This document shows, piece by piece, positions 1 through 64,000 of a DNA stretch of 64,000 nt; the first letter of the stretch is position 1; each line of letters starts with the position of its first letter. The stretch is from assembly GCA_027577595.1 (NCBI GenBank), contig JANBRJ010000019.1, positions 62,001-126,000 of the forward strand, written 5' to 3'. A program made the translations under genes and the position numbers. The notes beneath the pieces were generated by a model. It searched no databases. It had not been told where the DNA came from and saw only the letters and a program-made list of their open reading frames with translations. This DNA comes from Coemansia sp. RSA 487 (lineage: Eukaryota; Kickxellomycota; Kickxellomycetes; Kickxellales; Kickxellaceae).

Positions 1-1569
1 GTCCGTTAGCTTTTTGGTACATTCGATGTGCTAAAAATAATGAACCCAATCCATCGACTTTCACTTTCGATAATGCTTTTCCTTTTTTCAATGCGTTGGG
101 GAGAGGGGTGGGGTGTGTTGGCAAGTCTCATGCTCGTTTGCCTCATTGTGAGGTGCATTGGGACTCTTGGCAAAAGAAAGGTGTTTCACTGCCACACCAG
201 TTACATCAGCTATCTAAAAAGGAATTCTTGATCGAAACATTTCCTATACCAACGATTGGTCTGCATCTGCACACACTCAATTTTGCTTCTTTTCTTTGTC
301 AAAGCGGTATTCTTGGATTCAGGAAAAGGCTCATGAAAATAAAATAAAAGGATTGTCACGTATATTTTGTTTATTTCAACCCTATATACTTCAAAGATAC
401 ACCGAAAACAGATGCCTGCCAAGAAGCGTAAGCTCTGTTGATATAAATGTATGTGCATTTGGACAATGAAAAATTAAAAAAGGAGCCTTGAGCATGCCAA
501 GCAACGTAAACCCCTCATTCACTTGTTTTTTGCTCAATATGTGGTATTTTTGTTTCCATGGCCTGCATGCATATTGCTCTTGGCACTACAGCTCTTTTGT
601 TCGTTGATCCTTTTGTATTTATTAAAAAACAGCCATGATAACTGCAAGAGGGCAAAATAAATTAGCCAAAAATTCGACCAAATATCTCAAAGCTTTGTGT
701 TCAGTTTGCTACAGTGGTGAGCAAATGTTTTTCCGTTTATAGTATATGAATCGTGTTCGAACCCGTAACATAGTGTCCAAAGTAATCGATTGGCGTGTAA
801 ACGTCGCAGTGTTGTTTTTTGATCGTGGTTCAGTGAAAACACAGAAAGCAGCGCAGTTGCAAACAATAGGAAACAGCGCAAACCTTATTGCTTAAAGCCC
901 AAAGCAAACGATCTGACAGCGTCTGCCCAGGACAACCACACAAGTACCACAGCTTTATTTGTTAAAGGGCACGATAAAGCAAGAAATGTCTACAGAACAC
1001 AGCTACTGAGCTAGCATCTGGTGGCAATGGTATTGCTGGCTAGAACAACTGGCAGGCTTTTCGTATGAGCGATAGTACAGTGGGTAGCCAATGTTTTTCT
1101 GTTTAGCCTTTAAATTTTAATTCATTCTTTCTAATTCCATTTATTTTGTAAAAACAATAAAAGACAATGATGCCATACTTGCTGTTTCTACAAACGTTAC
1201 ATGTTTATCGTATCTCGGTGTCATGTCATGGGTAAAAGAAATAAGCATATTGAAAATAAAACACATTGGCTCACCATGGTGGTATTGCATTTCTGTTGTT
1301 CAGCCCTCCTTTTTGTGGTAGAAGAGTACAAGAATATCATGTTTGCACAAATAAGGTAAAGCTGACAAGATAATTTTCATACTTTATAAAAAGCCTTACA
1401 TTTACAAAACAATTAATGTATGTACTTTAGCCTTTATTGTTATTATTAAAATGAGCCACACAGATTTTGAATTGAAATATGGATATTGCAGATAAGCATA
1501 GCTAAAGACTGCTCTTTCAGAGCCTCTTTTTATCCTCTCCAGAAAATTATAATCTGTACATTGTGAAAA
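1..1569. other. AT-rich spacer, no gene recognised
   Basis: No open frame here looks like a protein: the few short frames are interrupted, of unbiased composition and unlike any family I know. The stretch is AT-rich with many A/T runs. The last 100 bases hold a pyrimidine-rich run ending near 1540 just before the start of the small secreted protein, as is common for leaders in this window. Confidence 0.5.
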
Positions 1570-1920
1570 ATGAGACACTTTTTGACGTTAGTTTTTGTTG
1601 TGTTGGTAGCATTTGCTACATTGACCTTGGCTCTAAGTCCTGAAGAAATGTCAGCCATTGAACAGTTTCTAGAGAGCACCACCACTGTAGGTGCTGAGAA
1701 CGGTCCAACAAAAGAAGAAATAACCCACGATTTAGCAGCAGCACTTGGCTTTCACAATTCTGCTCGGTTGCTCTACAAGTATTCTCCAGATGCACACACT
1801 GCATACAACACAATATATGACAATCTACTTTATCTCTCTGTTAGCAGCTTTACCACTCTGCAACAGAAAAAAGAAGTCAAAAAGGTCATAAGCTATTTTG
1901 AATCAGCTCTTTTAAAATAA
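1570..1920 (+). CDS. small secreted protein, unknown function
   Basis: A 116-residue protein with a clear signal peptide: Met-Arg-His, then a hydrophobic core of Leu, Val, Phe and Ala, and a likely cleavage site after TLTLA near residue 22. The mature part (about 94 residues) is predicted helical, acidic at first (LSPEEMSAIEQFLE) and has no cysteine, so it is not a typical disulfide-rich effector. No transmembrane segment follows the signal peptide. An AATAAA polyadenylation hexamer lies about 40 bases after the stop (1959-1964). I do not recognise a family. The ATG is the first in frame and directly precedes the signal peptide. An extra 5' exon cannot be excluded but is not needed. Confidence 0.7.
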   Translation: MRHFLTLVFVVLVAFATLTLALSPEEMSAIEQFLESTTTVGAENGPTKEEITHDLAAALGFHNSARLLYKYSPDAHTAYNTIYDNLLYLSVSSFTTLQQKKEVKKVISYFESALLK

Positions 1921-2461
1921 ATAGATTTTATTGCAATGTTATTTTAAGCTAGTGTCTAAATAAAGCATTATCAAGGGGTATTCATATGTAAATAACAACA
2001 GCACTACTACCAGACATTTTGTGCATTATTTAAAGCTTATAAAGCTGTGCTGTTTACACTTGAGGTTGATGTTTAATGCTTGTCCTTCCTGCACTAATCT
2101 GGCTACTTGATCAAAGCTAATTGTCAATATTAAATCGTATCAAAAAGTATTTTCAATATATGTTGTCAGCAAACGCTTTGCAAGCTTTGTTTCTTGTCTT
2201 TAACAGAGCAACTGATGCATGGATTTGAAAAGCCAGTAGATAAGCAATAGCTTTCGTCATCTTTAACGAGGTGGGCGAATTTGCAGGATAGTTTTCTATG
2301 CAATAGCTATAATAAAAGCCATAGTGGTCCAAAGTTCAAGAAGTACATGGGAAAAGAATGGCTCTCTCTCGGTTAATATTTTTCTTTTCCATAAATATCA
2401 ATAAGATTTTTTTAAAGGAAAAGAAAAAGCTACACACATGGAAGAAGGAAAATTGAAAACT
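1921..2461. other. spacer between convergent genes
   Basis: About 540 AT-rich bases lying 3' to both flanking genes. It holds the AATAAA signal of the upstream gene at 1959-1964 and A/T-rich runs near the end of the acidic membrane protein gene. No coding frame is seen. Confidence 0.5.
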
Positions 2462-5400
2462 TTAATCTAGAGAGGATGATGCCTGGGCATTGCTTGCAGT
2501 TGGAGCAGCAGCGGCAGCAGTCTTCTTAACCACCCGCTTCTTAGTCTTCTTCACCTTACGTGGACCCTTGGACTCGTCCGTAGCAGTTGCTGTGGCGGCT
2601 GTAACTGTAGCTGGCTTCTTTTGCCGCTTCAGAGGGGGTGTTTGCTTTTCTGCGTCCATAGTACCGTTACCATCAACGGAGTCCTGCTCGCCAGGAGCCG
2701 GGGCAGGTGCAGCGGCACCCGACATTTCCGATTTACTTGCTGTAGACTTTGCGACATTGTCAGCAGCAGCTGGTTCTGTCTTGCTTGCCTTTGCAGGAGA
2801 CTCAGCACGCGGTGCTTGGTGCTCGACCTTTGGAATCTCAATGACCTGTTTCGGTTCCTCCTGGACAACCATTTCTGGAACCGATACCGAAGCAGATGTC
2901 ACAACTGTGTCCTCAGCTTTAGGCTCTTGAAGGTCCTCAGGAACAACAACCTGTTCGATCTTCGGAGCAGAAGGCACAGTAGCCTCGGATTCAGAAACCA
3001 CAGCGCCTTCCAGCGAAGCAGAGACAGGGAGAGCATCGTTGTTGATTGGAGAATCGACGACCAGCGGACCCACACGTGTGCGCTCCTCGGCAAGTTCCTT
3101 CGAAATGGATTTACGAGCATCCTTAACCCAGTTGGATGCTGATTTACGCACATCCTCATCGACCGTGGTGTCCTGCGCTTGTGACTCGAGTGTTGCTGGC
3201 GTTTGCTGCTCTTCCTTAGCAACTGGAACCTCATCAGAAACAGGTTGCTCCTCCTCTTTCAGTTCCAGTACCGTTGTTGTCACAGAAGTCATGTCGTTCT
3301 CGTCAGACGCAGGCGCCAGCGGTGTGTCGGGTTTGGCAGGCTTCTCACCAGCAGCTCCAGATTCAACTACAGCCTCTGGACCAAGCGTGTCGTCCTCAGG
3401 TGTAGCCTCAGGTTTCTTGGGAGCCGCATTAATGGCTGTGGTGGTCTCAGCGTCTAGTTCTTCGGTATCCATCACAACGGACGGGAACGCCTCTAGGTTT
3501 TCGGTTACCTTTGTTGCAGATTTTACAAGTTCCTCGAATTTGGACACATCGTCTTTGTCCAGAACAACACCAGCCATAGCCTCGCGTGCATCATACACAA
3601 CTGATGCTGCCTCCTCTGCCACAATCGAAGCGGCCTCCTTTGTATTAGCGCTGGTTTCGTCAGCGACATGCTCTTCTACGCGTTCCTTCTTTGTAGGTAC
3701 TGGTTCCACAGTCGACGACGATGTCAAGGGTTCCTTCTTTGTCGCAGGCAGTTCAACGATAGAAATAACGGTGGTGATTTCAGGCACGATCTTCTTTTCT
3801 TTGCGCTCTTCAGCTTCGCTGGTAGTAATAGCTTCCTCGGTCTCTGACAAAGAAGAAGGCTCGTCATCTTTAAGAACAAACTCAATGTTTTCCTTGACAT
3901 CGGCAACAATGGACGGCACAACCGGTGTATCTTCGGTGGTCTCGGCAGGCTGTTTCGAGATAACGGGTTCCACCTCAGACGTTACACTGGCAAAATTCTC
4001 GACAACGACTTCTTCTGCAATGGATTCAGCTACACTCTCAGCTGCAATGGCCTTCTCTTCTAGCTTCGACGCTTCGGGTGTGACAGCGGAAATTGCTTCC
4101 TTTGCAAGCTCGACAACCGGGTCGGCAGCAGACTCTACGACAGGTTCTACAACGGATTCGGCAACAGACTCAGCTATAGACGTAGCCTCATCAGCATGCT
4201 CAGTCACTGAGGCATACTCCGGCTTGCTCGTTTGCTCCAAATGCTCGTCAACAATGGAGGCCACGGTATCATTGACAACATCAATTACTGGTTCAACAAG
4301 AGGAGTAGCCTCATCTGCATGGCTATCAGAGGTAGAGGTGGCAATATCAACCGCAGGCTCCTCAGTTTCCTGCACAACGCTAGCAATCGATACGGCGTCT
4401 TGTGCAAGACTGGCAACAATCTCAGTGACTGCGCCAGCAACAGACGTGGCTTCGCTAAATTGAATAGAAGCAGTCTGTTCGAAGCGACTGCGGTAGGACG
4501 CAACACCATCCTTGGCATTGCCGACGGCGGATCCAAGCCAGCCCCTGGCCACTTGCACCCATTGGCGAGCAGAACCGGACACACGGCGCGCCATGTGCTG
4601 GAGCTGGCCATTGTCCATCGACGAAGCCGTGGAGTCGGGGAACACACGGCCCTTGAGTGAGTCAACAATGCCGGAGTCCTTGCGTTTGGAATCCTCGGCA
4701 GCTGCGCGGAGACGAGCTATCACTGCAGGGTGCTCGTTGCCTGTGGCAATCGTGTAACACATAAAGTAGAATTCTTCAACGAACCCCTTTGAAACCTCAA
4801 AGGTTGTGCACACGGCAGTGGAAAGCTTATCGGACACTGTTTGCACTTTGTCCCAGGGAACAATGCGGTCGACATGTGGCTTCAGGGTCCGCTCGTACAC
4901 ACTGCGAACCGGTGGACACACGTGCTTCTTAACGAATGAGTAAACGTGGACGGTGACGCGTTTCGTGTGCGGGACCACGTAGGCAGCAGCGAAATCGCGG
5001 GACGCGGAATATCCGTACGTGGCGCCGTCAGCGATCGCCGGAAGAACGCTGGTGCGCGTGTACTCGACGGCAACCTTGGAGTAGCGGCACAGCGCAGGCT
5101 TGACCTGGTGGTTCCAGCGTGGGTGCACGTGGTTTGAGTAAAAGGGAATAATGTGGTCATTGACGGCGCTGCGACCAAAGGGGATAACGTACTCCTTGAC
5201 GCCACAGGCGGTGCGATCAAACACAGTTGACGTCACGGGGATGATAAGGCGGTTCACGGCGCTGTAGACGGCGCTTCCAACGGCATCCACAGTCGGCTTT
5301 GCATGGGCAGTGTAAAGCGCACTGACTTTGCCAACGTGCGGGCCAGCTATGCGGCAGACGGCGTCAGATGCTGGCTGCACAGCCTTTTTCAGGGTGGGCA

Positions 5401-5935
5401 CAACGGTGTCGCAGACAAACGACTGTGCGCCGTTGACGACTGGGGCGCCGTGCTTCTCATAGAATGGCACAAGGTGCGCCTTGTAGGCGGCATCTACGCG
5501 GGCGCCGGTCTCGGTGCTGAGGATGAGGTTGTGGACTGGGGCGACTAGCGAAGTATGCACAGCCGCCTCTGCCCGGCATACCGGATGTCCTGGATTGCTA
5601 GGGCAAGTGAACAGCGAGATGAAGGTAATGTACACCAGAACTGCACGCCACAGGGCCCGTTTAAGGTAGCTGCCGCTATTGCTGTTGCTGTTGCGATGCT
5701 ACAGTTGGTAACAGTGCATATTAACACGCCCATTACAAAGGAGGCGATAATCAAATGCGAGTGTTAGCATCATCAGCATAGGAAAAGATAAACAAACCAT
5801 CATGCATGATATATTTTCTCGCGTTGGGCAGTCTGATGTTTATCTTAAAAATAAAACAGAGAAGAGCATCTTCCAAGCGGTACTTACTGTCGGCGGTGTG
5901 CGCTGGGCGCCGTTTGGACGGTATCCTCTGGCCAT
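2462..5935 (-). CDS. membrane-anchored acidic repeat-rich protein, She10-like at best
   Basis: Two exons: 5935-5888 (ATG, 16 codons) and 5698-2462, joined across a 189-base intron with a GTAAGT donor and a CTGTAG acceptor, in frame. The long exon alone has no ATG at its 5' end, which is why the first exon is needed. The predicted protein is 1094 residues: a short basic cytoplasmic tail, one hydrophobic anchor at about residues 32-48 (WRAVLVYITFISLFTC), then about 280 residues of spaced units with Val-x-Pro and Tyr/Trp-x-x-His-Val patterns and several cysteines. A very long Glu/Ala/Val/Ser-rich disordered region with repeated ESVAESV-type blocks follows, ending in a Lys/Arg-rich tail (KVKKTKKRVVKK). 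Layout and the Pro/Tyr periodicity recall fungal She10-type ER proteins, but this is a weak resemblance. Function unknown. Confidence 0.72.
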
Positions 5936-6574
5936 TCTTTTGGTATACGAATAGAAATGCTGGTTTGCTAGGCAAGAGCACGCTTTTGTTTATGTTATTT
6001 TGAGTATCCAACGATCGAACGGGGGGCTGGTATTCGCGTCTGTGGATTACAAAGGACAACAGAAAAGCCTTTTGGTTTACTCCGATAAAACTCCGATGAA
6101 GAGAAATGGAATAAAGATTGGCAAGAAAAATAAAACGCGAATTAGCAGAATATGAGGGAAAGGTGAAGAAGCACTTGTCTTGGCAACACAGAGACCAGAG
6201 CTACAAGATAAAAAGGGAACAAGCTATCAACTTTGTTATTGTTTCTTCTAAATAAAAAAGGTATGCAAAGACAAGAGGAACACCAAAGAAGCAGAAGCCA
6301 ACAAAGATTGAAAAGAAAAGGTGTAATTTTTACTTGCAGCCAACAAATTCAGCAAAAAAAGTGTTCAAAACTTTGGGTAGACGAGAATGGCAGTGAAAGG
6401 AGGAATGGGGGGGGGGGATTTTACTGCCAAGTATTTCCTGCCACGTATGGTTTGCCTTCTTCAGCCAACGGCCAGTCGTGCATTAACACAAAAAACACTT
6501 GGCTTTTTGCGCTTTGCCACGATTTCTTCTTCCACTGCTGTTTGTGCGCAGTAAGAGCCCCGCTCCCTTTCTCC
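5936..6574. other. intergenic region, probable promoter of the acidic membrane protein
   Basis: About 640 bases between the first exon of the acidic membrane protein (read leftwards) and the 3' end of the DMT transporter. It has A-rich runs and a G run at 6409-6418. No plausible gene is seen. Confidence 0.45.
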
Positions 6575-7681
6575 TCAGACGGCTCTGTTCGATAGACTTG
6601 CACGGGAAGCGATCCACTTGTGCAGCCCCATTGCCACGGTGCACCCGACAATCACGACAGCGCCAGCAACGCTGATCCAGTCAGGCACCTCGCCAAACAG
6701 CGTGATCCCAAACAGGAACGCAAACACCACATCCATGTTGCGCATCAGCGTTCCAGGCCCAGCAGGCGCCAGCTGCAGCCCGCGGTTCAGCAGGGCCTGG
6801 CCAAAGAAGGCAAACGCACCGACCATGCCCATCACGGTCCACTCGTACACCGAGCCCGGTGCGCGCACCGGCGGCGTCCGCTGCGCACCGGCGTACATCG
6901 CAGCAGTCGACCCAACCATCGACAGAAACCCAAAGTACACCACGTGCACCATCGAATGCACGCCACGCCCGACCTTGCGCACCACACAGTACGCCAGCGC
7001 CCCGGACATTGCGCCGACCAGCGCAGCCGCCGCCCCACGCATCTGGTCGCCTCCGTCTGCTTCCAGTGTCTGTGGCCCAAACACCATCGTTGGCTTGAGA
7101 ACCAGCACAATCCCCAGCATGCACACCGCTGATGCGACGCGATCAAACACGCCGTACGGCTCGCCAAGCAGCATGCTTGCAAAGATTGCGCTGAACACGG
7201 GGCCCGTGAAAAACACAACCGTTGCGTCGGCCAGCGTCATCTTTGTCACCGCGTAGAAGAAGCACGCGTTGCCAAACGCTCCGGCCGCCCCGCGCAGAAG
7301 CAGCAGTCTTCGCACCGCCCAGCTCCCATGCCCCACTGGCCCTATAGGGCTGATCCCGTAGTACAGGCACCAGAGCAGCCCAAGCCCAAGCTGCACCACG
7401 CTGCGTCCAAACACAATCTCCAGAGACGGGAAATCGGCTACGGCCAGCGCCTTCACGCACGCAGAGTTTGTCGCAAACCCAAGCGCCGACAATGCCATGA
7501 ATATGTATCCCTTGAGCTCGTCCCGCCGCCGCTTCTCCTCCTCGGCGTCTGTTCTGGCTCTGCTGCCGCCGATCTGCGCCGTTTCTATCGCCGTTTCCGC
7601 ATTGGCGCTTCCAAGAAGTGGCGTCTCCTCATCAAAGCCTGTTGCTACTGCAGGCGACGATGCAAGCCGATTGTCGCTCAT
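6575..7681 (-). CDS. DMT-superfamily EamA transporter (SLC35G-like)
   Basis: A 368-residue multi-pass membrane protein of the drug/metabolite transporter superfamily. The start is the ATG at 7681 (MSDNRLASS); the frame continues upstream only from a TTG. After a charged N-terminal tail of about 60 residues come roughly ten hydrophobic helices arranged as two EamA repeats. Each repeat shows the family pattern: a first helix with GFATNSACVK, a LRGAAGAFGNACFFYA segment, and a LADATVVFFTGPVF segment followed by LGEP. The second repeat ends with LFGEVPDWISVAGAVVIV. SLC35G/solute carrier 35-type fungal members have this length and layout. The substrate cannot be read from sequence. The gene is on the same strand as the SCC3 gene upstream. 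Confidence 0.88.
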   Translation of the reverse strand: MSDNRLASSPAVATGFDEETPLLGSANAETAIETAQIGGSRARTDAEEEKRRRDELKGYIFMALSALGFATNSACVKALAVADFPSLEIVFGRSVVQLGLGLLWCLYYGISPIGPVGHGSWAVRRLLLLRGAAGAFGNACFFYAVTKMTLADATVVFFTGPVFSAIFASMLLGEPYGVFDRVASAVCMLGIVLVLKPTMVFGPQTLEADGGDQMRGAAAALVGAMSGALAYCVVRKVGRGVHSMVHVVYFGFLSMVGSTAAMYAGAQRTPPVRAPGSVYEWTVMGMVGAFAFFGQALLNRGLQLAPAGPGTLMRNMDVVFAFLFGITLFGEVPDWISVAGAVVIVGCTVAMGLHKWIASRASLSNRAV

Positions 7682-7992
7682 ACTTTGACCCAACAAAAGC
7701 AATATAGCTCTTTCTAAAGGTTCAGAATATCGGGGGGAAAGAGGCTAGAAAGTATACTTTAGAACACACGTAAACGGTTCATGCTATAGAAAAGAAAGAG
7801 AGGATAAAAAAGCCAAAAGGAAAAGAGTGCGCTTTATTTGTCCTATAGTGGTCATGTTTTTTTCCCTTTTAATGCAGGGGTGAGCAAATGTTTTACACTG
7901 CCATTTTGTGTTTCGCCTGCCATAGGCTCCGATGCGACGATACTTGTTTGCTGGAAGGCACTATAGCACAACAGCACAGGATCAGGCTGCTC
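7682..7992. other. short spacer between same-strand genes
   Basis: About 310 bases holding the 3' end of the SCC3 gene and the promoter side of the DMT transporter. It contains A-rich runs and no coding frame. Confidence 0.4.
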
Positions 7993-10900
7993 CTACTCGT
8001 CCACGTCCATTTCGTCAGCAGCGCCTCCGCCGCTCTCCTCAACGTCCATCGCCGACTCTTGCTGCCGCACCCGCGATGCAGGCGTTGGCGAAACAGGTGG
8101 CGGCGGCGACGACGAGAGCATGTCCCGATCTGGACGCCCCGTCGCCGCATCTCCAGCCCCAGCCGCACGCACCTCGGCCATCCGCGCATTGATTGCATCC
8201 AGCTTAGCCAGCTCCCTGTCCAGCGCCCGCTGGTACGGCGCAACCGCAGCCACTACTGCATCCGCATCTCCAGCACGCTCGCTGTCTGGCGAAACCCCAA
8301 GCTTTGCAAACCGCTCAGCAATACGTTTGCCCAGCACCTCCGCATGCCGCGGGCGGAGAACGCCGGTCACAGTTTGTGCAAGCGCCGCAAACCAAGGCGC
8401 CGCCTGCGTTTCCCACTCCTCTGCCGACGACGGCTCCCGATCTGTCACAGCAGCAGCGCTGTCGTCGTCGTCGTCGTCGTCGTCGTCGTCCAGAATGTTG
8501 TTGCTCTCCCCAAGCACAGCCGCGTCAACTACGCGCAAAAGCCCATAGTCGATTGCCTTCAAATGGTGCTGAACCCATGCGGTTCCTACCACCGCAGGCG
8601 CAAGCGTAAACCCTGCACCATCACCAGCTGCTCCACGGCGTCCTCTTGCAGGCGTCACAGCCGGTGCGTTGTGCTGAGAAAACGCCGATCGAAGTGCGGA
8701 TCCCACAAACCGTGCCAACGTCCCGGTGTTGACCGTGTCGGCAACAAAGCGCAGAGGCGACTCCTCCTCAGCAGAGCTCTTTTCCAGCGACAAGCGCAGC
8801 GCACTCATGTAGACATCCATCGCCATGTCACGCGTGTTCTGGAGGACAAGCATCGGCTTCAGACTATCAACTGCAGCTTGCACAATATGGTCAAACGCAG
8901 AAAGCGCTACAAACCCAACCTTGCGCTTCGACGCTGTCTTCACATTTCTTGTATCACCATGCTCCTCAGGCCTGAGTGAAGCCTCTAGCCGTAGTTTCTC
9001 CAGTGGCTCCAGGCCAAGCATCCCCGTATAAGCTGCAATACTCGACAAACTTCCCATCGGAACCGTCTGGTCTCCAATCCACTGAGCCCAGAGCGCCGCT
9101 AGCGTGCAAAACCTCGAATACGCAATGCTCCACGACGACGGCGCATCCTTGTACCAGCCGATGCTTAGGTCCTCGGAGCTTCCAGTGTCTTCTTCTCCTT
9201 GAGAAAGGCTGCCAACAAGGGATACCCAGCTGGCAAGTCTATGCTCAAAGAATTCAACAAGTCGCGACCTAATCTGACTTCCGTTCTGAAGTGCAAGCGT
9301 TCGCCGAAGCTCCCGTGCGCGCTGCGACCCTGTACCACTAGCAGGCGGTTCACGTGCAATGGCGCCGGTAAATAGTCTGAATGTACGGCCAAGAACGGCA
9401 AATGCCAGCTCACGCAAACGCGAATAGTTGAGCGCCGTCTCGTCGACCAGATCCAAGCAGAGTCCAATCAGTCTGTCGCGATCCTTTTTCAGATTATTGG
9501 CAGCAGCTTCGACGCGTTTCCAGAATGGCGGCAACTCAGTGTCCTCGGACCCAATAAACGGGTACATAGGATGCTGTTTAAGAAGTTTGTCAAACTTTAG
9601 TGCCCGCCATAGCAAAAAGTAGTATGCCACATCGAGTACTGCAACAGCTGCTTTTTCAGGAATCGTGTGCAGTCCAATGCTCTTCACAGCAAGCTCGACA
9701 AGCATATACAGTTGTTCTATAGGTGTATCCGATGAGCGATCGTTCAGGTCCGCATACTCTTCGGCTGATTCAAGCGCAACTGCAGCGGTTTCTTCGCTAT
9801 AGCTGCTTGCCACGAGAAGCGCAGAAATGTCCTTTGACCGAATAATCGACCTCAACGCAACGACACGCGCATAGACATCGGCATATGATGTGTGAGAGCG
9901 TGGCGTTTCTGGAACAGAGGCAACCGCTGTGACGAGCAGCGAGGAAGCCGTCCTCGCTGCCTTGCAGATCAGATTTCCCGGAACAGCGGTTGTTGCACCA
10001 AGTGACCCATCTGCGTTATCCTCATCCTCCTCATGCACGCCCGAAGAAAGAAATAAATTAGGTGCAAGCATCGCACTAGAATCGACGCGCTCAAGGAAAC
10101 ATGTGGCAAGCCTTGAGAGGCGCACATTTTCGCCATGACGCTCAAGCACAAGCATAACGTTCTTCGCAACATTCCTTAGTACGTCAACGCGATCGGCGTC
10201 AAACAGAACTTGTAAATCCATAGCTTCCGATGCAAGATACACGAGCGGAACAAGTCTATCAGGACTGCCAATGTTTCGAACAAGCAGAGGCACAAACATC
10301 GACTGCCAGACTCTCGACATCGTTTGCATTTCCTCGTCTAAATCGGACTTGTCCTTCTTGTTGCGCGAGCGCCGCTTCTTGTCCGCAATGGCCTTGCTGT
10401 TTTCAAGAATCCAGACAGCGTATGCCTGAAGCAGAGCGGTTTCCTCGTTCTGCGAGAGAGCAAAGCACGACAACGCAGTGTCATTCGAAGAGTTCTGCTG
10501 GAGTGCCGAATGATCCCAGGCAAGGAAGGCCGAAAGCGTGCTTAGATCGCACAGCTCGGGGATTTTATGCCAAAGAGCTTGTGCAGCGGCAACGGTGCGC
10601 GGCGGAATGGCGCACTGGTCCGAGCCCAGCGCCGACTCGATCTCGGTATCAAGGGCTGTTGATGCAATACCACTGATTGTTGAGCCGGCCAGTGCAAGAC
10701 TCTGCTCCTCGCCAGTTGCCAATCCAACAGAGCTTGCTGGAGTGGCCCACATTTCCTCAACACAAGAGGTAGCTTGCTCCATGACCCACTGTTTTCTACC
10801 TTCAGGATCTTCTTCATCCTGCTGGTTGCTATTGTTAGTCCTTCGACTTGCTGTGCGAGACAGATGCCACAGGAACGCCCCAAGCGATTTAAACAGCAGC

Positions 10901-13152
10901 CAGTTTCTTGCGCGCCGCTTCCTGGTTGGGCTCGATAGTAGCTCTGAAACAGTTACTTCTGAGTCGCCAGACATCTCTGCATCATCATTAGCTGACTGCG
11001 AATCGTCTACGCTATCATCCTCATCATCACCAGCAATGTTCAGGACGCCTCCTTCCAAGGAAGTATCGACGCCAAGGGCAGATACCTGAGCAGAAACTAC
11101 CCACTCCTTCTTAATCCACCACGCAACCAGCTCAGATGCGGCAGAGCGAACAGACGCGTGGGTATGTGCAACCAAAGGCGCAAGATAGCGCATTGTCGAA
11201 TGATGTGGGCAGCTAAGGGGCTTCGAGTCGCGGGCAGCAGCAGCAGAGGAAGAGAACCGGCGACCTATTCCGGTGGGCGTATCATCGTCGCTATTGTCGG
11301 CATCGTACAGTACGTGGATGTTTAGCACATTGGCCGACAAATTTTCGGAAGGACCGTCATCGTTGCGTTTAGCATCATCGTCACCCGACCCTTCAGACTC
11401 GCTGCTCGATTCCTCAAGCAGTTGCTGTGATAGCGAGTGGCTATACTTCTCGTGCGAGTGCGCGTTGCGTTTACGACCACGTCTGCTCCCTTTTGCACCC
11501 TTGCCACTGCTTCCGGTCTTATTATCTGCAGCGTCTCTTCTCGATCCCCGCCTGAGGTTGCGAATATCGCCAATCTTGGCAGATGGATCCAAGTAGCCAT
11601 GCTTCCCTAGCTGAGCCACCAATTTGATCGCAGCCACCTGCACCTTCGAATCGACATCGCCGGCAGCTATTTGCACAATGCGTGCCAGAAAGCGCACAAT
11701 AAATGGTCGTATGCCTTCGCTGAACGACTCTTCCGAGATCGCATCAATGCCGCTAAAGACGCCAACGCCGCCACCAACGTTTCCCTGGCTATGTGAAGTT
11801 TTGCCAAGAAGTAGCGGACCGGTGACTGCAGAGATTGCAGACTCGCGGACACGGGGGTCCTTATCGTTCAATGACCAGCCAAGATAGCGCAAATACTCTG
11901 TGTTCAGGTAGCTTGCCGGGTACGTGCGGCACCACGTGGCCAACGGGACAAGGCACTCGGACCGGATCATCGGGTTCACGTCACGGTACCGGTAGATGAA
12001 CACGGTGTTGTAGAACACCATGAAGGCAGCATCAGCCAGCTCGTCCTGCTCGGTCAGCGTAGCCACACGCACACGAAGCTGCTGTGCACGAGCGGACTCA
12101 CCCTGTGCCTTGCGACGCGCATCGGATGCTTTTTTGTTCAGCTCGGCATCGAGCTGTCTGTGTGTTGTTTGTAGCTCGACGCTGATATGGGCGCGAACAC
12201 TTACTAGTGCAGACTGGATGGTAAGCGAAATGAGTGTGGCTGCGTGTCTGAACGGACGGTACGAGGAGCCGGCCATGTTTGCCAGCCATGGGAGAACAAC
12301 CTCGGTGAAGGCAGACAGGTTGTTGGATTCGTTGACCTCGTCGAAAACAAGGTGATGCTGGCCGTCGATAACGAGCTTTTGCACAAACAGTAGCGCATTC
12401 TTGCGGAACTTGCGGTGCTCCTTTGATTTTCCAAGCAACAGATCACCATCAACATCCCCTTCTGCACTGTGTCTTAGCGCCGAAATCGACTGCTTTTGCA
12501 GCGCGTCCAGCACAGTCCCTATATCCTCGCTTTCGTAGAGCGCATCCTCGCTGATGCTTCCGGGGCAACCGGTGAGCTTGACAAAGAAGTTTATCAGCTC
12601 GCATACGGCCTGGTCGCTTCCTTCGCGGTACGAGCTTATCCAGTCCATCGCCACCTGCGCCAATGCAACGTTGTCGTCGATGATCGCATTCAGAAGCTGG
12701 TTTGTCTCGTCATTCAGCACACGGATAGGGGCGCCTGTCGATGGTTTGACCCTAGATGCCGGAGTGGTGCCTTGCGTTGTCTTCTTTTGTCCACGCCTCT
12801 GCGGCGTTTTAAGCGGCGTCTTTGCTTGCAGCTCTTCAAAGTCGCTGGTTTCGTCCTCATCGTTCTCGCTTGAAGAGCCCGAAGACTCGCTAACCTCGTT
12901 GTCGCTGTCTTCGTCCGCATTCATCTCGTTGCTGGGACGCGAGCCCGGCTTTTGTTTGGACCGCCCGGTTTTCTGACGCTTACTGGATGCTGAAAGTGGC
13001 ATAGCAAAAGCGGATGATACCTCTTTTGCTGCTACGCCAGCTTCCTTTGAGCGTTTGCGCGGGGTCAGGCTTGGTGGTGGCATGGCGCCAGGAGCTGCTA
13101 ACCTGTCAGGGGCCTTTGACACGCGCGTAGAGCGGCGTGTAGGTGTGGCCAT
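7993..13152 (-). CDS. SCC3: cohesin subunit SCC3/STAG
   Basis: A single-exon 1719-residue cohesin stromalin subunit, the HEAT-repeat protein that binds the kleisin RAD21/SCC1 and DNA and is needed for sister-chromatid cohesion. A basic and acidic disordered N-terminus (residues 1-150, with KRSKE and KRQK motifs) is followed by the STAG domain at about 205-315 (KLVIDGQHHLVFDEVN, FRHAATLISLTIQ). Next is the stromalin conserved domain at about 370-455 (YNTVFIYRYRDVNPMIRSEC, YLGWSLNDKDPRVRESAI). It is longer than the usual 1150-1250 residues because of acidic inserts near residues 600, 660 and 730, an eleven-Asp run near 1560 and a C-terminal tail ending MDVDE. Its start faces ALG11, so the two genes share an upstream region. 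Confidence 0.96.
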   Translation of the reverse strand: MATPTRRSTRVSKAPDRLAAPGAMPPPSLTPRKRSKEAGVAAKEVSSAFAMPLSASSKRQKTGRSKQKPGSRPSNEMNADEDSDNEVSESSGSSSENDEDETSDFEELQAKTPLKTPQRRGQKKTTQGTTPASRVKPSTGAPIRVLNDETNQLLNAIIDDNVALAQVAMDWISSYREGSDQAVCELINFFVKLTGCPGSISEDALYESEDIGTVLDALQKQSISALRHSAEGDVDGDLLLGKSKEHRKFRKNALLFVQKLVIDGQHHLVFDEVNESNNLSAFTEVVLPWLANMAGSSYRPFRHAATLISLTIQSALVSVRAHISVELQTTHRQLDAELNKKASDARRKAQGESARAQQLRVRVATLTEQDELADAAFMVFYNTVFIYRYRDVNPMIRSECLVPLATWCRTYPASYLNTEYLRYLGWSLNDKDPRVRESAISAVTGPLLLGKTSHSQGNVGGGVGVFSGIDAISEESFSEGIRPFIVRFLARIVQIAAGDVDSKVQVAAIKLVAQLGKHGYLDPSAKIGDIRNLRRGSRRDAADNKTGSSGKGAKGSRRGRKRNAHSHEKYSHSLSQQLLEESSSESEGSGDDDAKRNDDGPSENLSANVLNIHVLYDADNSDDDTPTGIGRRFSSSAAAARDSKPLSCPHHSTMRYLAPLVAHTHASVRSAASELVAWWIKKEWVVSAQVSALGVDTSLEGGVLNIAGDDEDDSVDDSQSANDDAEMSGDSEVTVSELLSSPTRKRRARNWLLFKSLGAFLWHLSRTASRRTNNSNQQDEEDPEGRKQWVMEQATSCVEEMWATPASSVGLATGEEQSLALAGSTISGIASTALDTEIESALGSDQCAIPPRTVAAAQALWHKIPELCDLSTLSAFLAWDHSALQQNSSNDTALSCFALSQNEETALLQAYAVWILENSKAIADKKRRSRNKKDKSDLDEEMQTMSRVWQSMFVPLLVRNIGSPDRLVPLVYLASEAMDLQVLFDADRVDVLRNVAKNVMLVLERHGENVRLSRLATCFLERVDSSAMLAPNLFLSSGVHEEDEDNADGSLGATTAVPGNLICKAARTASSLLVTAVASVPETPRSHTSYADVYARVVALRSIIRSKDISALLVASSYSEETAAVALESAEEYADLNDRSSDTPIEQLYMLVELAVKSIGLHTIPEKAAVAVLDVAYYFLLWRALKFDKLLKQHPMYPFIGSEDTELPPFWKRVEAAANNLKKDRDRLIGLCLDLVDETALNYSRLRELAFAVLGRTFRLFTGAIAREPPASGTGSQRARELRRTLALQNGSQIRSRLVEFFEHRLASWVSLVGSLSQGEEDTGSSEDLSIGWYKDAPSSWSIAYSRFCTLAALWAQWIGDQTVPMGSLSSIAAYTGMLGLEPLEKLRLEASLRPEEHGDTRNVKTASKRKVGFVALSAFDHIVQAAVDSLKPMLVLQNTRDMAMDVYMSALRLSLEKSSAEEESPLRFVADTVNTGTLARFVGSALRSAFSQHNAPAVTPARGRRGAAGDGAGFTLAPAVVGTAWVQHHLKAIDYGLLRVVDAAVLGESNNILDDDDDDDDDDSAAAVTDREPSSAEEWETQAAPWFAALAQTVTGVLRPRHAEVLGKRIAERFAKLGVSPDSERAGDADAVVAAVAPYQRALDRELAKLDAINARMAEVRAAGAGDAATGRPDRDMLSSSPPPPVSPTPASRVRQQESAMDVEESGGGAADEMDVDE
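8461..8490. repeat. GTC trinucleotide tract encoding poly-Asp in SCC3
   Basis: About ten perfect GTC units on the plus strand, read as GAC codons on the minus strand. They encode most of the eleven-residue aspartate run near the SCC3 C-terminus. Confidence 0.95.
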
Positions 13153-13717
13153 TGTCGAGAGTTTAAGAGATCAAAGATCAGTAGCCCTTTTTTTAATGGA
13201 TATCTGTATACAAGCGTCAGAAAAATAATGGAGAAAAGTAGAAATGTGATTCCTTGGAATGAACAGAGAACTTTTTGCTTGACAACAAAGAAATGAAAAA
13301 GAAGACGCACTTTCAAGGAAGAAGAGAAGAATCGAAAAACTCCAGAGGCATTTTTCCTCAAGAAAAAATAGCTTTGGTTTAAATCGCAGGAACTGGCGCT
13401 TGCGCAGTAGATATCGCGCGTGCTATGAAACGACGCGTCAGTGGTGGTGGAGACGCGAATCTGGCCAACCAATAATCTAGTCCAATTTTCTTTACGCGGA
13501 TTATGTCACCTTTGGCAGTTTGTCCATGCCGCCTATGCCTACATGTGTGCCAGACGGATGGAAAGTTCAACCACTCCACTCTTGCCAAATTCGGATGAGG
13601 TTGAACAAAAGCAGTTTGAGAGCACAGCCCGCCCCATCCATCATCCTTGCTCTTCTGCGTCCTCTTATCTTTCTTTCCCTTTACTATTTTAACAAAACGA
13701 AGGCCTCTCGTTCAGAC
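13153..13717. promoter_or_regulatory. shared divergent upstream region of SCC3 and ALG11
   Basis: About 565 bases between the two ATGs. The ALG11 side (13620-13700) is strongly pyrimidine-rich on the coding strand, a typical fungal leader. The SCC3 side has A-rich runs on the plus strand, which are T-rich on its own coding strand. No TATA box stands out. Confidence 0.45.
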
Positions 13718-15478
13718 ATGCCACCTATTGGGACTCTTGTCCACTACATTTTTGCTATTGGCGTGGTGGCGATGGTGGGTGTTGTCTTTGTTCTCGCCAT
13801 CCAGGTTTTTACGCTAGGCACGCAAGCAAACCAAAACGAAACAAAAGACCGTGTGAAGAATGCAACGGCTCCGGATACCAGCAGCCACGACGCATACTAT
13901 GCAGGGTTTTTCCACCCGTACCCAAACGCCGGCGGCGGTGGCGAACGTGTGCTTTGGACGATGGTCAAGGCGATCCAGGACAAGTATCCGTTCATCGTGT
14001 GCGTTATATATTCGGGCGACAACGTTACTCGGGACGAGCTTCTACACAATGTTCGGAGCAAGTTTGGCCTGGCCATCAAGCCAGAGACCGTATATGTGGT
14101 CGAGCTATCGAGGCGCTGGTGGATCGACCACAAGTTCCGGCGACTGACGCTTCTGATGCAGAGCTTTGGCTCGGTATGGCTAGCGGCCCAAGCAATCCAT
14201 CGTTTCTGTCCAGACATCTTTATCGACACTGTGGGCTTTGCCTTCACGTATCCGCTGATCCGCCTGATAACCGCACGCATCCCGATTGTCTCGTACACGC
14301 ACTATCCGAGTATCAGCAGCGACATGCAGAACGCAGTCAGCTCGCGCGAAGCCGGGTTTAACAACGATTCAGCCATTGCTGGCAGCGCATCGCTGACTGC
14401 GCTGAAGTCTGTATACTACGGTGTGTTTGGCCGCTTGTACGCCTTTGCCGGGTCGTTTGCTTCCACCATTATGACCAACTCGTCATGGACGCACAGCCAT
14501 ATCGTCAAGCTCTTTGGGAAGCCCAAGATGACCCGCGTCGTCTACCCGCCCTGCGATACAAGCGCCCTGGTGGATTTTGCCATTGCCCCTCGGCAGCCCG
14601 TTATTGTCTCCCTTGCGCAGTTCCGCCCGGAAAAGAACCATGTGCTGCAAGTCCAGGCATTTGCAAAGCTTCTCAACTCGCATCCCGAATTTGTTGCCCC
14701 AGCCGGTGAGAAACTACCGTCCGCAGATGAACTACTGCGATTTGCAGACGATGCGCCTTCCCAATCCTCTGCCAGCAGCGATCTGCTTGCGTATCCGATG
14801 CTCATTATGCTTGGCGGCGCAAGGAACATCGACGATGAGGTGCGTGCAGAGGAGCTACGCCAGACTGCAGAGAAACTTGGCATCGAGCGCCAAGTGCGCG
14901 TCATCGTTAATGCGCCATGGTCCCAAGTGCTCAAGTGGCTCAGGCTCGGCAAGGTCGGTATCCACACGATGCGCGACGAGCATTTTGGCATCAACATTGT
15001 TGAGATGATGGCTGCTGGCCTACTGACCATTGCGCACGACTCTGCTGGCCCAAAGCTGGATATCATTACTCCTGCAATCAAATGTGGTAGCGATGGCTCT
15101 CCCAGGCCGCCTTCAGTCAAAGAGGCGAGTGCCTTTTTGGATGCACTGAAAACTGTGGATACGGAAAAGGCCAGCGATGCAACGACGCTCGATTTCTTTC
15201 CTGTGGGCATGGTTGCCACCACGGCTGATGAGTTTGCTCAGATGCTTGCGTTGGCATTATCTGCTGACGGGACTGTAGCTGAATCTATTGCCAGGGCGGC
15301 AAGAAAAGTAGCATCGACCAAATTCTCTGAACATGCGTTCTGCACTGCTTTTTACAGGAGATTCGGCCCAGTTGTTCGCTGGCTGGATATACAGCGCTCG
15401 GACGATGACGACGATTCTGCTGATGGCAATACTGGCTCTGAACGTGTAACAAGCAGTAGTAGAAACACTGTTTCCTAA
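13718..15478 (+). CDS. ALG11: GDP-Man:Man3GlcNAc2-PP-dolichol alpha-1,2-mannosyltransferase
   Basis: ALG11 adds the fourth and fifth mannoses to the dolichol-linked oligosaccharide on the cytosolic face of the ER. From the ATG at 13718 the protein has 586 residues. An N-terminal transmembrane helix covers about 10-35; the ALG11 N-terminal domain follows with FFHPYPNAGGGGERVLW near 63-79, then YTHYPSISSDM. The C-terminal GT-B half carries EHFGINIVEMMAAG near 420, the E-x7-E motif of GT4 enzymes. Upstream in-frame ATGs exist at 13526 and 13595, but the segment before 13718 is a pyrimidine-rich leader and the transmembrane helix follows 13718 directly, so that start is preferred. It is tail-to-tail with RRP45, only about 80 bases apart. 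Confidence 0.95.
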   Translation: MPPIGTLVHYIFAIGVVAMVGVVFVLAIQVFTLGTQANQNETKDRVKNATAPDTSSHDAYYAGFFHPYPNAGGGGERVLWTMVKAIQDKYPFIVCVIYSGDNVTRDELLHNVRSKFGLAIKPETVYVVELSRRWWIDHKFRRLTLLMQSFGSVWLAAQAIHRFCPDIFIDTVGFAFTYPLIRLITARIPIVSYTHYPSISSDMQNAVSSREAGFNNDSAIAGSASLTALKSVYYGVFGRLYAFAGSFASTIMTNSSWTHSHIVKLFGKPKMTRVVYPPCDTSALVDFAIAPRQPVIVSLAQFRPEKNHVLQVQAFAKLLNSHPEFVAPAGEKLPSADELLRFADDAPSQSSASSDLLAYPMLIMLGGARNIDDEVRAEELRQTAEKLGIERQVRVIVNAPWSQVLKWLRLGKVGIHTMRDEHFGINIVEMMAAGLLTIAHDSAGPKLDIITPAIKCGSDGSPRPPSVKEASAFLDALKTVDTEKASDATTLDFFPVGMVATTADEFAQMLALALSADGTVAESIARAARKVASTKFSEHAFCTAFYRRFGPVVRWLDIQRSDDDDDSADGNTGSERVTSSSRNTVS

Positions 15479-15561
15479 TTATTAACTTGAAAAATAAAGA
15501 AACTATAGACAAAACATATTCCCAGTTCTAAAAGCCTTACAGATTCCGAATCAGACAGATA

Positions 15562-16389
15562 CTAGCCCTTGACTGCTTCTTGGATCTTTTCATTGATCTC
15601 ATCGACCTTGGCCAATGCAATCTGAGTGCAGTGCTGAATAAGCGATGGTGTCAATGGGACGCCGCCAGCCTTGTTGAGTGCACAGATCTCGCGGTGCGAG
15701 TTGAGCGTGACAGTGTAGCTGGAGACCTGGGTTTGTTCCTCGAGCAGACTAGGATCCACCACGGCGTACTCGCCTTGAGCGCCAAGGAACGCAAACGACA
15801 CACATATAGGCGTGTGGTGTATGCTCAGCGGAACCGGATTGCGTTCCTTGACGTCATGGATGATGGCCTGCTCGCCATCAATTGTGACATCGGGGCGTCT
15901 AAAGTGCCTTAGTGCAGCGATGGCCGCAATTGATGCCGCGTCCACCAGGTTGCCACCGTGGTTGAGGAAATGGAGATCCAAGCGGACATTCCATACTTTT
16001 TCACCCGCTAGGATACACAGCGCCTCGGTATCGATTGCACGACTCTGCCTGATGATCCGCTCGAGCATCCGGGAAACCGCAATCTCCTGGGTAGATACTT
16101 TGCCGCCGCCACTCTCTATCCCGGGTGCCGCCAAGTTGGACAGTTCGGCGTTGAACTGGACGAAACCCTCGGTCGGACGGTCCGCAAATGGTCGCGTCAC
16201 TTCACACGAAACACGGGCCAGTACGCGTGTCTGTCCGAGTTGTACTTCCACCATTCCGTACGTTGGCCCGCAGGTAATTTTGAGCGTGCGGTAGTCGTAT
16301 GGCCCGCGTCCATCCACGCGGATATCCTTTCCTAGCGCTTCAAGAATAAACGCCTTTTCAATATTCGATGGCTCAATTTCAACGACCAT
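15562..16389 (-). CDS. RRP45: exosome core subunit RRP45/EXOSC9
   Basis: A 275-residue RNase PH-like subunit of the nine-subunit RNA exosome ring, which takes part in rRNA, snoRNA and mRNA 3' processing and decay. The start is the ATG at 16389 (MVVEIEPSN); the longer frame upstream runs through a TA-repeat and begins without ATG. Family marks are ALGKDIRVDGRGPYDYR at the N-terminus, FVQFNAELSNLAAPG, and VWNVRLDLHFLNHGGNLVDA in the middle, all typical of EXOSC9. The residues needed for phosphorolysis are not conserved in this subunit family, so it is expected to be structural. It lacks the long C-terminal tail of animal EXOSC9 and is close in size to yeast Rrp45. Confidence 0.95.
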   Translation of the reverse strand: MVVEIEPSNIEKAFILEALGKDIRVDGRGPYDYRTLKITCGPTYGMVEVQLGQTRVLARVSCEVTRPFADRPTEGFVQFNAELSNLAAPGIESGGGKVSTQEIAVSRMLERIIRQSRAIDTEALCILAGEKVWNVRLDLHFLNHGGNLVDAASIAAIAALRHFRRPDVTIDGEQAIIHDVKERNPVPLSIHHTPICVSFAFLGAQGEYAVVDPSLLEEQTQVSSYTVTLNSHREICALNKAGGVPLTPSLIQHCTQIALAKVDEINEKIQEAVKG

Positions 16390-16852
16390 TGCGTTTGTGT
16401 TATATATATATATATACGTCAAGAGGCTAGCTAGTATAAGACAAAACAAGCTGGAGAAAAATATTAAACGTTCAAACTTTGTGCCTTTTTGGATTTAATT
16501 TTTCTCTGATCCAAAAAACCATCTCCTGAAATTTGTCGCTTCGTAACAAACCCTGCAGCATTTAGTGTGGGGTTGATGCACGTGATACAAATCAACTAAA
16601 GAATTAGATCTGTGATTCTCAAATATAAAATAAACAGACATTCCAAAATAAAAACTAAAGTAAACAACTGTTTGGAAAGTAAATAGCCTCCACTTCTCTT
16701 TGTTTGGCTTTACTCTGCATTTGTTTATTAATGTCATTTCGTATCCATACCATTTATTTGAACTATTGAATTTCCAACTTTTTGCACCACTCATATACGC
16801 TCCTTTTGCACCAGACACGCTCCATATTACACACAGCAAGGTTTAAAACAAA
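16390..16852. promoter_or_regulatory. divergent upstream region of RRP45 and the FunK1 gene
   Basis: About 460 AT-rich bases between two divergent ATGs. A TA dinucleotide run (16400-16416) lies just 5' of the RRP45 start. No other gene is seen. Confidence 0.4.
16400..16416. repeat. TA dinucleotide microsatellite
   Basis: About eight TA units within the leader of RRP45, 11 bases upstream of its ATG. Confidence 0.9.
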
Positions 16853-19517
16853 ATGGCTTCAAGTAATGAGTCCTCTAACAGTGAAAAGAGCGACCTGGCT
16901 TCCTTTCTCCGCGAACTTGTAAGCCAACAAAAAGAGCAGAGGAAGCGGGATGAAAGACTCGCCCAAGAGCAGAGGGAGCGGGACGAAAGACTCGCCCAAG
17001 AGCAGAGGGAGCGGGACGAAAGACTCGCCCAAGCGCAGGTCAAAATGTTTGAAGGTTTTATTAATCAGCAGAGGGAGCGGGACGAAAGGCTTGCGAATCA
17101 GCTCCAGGAGATGCGCGAAGACAGCAGAAATATTCTAAAGCGTCTTGACCGTGTGGATGAGACACCGAAGCCCCAGCGTCTATTTTCTCCTCCACCTCCA
17201 TTCGATATTAGTGGCAAGGTAAGTTTATACGCCCGGAAAACATACACTAGACCTGCGCCTATGTTTACATTATGACAGCGATACATGTCTCCAGAAAAAT
17301 GTATTTACCGCACATGAATGCTGCTGGGCAATTTTGAAACATGTAGGGTTCAATCCTCCAGAACACGCCAACGAGATTACCTATGGGGAGCAGCAAGAGC
17401 AGCATTAATCAGTGTAAGTGGTGTACTAGTATAAATACATGTATGTATTTTCAAAACACAAATCACTGTGTACTAGCCATTTCTTTTACTTGACCCGATT
17501 TTAAACATATGTAGCTGTTGATGCAACACCGTCTTGCGTCTACGATAAATACCCCAAGGCGGATGCGGCGCAATACAAGAAACTTGCGTTGGCTAATGTG
17601 AAAACGTTGCAGATGGTTCCAATAGATCGCATTCTGGGATATCTCGGCGGCAATTGGAAAAGCACATGGGACACGGCACTTGCTGGTAATAGTCCATTCG
17701 GTCAGGACTATGTGGATAGCATACTTGCTGCGTACAATGGCGGCTACACGCCCAGCGATTTCTCAAGGCTCGGGCCGGAAGATAGATTCCAAGTAGCAGT
17801 TAATACGCTCGTCTCAGCAATCGAAGCCACTCTTAGGACCACGCAGAGGAGCGAGCCCAAGTTGCGTTGGATGGACAGCCACAAAAAGACAGTCAGAAGC
17901 TCATCGGGAACGGACAGGAAACCCGATGGCGCTTTTCTTGTTGGAGGCGCTGGCGCAAATGATGACTGGGCCCACATTGTGCTCGCGGTAGAAGTCAAGC
18001 GCGAGAATGTAAGTTCCAAGGACGGCGTCCTCAGAGGACAGCTGATCTGGAACTTCGCCGACATGGCCAGGGACCAGCCACGGCGGTTCATGCTGGGGTT
18101 GTCTGTATCGGGGCAGGGGGAGCTGCACGCGTACCTGTGCACCCCAAATAGCATTTTCTGCAGTCGGATCGGCAGCATTCCGGCTCCTAGCAACGGCGTG
18201 GCCCCAAGCGCAGAGCAAGTGCGGGCAGTGAAGTTCTTCACTCTGGTTTACTGGCAGCTCCCCCTTGACTACGGATTCCTGGTGCCGCAGCATTTGGGGA
18301 TCCAAAGCCCATTCAAGCTGAGGGAGATCCCAGGGTATGTTTTGGGAAGCGTACGAAGCACCTTCAACAATGCGACGATTGCGCTGCTGCGAAATGACGC
18401 GTCTGGCGGGAGACGCCACGATATAACTGGGCCGCGCTCGTGGGTTTACGGCGTTGACGTTCGCTCCGCCAAGGGTGGCCCTCCTGCGCAGCGCATCCTG
18501 AAGTTTCACTGGCACTCGCCAGGAAAGTCAGAGGCGCGGATCCACAGCAAGGTCCGGCAGCTGAGGGTTCCCTATGTGCCTGAGCTCCTTCACTCGGCTG
18601 CCATCAATGGTGACCACGACCGCGATGGGGGCGTTGTTGGCGAAGTCCTGCTCATGGAGAATGCAGGTGAGAGTGTGTCCTCGGTTTTCGAGGAATCGTC
18701 CAGCTTGCCTGGATTCAGGATTGCTGACATCTTTGCGGGGTACGCCCACACCCTGCTTGCGGCGGCTGAAGGCGATAGATCGGTTTTTGTTTTGCACCGT
18801 GACATCTCGACCAACAATCTGATGGTTCGAGGTGGAAGCACACCGTTCGTGATCGATTGGGGCTGCGGTCTTATTGTGAACAACGACGAGGATCGCATTG
18901 CTGCCACTACAGCTATGGTCGGGACAGCCGTTTACATGAGCATACGAGTACTGCAAGGAAGTAGAAACCGGTCGCTTATTGATGACCTGGAATCGCTCTT
19001 CCTGGTGCTTGTTCACTGTCTATGGAGGAAATATGGAAAGCCCACAGATCGTTTCGATGCCCTGTGGCAAGGTAATCTCAACAAGGACCAGGTCCTTGGA
19101 ACTCGCATGCTTTGGCTTGGTTCAAAGGCAATGTTCATCAAGGGAATGGGATTAAGCAATTGCCCATCCGAGTTGGAGCGCCTTGCAACTGGCTTGTACG
19201 ATTGTCTCTTTCCTGCGGATATCGATAATTACAGCATTATTGAAAAGCTGGAAGACCCACGCTTGAACAAAGTTAATGCGGCCAAGCTGCTTGCCGTCTT
19301 TGAGACTGCAATTGGCGGATCGAGTGCCGCCACGAGGTCCTTTATGGCCAAAATGAAATGCCTCAGTGGCCTGAGGGAATTCGTGGATAAGTGCCGGCAG
19401 TCGGCCGACAAGGAAAGTAATATTGGTCGCTCAGTACAGGCGTCTTTGTCCAAAAAGAGGAAGGCGGAGGGCAATACATCTGGTTCCAACCCCAAAAAGC
19501 CATTCCACCCTCAGTAA
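16853..19517 (+). CDS. FunK1-family protein kinase with coiled-coil N-terminus
   Basis: Three exons: 16853-17218, 17362-17413 and 17515-19517, with GTAAGT donors and CCAG and GTAG acceptors. They join in frame to 806 residues. Residues about 20-100 are a charged coiled coil built on an 11-residue unit (RERDERLAQEQ). The rest matches the fungal-specific FunK1 kinase family: an N-terminal FunK1 region (DRKPDGAFLV, VAVEVKRE-like segment), then the catalytic loop HRDISTNNLMV, the metal-binding motif as DWG instead of DFG, and a GTAVYMSIRVL activation segment followed by DDLESLFLVLVH. The C-terminus is a basic tail with KKRKAE, a possible nuclear signal. FunK1 kinases are expanded in some fungi and their substrates are unknown. 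It is tail-to-tail with the GDSL esterase. Confidence 0.88.
16934..17032 (+). repeat. 33-base coding minisatellite, three copies
   Basis: Three head-to-tail 33-base units (16934-16966, 16967-16999, 17000-17032), differing by only a few bases. Each encodes EQRERDERLAQ-type coiled-coil heptads of the FunK1 protein. A diverged fourth copy lies at about 17068-17102. Confidence 0.93.
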
Positions 19518-19696
19518 GGATTTTCTGTAGGATCTTATATGTAGATACTGCTTAACAGATGGATCAAATATCCAGTGCATAATTGTAAACACTTTTGTCT
19601 ATAACACAATACATTCGTTGTTTTTATTTTATTTATTTCCTAAGACAGGAAGCAAGCAAACTGAGCGATAGTGAGATATAAAAAGCTTAAGGGGAT

Positions 19697-21127
19697 CTAA
19701 AAATCTGTTGGCGCTGCATGCATTGGGCATGAGAAGCCCAGCATCTCGAGCTCCAGCTCCTTGGCTCTAGTGCTGTTTTTGAAGAACCTTTCGAGGTTGA
19801 TGCCAGCATTGTGCATATGCCACATGTGCAAGCGGGTATTGATATCGCGAGCCATCCAGTAGTGGACGCCAGTGCCAACGTTGGAATCGTCGATCCACAC
19901 GCGGTCGTGACAATGCGGCTGCTCGCCACACGTCTTGTTCATCATGGCCGGATTGAATCCGTAGCAGAGCGGGTTCTCCTCGGCGTGCTTGATGAAGCCA
20001 TACGCGTCGTACACCATGATCCGTAGCCTTGTTGCGCCGCCGCCAGCTGCAGTGCTTGGGACAGCATGACCGACGCTTGATGTGACGGCGGAGCGCTTGT
20101 GCAGCTTCACAGGTGGATGCCCAGGGCCGGCGACGATGCTGGGAACCGGATGGGGGTGTAGTGGCGGCCCTGACGCACTAGTGCTGGGCGCAACTGGGTG
20201 CGTGCCGTTGTGCTCGTGCGGCAAAAGATGGTCGTAGTTGTGCGGCAGATCCACAGTGATGTAGTGCGTGATCGGGTATGTTGCGCGGATCCTGTGGTTT
20301 GGCAGGTGAGTTGGCGGCTGCAGCGGACCCAGACGCACGTTGTCGGTGATTGTGGCTCTCCCCAGGGTGCTGAACTTTTCAAAAAGCGTGTGCGGCAAGT
20401 TGCGCGCAAGGGATGCAGTTGCCTGGCGCACGGTAGCGTGCGCGTTGGGCTTATCGTGCTTGACCATGGGCATGTCCTCGGCGGGTGGCGGCGTGAGGAT
20501 CAGAACATTTGTTACTTTGTTGTGCGAGTCGCGCTCGAGCTGGAGAACGTCCTGGAACATGGACTCCTCGATGTCGGAAACCTGGAACTTGCGATCGGGC
20601 TTGAGCGATCCAACGCCACCCAGCGCAAGGCAGTCGTTTGCGCCCGTCCAGATGGTGTACAGAGTCGAGTTGGACTTTGGGTATCCTGTTTGGCGCGTCT
20701 TCAGCATAAAGCCGCGCACCTGCTGGTGGGTGCCGGGGATCGTGTGATCGAGCAGGTTTCCCTGCACAAGTGTGTTATCCGTTGACGCTCCGCCGTGAGC
20801 GAAATTGCGCATGTGGATTTTGCCAACGCCGCCAAGATCGAGGATCAGGTTGTCGATCCAGTTGGGGCCGTTGGTGAACCTGTGGTGCCACGACCACGGC
20901 CCGCTCGGGTACTTGCCTCCGGTTATGTGCGCCCCGTTGCCGCTGTCGGAGAAGTTGTCGCCAAAGGACACAATTGTCGTCCATGGCGATGGGATCTTGT
21001 GCCACTTGTGTGCGCGGGACATGGCGCTGATACGGCAGCTCAGAATAATGACCGTTATGATGGTGATCAGCGGATACAGCGCATACACATGCGCGCTCAA
21101 AGGATGCTTTATTTTCTGCAGCCACAT
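19697..21127 (-). CDS. GDSL/SGNH-family esterase with N-terminal membrane anchor
   Basis: A 476-residue SGNH hydrolase. Residues about 14-35 form one hydrophobic segment, a signal anchor that would place the catalytic domain in the lumen or outside the cell. The catalytic blocks are in order: block I FGDNFSDSGNGAH with the nucleophile Ser, block II NFAHGGAS with the oxyanion Gly, block III WTGANDC with the oxyanion Asn, and a block V-like VWIDDSNVGTGVHYWMA holding Asp and His. Between about 300 and 375 lies an insert rich in His, Pro and Ser. Relatives include fungal thermolabile-haemolysin-type and cell-wall-acting esterases. The substrate is not predictable. The ATG at 21127 directly precedes the anchor. 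Confidence 0.9.
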   Translation of the reverse strand: MWLQKIKHPLSAHVYALYPLITIITVIILSCRISAMSRAHKWHKIPSPWTTIVSFGDNFSDSGNGAHITGGKYPSGPWSWHHRFTNGPNWIDNLILDLGGVGKIHMRNFAHGGASTDNTLVQGNLLDHTIPGTHQQVRGFMLKTRQTGYPKSNSTLYTIWTGANDCLALGGVGSLKPDRKFQVSDIEESMFQDVLQLERDSHNKVTNVLILTPPPAEDMPMVKHDKPNAHATVRQATASLARNLPHTLFEKFSTLGRATITDNVRLGPLQPPTHLPNHRIRATYPITHYITVDLPHNYDHLLPHEHNGTHPVAPSTSASGPPLHPHPVPSIVAGPGHPPVKLHKRSAVTSSVGHAVPSTAAGGGATRLRIMVYDAYGFIKHAEENPLCYGFNPAMMNKTCGEQPHCHDRVWIDDSNVGTGVHYWMARDINTRLHMWHMHNAGINLERFFKNSTRAKELELEMLGFSCPMHAAPTDF

Positions 21128-21858
21128 GTTTGCTTGATTGCCTAAATGCTATGAAATACGAAGCGTAGTATACCGGGGAGAGAGAGAGAAAATATATGAG
21201 AACAATAAAAGAGAAAGTTTAAACAAAGTAATGCCCTAAACGGAACCGCATACATCAAAAGAGAGGGTTAAATCTGCAAGTACTAGCTTTATTTTGCTTG
21301 TAAAAATATAACATTTCAGCGCAGCATGACGAAATGCGATCTATTATTATGCCCCTCTACTACGAACACGGTGCGGGGAGTGAGGAAGAACACTGAACTG
21401 CATTTGCAAATATTCATATGCTAAAATAATGGCAGACTGCTACTGCGCATGCAGCTTCACCAGCTCACATTCTCTAAAGGCAGCGAGAATCCTGAACGTC
21501 TCGCCCCGTGGTCACATGTCCAGGCCAAATGGTCTTGCTCTTTTTGAAAACAATGAGGTCTACCTTTTCTCACTTGCTTTGTTGCAACAACTGTGTTGTC
21601 TTTTCTTTCCTATGATTTTACCCGCTGGGCACTATTTCTATCTTTCTTTCTTTCTTTGATGGCTGTCCAACAATCCTCATAATATTCAGCGCATAATGTC
21701 GTTTTGACCTCTGTTCACGAAGAACCTCTCTCCCCCCTTGCCGCCATTTCACGACAATTAACGCCCACACAGCTCATTACCCCTTGTTTGCCTCTCTTTC
21801 CTCTTTCCTCTTCTTTCCTTCCCAATACTGCTGCTATTACCAACCGCTATCGCCGATT
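21128..21858. promoter_or_regulatory. divergent upstream region, pyrimidine-rich on the plus strand
   Basis: About 730 bases between the GDSL esterase and the coiled-coil gene. It contains a TCTT microsatellite (21641-21658) and a CT-rich run (21720-21840) directly before the downstream ATG. The plus-strand frames here start without ATG and are only leader sequence. Confidence 0.45.
21641..21658. repeat. TCTT microsatellite
   Basis: About four and a half TCTT units in the leader region of the coiled-coil gene. Confidence 0.9.
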
Positions 21859-23214
21859 ATGCCGTACCCAAAAGACGCGGATAGCGACACTGCCCATGCA
21901 CAAGCAAGGACAAGCAGCTGGCCGCACAGACGCAACCCACTGCCTGCCAACTTCCTTCACACCACGCCCCCACGGCGGCGCAGGACCGACAACCTCAGTA
22001 CGCCCGAAATGAAGCCCAGCCTCCTCGCCGAAACAGACTCCTCAGACTCATGGGACGGCGATACGATTACGCTGCACTCATTCGGCACACTGTCGCGGAC
22101 ACCCAGCAACACCGGAAGCGCCGATGAACCTATTTTCTCATCCGCGTATGACAAGCAGCAGAAGCGCACTATAAACGAGCTCGGCCGCCAGCTCGAAAGC
22201 CGCGACGACGACGTTGCTGTCCTCACGCGCCAAATCGAACAGTTGAAGAAGCAGACGGAAGAAGCGCGGCGCCAGATGCAAGCCGAACGGCAGGAGAGTA
22301 AGAAATATGAGCTCCGGATCCGATGGCATGAGGACCAGCTCCGACAGCAGCAGGCGAAGATAGACAGCATGGGCACGTCGCACCGCTTGGCGCTGTCGCT
22401 GGCCCAGCGAAAGCACGATAGTTTGGTGGAGCGGCTTGCTGCGAAGATTGTCCATGCGGAAAACGAAGTCAAGCGGCTAAAGCAGCGCGTCGGCGAGATG
22501 ACCAAGGAACTGGATGGGGCGCGGATTCGTGAAGAGGAGACCAGCCAGCTCAACGCGGAGCTTGTGCGCCAGCTCTCGGATGCCCGCCGCGCCGCCTGCC
22601 AGGCAAGCAGCGCTGCGGCGATGCTGGTGGAAAGGCTGGACGAGCGCGCGGCTTTCATCGGCGCACTCGAGGAGCGCATGCTTCGGCTGCCACCGCTGCC
22701 GCCTGGCGACTGCGTGTCGCTGAGCGACAGTGGATCTGCTCCTGACGCGCCTGGCCATGCGTGCGATCCGCAATCGTCGTCGCCGGTTGCGGCGCTGGGC
22801 TCCGGCTCCCCTGCTATTTCAGGCAAGTGTCTGTTTGCTGAGATCACAAAAGCCACGCTGATGCAGCATGGCGGCAACAATGGCTCAGCATCTTTGGCAG
22901 ATGACGCTCTGCCTGCGCCACCTCTTTTCCCGCCATCGGATGCAGCAGTGCAGAAAAGACCAAAGGCGGAGGAGGAAGCAGCGATCCAGCCTGGTTCGTC
23001 TGCTGCTGCAGCTGGCTCAGAAGGCATTCTGTACTGGCTCGCTGTGTACGTGCATATGCTCTGGTCGTTCTACTACAAAGTGTGCATAAGCCCCATGCTG
23101 TTTCTTGCAGGAATTGTGGTCAGGGCTGCCTTTCTCTTCGTTACGCCTGTACCGCTGGTGCGGGTTCTTGCGATGCTGCTTCCAAGCTTCGGTCGCCCTG
23201 CCGTGCGAAAGTAG
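21859..23214 (+). CDS. coiled-coil protein with C-terminal membrane region
   Basis: A 451-residue protein starting at the ATG at 21859 (MPYPKDADSD); the open frame upstream begins at TTG. A basic, Pro-rich N-terminus carries SSDSWDGDT-type acidic serine motifs. From about residue 95 to 270 there is a continuous coiled coil (heptads such as LTRQIEQLKKQTEEARRQM and AKIVHAENEVKRLKQRV). A low-complexity linker follows, then two closely spaced hydrophobic stretches near residues 395-440 (LYWLAVYVHMLWSFYY and LFLAGIVVRAAFLFVTPV) that could form a membrane hairpin. The layout resembles tail-anchored golgin- or nuclear-envelope-type tethers, which is inference only. I recognise no family. A CAG/CAA-rich stretch follows the stop. 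Confidence 0.75.
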   Translation: MPYPKDADSDTAHAQARTSSWPHRRNPLPANFLHTTPPRRRRTDNLSTPEMKPSLLAETDSSDSWDGDTITLHSFGTLSRTPSNTGSADEPIFSSAYDKQQKRTINELGRQLESRDDDVAVLTRQIEQLKKQTEEARRQMQAERQESKKYELRIRWHEDQLRQQQAKIDSMGTSHRLALSLAQRKHDSLVERLAAKIVHAENEVKRLKQRVGEMTKELDGARIREEETSQLNAELVRQLSDARRAACQASSAAAMLVERLDERAAFIGALEERMLRLPPLPPGDCVSLSDSGSAPDAPGHACDPQSSSPVAALGSGSPAISGKCLFAEITKATLMQHGGNNGSASLADDALPAPPLFPPSDAAVQKRPKAEEEAAIQPGSSAAAAGSEGILYWLAVYVHMLWSFYYKVCISPMLFLAGIVVRAAFLFVTPVPLVRVLAMLLPSFGRPAVRK

Positions 23215-23248
23215 CAGCAGCAGCAGCAACAGCAGCAGCAACAGCAGC
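23213..23248. repeat. CAG/CAA-rich tract in a 3' UTR
   Basis: About twelve imperfect AGC/CAG and CAA units starting at the stop codon of the coiled-coil gene, so the tract is in the 3' untranslated region rather than coding. Confidence 0.85.
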
Positions 23249-23986
23249 CGTGGTTCTGTTTTGATGTTTTATTATTATTCGGCCTCATGTGTCCTATTAG
23301 GTATGCGCACAGAGTGCACATGTGTGTTCAAATTGCATCGGCAAATGTGTAAACAAGGGGAAACCGATGCCTCGTTGTCGCAAAAATTTTAAATATACAA
23401 CGTCTGCCTTATGGCTGCTGTGGCGTTCGTTTGCTGGAGCCCAGATATGCCCCACTTGGCTTGTATGCGCATTTGCCATTTTTATTATTTTTCCAGCAAG
23501 ACAATACACTGACTGACATTGCCTTTGAGAGAGTGAGAGTGGTGTGAAAGCAGTTGCTTTGCCAGCATAAATAGCTTTTTTATATCTCCATAGAGATGAT
23601 GCCAAAGACCCCTCGGTAGCTACAAAATTATGTGGATCTGGCCTGGTTGTTCAGCACAATAAAGCTTTCGGCATCCCTGACGGTTTTGGCCGATAATCAG
23701 TCCCATGCTTTCCGGGGCGCCTTTGTCTTTCTTGGTTATTTTGTATGCCAACGAGCTGTGGACGAAGCTCGCTGCAAAAGATTCAAAATCGCCATTCCAG
23801 ACAGATTTATGTATATATCCAAGCTGTATCTTTCTTTTTCTTTCGTTCATTACTGCATTTAGAAGAGAGAAAAAAAAAGTACGCTATGTGTTGCTATTCC
23901 GCTATTTATTTTCTTACCTACACGACCACCACCTATAACACATTATCCTTGCTTCACTTTCCAGCCCTCAAAAATAGGGATTTGTC
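23215..23986. other. spacer between two plus-strand genes
   Basis: About 770 bases. It begins with the CAG-rich tract and ends with a T/C-rich leader before the UNC-93-like gene. Short frames on both strands are not protein-like. Confidence 0.45.
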
Positions 23987-25393
23987 ATGGCTATTCGGTA
24001 CCACAGCCCGATGGCCCAGATGCTGATCATCAGCGGCGTGTGCTTTCTGTGCCCAGGAATGTTCAACGCGCTGAATGGGCTCGGCGGCGCCGGACAGCTT
24101 GATACGCGCACGGCAAGCGATGCAAACTCTGCGCTCTATGCCACATTCTGCGCCTTCAGCATCGTTGGAGGAGGCATTGTAAATGTCTTTGGTGTCCGGT
24201 ACACCACTGCAATCTCGTGTCTTATATACGCTACATATACAGGAACCTATATATATTACAACAGATCGGGCAACGGTGCCCTGACCATCGCCATGGGCGC
24301 TGCGCTCGGCATTGGTGCCGGCATTCTCTGGGCGGCACAGGGTATGATAATGGTTTCGTATCCGCGGGAAGACGAAAAGGGGAAATACATATCGATATTC
24401 TGGGTCATATTCAATCTCGGTGGTCTGTTCGGCGGTATACTCCCATTCGCCATCAACTACTATCACTCTGGCTCTCTCACAGATTCGGTCTATGTGCTGT
24501 TTGCCATCCTCGAGTCTAGCGGTGCAGCTGCTGCTCTGTTCCTTGCGCCGCCCACAAAGATAGTCCGCGACGACGGATCGCGTGCCATGCTGCCGAGAAC
24601 AGGAAGCGCTCGCGAAGAGTCGCTTGAGGTCATCAGGCTATTCAAAAACAAGTGGATGCTGCTTCTGCTGCCAATGTCGTTTACGTCAAACTTTTTCTAC
24701 AGCTACCAGTTTTCCGAGTACAACGCAGCGATATTCAATTTGCGGACAAGAGGGTTTAACAACCTTCTCTACTGGCTGTCGCAGATAATCGGATCGTACG
24801 TGCTGTCGCTTTTGTTGGACTATGCAAGGTGGCCGCGTCGTAGGCGCGGGGTCTACGCAATGGCCACAATGGCAGTCTCATTCAACATTGTCTGGGGACT
24901 AGCATTGCTAGTCCAGCTACGGTACACAAAAGGTGGCGACAGCACAGACTACCCTGGTGGGCCGATCGACTTCAAAGAGACTTCACGCGCCGCGGGACCT
25001 GTGGTGTTGTACTTTTTCATGGGCATGGTGGACTCGTGGTACCAGAACCTAGCTTACTGGATAATCGGCACTCTTACGAATGATGCATGCGTCGCTGCCA
25101 GGTACGTTGGATTCTACAAGGGGATCCAGTCCATGGGTGCGGCCGTGTCGTGGCAGTTTTCGGCACGCGAGCTTCCCTTCTTGAACCAAATGATTGGGAA
25201 CTGGATTCTGCTGGTAGTCTCACTGCCAACCATGCTATACACCGTGCTCCAGATCAGAGACCATGCAATGGACGACAACTTGGTCTATGCGCCCACTTAC
25301 GGCGATGACCAAACCGGCGTTTTCAGTGCATCGTGTTGTGAGATGGAAACGATGGGCGCGCAAACATCTGTAAAATACCACTCAATGCTCTAG
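23987..25393 (+). CDS. UNC-93-like major facilitator protein
   Basis: A 468-residue multi-pass membrane protein with 11-12 hydrophobic helices, typical of fungal UNC-93-like (DUF895) members of the major facilitator superfamily. The N-terminal helix is followed by FNALNGLGGAGQ, the family hallmark. Other helices hold AALGIGAGILWAAQG, VIFNLGGLFGGILPFAINY and YWLSQIIGSYVLSLLLDY. A stretch GLALLVQLRYTKGG ends one helix before a polar loop near the middle of the second half. The C-terminal tail is polar with cysteines (SASCCEME). In animals UNC-93 acts with channels or in trafficking; the role of fungal copies is unclear. The gene is tail-to-tail with PPT1. Confidence 0.88.
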   Translation: MAIRYHSPMAQMLIISGVCFLCPGMFNALNGLGGAGQLDTRTASDANSALYATFCAFSIVGGGIVNVFGVRYTTAISCLIYATYTGTYIYYNRSGNGALTIAMGAALGIGAGILWAAQGMIMVSYPREDEKGKYISIFWVIFNLGGLFGGILPFAINYYHSGSLTDSVYVLFAILESSGAAAALFLAPPTKIVRDDGSRAMLPRTGSAREESLEVIRLFKNKWMLLLLPMSFTSNFFYSYQFSEYNAAIFNLRTRGFNNLLYWLSQIIGSYVLSLLLDYARWPRRRRGVYAMATMAVSFNIVWGLALLVQLRYTKGGDSTDYPGGPIDFKETSRAAGPVVLYFFMGMVDSWYQNLAYWIIGTLTNDACVAARYVGFYKGIQSMGAAVSWQFSARELPFLNQMIGNWILLVVSLPTMLYTVLQIRDHAMDDNLVYAPTYGDDQTGVFSASCCEMETMGAQTSVKYHSML

Positions 25394-25496
25394 CCGGCTG
25401 GAGCCACCACCAAAGTAGCCACTTCTTGTCACTATCTGTTTAGACGCTTACGTAAGAAAATAAAATATACTAGTACACTGAGAGAGAAAAAAAAGA

Positions 25497-25514
25497 ATGG
25501 ATGGATGGATGGAT
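25497..25514. repeat. ATGG microsatellite
   Basis: About four and a half ATGG units in the short spacer between the convergent UNC-93-like and PPT1 genes. Confidence 0.9.
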
Positions 25515-25534
25515 ATGGCTGCTGAGGCTTCTCT

Positions 25535-26500
25535 TCACTGATATTTGCCTTGCACAAGCATGACCTTTTGGCGAGAATCGGCTTTCTGTTCAGGCGAAAG
25601 GTATTTCGATACAATACTACGCAACGCAGTCTCGCCAATGTTCATATGCTTTCCGTCTAGCGTGACAAAATCCAGCCTTTGGCTCGCGTCTAGCTCTCGG
25701 AGTCCTAGCCGATCTTCGCTGTAGAGCGTCGTGTTGTGCAGCGGAACATCGTTGCCGTCTGCGTCGACGAATCCAAACCATGACGAGGATGCCGGGCTAA
25801 TCAGGTTGTCGTTGCTGAATCTAACCAGAACCATCTTTTCGAGAGCGCTGATTCTGTTTCGGTAGTCCTCGTTGGTCTCTCCGAGGTCGCTGTTGATGTC
25901 TGGCAAGAATATGTTGTATTTCAAGTACTGGTCGATCCGCTCTGGGTCTTTAAAGTACTGTGCCTGTACCACATGGTCCCTGACATACCAAGAGTACACT
26001 CCTCTTGATGCTAGCTGCCGCATCCAGTTGCACATAAAGTCACCGTCGCTGTTGCACTCTGGAATCCTCGAGATGCCTCCATGAGGCGACCCAAAGGTCA
26101 CAAGCGTGTTGGTTTTTAGCGAAGGGCATCTCTGTATAAGCGCACGCAAAAACAGGCCACCTTGAGAGAACCCCATCATGTTGATATCTCCCTGGAGCTC
26201 TTTAATGTCAGAAAGGTCCTCGCAGACCTTGTCTATCTGGGTGTTGAGGTTGCCCAAGAACCCTGCATTGCGATCAGAACTCACGCTTGAGCCAAGCTTG
26301 ATTGAGTGTACATAGACCCCAGGGAGCTCTTCCTGAACCATGGCTATTACTGAGCCCATGGTGCTGTTGTCACAGCATGTGTCACCCATACCATGCCAAA
26401 TTACTATAGGGGTTGGGTCTCGCTGGTGCCATTTGCCATAGGCGACATGCGAGCATGCCAAAAGCCAAATGCTGCTGTTGAGAACCGAAAGAATGCGCAT
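25535..26500 (-). CDS. PPT1: palmitoyl-protein thioesterase PPT1
   Basis: A 321-residue lysosomal/vacuolar alpha/beta hydrolase that removes fatty acyl groups from cysteines of lipidated proteins. A signal peptide covers about residues 1-22 (cleavage near AYG-KW). The mature enzyme begins with the PPT-typical PIVIWHGMGDTCCD. The nucleophile elbow MMGFSQGGLFLRA puts the catalytic Ser near 111. The acid lies in the VRFSNDNLISP segment near 231 and the His in LDGKHMNIGE near 285. FGSPHGGISRIPEC, also family-specific, is intact. Length is close to human PPT1 (306). All key residues are present, so the enzyme looks functional. Confidence 0.96.
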   Translation of the reverse strand: MRILSVLNSSIWLLACSHVAYGKWHQRDPTPIVIWHGMGDTCCDNSTMGSVIAMVQEELPGVYVHSIKLGSSVSSDRNAGFLGNLNTQIDKVCEDLSDIKELQGDINMMGFSQGGLFLRALIQRCPSLKTNTLVTFGSPHGGISRIPECNSDGDFMCNWMRQLASRGVYSWYVRDHVVQAQYFKDPERIDQYLKYNIFLPDINSDLGETNEDYRNRISALEKMVLVRFSNDNLISPASSSWFGFVDADGNDVPLHNTTLYSEDRLGLRELDASQRLDFVTLDGKHMNIGETALRSIVSKYLSPEQKADSRQKVMLVQGKYQ

Positions 26501-26656
26501 TTAATGAAGCTAAGTAGAACGTGTCAATATAATTAGAAATAGGAGAAAATGAAAAAAGAAAAATCAAAAAGGAAAAGAAAGAGATGAGGAAAGCAGAGGG
26601 AAGGCATTTTTGCACATTTTTTGAATTGTGATGAGCAGCTTCGCAGTTTCAGTTCA
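26501..26656. other. upstream region of PPT1
   Basis: A/G-rich on the plus strand, hence pyrimidine-rich on the PPT1 coding strand. It looks like an ordinary leader/promoter. Confidence 0.35.
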
Positions 26657-26880
26657 TATCTAGCTGTTGCTCCAGAATCGATTTAAAGGCACGGTTGTTA
26701 GGGTTTGGCACAATTTCAGATGAGCTGCGTTCGCCCAGCCATGCAGCCTGCAACCATGGCCTGTGTTTCATGTCAGTATTCAGATCCAACATCCTAGCCG
26801 CCTCCAGCGTAACCCGCGATACTTCTGCACCACAGCGTCTGCTAGTGTCTATCAGCTTCCCCCACCTATTGATACGCCTT
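26657..26880 (-). other. protein-like open stretch of unknown origin
   Basis: On the minus strand a stretch of about 75 codons reads as plausible protein (segments such as EVSRVTLEAARMLDLNTDMK and HRPWLQAAWLGERSSSEIV) up to a stop near 26657. It has no start of its own. Its composition is more protein-like than chance, but I cannot assign a family. It may be the last exon of an unrecognised gene or part of the adjoining gag-like relic. Confidence 0.3.
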
Positions 26881-26979
26881 CAAGCCTGGTTCAACAGCTC
26901 TGTTTCATGCAACCACCGTTGGTTTATTTTTGCCCATTAGCTTCTTTATTAAAATTAACAAAGCCAAGCTTGAAAATCT

Positions 26980-27762
26980 TACGATGGCTGCTCAGACTTT
27001 TCCCATTGCATTTTGTGGATCTGCTGTGGCAAGCTTCCAGTCTGACGCCTGCAGTTTAGCCAGCTCCTTGTGCAGCCGGAGCACTTCGCTCTCCAGTGCA
27101 TACGCTGCCTGTCTTTGGTTTTGACGACGCCTAGCACGCCTGCTAGTGCTCTGACCAACAGCCGCAATAAGAGCCAAGGAGTCGGCCGGCGGAACTATCT
27201 CCGGGCTCATCTGGAACCGTTCCGCAAGTGACGTCAACAACTTGTCCGATATGGCCTTGTTTACGTTGCGAGGGACAATTCCTAAACTATTCCGGATGGT
27301 AGGGAAAATCTCCGCAATCGCGTTGTGAATCGCGTACAGTCTCCTCTATTCTGTTATCCTTCAACTCGTTAACTAGTCTCTATATGCGTGGAACAAAAGC
27401 TACTCTCATGATTCCTCGAAAGATTGAGCGATCTTCTATATGACGTGCCAGATTCGCGAGAAAGCCATAGAACGGAAACTCTGCCTTCAGGCATGCTTCA
27501 ATCTCCGCCAGGGTGTAGGCCTCGTTTTATTCCACCAAGATCTTCGCGGGACTCTCCAGGCGTTCACGGACCACATCTACAAACATTTAGTATTCGCAAA
27601 GTTCATCGTAGCTCGCGATGACTCGGTGAACGCGCTTGATCCACATTTCCACCGAGCTCGTTCCCCAAGTGGAGGAGGTCCCCGAAAACACTTTGATGCG
27701 ATTTTTCATGAGTTGTGCGATCAGCGCCTGTTCGCCACCCAAACCTTCGCCGTCGCTCATAT
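26980..27762 (-). mobile_element. decayed gag-like retroelement fossil
   Basis: A minus-strand relic reading first as a short acidic start, then a segment with FSGTSSTW and VEMWIKRVHRVI, the arrangement of a retrotransposon gag capsid-like domain. Its far end holds an Arg-rich coiled-coil stretch. It looks broken in at least two places, and no polymerase, integrase or terminal repeats were seen. The family is most likely an LTR-type (Ty3-like) element, by gag pattern only. The surviving protein-like runs suggest moderate rather than great age. Confidence 0.4.
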
Positions 27763-28666
27763 TTAAGATGAATAAAATTAATAAATAAACGATACAATAA
27801 ACTCGTCCCAGGAAAGTGTGTCTGTCAGAAACAAGCTGTGGAATAAATATGACAAAAGAAAAGTATAGCACGATAAACCTGAGCTGCCAAAAATCAGATT
27901 TATTCTTATGTAAGGAAACAAAAAAAGCCCGCTCAGACTCACAGCCGAACTAGCTGCTCTTAAATGAGCTTTGGGATCTTTCTCGCTTCGTCTAATATTA
28001 AACTGAGCTATTTGGGAAGCCCCCCTTTGCCCCAGTCATGTCTATGCATTCAGCAACCGTTGTAACAGGAAGTAAAGGAACAAAGAAGGGGGAAACGGTA
28101 CAAAGAAAACTTTTTCATTTAATTAGTAGCGGCTTTTATACATTTGCCTATCTTTAGTAAAAATAAAACATGCAACTTTGGTTGCTATAGTTACATGTGA
28201 GGTCAACATAATGTACCAACATCTTGCTCGCCAGATTTTCTTTTGATGCGTTAACCTAAATAGTTTTGTTCCGGTGCTACGGGTCAGAAATAATTTCAGA
28301 TTGAAAAATGTAAGCGTGCACACAACCCCAATAGTAACTCTGCAGTCTCACTAGCTGTTCGCAGGTGATTGAGCACAGTAAAGTATTCTGCAACAAGTCT
28401 TGCAACCTTTGTATGCTTTTCAATGAAAAAGAAATGATCAGCACGCTATATCTAGCTAAAGAGATAGCAACTTTAACTTTGCGAGTTTCGTACTACTGAC
28501 GCTTGCTTATACAGCGAATATAAAATGGTGTTTTCCCTAAAATATTTACATTCTCTCTACTCATAAGCTTGCTGTGTTTTCTACACATTCATAATACTAC
28601 AAACGTACAGCTTGGGAGGCACGTAACGTATATCCAGTAAACCATTTCCAAAGCAATATTTTAAAA
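27763..28666. other. AT-rich spacer, no gene recognised
   Basis: About 900 AT-rich bases between the gag-like relic and the orphan gene. Short frames on the minus strand are not protein-like. Confidence 0.45.
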
Positions 28667-29197
28667 ATGGCTTCACTATCAGAAATGCTCAACCCAGGAC
28701 CACAGGTACGCACCAGTAAATCAAAGGACAAGTTTAGTGCCACGTTTTACTATTGGAATTCTAAAAAATCGTTCACAATCAACAATCTTCAGGGGACGAC
28801 TTCTGAAATGCACAATGCAATATTGCGAGAATTAGCAGCAAAAGTGTATAACCCGAAGGCACTTGGAAAACAGACGATAGTAAAAAGTGTCTACAGCATC
28901 CTAAACAAGTCAGAGCCTTTAGATAAACTGTCCTTTAATAGATACGTGAAAGGCAAAAAATGCGCTGAGTTTCGAGTGAAGATTATAATGGTGAAGTTTG
29001 TTGATGGAAGTACCACAAAAAGAATCGCAATGTTTCCCGACGAAAAGTTTAAAAATCCTATATGGCGAGGAAAGTATGAAGGAGGCGGCGTAAAGGAATT
29101 ATTATTCAATGGTGTTGATATCAAACTGAAGCGCGATGAAACTGTTTCGAAGCTAAACTTAAAACACGATTCCATCATCACAGTCAAGAGAGCTTGA
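28667..29197 (+). CDS. orphan lysine-rich protein, possible ubiquitin-like C-terminus
   Basis: A single-exon 176-residue basic protein that I cannot assign to a family. It has no signal peptide or membrane helix. The middle alternates beta-like strands (FSATFYYWNSKKSFTINN, KCAEFRVKIIMVKFVDG). The last 35 residues (ELLFNGVDIKLKRDETVSKL and then LNLKHDSIITVKRA) resemble the end of a ubiquitin- or SUMO-like fold, where a short loop and a Leu-x-Leu-x-x-x-Asp turn precede a final Ile/Val strand. This is pattern-based and weak. Codon use is far more AT-rich than in neighbouring housekeeping genes, and it sits next to a relic element, so a recent, transferred or lineage-specific origin is possible. 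Confidence 0.6.
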   Translation: MASLSEMLNPGPQVRTSKSKDKFSATFYYWNSKKSFTINNLQGTTSEMHNAILRELAAKVYNPKALGKQTIVKSVYSILNKSEPLDKLSFNRYVKGKKCAEFRVKIIMVKFVDGSTTKRIAMFPDEKFKNPIWRGKYEGGGVKELLFNGVDIKLKRDETVSKLNLKHDSIITVKRA

Positions 29198-29214
29198 TAG
29201 CTTTTTTACTTTCA

Positions 29215-29235
29215 TTTTTTTTTAAAAAAAAAAAA
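29215..29235. terminator. T9-A12 palindrome between convergent genes
   Basis: Nine T followed directly by twelve A lie between the stops of the orphan gene (plus) and the P5-type ATPase (minus). On both strands this gives an A/T-rich 3' end signal, likely used in 3' processing of both transcripts; that use is inferred. Confidence 0.4.
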
Positions 29236-29294
29236 CAGAATTTAACCAACAGGTCAGTTTAATAAATATTAATAAAAATGTATTAAAGGAGAAA

Positions 29295-32200
29295 TTAAAG
29301 CTTGATCTTGAGACGGCGAAGAGGACGCCTCTTTCTAAGGAAGTTGCGAACCGGCCCATAAACAACCAGAACCTGCCAAAGGTTTGATGCGACCATGTTA
29401 CCAATCGAGTAACCCCACAGCGTCCACTTGGCATATGTTGGCAATACATTGTGACCGAGCGGAATGTTGTATGGCTCAATATACACATTCGGCGGTTTGT
29501 ATCCTAGACTGCGCAGGACATCAGGATCACCGCAGTTGACACGGAATGTGCACGACAGAGCGCTGGGAGGACCAAGCTCAGCATATGACATCATGATAAT
29601 GAGCATAGCCCAGATTCCAAGGAGAGCCGGATTGTAGAACCATGCGCGGCGGTACTGGTAGCCGTAGTTGACAAGGAAGCCGTTGTTGATGAACTGGTAG
29701 ATGACGACGTAGGTCAGAATGGCAGCCTCGTAGTTGTCACCTAGAAGCCACCACTGGATCAAGTTGACAGTTGTAGAGTCAAACTCGTGGCACCTGAAAA
29801 AGTCCTGGCGGTAGACCCACACCCAGATGCAGGCCATAAAGCACCAGTTGATAGCAACAACGCCAAGAACGGACGAGAGAATCTCGGGGCCAAGAATACG
29901 AGAGGTTGGGCGGTACTTGGATAGCTTCTTTGCAGTCGGCAGGAACGTAACCGTGATGGCCATGGAAGTAGCAATCAGCGAATCGATAACCATCCACATA
30001 TTCTGGGACATCGAGTCGGCGTGATAGAAAGTGATCAGCTTCGACATGGTCATCGTTGTACCGTAGAGAATGAGCGCGCGGTAGTTTGCAAACGAGGTGG
30101 CCAGGCCAGCGCGGCTCTGGAGCAAAAGCTCAACACAGGACATGATTGAGCGGTTGCTCGAGGCAAAGGGAGAGACAATCGAGGCTTCGGCATCAGAGAG
30201 CGCCAGACCGACGTGGGAGGCACGCAGAGCACCGCAGTCATTGCCACCGTCGCCGCACATTGCTGTAATACCGCGCTCCATATGAAGCTTCACGCAGCGC
30301 ACCTTGTCGTCGGGCTGCATGCGCGCAAAGATGCGGGTGTTCAGAAGCAGCGATGAAATCTGTCCAATCTGGTCAAGATACCTGAATGCCACACCAGTAA
30401 CGGCAAGCTCGGTGGTTGGGAAGCCATCGGGACCCGTTGCTTCAAGCAGGGGCAGAACGTCGCCGACCTCCTCGTTGGTGTCCACGTTGGTCCAGAACAA
30501 AGCGCCAGTCTTCTTGCTGATGTCGCCTAGAATAACAGTGTTGCCGGAAGGAACCATGCTGCACTGGCGAGCAATGTACACGCCGGTCAGTGCTGTGTCC
30601 CCGGTAATCATGACAGTGCGGGTCGAGCCTTCCTTCAGCTCCTTGATAGCTTCGTTGGTATCCGGCTTGAGCATGTTCTTAAAGACCAGGAGGCCGGCAA
30701 ACGCGCAACCAGCTTCCATCTCCTCCTGCGAAAGGTGGCGAAGATCCTCAACCGATCCATCAAATACCTTGTGAGCAATGGAAAGAACATAGCATCCCTC
30801 GCTTGCAAGGCGACTGCAGGTGCTGTCATAGTCGACAGGAACAGAGCTGGCTGCGCAAATGTTCTTGATGCGTTCAAACGAACCCTTGACAAACACGTGG
30901 ATCTTTCCAGTGAGCTCGTCTTGGATAGCGACGGACATTGACGCGCGGGCATGCACAAACTCGAAACGGCGCACAACATGGAGGGTGCCAAACGACGAGT
31001 TCTCCGGTGGGTCAAACCGATCGAGATATTTTGGCTCCGTTCCGAGATTCCACTTGGATGCACGGAACTGCTCGATATCGACGGGGTTACCAATAAGCTG
31101 TCCGTTGAGATCTGTGACAGCGTGGCAGCTAGCGATTGCTTTCTGGAGGATATCGTTGCTTGACACAATATCGCCATTAAACGGCTGGAACACCGCGTTT
31201 TGGCCATTGGCCACCGCTTCCGCTGTAGACTGCACTCCGTAGAACTCGAGTCCTTCCTTTGTCAGTGTTCCGGTCTTGTCAAAGCAGAAGATCTGTACCT
31301 TGCCCGCAAGCATAATGCGCTGCGGATCAACACAGAATATGTTCTTCTTCTTGAGACGATAGGCAGCCATCGACTGCCCAGCAACAAGGCCAGCGGGAAG
31401 CAGAGGCGAGCAAGCCTGCATCATACAGAACATCGAATAGAAGTAGGTCGCGGTCGGAGAGCTCTGGTACAAGTACACCGCCATGGCCATGCAGAACAAT
31501 GCGTACACAACCAGAATCAGGAAGACAACCTTGAGCTCCTCGTTGAAAATAAACGATATTGGCTGCGGGAAGAGGATCTTGCGCACAAGCTTGCCCTTGT
31601 CGGAAGCTGTTCCGGTAAGGCGGACAAGAGCAAGGACGTGATCGTCAGTCAGGAAATCACCGCTCGAGTTCAGCAGTGGTTGGACCTGACTCACGATGGT
31701 ACCGGCGTACAGCTGGTTGTTCTTGTTTACACTGGCGCTGAATGGAGTGTCGTCGACGCTCACAGGGAACTTGCGGATAGGAAGCGCCTCGCCAGTCAAC
31801 GAAGCCTCGTCCATGATTGCGTTGCCGCTAACCAGGATGCAGTCACAGCTCATATGCATACCGGCGGTAAGCCTGATCACATCGCCAGGAACAAGGTCGC
31901 GCGTCGACCGCTCAACCCATTCGCCATCGCGGCGCACCATCAGGTGGTCGTCCTGCTCAGCCATTCTCTTCAGGCGCTCCTCAGAAAGCTTGCGCACAAT
32001 CATGCCAAATCCAAAGGCAATCAGGATGATGCCGGTGTCGACAATACCAACCTTCCAGTACGCATCGTAGTAGAAAAGAGGCATCGCCAGCAGCTGGTAC
32101 AGCGCAATAAAGTTGGTGATCTGGCGGACAAACGCCCAGAACCAGTTTGGAACTTGGACTTCGATAAAGTTGGGACCGATAAGCTCGGCACGAGTAGCCG

Positions 32201-33974
32201 CCTCCTGCTGCGTCAGACCGCCCGCCTTTGCGGTAAAGTCGCTGTTCTTTTCGCCAAGCGAGAAAGAGTAGGGCGCAAACTGGTTTTCGTTGTCGTCAAA
32301 CACAAAGCGCGTGCACTGGAATGTAAAATACTTGCGTCCGTTCTCGGTCTTGTACAGCGGGCAGGTCGATACATTCCAGTCCCAGCCCAGCATATGCTCC
32401 ACAGCCTTGGCGATCTTTTGAACATTGTCCACAAGGATGTGCTTCCTTCCAGAAAGCATAATCTCAGCCTCGATCTTGTGCTCAATGCAAACAAAGCTGC
32501 CAGTATGTGGCAGCGTCTTGATGCGGAAGAAGTTGCGTAGGTGGTTGCGGGTAACTGTCACAGTGACGACAAGGAAAACAAAGAGGCACCACATAACGAT
32601 GAACGTCTGGGTGTTGAGCGTGCAGTCGTCGTACGAGTAGATGCAAGTACCCCTCTCCGGAGTGCCGGGCATGCTGCCATAGTAGTCGGCAGAGATGACG
32701 ATAAGGAAGCAGAACCATACCAGCGCAAGCATCAGAAGCAAAAAGCTCATGGCGGTGCCAAAGATGTTGTTCTTGAAGCCGCTGAGACGGATGTCGTTGC
32801 TCAAAAGATCATTGGTATCTTCGGATTCGTCGTCGCCTGCGATAGCCGCGCCGCCAGCTTTCTGCTTTATCGCGTCTCCGCTGCCGCCAGAGACAACAAG
32901 CGGGGCAGCCTTGCCTTCTGCCACATTAGGACTATCACTGTTGGAAGCCAACGACGAACTGCTGGTGCTGGCCTTCCCGTAGGTGCCCGCAGAACCACGC
33001 CTGCCAAAGAATTCCATGATAAGCTTGAATGCGTACCAGATGCCAAGCAGCGCAATGTAGCCAAACAGAATAGTAAACACGGCAATCCACATGGGCTCGC
33101 GGAAAGTGTACATTTCCTGTGGCTCGTCAGTAGGGCATTCAGCCCAGACGCCAGCGTATCCAGAGCCACTGGTGCCTTGCCGTGGCCAGTTGTCTTTCCA
33201 AGTGCCAAAGTCAGACTGGTTGGAGATATCAGCCTCCGAAGAGCACGCATCACGAACCTGCTGCTTCTCCTCCCAATGATAGAGCTTTGAGATGGTCACA
33301 TTTGAAAGAAGTTGGCATGGGATAAGCGTTTTGGCTGCCGAAGGAATGTTCTTGGTCTTCCAGCCACAGAAGCACGGATTGTTGTTATTGATTTCATCAG
33401 TACAATCGTCGTGGCACTGTCCGTCATGGCAAAGCTTTTGGTTGTTGGGGCAGCTGGCCTCCTGGGGGCAGTTACCAATATCGTATACGCAAATGGCTGG
33501 GCACGCCAAGTTCTGGTCAAGCTCCGGAGGACAAAGGGATCCGTCAGCTTTATACTTGTTGACTACAGTTGCAGGAAATAGACGCAACCGGTAAATAAAA
33601 AAGAAGTAATATTTGTAAAATATAAATGTCAGTTGCTGTGTAAGTAAAAAAGGCAGTGTGGGAAAATAAATTGAAGAAAGCAGTCACTCTTCAAGCAGGT
33701 TTTTTTTTTGGGATGCGTGCCAAAATGAGCCGAGCCGTAACCGCAATATTGGTAGTGCAATTAACAAATGAGCCGAAATCCAGCGGCTATTTATATGGCA
33801 TAGCAAGTGAAAAAACATATGATAATACGTACCAGTATTCCATTGTGGCTTTGCGAAAGCCGTTGATGGCACTAACGACAGCACAAGCAGAAACGCCAGG
33901 ACAGCTGTTGGGACAGCAGCCCAGCGACGCCCGTGTTCACGCTTTATGCGTAGGTTGAGGTCGGGGCGTAACAT
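29295..33974 (-). CDS. P5-type (P5B-like) ATPase with Cys-rich lumenal domain, copy 1
   Basis: Two exons, 33974-33833 and 33562-29295, around a 270-base intron (GTACGT donor, CTGTAG acceptor, phase 1), give 1469 residues. Exon 1 encodes a signal peptide (core AVLAFLLVLSLV, cleavage after about residue 41). Then comes a ten-Cys domain at about 56-118 (LCP, ACPAICV, NCP, SCPNNQKLC, NPCFC), extra membrane helices near 165-195, 290-320 and 330-355, and the ATPase core. The core holds SLTGEALPIRKF (dephosphorylation TGE), FCFDKTGTLTKEGLEF (phosphorylated Asp about 809), VMITGDTALT and MCGDGGNDCGALRASHVG, the last typical of P5 ATPases. The TM4 motif reads SPLLP instead of the usual PPALP. P5B pumps act in vacuoles or lysosomes, often on polyamines; the substrate here is unknown. 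A paralogue lies at 47.2 kb. Confidence 0.92.
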
Positions 33975-36900
33975 TGTCAATAAAAAACCCCTTGGCAGCA
34001 GAATAAAGGATTATTGTGCTGGGCCGTATTCGTCCTCAATAGATGATTTTAGATTAACAAAGCCCTTTGGAGAGAAAATACAACAATGTGATATTGTTTG
34101 TCTCCTGAGTCTACAGTTGTCAATAACACTCCAGAAAATATTTTAGAATACATGGAACAAAGGCCGTGGGAGCACAAGGCAGAAAATTGGCAAAGCGAGG
34201 AACACGATTATTAGTAAAGAGAAGTACTGATAGAGTAAGCAGAGCCATAAATGCCGCGTAAATAAAACACATCCAGGGAGGATTGCATCAAAGATAACGT
34301 ACGCTGACTTGGTTTATAGAATAGGGAAAGAAAATAGAGATATCACTCCGTGGAAATACACTCGCGAGAGCTTGTGGCACGTTTGTCCAAGATAACAAAA
34401 TGAGCATGAACCGCAAAAAGTTTACAGTAACAGACGAAATTATCAAATATTAAAGAGTATGTTTATAAAAAAAACTTCGTGGAAGCTCGTTAAAGCTAAG
34501 CGATAATGGAGACGGGTATCAGAACGGCGCGCTAGCTTCCAACCCTTTATATATATATGGTGGCGCAAGAGGAGCAGCAGACTTGTGCTTGAAGGAGATA
34601 CCATCCGTTGCCTCCCCTTTTCCCCCTATTTTTGCGTTCTTTGCTAGACAGCTACTTTCCATGCAAGGTAAATAACCCGAAGCTTTTCATTATGCTCGGC
34701 GCTGCAGTGCCAAACAACAAATATACCTTTATTCGCCAGCTTGTGCGCTGTCGTCACCTTCTAAAGCTTCTTCAGTTTGTATGCATACATACGTATTCGC
34801 GATGCACTTTGAAAAGCTATAGATAATTGTCTGCAAATCCTAAGACTCGGTTGGTTAGCAACATTATCCTTCGAAACTGCTTTTAAGGACACACACACCA
34901 TTGGCCTCCAGGAGGGCACGCTTAGTCCTAAAGAGGAAACACCAGATATACTCTTCTTGGATGCTGGCGATTATGTTACGTGTGTAACAAAAGCAGCCCT
35001 AGTATTATTGATACTTGAGTGATACCAAAATATAGGCCAGGAAAGGCCGACAGAATGAAATATACGGTAATCAGGTGCAGAAAATGTAATTACTTTTTCA
35101 GTTGTTTGGTTGTCTGTTTTGATTGGCAGGCGGTGTACATCATTTCTATGCGCAATGATGACATGGGAATCTGAGCGCAATTACATTTGATTGCACTAGC
35201 TTTTTGCGGAACTAAAAGCAACTAAAAGCATGCTCAAGCCGGAGGATTATTGGTTGGCCATAAAATCAGGTGTCTGCGCCTTTCTCTTTTTGGAAATCCA
35301 GGAGAGAAAGTCATACGTCGACTTAAACGCAGGAGTAGGGTGTCCATAGTTGTCTGGCAGGATACAAAGTCGGTGTGCAGGCGGACGATTCACGCCGCAT
35401 GTACGTATAGAGAATAATCGGTATTGGTGCGTTCAAGCAAAACAATAGAGATAGAGACGACTGCGATCGGCAAAAAGATGTTTGTATGGCAGTGTCAGCA
35501 AGCAATGCCACCAGTCAGCTGAGGCTACCAGAAGAACATAATCTCCATCAACGCATGCAATCGATATCTACCAATCTATCAACAGATGGCATGTGTTGTT
35601 GAAAAATAGAGGATGAATCGCCAGTAGGCTGTTCTCTTTCCTCTATTTTTGACAATGCGAAGAAAATCATAGTGAGAGACACCGCAAGCTATATCACAAT
35701 ATGCGCATGTGCCATTTTGGTGTTTTGGAAGTGTTACTTGGATGGCGAGCAGAAATCATCAACATCTCTAACAACACCGGCACGTTTCCGCCGCCATTCG
35801 CAAAAACAAACGGTACTACAAGCAATGCAATCAAATGAAATGGAATTTATCAACAGATATACCAGTTTTTGGCGACAAGCTCGTCCATACGCGTGGTCTG
35901 TGTTGGATATCCAAGTGACTGCCCAAAGTTTCGGAAGAAAATACATGTTTGGAAATATGTTGAAAAGCAAGCTGATCCATGTGTTATGCAATGGAGGTTA
36001 CAGTTCAAATCCAATACATGCGGAACTGTAAAGGTCGGCTTTCCGGGCACAGAAAAAAAAGCAGGGGGATCTTTCCGAGATGCGTCGGACTTGAACCACC
36101 TCCAACTTTCCACGGTAATAGTGTTTGCAGCTTCAATGGATATCCAGATATGTGTGTTGCGAAAGCACAGCAACATCACCCAGATGGGCAAAAAAAGCCT
36201 GCACGTTTTCGCTAAATATGGCTCGTAGCTTGAACATGTCAAATCAAATCAGACGCGGGTTAATCAACGTGATATCATGTTACCGTAATCAGACGCACGT
36301 GGCAGTGAATCGATTGTTTCGAAAGACTATGTGATGTGTGCTGATTGGAGATAATTTTGACACCAATGTCACGGGAACAGCTGCGCATTGGCTGTAGGGT
36401 CTGAGTATGAAACAAATAAAAGAAAAATGAAGTTTTTTTTCGCCTTCTCTCCGTCGTCTTGCTTTCTGTATAAAGGCTTTCTTTTCCCGCTTTGTCTCGG
36501 CGTAATAAAAATAAAGGTAAGTCCTTCGCTTTTTCCTTGAGCGCGTGAACAGAAATTAACAGAAAGTCCTTTTTATTTCGTAATCGAAAAGGATAACGCT
36601 ATCTCGCCCATCCTATTACACGTGATGGCTGAGGCAGAGAAAAATATCAAACCATAAGTGTACGATTGGCATGCGGAAATGGGCAGTAGGTATAAAAAAG
36701 AGACTGTTTGGGCGGGAGATTTCCCACTATATATACTGCGATTGAAAATTTTTACCTTTTTTGTTTCCCTTTCCATTTTTTTATAAATTAAATAAAGTGC
36801 TTGCTGTTTCTCCCCCTTTTTGCTTGCTGCACTTTAAACAATCCTGATAGTAGCATACTCTGTAAATATACAAGTGCGCTGTCCAAAATAAAAATAAAAT

Positions 36901-37070
36901 AAAAACAGAAATACCCTTAATACTGTTGCATTTTTCCAACACGAATAGAAACCAATCCATCTATTAGTATATAACCACCCCTCCCACTTTGCAAACCTAC
37001 CCTTCTCCCCCCTCCGTTTTGACGCGTGAGTATACTAAGCGGCCTATTGCTTTCTCTTATTTTACGATTA
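33975..37070. other. 3.1-kb spacer with no recognised gene
   Basis: AT-rich and gene-poor. Overlapping short frames on both strands at 35.67-36.24 kb have no start context or family and are contradictory, so none is called. An isolated tRNA B-box-like GGTTCAAGTCC sits on the minus strand near 36095-36105, without a tRNA fold around it. A TATA run at 34541-34556 and another at 36728-36735 are promoter-like. From 36780 the plus strand turns T/C-rich, as in leaders elsewhere. Confidence 0.45.
36728..36735 (+). promoter_or_regulatory. possible TATA element of the TBP gene
   Basis: TATATATA about 340 bases upstream of the TBP ATG, at the edge of the T/C-rich leader. The position suits a TATA box with a long leader. 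No other gene is nearby on this strand. Assignment is inferred. Confidence 0.3.
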
Positions 37071-38034
37071 ATGGCCTTTGTTACTCCTTCGAGCAGCCAA
37101 GGCGGTGTTGTCCAGACCGTCAGCCACCACTCTTTGAGCCTTCCCATGTCCGCATCGGCGGCAAATGGCATTGGCCAGAAGAAGGCGGCAGCCGATCCCA
37201 GCGTGTCCTTTGACACCGGTTCTCAAAACAACACCGCCGTGCCAGCAGAAACTCAGCAGGAGAGCACTGATGTCTCTGGCGTTGCTGGCATTGTTCCGAC
37301 GCTGCAGAATATTGTGGCCACGGTCAATCTGGACTGCCGTCTTGACCTAAAGACCATTGCGCTGCATGCTCGCAATGCAGAATACAATCCAAAGGTAAGC
37401 ATTAAGCACGTGTTCTACTGCTGGTATTACTTTTACTTTGCTTAACATGTCTGTAGACGGGCAGGCAACAATTGCTGCATTGTTATATTGTGGTTATTTG
37501 AAAGAGTTTGGATTAAAAACAACCATGTCTTTTTCTATCTGAAATGATTTATATCTTTCCAAACAACTTGCGGTGGGGAGGAATGTGGGTTCATCTTTCT
37601 AGCGTTTTGCGGCAGTCATCATGCGCATTCGTGAGCCAAAGACCACAGCACTTATCTTTGCGTCCGGCAAGATGGTTGTCACCGGAGCAAAGTCCGAGGA
37701 CGACTCCAAGCTTGCCGCACGCAAGTACGCGCGTATCGTCCAGAAGCTTGGGTTCCGCGCAAAGTTCACAGACTTTAGGATCCAGAACATTGTTGGGTCG
37801 TGCGATGTAAAGTTCCCCATCCGCCTCGAGGGCTTGGCGTACTCTCATGGCAAGTTCTCGAGCTACGAACCAGAGCTGTTCCCAGGGCTTATCTACCGAA
37901 TGGTCAGACCCAAAATCGTTCTGCTCATCTTCGTCTCGGGCAAGATTGTGCTGACTGGAGCCAAGGTGCGCGAGGAGATATACCAGGCGTTCCAGGCCAT
38001 CTATCCTGTGCTCACAGAATTCCGAAAACCATAG
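37071..38034 (+). CDS. TBP: TATA-box-binding protein TBP
   Basis: Exons 37071-37394 and 37603-38034 (208-base intron, GTAAGC donor, CTAG acceptor, phase 0) give 251 residues. A variable N-terminus of about 72 residues rich in Ser, Ala and Gln is followed by the two TBP repeats. Repeat 1 starts [16 protein letters not shown] and crosses the intron at [19 protein letters not shown]. Repeat 2 starts [20 protein letters not shown] and ends [14 protein letters not shown]. The DNA-intercalating Phe residues and basic stirrup residues look conserved. TBP nucleates RNA polymerase I, II and III preinitiation complexes. The intron lies in the first TBP repeat. Confidence 0.97.
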
Positions 38035-38561
38035 AGCTTTCTTCAGATCTGTCTGTCTCTCTCGTCGATTCATCATTGCTCGTTTTCTTTTCATTTTCCA
38101 CAGTCAAGCTCATATTGCATAGCGCGGGGCCATGTAAGGTGTTGCAAGTCTTGGAAAAGGAAGAGCTGCGTTCTCAGGTTAAACTTTCCTTACAAACTAC
38201 TTTTTATCTAAAAATCGCTTTGCCTTTATTTGTCGCTGTTTGAAGCGTTCTTTCTTTTCTATTCTCTTAAATGTACACTAAACTTTATTACTTTTCGGAA
38301 AGTACAAGACAAAACAAACCGATGACGCGTGTCTGTTTTATCTGAAAGCGCTGGTTGAAGAGAAATTCAGAGCTGTAGACGAGAAAGATGAGAAAAAAGT
38401 ATTTGTGCTCTTTTTTTCCTTTACATTTTCTCTATCTCATTAAACATCTGCTTTCCCACCCTCTCTCCACATTTACTCCATTACACCTTGTTTTGTAATA
38501 CTAAAAAAAAAGCCAATACTGCTTCTATAGCCCAGGCCTCCTCATTCTTTTGACTAAGCCA
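38035..38561. other. spacer and pyrimidine-rich leader of CSN6
   Basis: About 530 bases between two plus-strand genes. It is CT-rich on the plus strand (38400-38520), with no coding frame. Confidence 0.4.
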
Positions 38562-39842
38562 ATGTTAGCACGAGATTCCGCAGCCGCAGTGCTTCATCCG
38601 CTGGTTCTTTTGAACATTTCGGAGCATGCGACACGTATGGCAGCGCTAGTACGCTGCAACAAGGGTGCCAACACAAGTAGTGGAACACAAGCAGCAGCAG
38701 CAGCAGCACTGCCGCCACTGGCGGTTGGAGCACTGCTTGGGAACCAAGTCGAGGGGCGGTACGAGGTTTTCCTATCGTTTGAGCTGAAGGTGGAAAAGGT
38801 AAACGGCGAAGTGAACATCGACTCACAGCACTTTGAGATCCGGCTTGATCAGCTGAGAGTGATCTTTCCGAACCACGAGTTCATCGGATGGTACGTAGCA
38901 AGCTCGAGCCTTCATCTTTCGCCGCTTATGCTGGAGCTGCACACCAAGCTAGTCTCTAGTAACCCGTCTGCGCTGCTTCTTGTATTTGATGCGAGCTTGG
39001 CGGGCGAACAGTCCGATGGGCTAAAGTATTCGCTGCCCGTTGCAGTGTACGAGACGAAACAGCCAATGCCGATAAGTCGGGCCAAACTGCAGGACGGGAA
39101 ACAGGCGGGCGATGGCGGAGAGGAGAGCATACCAGAGTACTACGTTGAGGTATTTGACGAGAACCGTGGCGTAATAAGCGGCGACCAGAGCACTGTGATG
39201 GCATCGAAGCTTGCACCGATGCGCATCGTGATAGAGTCTGGCGAGGCTGAGCGCATAGCTACAGAGCATGTGGCAAACATCTCGCGGACTGTTGCGGACG
39301 ATGGCGTAGCCACTGTGGGAGGCAATGGCCAGGGCGCGCAAGCAGGACCTGCCAGCGGAGGAGTCACAGGTAGCACGCCCCAGATAGCGACGTTCCTGGC
39401 GAGCCAGCGCATCGCGATCGAGATGCTCCGGAGAGACTTGGGTGTGCTCAAGACATATGTGGGCGATGTAATCAACGGCAAGGCGCCGTTTGACCCGGAC
39501 GTGCTGCAGATCGTGCAGCGGGTGCTGAGCAACCGGCCTGTGGTCAAGGACGATGCGATGTTTGAGCTGGCTATGGCACAGGAGGAGACAAACTACCAGA
39601 TGGCGTCGTACCTTGCCAGCATCACAAAGGCGGTGGCTTCGGTGCGGACCGTGTCGTTCAGAGCCAACACTGCGCTGGAAGCTGCGCGTATCACCAACAC
39701 TCCTAAAGTCAACCCGAATCAGGACAGCATGTTTGATCTGGGTATGGGCGGAATGATGACGATGATGGGTGGCAGCAGCGGTAGTGGAATGGGTCGTCGA
39801 TTAGGTGGCCGTTCGAGGGGATTTGGCGGTGATATGCGTTAA
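38562..39842 (+). CDS. CSN6: COP9 signalosome subunit 6
   Basis: A 426-residue MPN-minus subunit of the COP9 signalosome, which removes NEDD8 from cullin-RING ligases. The ATG at 38562 (MLARDSAAA) is used; the frame above it starts at TTG. The N-terminal MPN domain (about 10-145) begins VLHPLVLLNISEHATRM and contains VGALLGNQVEGRYEV, IGWYV and VAVYET, but no zinc-binding JAMM motif, as expected for CSN6. The C-terminal half has AERIATEHVANISR and then FLASQRIAIEMLRRDLGVL, the helical bundle of the family. The last 30 residues are Gly/Met-rich (MFDLGMGGMMTMMGGSSG) with Arg-Gly repeats, an extension absent from animal CSN6. Confidence 0.92.
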   Translation: MLARDSAAAVLHPLVLLNISEHATRMAALVRCNKGANTSSGTQAAAAAALPPLAVGALLGNQVEGRYEVFLSFELKVEKVNGEVNIDSQHFEIRLDQLRVIFPNHEFIGWYVASSSLHLSPLMLELHTKLVSSNPSALLLVFDASLAGEQSDGLKYSLPVAVYETKQPMPISRAKLQDGKQAGDGGEESIPEYYVEVFDENRGVISGDQSTVMASKLAPMRIVIESGEAERIATEHVANISRTVADDGVATVGGNGQGAQAGPASGGVTGSTPQIATFLASQRIAIEMLRRDLGVLKTYVGDVINGKAPFDPDVLQIVQRVLSNRPVVKDDAMFELAMAQEETNYQMASYLASITKAVASVRTVSFRANTALEAARITNTPKVNPNQDSMFDLGMGGMMTMMGGSSGSGMGRRLGGRSRGFGGDMR

Positions 39843-40060
39843 ATGTCTGTGACTCTTGATAATTTACATATCTTTTTCAAAAAAAAAAATTGGATTTTGT
39901 CGCCTCTTTTTTCCTTTTCGATTGTTTGTTCTTTTATAGCTCTACTAGTGCTCTAGCATTCATTATTTTCTTTCAAAAAGGGAGTAATATAAGAAGCGAA
40001 TTTGCACGTTCGCGCTCGCACGCTCACATTTGTAGTCACTTACAAGACCCGAAGCGTAAA

Positions 40061-40879
40061 ATGGCGTCAATTCCGCCCAGCCAGACGCTCTACATTCGCA
40101 ATTTGAATGACAAAATACAAAAGGACGTACTAAAGCGAACGCTATACGAGGCATGTGTCGGCTACGGGCGGATACTGGACATAGTGGCTCTCAAAACCAT
40201 AAAGATGCGGGGCCAGGCCTTCATAGTGTTCGAGGACATTGCCACGGCAACAGTAGCGTTGCGGCAACTGAATGGGCGGGCGGTGTTTGGACGGGCGATG
40301 AATGTCGAGTATGCACTGTCAAAGTCCAACATCGTTGCGCAGCAGGATGGGACGTTAAAGTACGGAGAAGAACGCACACATATGAGCGCAAAGGAGCGGA
40401 AGCGGCTGCTTGGTATTACCGACGGCAGCAGCGCAGCTACTGCCAAGCGTGGACCGGAGGACGAAGCGGGAGATCAAGAGCAAGAAGAGGACGGCCACCT
40501 GGCTAAGAAGCAGGCAGTTGGCGAGAACTCTGATTCCGATGCCGAAGACAGCGACGGCAGCAGCGACGTTGGGCCACTACCACCATCTATTGATAGCAAC
40601 GGCGATCGCAGATCGGCAGACCGAGCAGGCGCTGAGGATGAGCAGATGCCGAGTCAGACACTATTTGTCAGCAATATCCCAGAGAGCGTGTCTGCCGAGA
40701 TGCTGGGCGGTCTGTTCCAGCAATACGTGGGGTTCAGGGAAGTACGGCTTGTCGCCGGGAAGGGCGGTGTGGCGTTCATAGACTACGAGAGTATTGAATC
40801 GGCCACAGCAGCACGTAAGGTGCTCGACGGTTTCAAGCTATCGGCCGATCAGGCCATGAAGGTCGATTTCTCTCGTTGA
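40061..40879 (+). CDS. U1A/U2B''-type snRNP RNA-binding protein
   Basis: A 272-residue spliceosomal protein of the SNRPA/SNRPB2 (Msl1) group, which binds a stem-loop of U1 or U2 snRNA. RRM1 at about 6-85 has the RNP2 motif LYIRNLNDKI and the RNP1 motif RGQAFIVF, with the KMRGQAF segment specific to this group. A charged linker of about 100 residues (EDEAGDQEQEEDG, SDSDAEDSDGSS) separates it from RRM2 at about 195-272 (TLFVSNIPESVS, GGVAFIDYE), which runs to the C-terminus as in this family. The ATG at 40061 is the first that leads directly into RRM1. The sequence alone does not decide between U1A and U2B''. Confidence 0.92.
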   Translation: MASIPPSQTLYIRNLNDKIQKDVLKRTLYEACVGYGRILDIVALKTIKMRGQAFIVFEDIATATVALRQLNGRAVFGRAMNVEYALSKSNIVAQQDGTLKYGEERTHMSAKERKRLLGITDGSSAATAKRGPEDEAGDQEQEEDGHLAKKQAVGENSDSDAEDSDGSSDVGPLPPSIDSNGDRRSADRAGAEDEQMPSQTLFVSNIPESVSAEMLGGLFQQYVGFREVRLVAGKGGVAFIDYESIESATAARKVLDGFKLSADQAMKVDFSR

Positions 40880-42228
40880 GGCATCGGCGATTAAGCACAA
40901 ATGGTCATGCGACCCTTTTCGTTGATACGATAACCAGCAAGCACTGCGTAGTTGTAAAGATCGCTCTTTGATGCTATGATCAAACAGGACCGTATTCTGG
41001 AGACGAGCGGAGAGACACGCCTGAGAATGTGCAGCGGCTTGGAACTGGAGAGGGAGGGGGAATGATGGAGCCAAAGTATTTTTCCTCTACGATGATTGGG
41101 TAGTTCTGTTTACTAGAGTTCTTGTCTCTCAAAAATGTATCTGTTTGTCGACAACAAATTCCTGCAACGTCTCACTGGCGTTCGTTGCGGTGTGTTCACT
41201 TGAATACCTCTGGCCTCCTCCTCTCGTTCCCTCCTTTTTTTCTTGTCAGCTTTTCTTTGCTAAACGCCTTTTGTTTATTTTCAAACACTTTTACATATTC
41301 TGGTTCCAGAAACAGAAGTGTTGTTTTTAATATAGTGTGTGGATTTTTCCTTTCCTTTCTTCCTGCTTTCCGCCTGTATTCTCCGCTCAAACATATTTTC
41401 ACACTCTTTGTTGTTGTTGTTCTGTCTAGAACCTCTTCATTTTCTCCAGCTTGCTCTTTGTTTATTATTAACCGTACTTGGAGTGGAGAAAGGTTTGCGA
41501 GTGTGCCCTGCTTTTGCACATTTAGAAACAACACACAAAGTACTCTTCGTACAGCTTGTCTCGGTATTCTCTACTTTTCAATTTGCTTGTTTATATCCGT
41601 ACATACAAACACACGAACAGCACAACAGGCGTTAGGCATAGCAAGGCTCACAAAAGGAGTTTGCGACATTCCAGTCGGTGTCTGAAATTCGGCTAGTAGG
41701 GCTACAAGGTATACATTGTAAGTAGCACTCGCTGTTCTTTTTTGTTTGCCTCATACTGCTGTTTAAAAAGATGTGAGAAGATTAAACGCAAACATGCCGA
41801 ATCCTTTGGTTTATTTCCCATGTTTGCTGGGTTTCTACGCCTTTTTCATTTTTATCCTACGACACACATCTGTGTATATGGTAGCCGTGGGGATGATTGC
41901 TACGTTATTCTTATACTGCCACTATCGTTTACACATGAGAAAGCTGCTGTATCATCGGTTGCGTAGACATGACATGTGTTTGTATTCCATTAATTAATTG
42001 CTTACCGAGGGAGCAAGCCAAAGCAAAGTAAAGGAACATACATGGCAGACGGAAGGGGCCTCTTTTTGTTTCGCTTTATGCTTAAACTGATATCGATTGT
42101 ATCTTATTTACTCCCGGATTCTTTCTACCGCTTTGTATGTGATTCTACTTAAAAAACACCCCGTGCTTTTGGACATTCTTTCTTTGTTTTCTTTCTGTTT
42201 GTAGCCATTCGCAACATAGAGATAGGCG
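40880..42228. other. spacer with pyrimidine-rich leader of the ETETD protein gene
   Basis: About 1.35 kb. From 41200 to 41680 the plus strand is T/C-rich and an open frame there (41122-41685) starts at TTG and looks like leader. A pyrimidine run ending GTTTGTAG at 42202 may be the acceptor of a 5' UTR intron. A small possible membrane protein at 41794 is listed separately. Confidence 0.4.
41794..41997 (+). CDS. possible small membrane protein
   Basis: A 67-residue frame from an ATG at 41794: MPNPLVYFPCLLGFY, two hydrophobic segments (about 7-23 and 29-44) and a strongly basic C-terminus with RLHMRKLLYHRLRRH. This is the shape of a two-helix membrane microprotein with a cytosolic basic tail. 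It lies in the upstream region of the ETETD gene, so it could also be an upstream open frame in its leader or chance. No family recognised. Confidence 0.3.
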   Translation: MPNPLVYFPCLLGFYAFFIFILRHTSVYMVAVGMIATLFLYCHYRLHMRKLLYHRLRRHDMCLYSIN

Positions 42229-45200
42229 ATGAGTAGCCACACGCCGATTGCTAAGCGCAGCCCTGCAGAAAATGGTATGGTTTTTTTTTAGCATTTGTTG
42301 TTCATGTTCAGTCAAACACTTTCATGTCCTGCATGTGCTTATTAGTAGTTCTTACAACATTTTCCTTTTTTTTTTCTCTCGTGTAGCAGTCAGCAACAGC
42401 CCATTAGGAATGCTTGCCGCTATTGCTTCACCGTCGTCGGCAACAAAAACACAGCCATCCACTCATACTTCCACAACAGCAACAACTCCGGGCAACAATC
42501 CTAGACAGACTAAAACTGACAGTGCCCAGCTGCCAAGTAACCTGCTGGTGGATGCACAATCAAATTCGGGATCCGCATCGCCGCCGCCCTCGCCCAGCAC
42601 AAGTGCCGCCATGCGGAAAGGAATGGCGATGTCAAAAGCACTAGCCGTGTCGGAAGAGGCCGATGCTGGGCGGCAGGTAGAAGAGCAACGGCGCCTGTCG
42701 CCCGAAGACGGGTCTGCCGAATCGTCAGCCATAGTCCCTGTCTCTGAACAATCGCCACCACAGGCCCGTCCACTTGCAATTCCAGCATCGCAGCTAGACG
42801 TTCTTGCCTTGGTCACAGCAACAAGCCCGCCGATGCCCAGTCGACGTCGATGGGGTGCAGCGCCCAGCCACAACATCACTCCCAAGCCTGCAGTGTCCCA
42901 CGACCATTCGGACGGCAGCGACACCGTCTCTGAAGATGAGCTGACGTTGCGCTCGCATAGCGCGCGGATTCGATCCCGCCATCACGCGGTTCAGCTCCGC
43001 CCGCTGCCACATGCCCACAATGAGTTTGACGCTGACAGTCATGGAGCTCTTAAATTTAAATCAGCTGCCAACCAGCACGATCGCTATCAGCAACAGCAGC
43101 GTCTGACGATGTCTGCTAAACCACTGCGGTTCCACGGGCCGATTACACGCACAGCCAAACCACAGGGCTTGCATCAAAATGGCGCCCGCGTTAGAAGGAG
43201 CAGCGGCGAAACAACCGAAACTGACGAAGAAAATCAGCAACAGCAGCAGAAGCTGTCTGGGCATACGATGACGCCGCGTGGTCGGAGATTCGTGGGGTAT
43301 CCTCCACCTAACGCTGCTATTGCTGCTTCAAGCGCAGCTGGGATAGCTGCACAATCGATGGCACCAGCCTCAGAGCCCGCGATACACCGGCGGACACGGA
43401 GACACCGCTTGCACGAGAACGCGCGGGGCGTTGTTCTGTCGAAGCAGCTTTCGGAGCTCACCGAAGAGACTGAGGGCAACGATGGCATTGGCGGAGCGCA
43501 CGGCGAACCGAGCAGGTCACCCGAGTCCTCGCTGTCGCTATCTTCTTCCCCGTCAGCATCGCCATCGCGGCAGCAGAGGATGCGGACAAAGCGCTTGCGT
43601 GCACGCAAACGTGTCCAGCAGTCAGGCTCAGAGACTGAAACCGATGTGGAGATGGCCAGCAGGCTTCCTGGATCCGAAACCGAGACCGATCCTTCTCTCT
43701 CCAACGGAACTAGCACTCCGTCCGCTGGAAGTGGCAGTGCAAATGGAGCAGCGCTTGCTGGTGGAGCTGCTACATTTACAGATGCGCGGAATGGCACACA
43801 CCGCAGGCTTGTTGGTAGGAGTAGCAGCACAGTTAACCGTCTGCCGCCCTTTGCCGGTGACAGAGCCTCTAAAGATGGGACAGCGCCCAGCACTGGTTCA
43901 CGGCCTATGCTTCCGCCAATCGCTCAGCTCGATCGGTACATACGGCCGAGACACCAAGGTGAGCGGGATAGAGCCGATGCTCTGGAAGATCGGGATGGCG
44001 GCAACAGCAGCGGTGGCGAAACAACCGAGACCGACGAGGAGTTCTTTGGCCCATCTCGCGCGTTCCATTCAAGCATCAGGCCGTCCAAGCGCGTCGTTCG
44101 GCATCTGGCCAGCCTGCGCGCCCAGCAGAGCCACCCTCCAGCGGCGCTCCAGCTGGGCGCCAGGCCTAGACCGCCGCACCCTAGCCGCCGCCACCTGGAT
44201 GCACACGATCGGGCTTACAGCATACAGCCTGAAGCCCCACAGCCGATCAGCAGCGGGAGCAGCAACGGTGGCGGCGGGTATGGTCCGCATTACTCGATTG
44301 ATGGCCAGTCATACACTGCGCCGGTGAGCGCAACCGACCCGTCAGGAAATGGCGGCTTTGGGCTGGGGATCGGCTCACTAGATGGCGACTACGAGCATCG
44401 TGGCACTGGTGTAGCAGTTTCGCAAACTCGTGTTGTGTCGACTCCTGAATCGGTGGCCATACCAAGTATGTCGTCGGCAATACGGGGCACTCCACGACCA
44501 GCGCCCCGGGATGCTGCTTCCGGCTATGCAGCCGCGCGTAGTGACCACATAGGCGGCCGCCCCGTACGCGCTAACAGCGGCGCCAGTTCGTCATCGCACA
44601 ACAGCAGCATGCGTCGTGAGTTTGCGCGCGATCCGTTTGCACCAGTGGCCAACGAGTTCACTTACCACGGTGCTGCATTGCGGCGGCTGGAGAAGTCATA
44701 TGTACGTGGTAGCGCCTTGGCTAACGGCAATGGACCACCATCGTCCTCATCTGCTGCTGCTGCAGCTGCCGCCGCCGCGGCTAACCGTAAACGGGCTCTT
44801 ACAGCTCCTTCATCGTACGATCCGCCAGGCTTTGCGTCAGGACGAGGCGGGCTAGGACGTTATGCTCACAGCGGTGTTGGCATTAGTGGGCGCGCTATCA
44901 GCTCCTCTGAAGCGTTCTTCGATGACGACCACGATGCTTCCCAGCGAGGGAGGGCCAACCGGTCTCTGGCTTCCTCAAACGCTGGCACTCCGCCCGAGTG
45001 GAACCAGCCGCTCGATGCGCGCATCCATCCGCTGGGCGTCTCGCCAGTATCGTCGCTTCGCTCCTCTCTGCTCTCCCACCAGCACAGGGCGTTTCCTCAG
45101 CCACCGCTCTCGTCCGCCAACAGCCCGACAGTAAGCACCACCAATGCGCATCATCAGGCTGTAGCTGCGAAAGCGACAGCAGCAATCGAACCAGCGCACG

Positions 45201-45529
45201 GTGGCGAAAGTGGCACATTCGCCGTAGCGCCAGAGGAAGAAGAAGAGGACCTGCACGAGCGCCCGGTCTCGCCCAGCATGGACGCTGTGCTGCGCCAGAG
45301 CCGTAAAAGACAGCACTCGTCGGGCGCCATAACGCTGCCGTTCTCGGACTCATCGCCTCTGAGCCAAAGCAACAAGAATTCAGACGACACTCGCTCCCCG
45401 TCCTCCAAAAGACGCGCACACGTAGAGGATAAGGAAGAGCCTTCGCACAAGACTGCCCCCAGCTCAGCATCACCGAAACCCAACGACGTTGTGTTTCCTC
45501 CAATTGGTCCCGACTCACCGCAAAGCTAA
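42229..45529 (+). CDS. long disordered Ser/Ala-rich protein with ETETD motifs
   Basis: Exon 1 is 42229-42274 (MSSHTPIAKRSPAEN) and exon 2 is 42387-45529, joined across a 112-base intron (GTATGG donor, GTGTAG acceptor, phase 1), giving 1062 residues. The frame of exon 2 runs back through the intron only by chance. The protein is almost wholly low-complexity, rich in Ser, Ala, Gly, Arg, His and Pro, with no folded domain seen. Acidic Thr/Glu motifs recur: SGETTETDEEN, SGSETETDVEM, GSETETDPSL and SGGETTETDEEF, plus VSEDELTLRS. Such motifs fit casein kinase 2 sites. There are Arg-rich basic patches between (KRLRARKRVQQ). The C-terminus is acidic/Ser-rich. Function unknown; scaffold or regulatory roles are guesses. 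Confidence 0.72.
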
Positions 45530-47187
45530 TTCCAATTCAGCAAAAGCAAACCAAAATAAAGTATATAGAAATTTTGGTCAGTTTGTAGCTAATTTTTATC
45601 GCCAGCTCCGTTGCATGCTCCTTAAAGCAATACAAAGGATAATAAATTCCGAGCTTGACTCATAAGCAAATCATCACTCCAAATTTCTAGCTTTATCGCA
45701 AACAAGAGTTTATTTTGCAAGTTCCGATTTACCGCACACCCACGAAATTAAATATATTTCAAGCTCATACGGCAATCGAACCTGTGAACGAATGGTTGCC
45801 ACTGGAAAGAGTGGAGCCAGAAGCACACCTAAACGCGCTTTTGTTCAACCCAAATATCAAAACTCGGATCCTAAAATTTTTCACGAAGGCGCTGCAAATG
45901 CACATTTTCCTTCCCAGTAATATGCTGATTTGATCTCAGACATGCCGAATCAAGCTTTATATCCATGGGCTGGGAAAGAGCCTCCCTCCCCCTCCTGTCG
46001 TGTTCAACAAAGGCTCTGTTGCTCTACATGAGAGGTTGGGGCATCAAGGCAAAAGGGGACAAAATATTTTCTACTTTTAGCCCAGCCACAGATTAGAACG
46101 GACTCTGCTAAAGAAATAAAATTGTGCGGCGATTTTTTGTCATTGGTTTCCTCATTTGGTGAGAGCAGCCCGCAAATTCAGCACAGATATTTTTCTAACG
46201 TTTATTGGACAAAAAGAAATGAACAGAACAGCCTTCAGAGAAAAACAAGAAAAGGCAATTGGATTGCGGGATAAGAGACAATAATCGTATGACCCGGCCA
46301 TACAGAAACACCACACTCACAGCATATGATAGGCACAGTGACATCATTGTGGCGATCGCGCTGAATGAGATGTCGGCACTGTCAATACTCCCTCCAATTA
46401 ATAGCAGCAGTGCAATTCGGAGCCATTACGTTTGCAGCATCCATCTTTCGGGAATTGTGGATTCATATAAGGAAATTTCTCCCCCCCACCAATTACTCTT
46501 TCTTAAGCACCCCTTTTTAATCAGGCGGGTTTTCGAAGACAAAAGCAGACGGATCCGTATCATCTGAAAATGGAAACGGCTGGATCGGCCTTCCTCTCAA
46601 TCGCATATCAAGCCTGTCTACTTGACCCTGCTGATGTTGTACAATGTGATGTAGAGAAAAGAGTGGATGATTTAAGAGAGGTAGCAAATACGCATCCTCT
46701 TCAGTGTATTTCCACATTGGTCAAATGCGGTAACTCAAAGAGGGGGCTGGTTTAAATATTGTGCGTAAAAAGTCCCGCACCTATTAGCTTTTTTAATGTC
46801 GCACAGTGAGCAAACATAAAATACTTCAGCTTCTAATCATTTCCCTGTTCGTATTATCTCTTGTGAGATATCAATCCATTGGAATAAACGTCCAATTCAC
46901 TGGGGAAAAGTATTGTTTTTTTTGGAGTCTGGAATCCTCTCTTCCCTCTTCTACACAGCACCTGCCAATCCAACCCCCTTGGCCACTTGCTCGCGCTGTG
47001 TTATATAAACTGAACATATGCCAAAGGCCCTCCGACTGAGCCCTTTTTTAAATTCCTAATTTTCGTTTCATTATTTTCTATTCTCCATATATTTAATACC
47101 TACAACGGCTTTTTACGTCGGTTGATAAAATCTTTTTATAGTTTTATCAACGATCATCTCTATTATTTTGTTTGTTGGATATTAGCA
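45530..47187. other. AT-rich spacer, weak coding-like stretch near its left end
   Basis: About 1.65 kb. A plus-strand frame at 45715-45933 reads EPVNEWLPLERVEPEAHLNA and further charged residues, but has no ATG; it could be a lost exon or chance. The rest is AT-rich. A T/C-rich leader precedes the second P5-type ATPase from about 47060. Confidence 0.4.
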
Positions 47188-50100
47188 ATGGCGACAAGAG
47201 TCAGTAGAGCTGTGCGTCCGTTCATGCGCATCATCGCTCTTTTGGCAGTCACGCTGTTGTTGCTGCAGTGCACCTGTGTACACGCCAAACCACTTTTCAA
47301 TTCAGGTAAGCGATTAAACCGGCATTTAGTTACTTTGAGATTCGCAAATAAAGCCCCCATCCTTCTTTCGCACACGAAATATACAATACTAACAATGGAA
47401 TATTACGTCCACACACATTATTTTCTTGCATTATAGTCAACAAGTACGATGCCAATGGGAACCTGTGCCCACTGCGCGAGCGCACTGGAGAGCTGTGTCC
47501 CCAGGTGTGCGTCAGCGACGTCGCGCTGTGTCCAGAAGGATTCGGTGACGATAATTGTCCCAATGGCCAGAAACTTTGCATCGACGGCACTTGCAGCGCC
47601 GATTGCGGCAACATCCTAGCCCGCAAGAACCCCTGCGGGTGTACCTTCCAGTATCCCCCGGAGCAGGCGAAATTCCTGGTTCCTTGCGCCGCTTTCGGCG
47701 AGGTGACCATCGAGCAATACAACAAAGACGACATCAGCCAGACGATTGACTTCTGTACGGACAAGTTCAATGTCTCTGGAAGTATGCCGATATGGGGTGA
47801 TTGGGATGGTACTCAAGAGGGATCCGATGGGTCCCAGATCGATGGCCGTCGCTTCTGGACTGGCGATCAGTGCCCTACCGCACCAAAGTACTACTACACA
47901 TACCATGAGCCCTTGTGGATTGGCGTATTCTCGTGTGTTGGTGCCGAGGCGCTTGTCCTTCTTATATGGATGGCCTACAAGTTTATTCGCGAGATTCCTG
48001 TCAGGCGTTTGCGCCATAGAGAAGCCGGGTTCACCACGGCCACATCTGCTAATGTAGCTGGCGCCCCTTCTTCTGGCAACGATAGCGAAAAGACCAGCCT
48101 TACAAAGGACATACCCGACGAGAAAAAGGGCAAAGCTGCCTCTTCAAGCTCTTCAAAAGATGACGACGAGGATGCCGATATTCATATCAAGGGGTATAAC
48201 AATGACTTTTTGGGCTGGATCGGCTTTGCCTCGATTATTCTTACATCTCTCGGATGGATCATCTGGCTGGGATTTTGGATTGGCGATTACTATGGCACTC
48301 TGGGCGAAGCAGACTCGCTTGCCCTTTACAACAGTGCTCTGCTGGATGAAACCTTTATCCCGATCTGGATCTTTGCAGTGGCATGGACCGTTACCTGCTG
48401 CGTCTTCCTGGACAGAATTCGCAACTTTTTCCGCATCGAGTGCCTGCCTTCAGAGGGCCAGTATGTGCAGATCGAGCGCGACCTGAAAGAGCTCAAGATG
48501 GCAACATCGACATCCAAGTTTGTTGCGTTTGCAAAGCTTGTCGAGGAAAGGTTTGTAAAGCTCATCAAGGCAGATGTATTTGTCACGACATGCAAGGTAA
48601 AGCAGCTTCCCGAGACCAAGCTACGCTATTTTAACTATATGTGCACTCGCTATGTATTTAACGAAAAGACAAAGCAGTACGGACCATATTTGTTCGACAT
48701 GGGCGAAACACACCGGCAGATCCACACCCATTCCAAAGGGCTCACCAGCCAGGAGGCCGCTACCCGCCTGTCGCTTATTGGCCCCAACTTCATTAGCGTC
48801 TACGTGCCGAGCTATCCGCTTGCCTTTGTGCTCGAGCTGGCAAACTTCTTCTATCTGTACCAGCTGATGATCCAGGTTATCTACTGGTACTGGAACTACT
48901 ACGTGATTGGTATCATCGACACCTGTATTATCCTGCTGTCCGCAATCGTCAAGGTCTTCGTCCGTATCCGCGGCGAGCTGCGCGTCAAGCGCATGGCCGA
49001 ACACAGCGAGGTGTGCACAATATTCCGCGACAACGAATGGCAGGAGCTCAGCACCATTGATCTTGTGCCAGGCGACATTTTCAAGGTTGTTGCTGGCATG
49101 CATGTCCCTTGCGATGCCATTGTTCTTGGCGGAAACATCGTTGTCGACGAATCGTCGCTCACTGGAGAACCGCTGCCTATCCGCAAGTTCCCGATCCACG
49201 AGGACGACGGTGTTTACGACAAGAGCGGCGCTGGTAAGATCAACACCCTTTATGCTGGAACAAGCATTTCCCAGTCACAGGAAGTCACTACTTCAGACGG
49301 ATCTATCTCCGAACCGATCGGTATATGCTTGCATACTGGAACGCAGACAGACAAGGGCCAACTGGTGCAGCAGATCCTTTTCCCGCAGCCCATCTCGTTC
49401 ATCTTTGACGAGCAACTGCGCCTGGTCTTCGGGATCCTTATCATCTATGCGATCATCGTCTTTGTGCTTGCCATGGTCTTCTACCAGACCAAGCCCTCGG
49501 CTGCCTGGTTCTACGCAATGTTCTCCAGCTCGCAGCTCATCTCGCCGCTCATTCCCGCTGCTTTGGTGATGGGCCAATCTGTTGCTGCCGGGCGTCTGAA
49601 GAACAAGAAGATTTACTGTGTCAACCTCCCGCGTATCATCATGGCAGGTAAAGTGCAAATGTTCTGCTTTGACAAGACCGGCACGCTCACAAAGGAAGGT
49701 CTAGAGTTCTATGGCGGTCTCTGCGCCCAGACAGCCTCGTCCAGCGCAGCTGCAGCAAGCGGCGATAGCCAGATCAGCACAATCTCGTTTTCTCCATTTG
49801 TCGAGTCGTTTGATGAACTTCCGGACAAGATGCGCACAGCAGCAGCTACATGCCACGCGGTTGCTGAAGTAGAAGGCGGCCTAATGATTGGAAATCCGGT
49901 AGATATCGAGATGTTCCGCACTACAAAGTGCAAGATATCAAAGACACCGACAGTAGGCGCCCTGGACACAATCGTTGTTCCCGAAGAAGGCGACAGCGGC
50001 TACAAGCTGGATATCGTCAAGCGCTTCGAGTTCTTGCACGCGCGCGCGTCCATGTCTGTGGCTGTTCGCGATCCACGCGACGGCCATGTGCATGTCTTTG

Positions 50101-51695
50101 TCAAGGGGTCGTTCGAAAAGGTCAAGGAGCACCTGGACAGCTCAACTGTTCCCAGCGACTACCTTGCTGCAGCAAACAGCATGGCACGTCGTGGTGGGTA
50201 CGTGCTGGCCATAGGGCATCGCGATCTAGGCGACATTGACGTTTCCGAGATGCAAAACTGGACGCGTGACGACATGGAGAATGGCTCTGCAATGGTCGGA
50301 TTTATTGTCTTCAAGAACATGCTGAAGGAGGACACACCAGAGGCCATTGCCAAGCTTAAGGAGGGATCCACGCGCACGGTTATGATCACTGGCGACACTG
50401 CGCTTACTGGTGTGTTTATTGCAAAGAGCGCTGGTTTGATGAGCGAAAAAGCGACCGTGTACCTGGGCGATCTCGACAAGTCCGGAGAGCTGTACTGGGT
50501 CGATGTCGATAAGGAGGAGCCGGTTGACCAGAGCCAGATCGACAGAGTTATTTCCAAAACCACCGATGGCGGCGACTATGAGCTTGCAATGACCGGAAAG
50601 GCGTTTAACAGGCTAGACGAGATCGGGATGATCCGGCAGTACGTTCTACACACCCGCGTTTTCGCACGCATGCTTCCAAACGACAAGGTGAATTGCGTGC
50701 AGCTTCATATGGAGCGCGGATTCACTGCGATGTGTGGCGATGGTGGCAATGATTGCGGGGCTCTCCGCGCTGCGCATGTTGGCCTGGCGCTATCCGATGC
50801 CGAGGCATCGATCGTCTCGCCGTTCTCGAGCAGCGACAGGTCAATCAACTCGTGCGTCGAGCTTCTGATCCAGGGCCGTTCGGCTTTGGCCACATCGTTT
50901 GCCGGATACCTGTATCTGATTCTCTATGGGCAAACGATGACGTTCCTCAAGATCTTCTCGTTTTACTTCTCCAACACAGCCTCCAGCAACACATGGATCT
51001 GGATCGATGCGTTCATCAACACGATCATGTCGATCTGTGTGGCATACAGCGGACCAGCGAAGAAGCTTTCCAAGCACAGACCAACCGCAAGAATCCTTGG
51101 TCCTCAGGTCATGACTACCGCCGGTGGAACCGTTGCGATCAACTTCATATTCCTTGCCTGTTCATTTGCGTGGCTGTACAACAAGCAGTGGTTCCGCTGC
51201 AACGAGTTTGACTCAAGCTCCACGGATATCGCCAAGTGGTGGCTGCTTGCTGACAACTATGAGGCAAGCGTTCTTGCCATTGTCTGCCTGTTCCAGTTTG
51301 TCAACAACGCAATGGTAGTCAACTTTGGCTACTATTTCCGCCGCCGCTGGTACCGCAACTATGCGCTTATCTTCCTTTGGGCTGTATACGTTGCGATAGT
51401 CTCCATCGTGCTTTTGGCAAAGACCAACTGGCTTGGGTGTCGCTTCCGTATAAACTGCGGATCAAAGGACGCTCTGGCCAGCGATTTTAACATCCACCCG
51501 TCATTCTACATCGAGGACTACAACAACCTTCTTGGCCACAACGTAATCCCAACAGACAGCCGCTACGAACTCTGGGGAATTTGCATTGGCAACATGTGTG
51601 CTACTGTGCTTTGGCAGCTGGTTGTTGCTCTCTATCCTGTGCATTCGTGGACAAGAAAGAAGCGGCCTCTTCGCAGACTCAAGGTCAAGCTGTAA
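47188..51695 (+). CDS. P5-type (P5B-like) ATPase with Cys-rich lumenal domain, copy 2
   Basis: Two exons, 47188-47305 and 47437-51695, around a 131-base intron (GTAAGC donor, TATAG acceptor, phase 1), give 1458 residues. Exon 1 is a signal peptide (MRIIALLAVTLLLLQCTC, cleavage near VHA-KPLF). It is followed by the same ten-cysteine domain as copy 1 (LCP, LCPQVCV, LCP, NCPNGQKLC, NPCGC), then extra helices (IGVFSCVGAEALVLLIW, GFASIILTSLGWIIWLGFW) and the P-type core. Core motifs are SLTGEPLPIRKF, FCFDKTGTLTKEGLEF with Asp near 785, VMITGDTALT and MCGDGGNDCGALRAAHVG. The TM4 motif reads SPLIP. All catalytic residues are intact. The intron lies exactly where it does in copy 1, so the two are duplicates; they are diverged throughout. 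An AATAAA lies at 51760-51765. Confidence 0.93.
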
Positions 51696-52195
51696 CTCCA
51701 GCAGGCAGTATAGTTTCCTTCTTTTTACTATTGTTTTTCCGTCTCTGTACACCACACCCAATAAATTAAAACATTCAGATCCATAAATGATGGTCAGGAA
51801 ATAATCTAGCTATATTGGGGGGTGTATTTAGAAAAGAAATATGCCATGTAAAAAAGTGAAAATGTGATTGAAAGTGAAAGAGCGCGCCAGTGATAACAAC
51901 CTCCTATCTAGCGGTGAGGCGGAAATACCAAGTACATACAGCGCTGACAAACAAGGTGCAAGAAAGAACAAAAACGAAAACTGAAAAAGAAAAGAAAAAA
52001 CAAAATACCCGGGGAAGGATCGTCCAACCACGAGTTTTCTCCTCACAACCGCGCACTGACAAGTTCAGGAAGCAAGAAGCATAGTGATGTGCATGCATGG
52101 CACACGCATCACCTCAACTCTATATATCCGGTTTAACTTAGCAAAAAAAAAAACAGGTCAATGCGTCCGCATGGCATCATCTCGCTCTTATTTTA
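51696..52195. other. spacer between convergent genes
   Basis: About 500 bases between the P5 ATPase copy 2 and the RNA-binding protein. It contains the AATAAA at 51760-51765 and A-rich runs, with no coding frame. Confidence 0.4.
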
Positions 52196-52634
52196 CTATT
52201 GGCGCTTTTGTGTGGCTGCAGGTATATTACGAATGCTCTCTCCGCTGCTACTTTCGCCAAAGTAAGCGCTTTCAGTTGCGTTGCCGCTGGTTCCCTCACC
52301 TCCCAGCGATGGCGACAGGGCCATTAGCGACAGGGACGATGTTGAAAGCCTCATCGACAGTGCAGGCGTATGAAGCGATCCAGTGCAGTCTGCTGGCTGC
52401 GAAGCAGAGGTGAATTCTAAACCACCAAGTTCTGCGACAGAGCCTTTAATTCCAGAGTTGCTTGCTGCAGGTTGCCACAACTGAGTCATCGACAGCTGCG
52501 ACAAAGACCTTTGTGGCTGTAGCTGGTGCTGGAAAGAGGGCTTTGACGAAAGTCTGCGCTGTCCAATAACACCAGCACTTGGCCTCCTATCAAGCAAAGG
52601 CGGGTGGATCTGCTGCTGCTGCTGCTGCTGCTGC

Positions 52635-52708
<74 letters not shown>

Positions 52709-55438
52709 TTGTTGTGGGGCAATACTACCACCCGTCGGAGTTAGGCCACCTCCAATACCTCCAGAAACGCCGATCGGGAAGGTAACCGATGCACCCAGTG
52801 CCGGTGGCTGGCACTCGACAAGGGAGCTTGGCCTGCTTCTAGCGGCAGCATTGCCAAGGCTTAGCGCGCTAAGACGACGCGTGAGCATGTCTCCTCCGGG
52901 ACAAGCTGCGAGGCTGGGCAGCACCGTGCCAGAGCCAAGCGCCGCGGGGTCTCTATATTCGTGTTGTTGCTGATTTTGCTGCATCGGATAATAGTTGTCA
53001 AAATGGCCACTGTTCCGCAGAGCCAAGCCTTGGTGTGGTTGCTGATGTTGGCGAGTAAAGTGGGTTGGCAGCAAAGGCGAATCACCAAGAACTGGTGCAT
53101 GTGCTGTGGTAGGGGTTGCAAGCATAGTTTGCTCTGGCTGTTGCTGCTGGTTCATATTCTGGTTCTGGTTCTGGTTCATGCTTTGGGAGTAGCCATACAG
53201 CTGTTGTGAATACCCTGCAAATGGATGGGAAAAGGGCGTTCCTGCCGCGCTATTCTTTGAAGCGTCACCAAACGTACTCTCAATCCCAAACGCATCCATA
53301 GCAAAGGCAGCACCTTGCGGGTTGGCAGGCGAAACCATGTAAAGCGACGAGTGAGGCGCCATATTATATCCATTCGAAAAATATTGCTGCTGCTGCTGTA
53401 GTGGTATTCCTCCTAAATAGTTGCCGTTTGTGTGGCCAGGCATTGGCGTTTGCAGGGGGGCTAAATGAGCGGCTGCAATTCCAGGCGGCGGCACTAGCTT
53501 TGTGTCAACAGTCTCGCTATGTACCAGGCCCTGATGTGCACTCGTTGCGTTGGCCGTAGGCGCCGGGGCTGGCGCTGAGGGCGCGACACCAGAAATTGAA
53601 GCTCCGCTCAGGCCAAGCCCAAGTGCCTGAACAGCAGTGGTGTTTGCACTGGACCCAATTGCAGCACTGATGGTGGTACCTTTGCCAATGCTGACAGAAC
53701 GTCTGTTCACGAGCGTGTGCTGCTCACTGACACTGTTCCTGTGCGAAGTCATACCGCTGCTACCACCGATGCTATTGCGATGGCTTTGGTTGTTGTTGTG
53801 GTAGCGATGATGACGGTGGTTGTGACGAGCATGGCTTTGGGATCTACCCCAGCTCAGCCGCACACGAGATCCGCCAAGCATTTGGCCATTAAGTGCTCGG
53901 ATCGCCGCTTCTGCATTTGCACGCTTTGCAAACGTCACAAAGCCGCATCCGCGATTGGGAGGAATCTTACAGTAAGTGACCTCGCCATACACCGTGAAAA
54001 ACGCATAGAGCTCGTCTTCGCCAACAGGGTGCGTCAGGCCGCCAACAAAAACAGTGGTATTGAACGGGTCTGTGGCTGGATTGTACATATCGTTGCTGTC
54101 TGCTGTTGACACCGACGACGTCGGCGAGCCTGCTGCTTCACGGCTGGGGGCACCATGTTGCAGGCTTTGGCTGTGGTGGTGATGGTGGTGGGTGGGATAT
54201 ACAAGGGAAGACGAGCGCTTTGGGGTCGCGGTGGATACGCGGATAGCTCGAGAACCGATCAAATGGCCCTGCATCTCGACGAGCGCTCGCTGCTGGTCAG
54301 CCTCGTCGCCGAACCGCACGAATCCATACCCGCGAGGCAGCAGTGTTATTGGGTCAGTGACGACTTTGGCTGCACGCGCAGAAGCGTATCTGCACCTGAA
54401 CTCGTGGGCAAGCTGGACGTCAGTGACTTCAGACGCAAGGTCGCCAACAAAGAGAGAGTACTCCGGCCCATCAGCGCTTGTCTGCTGGGAAGGTGTTGCA
54501 GTGGCAGTGTAGCTGGCTGGTGGGGCGGCGGTGGTTGCAGTCGAAATGGCGCCATTTTCAAATGTGGTTTCGCCAAGTCCAGGAGGATAGGATCTGCCCT
54601 GTTGCTGGGAGTATCCCGAATCTGGAGCCGGTCCCAAAGGCATAAGCGTACTGCCGTATCCGGCAGTCACGCCTGAGGCCCAGTTCAGGCGGAATGGACG
54701 ATCGAGTGGCGGTGGCATGGGTTTTCCGTTGTAGGCAGCGAGAATACGTTCGGCATCAGCTTGTGTTGGGAATTCTAGAAAGCAATAGTTTGCAGGCCCG
54801 CCTGTCAAACGATCACGGATCGTTTTTACAGCAACGGACTCGCCAAGGCGCGCCCAGATCTGGCAGATGCGTTCATCGTCCATCCATGGCTCAACATCGC
54901 CCATCCACAGCTGAGCGGTACCAATACCCGGGTCAGCAGACACAGCGGAGGGAATAAACATCTGTGAATGCAATTGATAGTTATTCTGGGACGAAGGAGA
55001 GGTGTAGAATGCATTTGAAGTAGCTCCTCCTGATAAGGAGGGTGCAGCAGTAGCGGACAATGGTTGCAAGGGCGAGGACGATGAGGACGACGAGGTTGAT
55101 GACGACACACCATTGCCATTGGCTGCTGATACTGCTGCCTCGCGGTTCTGCAGAGGCGGCAGCTGCTGCTGTGGATGTTGATACTGATGCTGCATTGGGG
55201 CCGTTGTTCCTGATACAATCAGAGATGCTAGGCGCTGTTGCTGCTGGGCTGATAAGTGTGAGGGATTATGCAGCGACTGGTTGTCAGTAGTAGAACCACC
55301 ATTTCCCGATCCATACGGCTCGATCAGGGTCGAGTGGTCGGTAGCCAGAGATAGGCGTCGAAATTCAGGCGAGTCGTTGTCAAATTTGAATTCGCCACCA
55401 GCCTTGTTAGCCATGAAAGAAGTGGTGGGATGGGTCAT
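52196..55438 (-). CDS. three-RRM RNA-binding protein, NGR1/NAM8-like
   Basis: A 1080-residue RNA-binding protein of the fungal NGR1/NAM8 group (related to TIA-1 and plant RBP45/47), which controls mRNA turnover or splicing. The ATG at 55438 (MTHPTTSFM) is used; the frame upstream starts at TTG. RRM1 is at about 173-255 (AQLWMGDVEPWMDDERI), RRM2 at about 328-406 (SLFVGDLASEVTD, GYGFVRFGDE), and RRM3 at about 461-529 (TVFVGGLTHPVGEDELY, GCGFVTFAKRANAE). RRM1 has the degenerate N-terminal motif and the GDLxPW-like opening typical of this group. A long Gln/Asn/His-rich region follows, including a run of about 35 Gln near 905-942. A poly-Ser tract and Gln blocks also lie before RRM1. Confidence 0.92.
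52610..52716. repeat. CAG/CAA tract encoding polyglutamine
   Basis: About 35 consecutive Gln codons on the minus strand of the RNA-binding protein, arranged as blocks of CAG, then CAA, then CAG, CAA. The alternating blocks suggest repeated local expansion. Confidence 0.95.
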
Positions 55439-58400
55439 AGATAGCGGGATTGTTGATATAGTGTGTGCTAGTAAGCTATACAAAGAATACGCAGAGCGGC
55501 AGAAGAACTACAATAGAAAAGTTGCCCAGAAGGTAGTTTAATTAAAAGGCAGGGCGTGGTGGGCGATGGCGATGGTGAACGCCTCTAGAACAAAAAAATA
55601 GCTGGTGCGTGAGAAACAGCTGTATCCAAATCAACACACGTGTGGATGCGAGACGAAAGGAGTATTCAGCTCCCTTGGGCCAGAGAGGATGTAGACAAGT
55701 GATATATAAAAGATGTGGGGAGGATGAACGTACAAACACGCACTTTTTTGGCGAGTTTGCCCTCGGGTGCTGCTTGTAAATGAAGTAGAAAAGTTATGCA
55801 AGGGCTACAAATAAGCAACGAAAATAATTGCAGAAAAGACTGGAAGGAAATAGGCAAATATAAGGAAGTAAAAAAGCGAGAAACGATGTAAAAGTCGTTG
55901 AATATATGCAGGTAGTGACCGAATGGAGTGGAAAGAAACGTGTATGAAAAAGAAATGAAAGGTTAATGAAGCTAAAAAGGAAAAAAGGCGACAGGGGGTT
56001 TTGGCGAACAAAAGAAAATTTAGATGCAGTCTTTGGTTCAAAAAAGAGCTAGGTTAATAAGCCAAAAGCAAAAGCCAGACAAGCAAAGAGAATGGGGATA
56101 AAAGAAAGCCCAATATCGGAGTAAAGGAAAGAGTGTTTAGCTAGCGTTGCTGGGCGCTGCGGCTGTGAGCAAGAACGGAAACAAGGGAAAACAGCATATG
56201 GAAATTGTTGGATGAGGGAAGCAAACATTGGCAAGGATTCAAAGCCCGCTTTAATCAAGCAAGAGGAAGGGAATGAGAGTGAGAACCCCTTCTATAAAAG
56301 GGTTTCCCGCCCTTTCCCCCAAAAAGAGCACAGGAAAAAAGAGCGGGTGCGAATAGAGAAAGGAAGCTAAAAAAGCAGACGCCTTAGCGCTTGGCTGCGA
56401 ATAGGAATATTTTTCATGGTGTGAGCAACAAGGCAGAGCGTTTTCTAGTCACCGAAATCGTCAAGCATGTGTGTTCTTTTTTTTTGGCTTGTCTACAGAA
56501 CCAGGAAGCCGAAATGATTGCCGCAAAAGTGCAGTGACGTAGCTGTGTATCCAGGAAAGAGCCGATCCACCTTGACCTAACAAGAAAAAGCCAAAGGACT
56601 GCACATATCTATCTGGCTGCTTGCTTTGGGGAGAAAGTGGAAGACGCACAGACTTTAAAGTCACAAAAGAAGCGACTAGGCTGCGACGCTGCTGAGAAGC
56701 ACAAAAGAGAGCGCGGGTGTGAGGGCTCTGTGAGCAAGGGGAGGGGTGATAGCTTGTTGACTTTACCTACCGAGTACAAAGCAGAAAGCGGAGATTGAAA
56801 AAAGATGATACTATCGTCGTCTATCTTTGTAATTACGCTCGATCGTCTACTGGACAAGCAGAAGAATAAAAGAAACGAGAAGCGCAATGTCGGGGATAGA
56901 GCCGGGAGAAACAGAACAACAAGCGCACAATGTGTGTATTCGTAGACTGCTCGTCTACAGCTGTGATAATAAAAAGTAAATGGATATATAGATGCAAAAA
57001 AGAAAGCCAATGTCTAAGGTATAGAATATATCGAGGCGTCGGAGAAAGAAAAGAGTCTGTGCAAGAAATGTAAGAATATGAGGGTTAGGAAAAGAAAGGG
57101 AGGACAACAGCAGGCATGCACACCCAGAGCCAAATCCGTTCCAGGGCAGGTGTAGCAGAGCGCTGGCATATACACTCTCTAGGAGGCGGTTGAATGAGAT
57201 GCAAAACAGGGCAAACACAGAAGCGAGGCAGCCACCAGAGAGAAAGAGTCTGCGTGCAACTGCCCCAAGCAAGACGCTGCGTTATTTTTCCACATGTGCT
57301 ACTCGTATAGCGCAAGAACAGATGAGCGAGTCGGCCGCCCATTGCCTATGAACAAAAACAAAAACAGTTCCTGGCAGCAGCTGCAACAACAACAGCGACA
57401 ACAGCAGGGCCGGCCGGTCGGCTGAAGCGACAACAAACTGGCAGCATCGGAGCAAAATCAACTGCGTTGGTTGTGCCGGTTTTCTCCTCGGCGCTTGTGG
57501 GGACGAAGAAAAGGACGCAGGAGGTACTGGTGCCACATGCGCGCACAGAGAGCGTGTCTGAACTGTAGAAGAGGCAGCACAATGCGCCAGCCGTTCTTTC
57601 GTGCTGGCTTGGTCAGCCAGGACCAATGGATATCACTAGCCTGTCGCTAAAATTTCCGCCTCCAGGTCGCAAGCTGGGGTGTTCAGCCGGAATGGATATC
57701 TTTTGCTTCTCCATGCTCTGTGCTGGCCACCAGCGTCTATTTCCCTGCACAAGTGCTAGAGGGGGTTTTTTTGGCTACAATCTGCATCCATGAAAAACTC
57801 ACATAGAGGCATATACAACAATGGGCAGCAAGATAAACAAGCCTCCACAAGCCTCTTGCGCACGCAATATACGCTATCTGTTTCTCTCTCTTTATCCTGC
57901 TATGCATGCTTGCCTTTTCTAAAAATTGAGGCAACAGCCATCCCTTCCGTGCATCCTGCACACGAGTTGCAGCTTTGGCTTCAATGACATTGGAAATTAT
58001 TTGTGCCTCCGAATCTCCACTTATCGCAGGAGTAAGTTAGTTGGTTTTGATTCTATTTTGCTTTGCTGGAGAATTTAGCTACAAAAGAGTTGCGCATGGA
58101 TGCAGCAACCACGAGGATGAACAAACCAAAACATTGGTGGGCTGAGCACACTTACGCAGACAACCATTATCCATCCTTAAAGAAAAGTCGCCACAGTGCA
58201 GTTTGAAAAAAAGGGCAGCCAGCCATTCTCACTATTTAGTTTGTATTTTTGGATGCTGCAGAAATATCGGTTCATGCGCAGTCGATGTATTGTGAGGAAG
58301 CAATTTTTGGATATTTCAGGCGCCTCCCCTCCTCCTCCTTTTCAAAGTATTGGTGTATGTGTTTCAAATTCTGGCTCGGCTGCGCCTTTTATTTTTGTCT

Positions 58401-59678
58401 GAACGAAAATAACACAAAACATCGCAGTTCCAAAGACAGCAGCGGATGGCGATTGCGGATACCCACGCGCGTCTGTGTCCATCATACTCAAGCTATATAT
58501 GGACAATAATACATCTGCATCTCCACTCCACCCACCGAAACAGCCGGAAGCTTGTTTGGAACAAGCAAAAATGCTGCCATGGCAGGCTTTATTTACCAAC
58601 ATGAGCTTGCAGAGGGGCATTTTCTTTTGTCACTATTAAATCACTTTCAGACGGAACCCTCTTTGATGCTTCTCAATGTGCCCGATCGTTGTCATACACA
58701 GATTGCACCGTTTGTTGGAACATATACGCCCTCAGCCAATTGAATATCGTGTGAGCTGCTTATTCTGACCACATTAGCGGTGTTGTGTCTGCTGCTGCTG
58801 TTGCTCCACCACATTTACACTATATTGTTGTGTTTCAAGTGCTTTTTTTATCTACAAACATTCAAAATTGTTTATGCTTACATGGCATGCTCCAACTCAA
58901 TGTCCTTCTCTCTTCCCCCTCATCCGCCTGGAATTCTAAATTCAACGTGGTGGTTTCAAACGCAACAATTGCATTCATGAACCATTCTCTCCTAGAGAGC
59001 CAACCACTGCCTGTGGGTTTACTTTTTATTTTGGTTTTGATGTTTTCGCTTTATGCGATTCATCTCTGGCGCTATTGTATTTTGGAATTGATAGGAAATG
59101 GCCTCATATTCTGCTGCAACCTTTTATTTTGCAATTTGATGTGTTGTTCTTTATAAAATCGTTTTCTGCGCACATTAAACAAAGCTTTTTGCTGGAAAAA
59201 TCTACACAAAAAAGGGGAACAAATTGACCACTGGGGTGACTGGGGTGTATTAGCCAAAAGTATCCCGTAGGGAAAATTTTTTGTTTTTTTTCATTTCTCG
59301 ATTCACGAAACACTGCAAGTTACTTGAAGCTTCTTGCACCTCCGCAAAGCCACTGCTGTATACATTTGATAGTGCTTGATATTGCTGCTTTTGGAAAATT
59401 TCCAACTTTTCGCCCCTTTTCAATGATTCGGTGATAGCCGCAACCAGCGAGTAATCTGATGTGATTAAAGGCATCAGATCATGTGACCAATCATATTTTG
59501 GAGCAACACCGAAAGCTGCGAACCAATAGAAAAAGACACCGCTTACTAAACACTTTCAGTTTTCACCAACCATATCTTCCTTTTTACCTTTTAGCTTATT
59601 GAATCATAAAAGTGTTTCTTCATTTTTGAAAATTCTACATTCTCTATCGTTTAAAGGATTTCACTATATTTAAGAAAC
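55439..59678. other. 4.2-kb gene-free region, purine-rich on the plus strand on its left half
   Basis: No plausible gene is seen. From about 55,550 to 57,350 the plus strand is strikingly A/G-rich (many AAGAAAG and GGAAAG runs), i.e. C/T-rich on the strand of the RNA-binding protein gene, consistent with a very long leader/promoter of that gene. The right half (57.4-59.6 kb) is mixed AT-rich sequence up to the NFS1 start. Several short frames exist but none is protein-like. Confidence 0.5.
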
Positions 59679-61103
59679 ATGTTGTCGAGGACGGTTCGCA
59701 CATTCGCTTCCCGCGCAAGAGCGACAGTGGCTGCTTCAGCAAGCAACAGAGGCCTGACTCTGCCGGCATCTCTCTGTGTGCGTTCATCCAGGCTGTTATC
59801 AACCACTACACAGAAGAAGGCAGAAGCAGTTGCCAACCACAATATCCCAACTGGCTCGTCAGGATCTGCAGCAGCAGCAGCAGCGGCAGAGAACATGATG
59901 CCGATTTATCTCGATGCGCAAGCAACCACGCCGCTGGATCCACGCGTACTCGATGCAATGATGCCATATATGACTGAAAGTTATGGAAACCCGCATTCAC
60001 GCACGCACAAGTACGGCTGGGAGTCCGAGAAGGCCGTGGACATAGCGCGCGAGCAGGTGGCTGGGCTTATTGGCGCACATCCCAAAGAGATCATCTTTAC
60101 GTCGGGTGCCACTGAGGCCAACAACACTGCAATCAAGGGTGTCGCTCGGTTCTACAAGGGAAAGAAGAACCACATTATTACCACGCAGACTGAGCACAAG
60201 TGTGTTTTGGACTCGTGCCGTGTGCTACAGGAGGAAGGGTTCGAGGTAACGTACTTGCCTGTAAGCAAGGGTGGGCTCATCAACATGGACGAGCTGAAGG
60301 AGGCCATTCGCCCGACTACTGCGCTTGTGTCCATCATGGCTGTCAACAATGAGATCGGCGTTATCCAGAACGTCAAGGAGATCGGCAAGCTGTGCCGCGA
60401 GCGTCGTGTGTTCTTCCATACCGACGCCGCACAGGCTGCTGGCAAGATTCCGCTGGACGTCGGCGAAATGAACATTGACTTGATGAGTATCTCGGGCCAC
60501 AAGCTGTACGGACCCAAGGGCGTTGGCGCGCTTTACGTGCGCCGCCGTCCGCGTGTGCGCCTTGAACCGATTATCACCGGAGGCGGTCAGGAGCGCGGAA
60601 TCCGTAGCGGCACTGTTCCATCCCCACTGGTCATTGGCATGGGCGCTGCAGCTGCGCTTGCGGGCCGCGAGATGGAGTACGACCACGCGCACATATCGCG
60701 CTTGGCGGACCGTCTGATTAACGGAATCCAGTCGCGCGTATCACATGTTGTGCGCAATGGCGACGCCAACAGTATGTACCAGGGATGTGTCAATCTATCT
60801 TTCTCGTTCATTGAGGGCGAGTCTCTTCTTATGGCACTGAAAAACGTTGCACTGTCGTCCGGATCCGCATGCACGTCGGCGTCTCTGGAGCCTTCGTATG
60901 TGCTACGTGCCCTTGGCGCCGAAGACGACATGGCGCATTCGTCGATTCGCTTTGGGCTTGGTCGATTCACAACAGAGGCCGAGGTGGATTATGTTGTCAG
61001 GAATGTCGAAGCACATGTGAACCGCTTGCGCGAGATGAGCCCACTTTGGGAAATGTTCCAAGAAGGCATTGATCTCAAGACCATTCAGTGGTCGCAGCAT
61101 TGA
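59679..61103 (+). CDS. NFS1: mitochondrial cysteine desulfurase NFS1
   Basis: A 474-residue PLP enzyme that takes sulfur from cysteine and hands it to ISCU for Fe-S cluster assembly and tRNA thiolation. The first ~70 residues are Arg/Ser/Ala-rich without acids at the start ([20 protein letters not shown]), a mitochondrial targeting sequence, and include a poly-Ala stretch. The mature part starts [17 protein letters not shown]. The PLP-binding Lys is in [12 protein letters not shown] near 275, ATEANN binds the cofactor, TEHKCVLDS provides the His, and the persulfide-forming Cys is in [19 protein letters not shown] near 397. All key residues are intact. Confidence 0.97.
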
Positions 61104-61203
61104 TCATGGCAAGTGGGGGACCCCTTTGTGGATGGTGGACGAATAATAATTTTTTTTTTACAAAAGTAAAACCAATACGAAAGCAAATCGCTTAGATGTT
61201 GTT

Positions 61204-62420
<1,217 letters not shown>

Positions 62421-62600
62421 AATGTGGAATGGTCTTTTTCACAACGTTTAGCATGTAGCACAGACCAGCTTTATCCAGATCACCACAGGAGAGCTGCTTT
62501 TTTGGCATCGTCTCTAGTTCTTTTGCCACATAAATGTGTGACAAGTGCTTTGATAACCACACTCACATTCACTGAATCCAAGTAAACTACAAAGCGGATA

Positions 62601-63329
62601 TCACAAATCATCAACATAATTGGGTATAGCTTGTTCAATAGCGTGTCGGATGTGAGTGATTCGAGCTCCAGTTGTCTTTGCCCACATATCAGCCCACTCG
62701 TCAAGGTTTTTAGCTGGGAGGGATTCACCTCTGGAGTCCAACGCAGTTACGATACATGCTGCAGCAATCGAGCGTGCTGGAAACCAATCAACCAATCCAG
62801 CGGCCACAACTTTATTGGCAAGATACCATGCCACGCCAACAGTCTGTTTTAGGCGTACCTCAACTGCTTCGGTGTCATCTGGGGGCCGCCCATTGCTTGG
62901 CCACCACGCCATTCCATAAATTATTGTAGAAATCCATGCATGTGGAAGCTCTACGTTTACGTTAAATCCAATGGTGCGCATTATAACTAGCTCACCTTGT
63001 GTCATTGTATAGCGCAGTGAGTTGAACAGTGAGCTGTCGACTTGAAGAATGCGGGATATGGAAGTTGGGTTTGCCAGATGGTATCCGACATTTATTATGT
63101 CCCTTTGTTTGCGTGGCTCCTCAGTGACTTTGGTGGCTAGATACAAGCAGAGCATCATCGCTATGTGTGGATCCAATTGATCGCCCTGTGTTGGTTGTAC
63201 GTCGTTTCGGGCATTGCGGTAGCGGTGAAACAGAACTGTACCTGTAGCCCATGTTGACGTTGGAAGCAAAAGCAGTCGCGATGCTTTCCTCAAGTAATCT
63301 AGTTCATCTGGCAAGGCCCTGCGTTCCAT
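62601..63329 (-). CDS. cyclin-Q-like cyclin
   Basis: A 242-residue cyclin with two cyclin-box folds and almost nothing else. The first fold has SRLLLLPTSTWATGTVLFHRY and then IAMMLCLYLATKVTEEPRK, RDIINVGYHL, the Lys-Glu pair of cyclins. FNSLRYTMTQGELVIMRTIGF matches the cyclin-Q/FAM58 pattern (RDSIVQCELLMLRVL in animals) better than cyclin C, L or K. The second fold holds VAWYLANKVVAAGLVDWFPA and SIAAACIVTALDSRG. Cyclin-Q activates CDK10 in animals; the fungal partner is not shown by this window. ATG at 63329. Tandem on the same strand as SSU72, 150 bases apart. Confidence 0.85.
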   Translation of the reverse strand: MERRALPDELDYLRKASRLLLLPTSTWATGTVLFHRYRNARNDVQPTQGDQLDPHIAMMLCLYLATKVTEEPRKQRDIINVGYHLANPTSISRILQVDSSLFNSLRYTMTQGELVIMRTIGFNVNVELPHAWISTIIYGMAWWPSNGRPPDDTEAVEVRLKQTVGVAWYLANKVVAAGLVDWFPARSIAAACIVTALDSRGESLPAKNLDEWADMWAKTTGARITHIRHAIEQAIPNYVDDL

Positions 63330-63481
63330 CCCTATTGTTTGTCTACTATCAGTTGACTATTCCGGGCATGCTAGGCTTTACAAATACTGGATAGATCAAG
63401 AAAATTGAAAAAAAAGAAATTACAAACACAAAGGTATTTAATAAGTAAGTTATCCAGACAAAAAATCGAGGTTTTAAACTG

Positions 63482-64000
63482 CTAGTAAAAGCAAACAGTG
63501 TACAACAACTTGTGGGGCATCCTATTCTGGATATCCTCGATAATCTCGTCCATATCCTGTTCCAGATCCTTGGACTCTACAATACGATAGGCAAGCTCAA
63601 GGACCGTCTTGGCACCAACTGTGGCCTCCTTGGGATTATCCTCGATCTCAATATTGATAACATGAACCGGCTTGCTTTGCATCCCACTGCGGTTCAATAG
63701 CTCCTCACACACCGCGTCGAAAACGCGCTCTTCACAGGTGAATATAACATCATACGACGCTGTCTCGTTTTGGAACCGTTGAGGTGCCTGCTTTACGCCG
63801 CGGTTACGGTTGAGCATATTGAGGAGTCCGTTGCGTGCGTATAGCGTTTTGTCCTGGGCTTTGAGCTCGTTGTATATCTTGTCGTATGCCGTGCCAAAGC
63901 TGTAAATGTTGGGCTGTGCGGCTGTGGGCCCAGGGAGACGTACTTGGCTGCCAGTTCCATACGACCGAATGTTGTATCCCTGCCTTTTCAGCTGGTAATG
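63482..64000 (-). CDS. SSU72: SSU72 RNA polymerase II CTD phosphatase, cut by window edge
   Basis: The visible 172 codons run to the stop at 63482 and continue beyond 64000, so the N-terminus with the phosphatase P-loop (CxxxxxRS) is not seen. The visible part is clearly SSU72: HYQLKRQGYNIRSYGTGSQV, VRLPGPTAAQPNIYSFGTAY, YDVIFTCEERVFDAVCEEL, VHVINIEIEDNPKEATVGA and the C-terminal KLLYTVCFY. SSU72 removes Ser5 and Ser7 phosphates from the polymerase II C-terminal domain and works in 3' end processing and termination. Confidence 0.95.
   Translation of the reverse strand, partial: HYQLKRQGYNIRSYGTGSQVRLPGPTAAQPNIYSFGTAYDKIYNELKAQDKTLYARNGLLNMLNRNRGVKQAPQRFQNETASYDVIFTCEERVFDAVCEELLNRSGMQSKPVHVINIEIEDNPKEATVGAKTVLELAYRIVESKDLEQDMDEIIEDIQNRMPHKLLYTVCFY

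Follow-up and report, generated by a model that had tools for sequence, protein, structure and literature searches.

The window analysed here is a stretch of 64,000 nucleotides of Coemansia sp. RSA 487 (contig JANBRJ010000019.1, positions 62,001-126,000 of the forward strand), and all coordinates refer to it. It contains two genes, A (33974-29295, minus strand, 1469 aa) and B (47188-51695, plus strand, 1458 aa), each encoding an intact P5-type ATPase. The proteins possess the same domain order, i.e. a signal peptide, an ectodomain with 13 Cys, a membrane helix (TM0), a linker, the helices Ma and Mb and a complete P-type core (Table 1), and share 45% identity over 1455 aligned columns. A preceding sequence-only reading of this DNA had described a pair in opposite orientation about 13 kb apart, with an intron at the same codon and phase in both genes and with a signal peptide and a Cys-rich ectodomain before a complete P-type core. 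All of this was borne out: the genes lie head to head, both introns are in phase 1 within the Val codon of N-(T/S)-V-N-K-Y, and the catalytic motifs of both proteins are intact in the alignment. At the cleavage-like site of the signal peptide, an Ala preceding x-P is conserved in the family alignment.

Table 1. Features of genes A and B (window coordinates).
Feature	Position	Strand	Remarks
Gene A exon 1	33833..33974	-	start codon, signal peptide (~residues 1-41), first mature residues
Gene A intron	33563..33832	-	270 nt, GT-AG, phase 1; position same as in gene B
Gene A exon 2	29295..33562	-	ectodomain, TM0, linker, Ma, Mb, P5 core, stop TAA
Gene A Cys-rich ectodomain, exon-2 part	33114..33560	-	residues 49-197
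Gene A TM0	33024..33098	-	residues 203-227; family-wide hydropathy
Gene A Ma helix	32679..32771	-	aligned to predicted model of gene B
Gene A Mb helix	32526..32606	-	aligned to predicted model of gene B
Gene A M4 signature SPLLPA	31392..31409	-	
Gene A phosphorylation motif DKTGT	31266..31280	-	
Gene A M7-M8 luminal loop, invariant Cys	29733..29801	-	
Gene A enlarged M9-M10 luminal loop, two invariant Cys	29439..29570	-	
Gene B exon 1	47188..47305	+	start codon, signal peptide (~residues 1-33), first mature residues
Gene B intron	47306..47436	+	131 nt, GT-AG, phase 1
Gene B exon 2	47437..51695	+	ectodomain, TM0, linker, Ma, Mb, P5 core, stop TAA
Gene B Cys-rich ectodomain, exon-2 part	47439..47906	+	residues 41-196
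Gene B TM0	47910..47984	+	residues 198-222; begins AlphaFold2 helix 198-239; hydropathy
Gene B cytosolic linker	47985..48200	+	residues 223-294
Gene B Ma helix	48207..48293	+	residues 297-325; predicted models, hydropathy
Gene B Mb helix	48333..48404	+	residues 339-362; predicted models, hydropathy
Gene B M4 signature SPLIPA	49542..49559	+	
Gene B phosphorylation motif DKTGT	49671..49685	+	
Gene B M7-M8 luminal loop, invariant Cys1294	51183..51254	+	
Gene B enlarged M9-M10 luminal loop, invariant Cys1374 and Cys1380	51414..51554	+	

The same genome harbours four paralogues of the family, A and B among them, as well as three P5 genes whose motifs are standard (one P5A, two P5B). The C46 and C123 paralogues are intronless and carry signal peptide, ectodomain and core in a single uninterrupted frame; furthermore, a deposited protein of 1458 aa from Coemansia sp. 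RSA 1813 (P0001) matches B with 100% identity along its entire length. By sequence comparison, these observations support the exon 1-exon 2 join and rule out wrong gene models. The pair had been called inverted, which holds for the head-to-head layout but not in the sense of a recent inverted duplication, since the two genes fall into different subclades of the trees (A together with a sequence from Kickxella, B with one from Martensiomyces). A and B are old paralogues.

Catalytic core, N-terminal part and cysteines

The family set comprises 98 rows, 96 from early-diverging fungi and two from diatoms; the 85 rows with at least 1340 aa are referred to as long rows. Among these, the catalytic motifs are conserved almost throughout (DKTGT in 83/85, TGE in 84/85, TGD and GDGxND in 85/85). 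In the profile search, TIGR01657 ranked first among the families for A, B and three further members; B (631) and P0012 (654) scored above its cut-off of 618, the other three of the five just below. P0012 also gave a sub-threshold match to Ctr copper transporters (22.5 bits, cut-off 25.3). The best profile and structure matches are P5, the P5 N-terminal domain included, and P5 structures (P5A/P5B) ranked first in both fold comparisons of the predicted models (mean pLDDT 82.9 for the N-terminal part and 86.5 for the core). These models support the topology and fold proposed here, with a core closest to that of ATP13A2. The P-domain segment that forms an arm in P5A is short, having 22 residues in six members and in six P5Bs versus 142-165 in three P5As. 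The earlier label "P5B-like" is therefore apt for the armless P domain, but not for the N-terminal hairpin, which resembles that of P5A.

This hairpin consists of two predicted helices, Ma and Mb, which are hydrophobic in 85/85 and 83/84 long rows, respectively. PF12409, the profile for the membrane-dipping N-terminus that P5B has in place of Ma/Mb, was not matched by A, B, P0012, P0014 and P0201, whereas both P5Bs of the same genome match it; PF23143 was not matched by the five members tested. The extra N-terminal helices noticed in the sequence-only reading are thus present, but Ma and Mb have a counterpart in P5A, so that only the ectodomain and TM0 are new with respect to both known P5 classes. 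The linker between TM0 and the pump is charged and partly disordered; in gene B, roughly half of its residues (240-245 and 247-276) have an AlphaFold2 pLDDT below 50.

The ectodomain has 13 Cys columns, each of which is Cys in every row with a residue there (90-94 of 98 rows), a conservation beyond what chance would give in this alignment; the count is exactly 13 in 88/90 rows. Three further Cys lie in the luminal loops of the pump. If the 13 of 98 rows gapped at Cys columns are set aside, all 16 Cys are kept in 85/85 rows, both diatoms included, and this joint retention suggests a disulfide between ectodomain and pump. The M9-M10 segment has 51-55 residues in five members versus 26-28 in four P5Bs and 24 in three P5As. 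At least one sequon is present in the ectodomain of 87/95 rows.

The search for a known fold of the ectodomain gave nothing convincing. Four ectodomains had no Pfam match up to E 10, which includes Cdc50 and the Na,K-ATPase beta subunit, although distant homology may escape such a search; the best PDB profile match had E 0.15 only (labelled Notch). Foldseek with a 440-residue model had no hit with E ≤0.001, the top-ranking rows falling on the P5 N-terminal domain; as this model extends beyond the ectodomain, the result says little. Stand-alone copies of the ectodomain were not found in the Coemansia genome, where all four matches lie in the four pumps.

Phylogenetic position and cargo pocket

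PMC10654040 divides P5 ATPases into the subfamilies P5A and P5B. A third class was not seen in the literature searched, which includes parts of PMC10654040, PMC8233418 and PMC12655044; older P5 phylogeny papers (e.g., Moller 2008) are outside this scope. In three trees with 29 family rows and only six P5B and five P5A references, the sampled family rows formed one clade (support 100/99, 100/98 and 100/100). The sampled P5B (100/99, 99/99 and 98/96) and the sampled P5A (100/100 in all three) each formed a clade without the family. Forcing the family together with fungal P5B gave p-AU 0.054 with the core columns (not rejected at 0.05) and 0.022 with 1028 columns. With the same few references, a position as sister to P5B (p-AU 0.476) or to P5A (p-AU 0.31) is compatible with the data. 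Placement of both genes inside ordinary P5B was not obtained in this P5A/P5B comparison, and the earlier proposal of a distinct P5 subclass gains support from the separate clade; of the two nesting tests, the one with the core columns is borderline. The best reading of these data is a third P5 ATPase lineage, here called "P5C", that is present in early-diverging fungi and in diatoms. Outside these groups, the best 80 of 547 prokaryotic matches and the single viral match showed 22-26% identity with a query start of at least residue 381; in view of this late start and low identity, the matches listed look like ordinary P-type cores rather than prokaryotic or viral family members.

The acidic polyamine pocket comprises the residues D254, D463, D960 and D967 of ATP13A2. 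The D967 position (M6) is Asp in 98/98 family rows, and the M5 Tyr is kept in 97/98. At the D463 position, Phe is found in 90/96 fungal rows and in both diatoms; the D254 position is Tyr in 86/96 fungal rows, and the D960 position is acidic in only 13/96 fungal rows plus the two diatoms. D254 and D960 vary in some P5B references too. Furthermore, Trp occupies the F963 position in 92/96 fungal rows and in 2/2 diatoms. In M4, 91/96 fungal rows fit the signature [SC]P[LI][LI]P (the other five being one NPLLP, one SVLLP, two models without this region and one interrupted), and both diatoms have PPLLP. In the 96 rows ungapped at the third position of this motif (out of 98), the Ala of PPALP, which is present in 6/6 P5B references, is absent, and so is the acidic residue of the P5A motif PP[DE]LP (Glu in 5/5 P5As). 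Across the alignment, only one of the four aspartates that bind polyamines is kept throughout; two have been replaced in most rows, and the fourth mostly so as well. With two or three of the four gone and aromatic residues around the remaining one, the cargo is probably not a polyamine. A less charged compound, i.e. a mono-cationic amine, a quaternary ammonium compound or an amphiphile, is the probable choice. Vitamin B12, an idea raised by the occurrence in early fungi and diatoms, is disfavoured, because the Mucorinae have probably lost the use of B12 (PMC8085122) and yet Mucor and Rhizopus have the family.

A proposed fused luminal module and the alternatives

In comparison with P5B (ATP13A2, Ypk9), the family has the same core fold, armless P domain, M6 Asp, M5 Tyr and M7-M8 loop length, but differs in the lack of PPALP and of most pocket aspartates, in the Ma/Mb helices, the signal peptide and ectodomain, the M9-M10 loop of twice the length, the three luminal-loop Cys and the separate clade. 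With P5A (Spf1, ATP13A1) it shares two N-terminal membrane helices ahead of the core and the P5 N-terminal domain, whereas PP[DE]LP, the P-domain arm and a PF23143 match are missing, the ectodomain is added and the clade is again separate. By analogy only, P4A flippases with Cdc50 and the Na,K-ATPase with its beta subunit likewise combine a membrane-anchored, Cys-rich luminal domain with sequons and a P-type pump with a longer luminal loop; for P4A pumps, a lengthening of the luminal loops to suit a beta subunit has been proposed (PMC10654040). In the family, however, the ectodomain is fused in cis to the N-terminus of a P5 pump and has no Pfam match.

We somewhat favour the explanation that the third lineage carries its ectodomain as a fused, beta-subunit-like module and has an altered cargo. 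The protein would enter the secretory pathway via a cleaved signal peptide, and the Cys-rich, probably glycosylated N-terminal domain would remain on the luminal/outer side, held by TM0 and followed by the flexible cytosolic linker, the Ma/Mb hairpin and the P5 catalytic core. We infer that the ectodomain rests on two luminal loops of the pump (M9-M10, which is enlarged, and M7-M8, which bears a Cys), that one or more disulfides hold it there, and that it acts in folding/ER exit, as a luminal gate or in cargo capture. It would thus do in cis the job of the separate beta subunits of P4A and Na,K-ATPases. By analogy with P4, P5A and P5B, the cargo would be loaded on the luminal side and released on the cytosolic one.

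Alternatively, these proteins might be divergent P5B-type polyamine pumps which gained an ectodomain while mechanism and cargo remained unchanged. The core fold nearest to ATP13A2, the armless P domain, the conserved M6 Asp and M5 Tyr, the non-rejected sister position to P5B and the variation of D254 and D960 within P5B are consistent with this. It appears unlikely, as PPALP is absent, D463 and D254 are replaced in most rows, Ma/Mb helices are predicted, five members do not match PF12409 while both own P5Bs do, and the genome already has two standard P5Bs. A lipid flippase-like pump, whose neutral M4 site and luminal domain mimic P4 ATPases with Cdc50, is a decidedly unlikely alternative in view of the invariant Asp left in M6, the first rank of P5 structures in both fold comparisons and a sequence that is clearly P5. 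It would nevertheless account for the uncharged M4 site surrounded by aromatics and for the Cys-rich domain with sequons next to a longer M9-M10 loop, features reminiscent of the glycosylated beta subunit and longer luminal loops of P4A pumps (PMC10654040).

The joint conservation of ectodomain and loop Cys (85/85 ungapped rows), which suggests a structural link with the pump, and the catalytic motifs intact in 83-85 of 85 long rows make it very doubtful that the protein is a receptor derived from a pump, whose ectodomain would serve for sensing or for contact with the cell wall, pumping being secondary; the charged, partly disordered linker and the lack of a known ectodomain fold would fit such a role. 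Least probable, and hardly to be expected, is a P5A-like function as transmembrane-helix dislocase, in which the ectodomain would receive clients on the luminal side. The Ma/Mb hairpin and the non-rejected sister position to P5A point in this direction, but PP[DE]LP, the P-domain arm and a PF23143 match are all absent, and a standard P5A is encoded in the same genome.

The explanation by a fused beta-like module can be extended to three ancient P5 classes, the third of which would predate the split between fungi and diatoms, would have been lost in many groups, and would carry a cis-fused beta subunit disulfide-clamped to its own luminal loops, moving a non-polyamine cargo through a pocket that is aromatic and has only one invariant carboxylate. 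This extension is tentative, and we regard it as possible rather than probable. Under profile-based annotation, some members of the family would be labelled polyamine exporters, a name that finds no support in their pocket residues. With its remodelled cargo site, a third lineage offers a natural means of finding out which residues set cargo choice in P5 ATPases and opens the question of further P5 cargoes to direct testing. If such a pump indeed has a fused luminal subunit of its own, the beta-subunit principle would have arisen here independently.

The gene pair and its paralogues

The genome holding the window comprises 17.79 Mb in 184 contigs, the window being part of contig C19. The P5-type ATPase genes A and B, between which further genes lie besides those tabulated, each consist of a short exon 1 and a long exon 2. 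The sequence-only reading had placed their intron at the same codon and phase; indeed, the join is phase 1 and falls at the same codon in both. In a protein search, a database entry from Coemansia sp. RSA 1813 proved identical to the gene B product across all 1458 residues, which places the host within Coemansia, at or close to this strain. Two paralogues on other contigs of the same genome (C46 and C123; identity to B across its exon 2, 47% and 43%) have no intron here, i.e. start, signal peptide, ectodomain and pump form a single frame, and represent the best available substitute for RNA on the A and B gene models.

Features around genes A and B and on contig C38
Feature	Location	Coordinates	Remark
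JAB/MitMem_reg protein gene	window	38550-39839	between A and B
RRM protein gene	window	39890-40876	between A and B
Open frame without Pfam match	window	42248-45526	between A and B
Gene with long polyglutamine tract and three RRM matches	window	52196-55483	
Open-frame stretch	C38, L009	167-433	near an ordinary P5B gene
Open-frame stretch	C38, L010 (minus)	7009-7275	near an ordinary P5B gene

The homologous proteins P0010 and P0015 of Coemansia sp. RSA 2336 are each encoded on a 105356-base contig. The B-like and A-like genes of this strain carry consecutive locus tags (EV183_001631 and EV183_001630), so the two paralogues seem to be linked there too. The near-identity of the two C38 stretches suggests that they belong to a repeated or mobile element.

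A conserved lineage of P5 pumps

A and B belong to a family that forms a genuine, conserved lineage of P5 pumps, to which a disulfide-rich ectodomain has been added. Three protein searches, each scoring only candidates with words in common with the query (best 120 each), returned 15 members among the best 120 of 133 matches, 52 new members among 53 of 53 (the remaining one being already known) and 28 new members among the best 120 of 255; adding gene A and its paralogues on C46 and C123 brings the total to 98 rows, including partial or poor models. By row names, the fungal sources are Kickxellales, Dimargaritales, Harpellales (Smittium), Mucorales, Umbelopsis, Calcarisporiella, Basidiobolus, Neoconidiobolus, Thamnocephalis, the chytrid Lobulomyces and Blastocladiella, a spread that is a lower bound among the matches listed and says nothing on Dikarya or animals. 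Organism names are missing from a few rows. Two diatoms also hold members; as these are the only ones among the matches listed and are related to each other, the family may have spread by transfer between lineages.

DKTGT, TGE, TGD, KG(S/A)xE and GDGxND are each present in 83-85 of the 85 long rows. The mechanism past this P-type cycle is put forward as a proposal. Instead of the usual TGES, most long members have TGEP or TGEA in the A domain (at the residue following the first TGE, Pro in 65, Ala in 11 and Ser in 2 of 84 rows with a TGE). The suggestion of a distinct P5 subclass holds in that the family stands apart from the sampled P5A and P5B; it may represent a third ancient class, or else a deeply branching sister of either P5B or P5A. 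The literature searched yielded no description of this lineage.

The ectodomain and its cysteines

A signal peptide was recognized by a crude hydropathy rule in 53 of 61 scorable rows (37 of the 98 were left out, 30 lacking the search motif and 7 having too little upstream) and by a second measure in 51 of 59; the eight failing the rule were apparently truncated at the start (five) or slightly below threshold (three). In the AlphaFold2 N-terminal model (mean pLDDT 82.9), the ectodomain is mostly confident (block means 67-94), a long helix starts as TM0, the linker is below 50 over half its length, and two long helices (Ma and Mb) precede the P5 N-terminal domain. Because TM0, Ma and Mb make three membrane helices before the cytosolic catalytic domains, the ectodomain is predicted to lie across the membrane from these domains, as a cleaved signal peptide would also imply. 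Raw sequon densities, uncorrected for composition, lend modest support to this placement (per 100 residues: ectodomain 0.96, two large cytosolic parts 0.24 and 0.30, linker 0.68, luminal loops 0.13-0.27). In the member P0012, residues 179-296, spanning TM0, linker and Ma, matched the Ctr copper transporter family below threshold (22.5 bits; cut-off 25.3).

Thirteen ectodomain cysteines are invariant (77-row alignment), and the count is exactly 13 in 88 of 90 rows. Among rows with a residue at the position, the pump adds one invariant cysteine in the M7-M8 loop (96/96) and two in the M9-M10 loop (94/94 and 93/93); all 16 are complete in the 85 gap-free rows, both diatoms included. The loop numbers are exactly 1 + 2 in 68 of 98 rows, higher in 25, and lower or zero in 5. 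As both sides have an odd number, the simplest pairing is a disulfide that links the ectodomain to the pump; one cysteine left free, or a disulfide joining two molecules, is also compatible with the counts. In the family, the M9-M10 segment has 51-55 residues (five measured), compared with 26-28 in P5B (four) and 24 in P5A (three); the rows of ATP13A2, Ypk9, Spf1 and ATP13A1 end before or within this stretch and do not enter the comparison. The M7-M8 segment (30-32; P5B 26-30, P5A 23-24) is not clearly enlarged relative to P5B. Longer luminal loops are tied to a beta subunit in a published comparison of P4A with P4B pumps (PMC10654040); by this analogy, the ectodomain might be beta-subunit-like.

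The cargo site

In ATP13A2, spermine is contacted by D254, D463, D960 and D967, along with W251 and F963 (PMC8564547); work on Ypk9 emphasizes Asp residues in TM4 and TM6 (PMC8233418). At these positions (ATP13A2 numbering), fungal rows have Trp for W251 (85/96), Tyr for D254 (86/96), Phe for D463 (90/96), Trp for F963 (92/96) and Gln for D960 (65/96; Glu/Asp in 13/96, Glu in both diatoms), and Asp is retained at D967 in all 98 family rows. The M4 motif, PPALP in P5B, is Ser-Pro-Leu/Ile-Leu/Ile-Pro in most fungal rows. This motif and D463 are the firmer differences from P5B, because the six P5B references vary at D254 (Asp 3, Glu 2, Tyr 1) and D960 (Asp 4, Asn 1, gapped 1). From the residues, the cargo site reads as an aromatic pocket with one invariant carboxylate inside, and we infer that a less charged cargo would be bound there.
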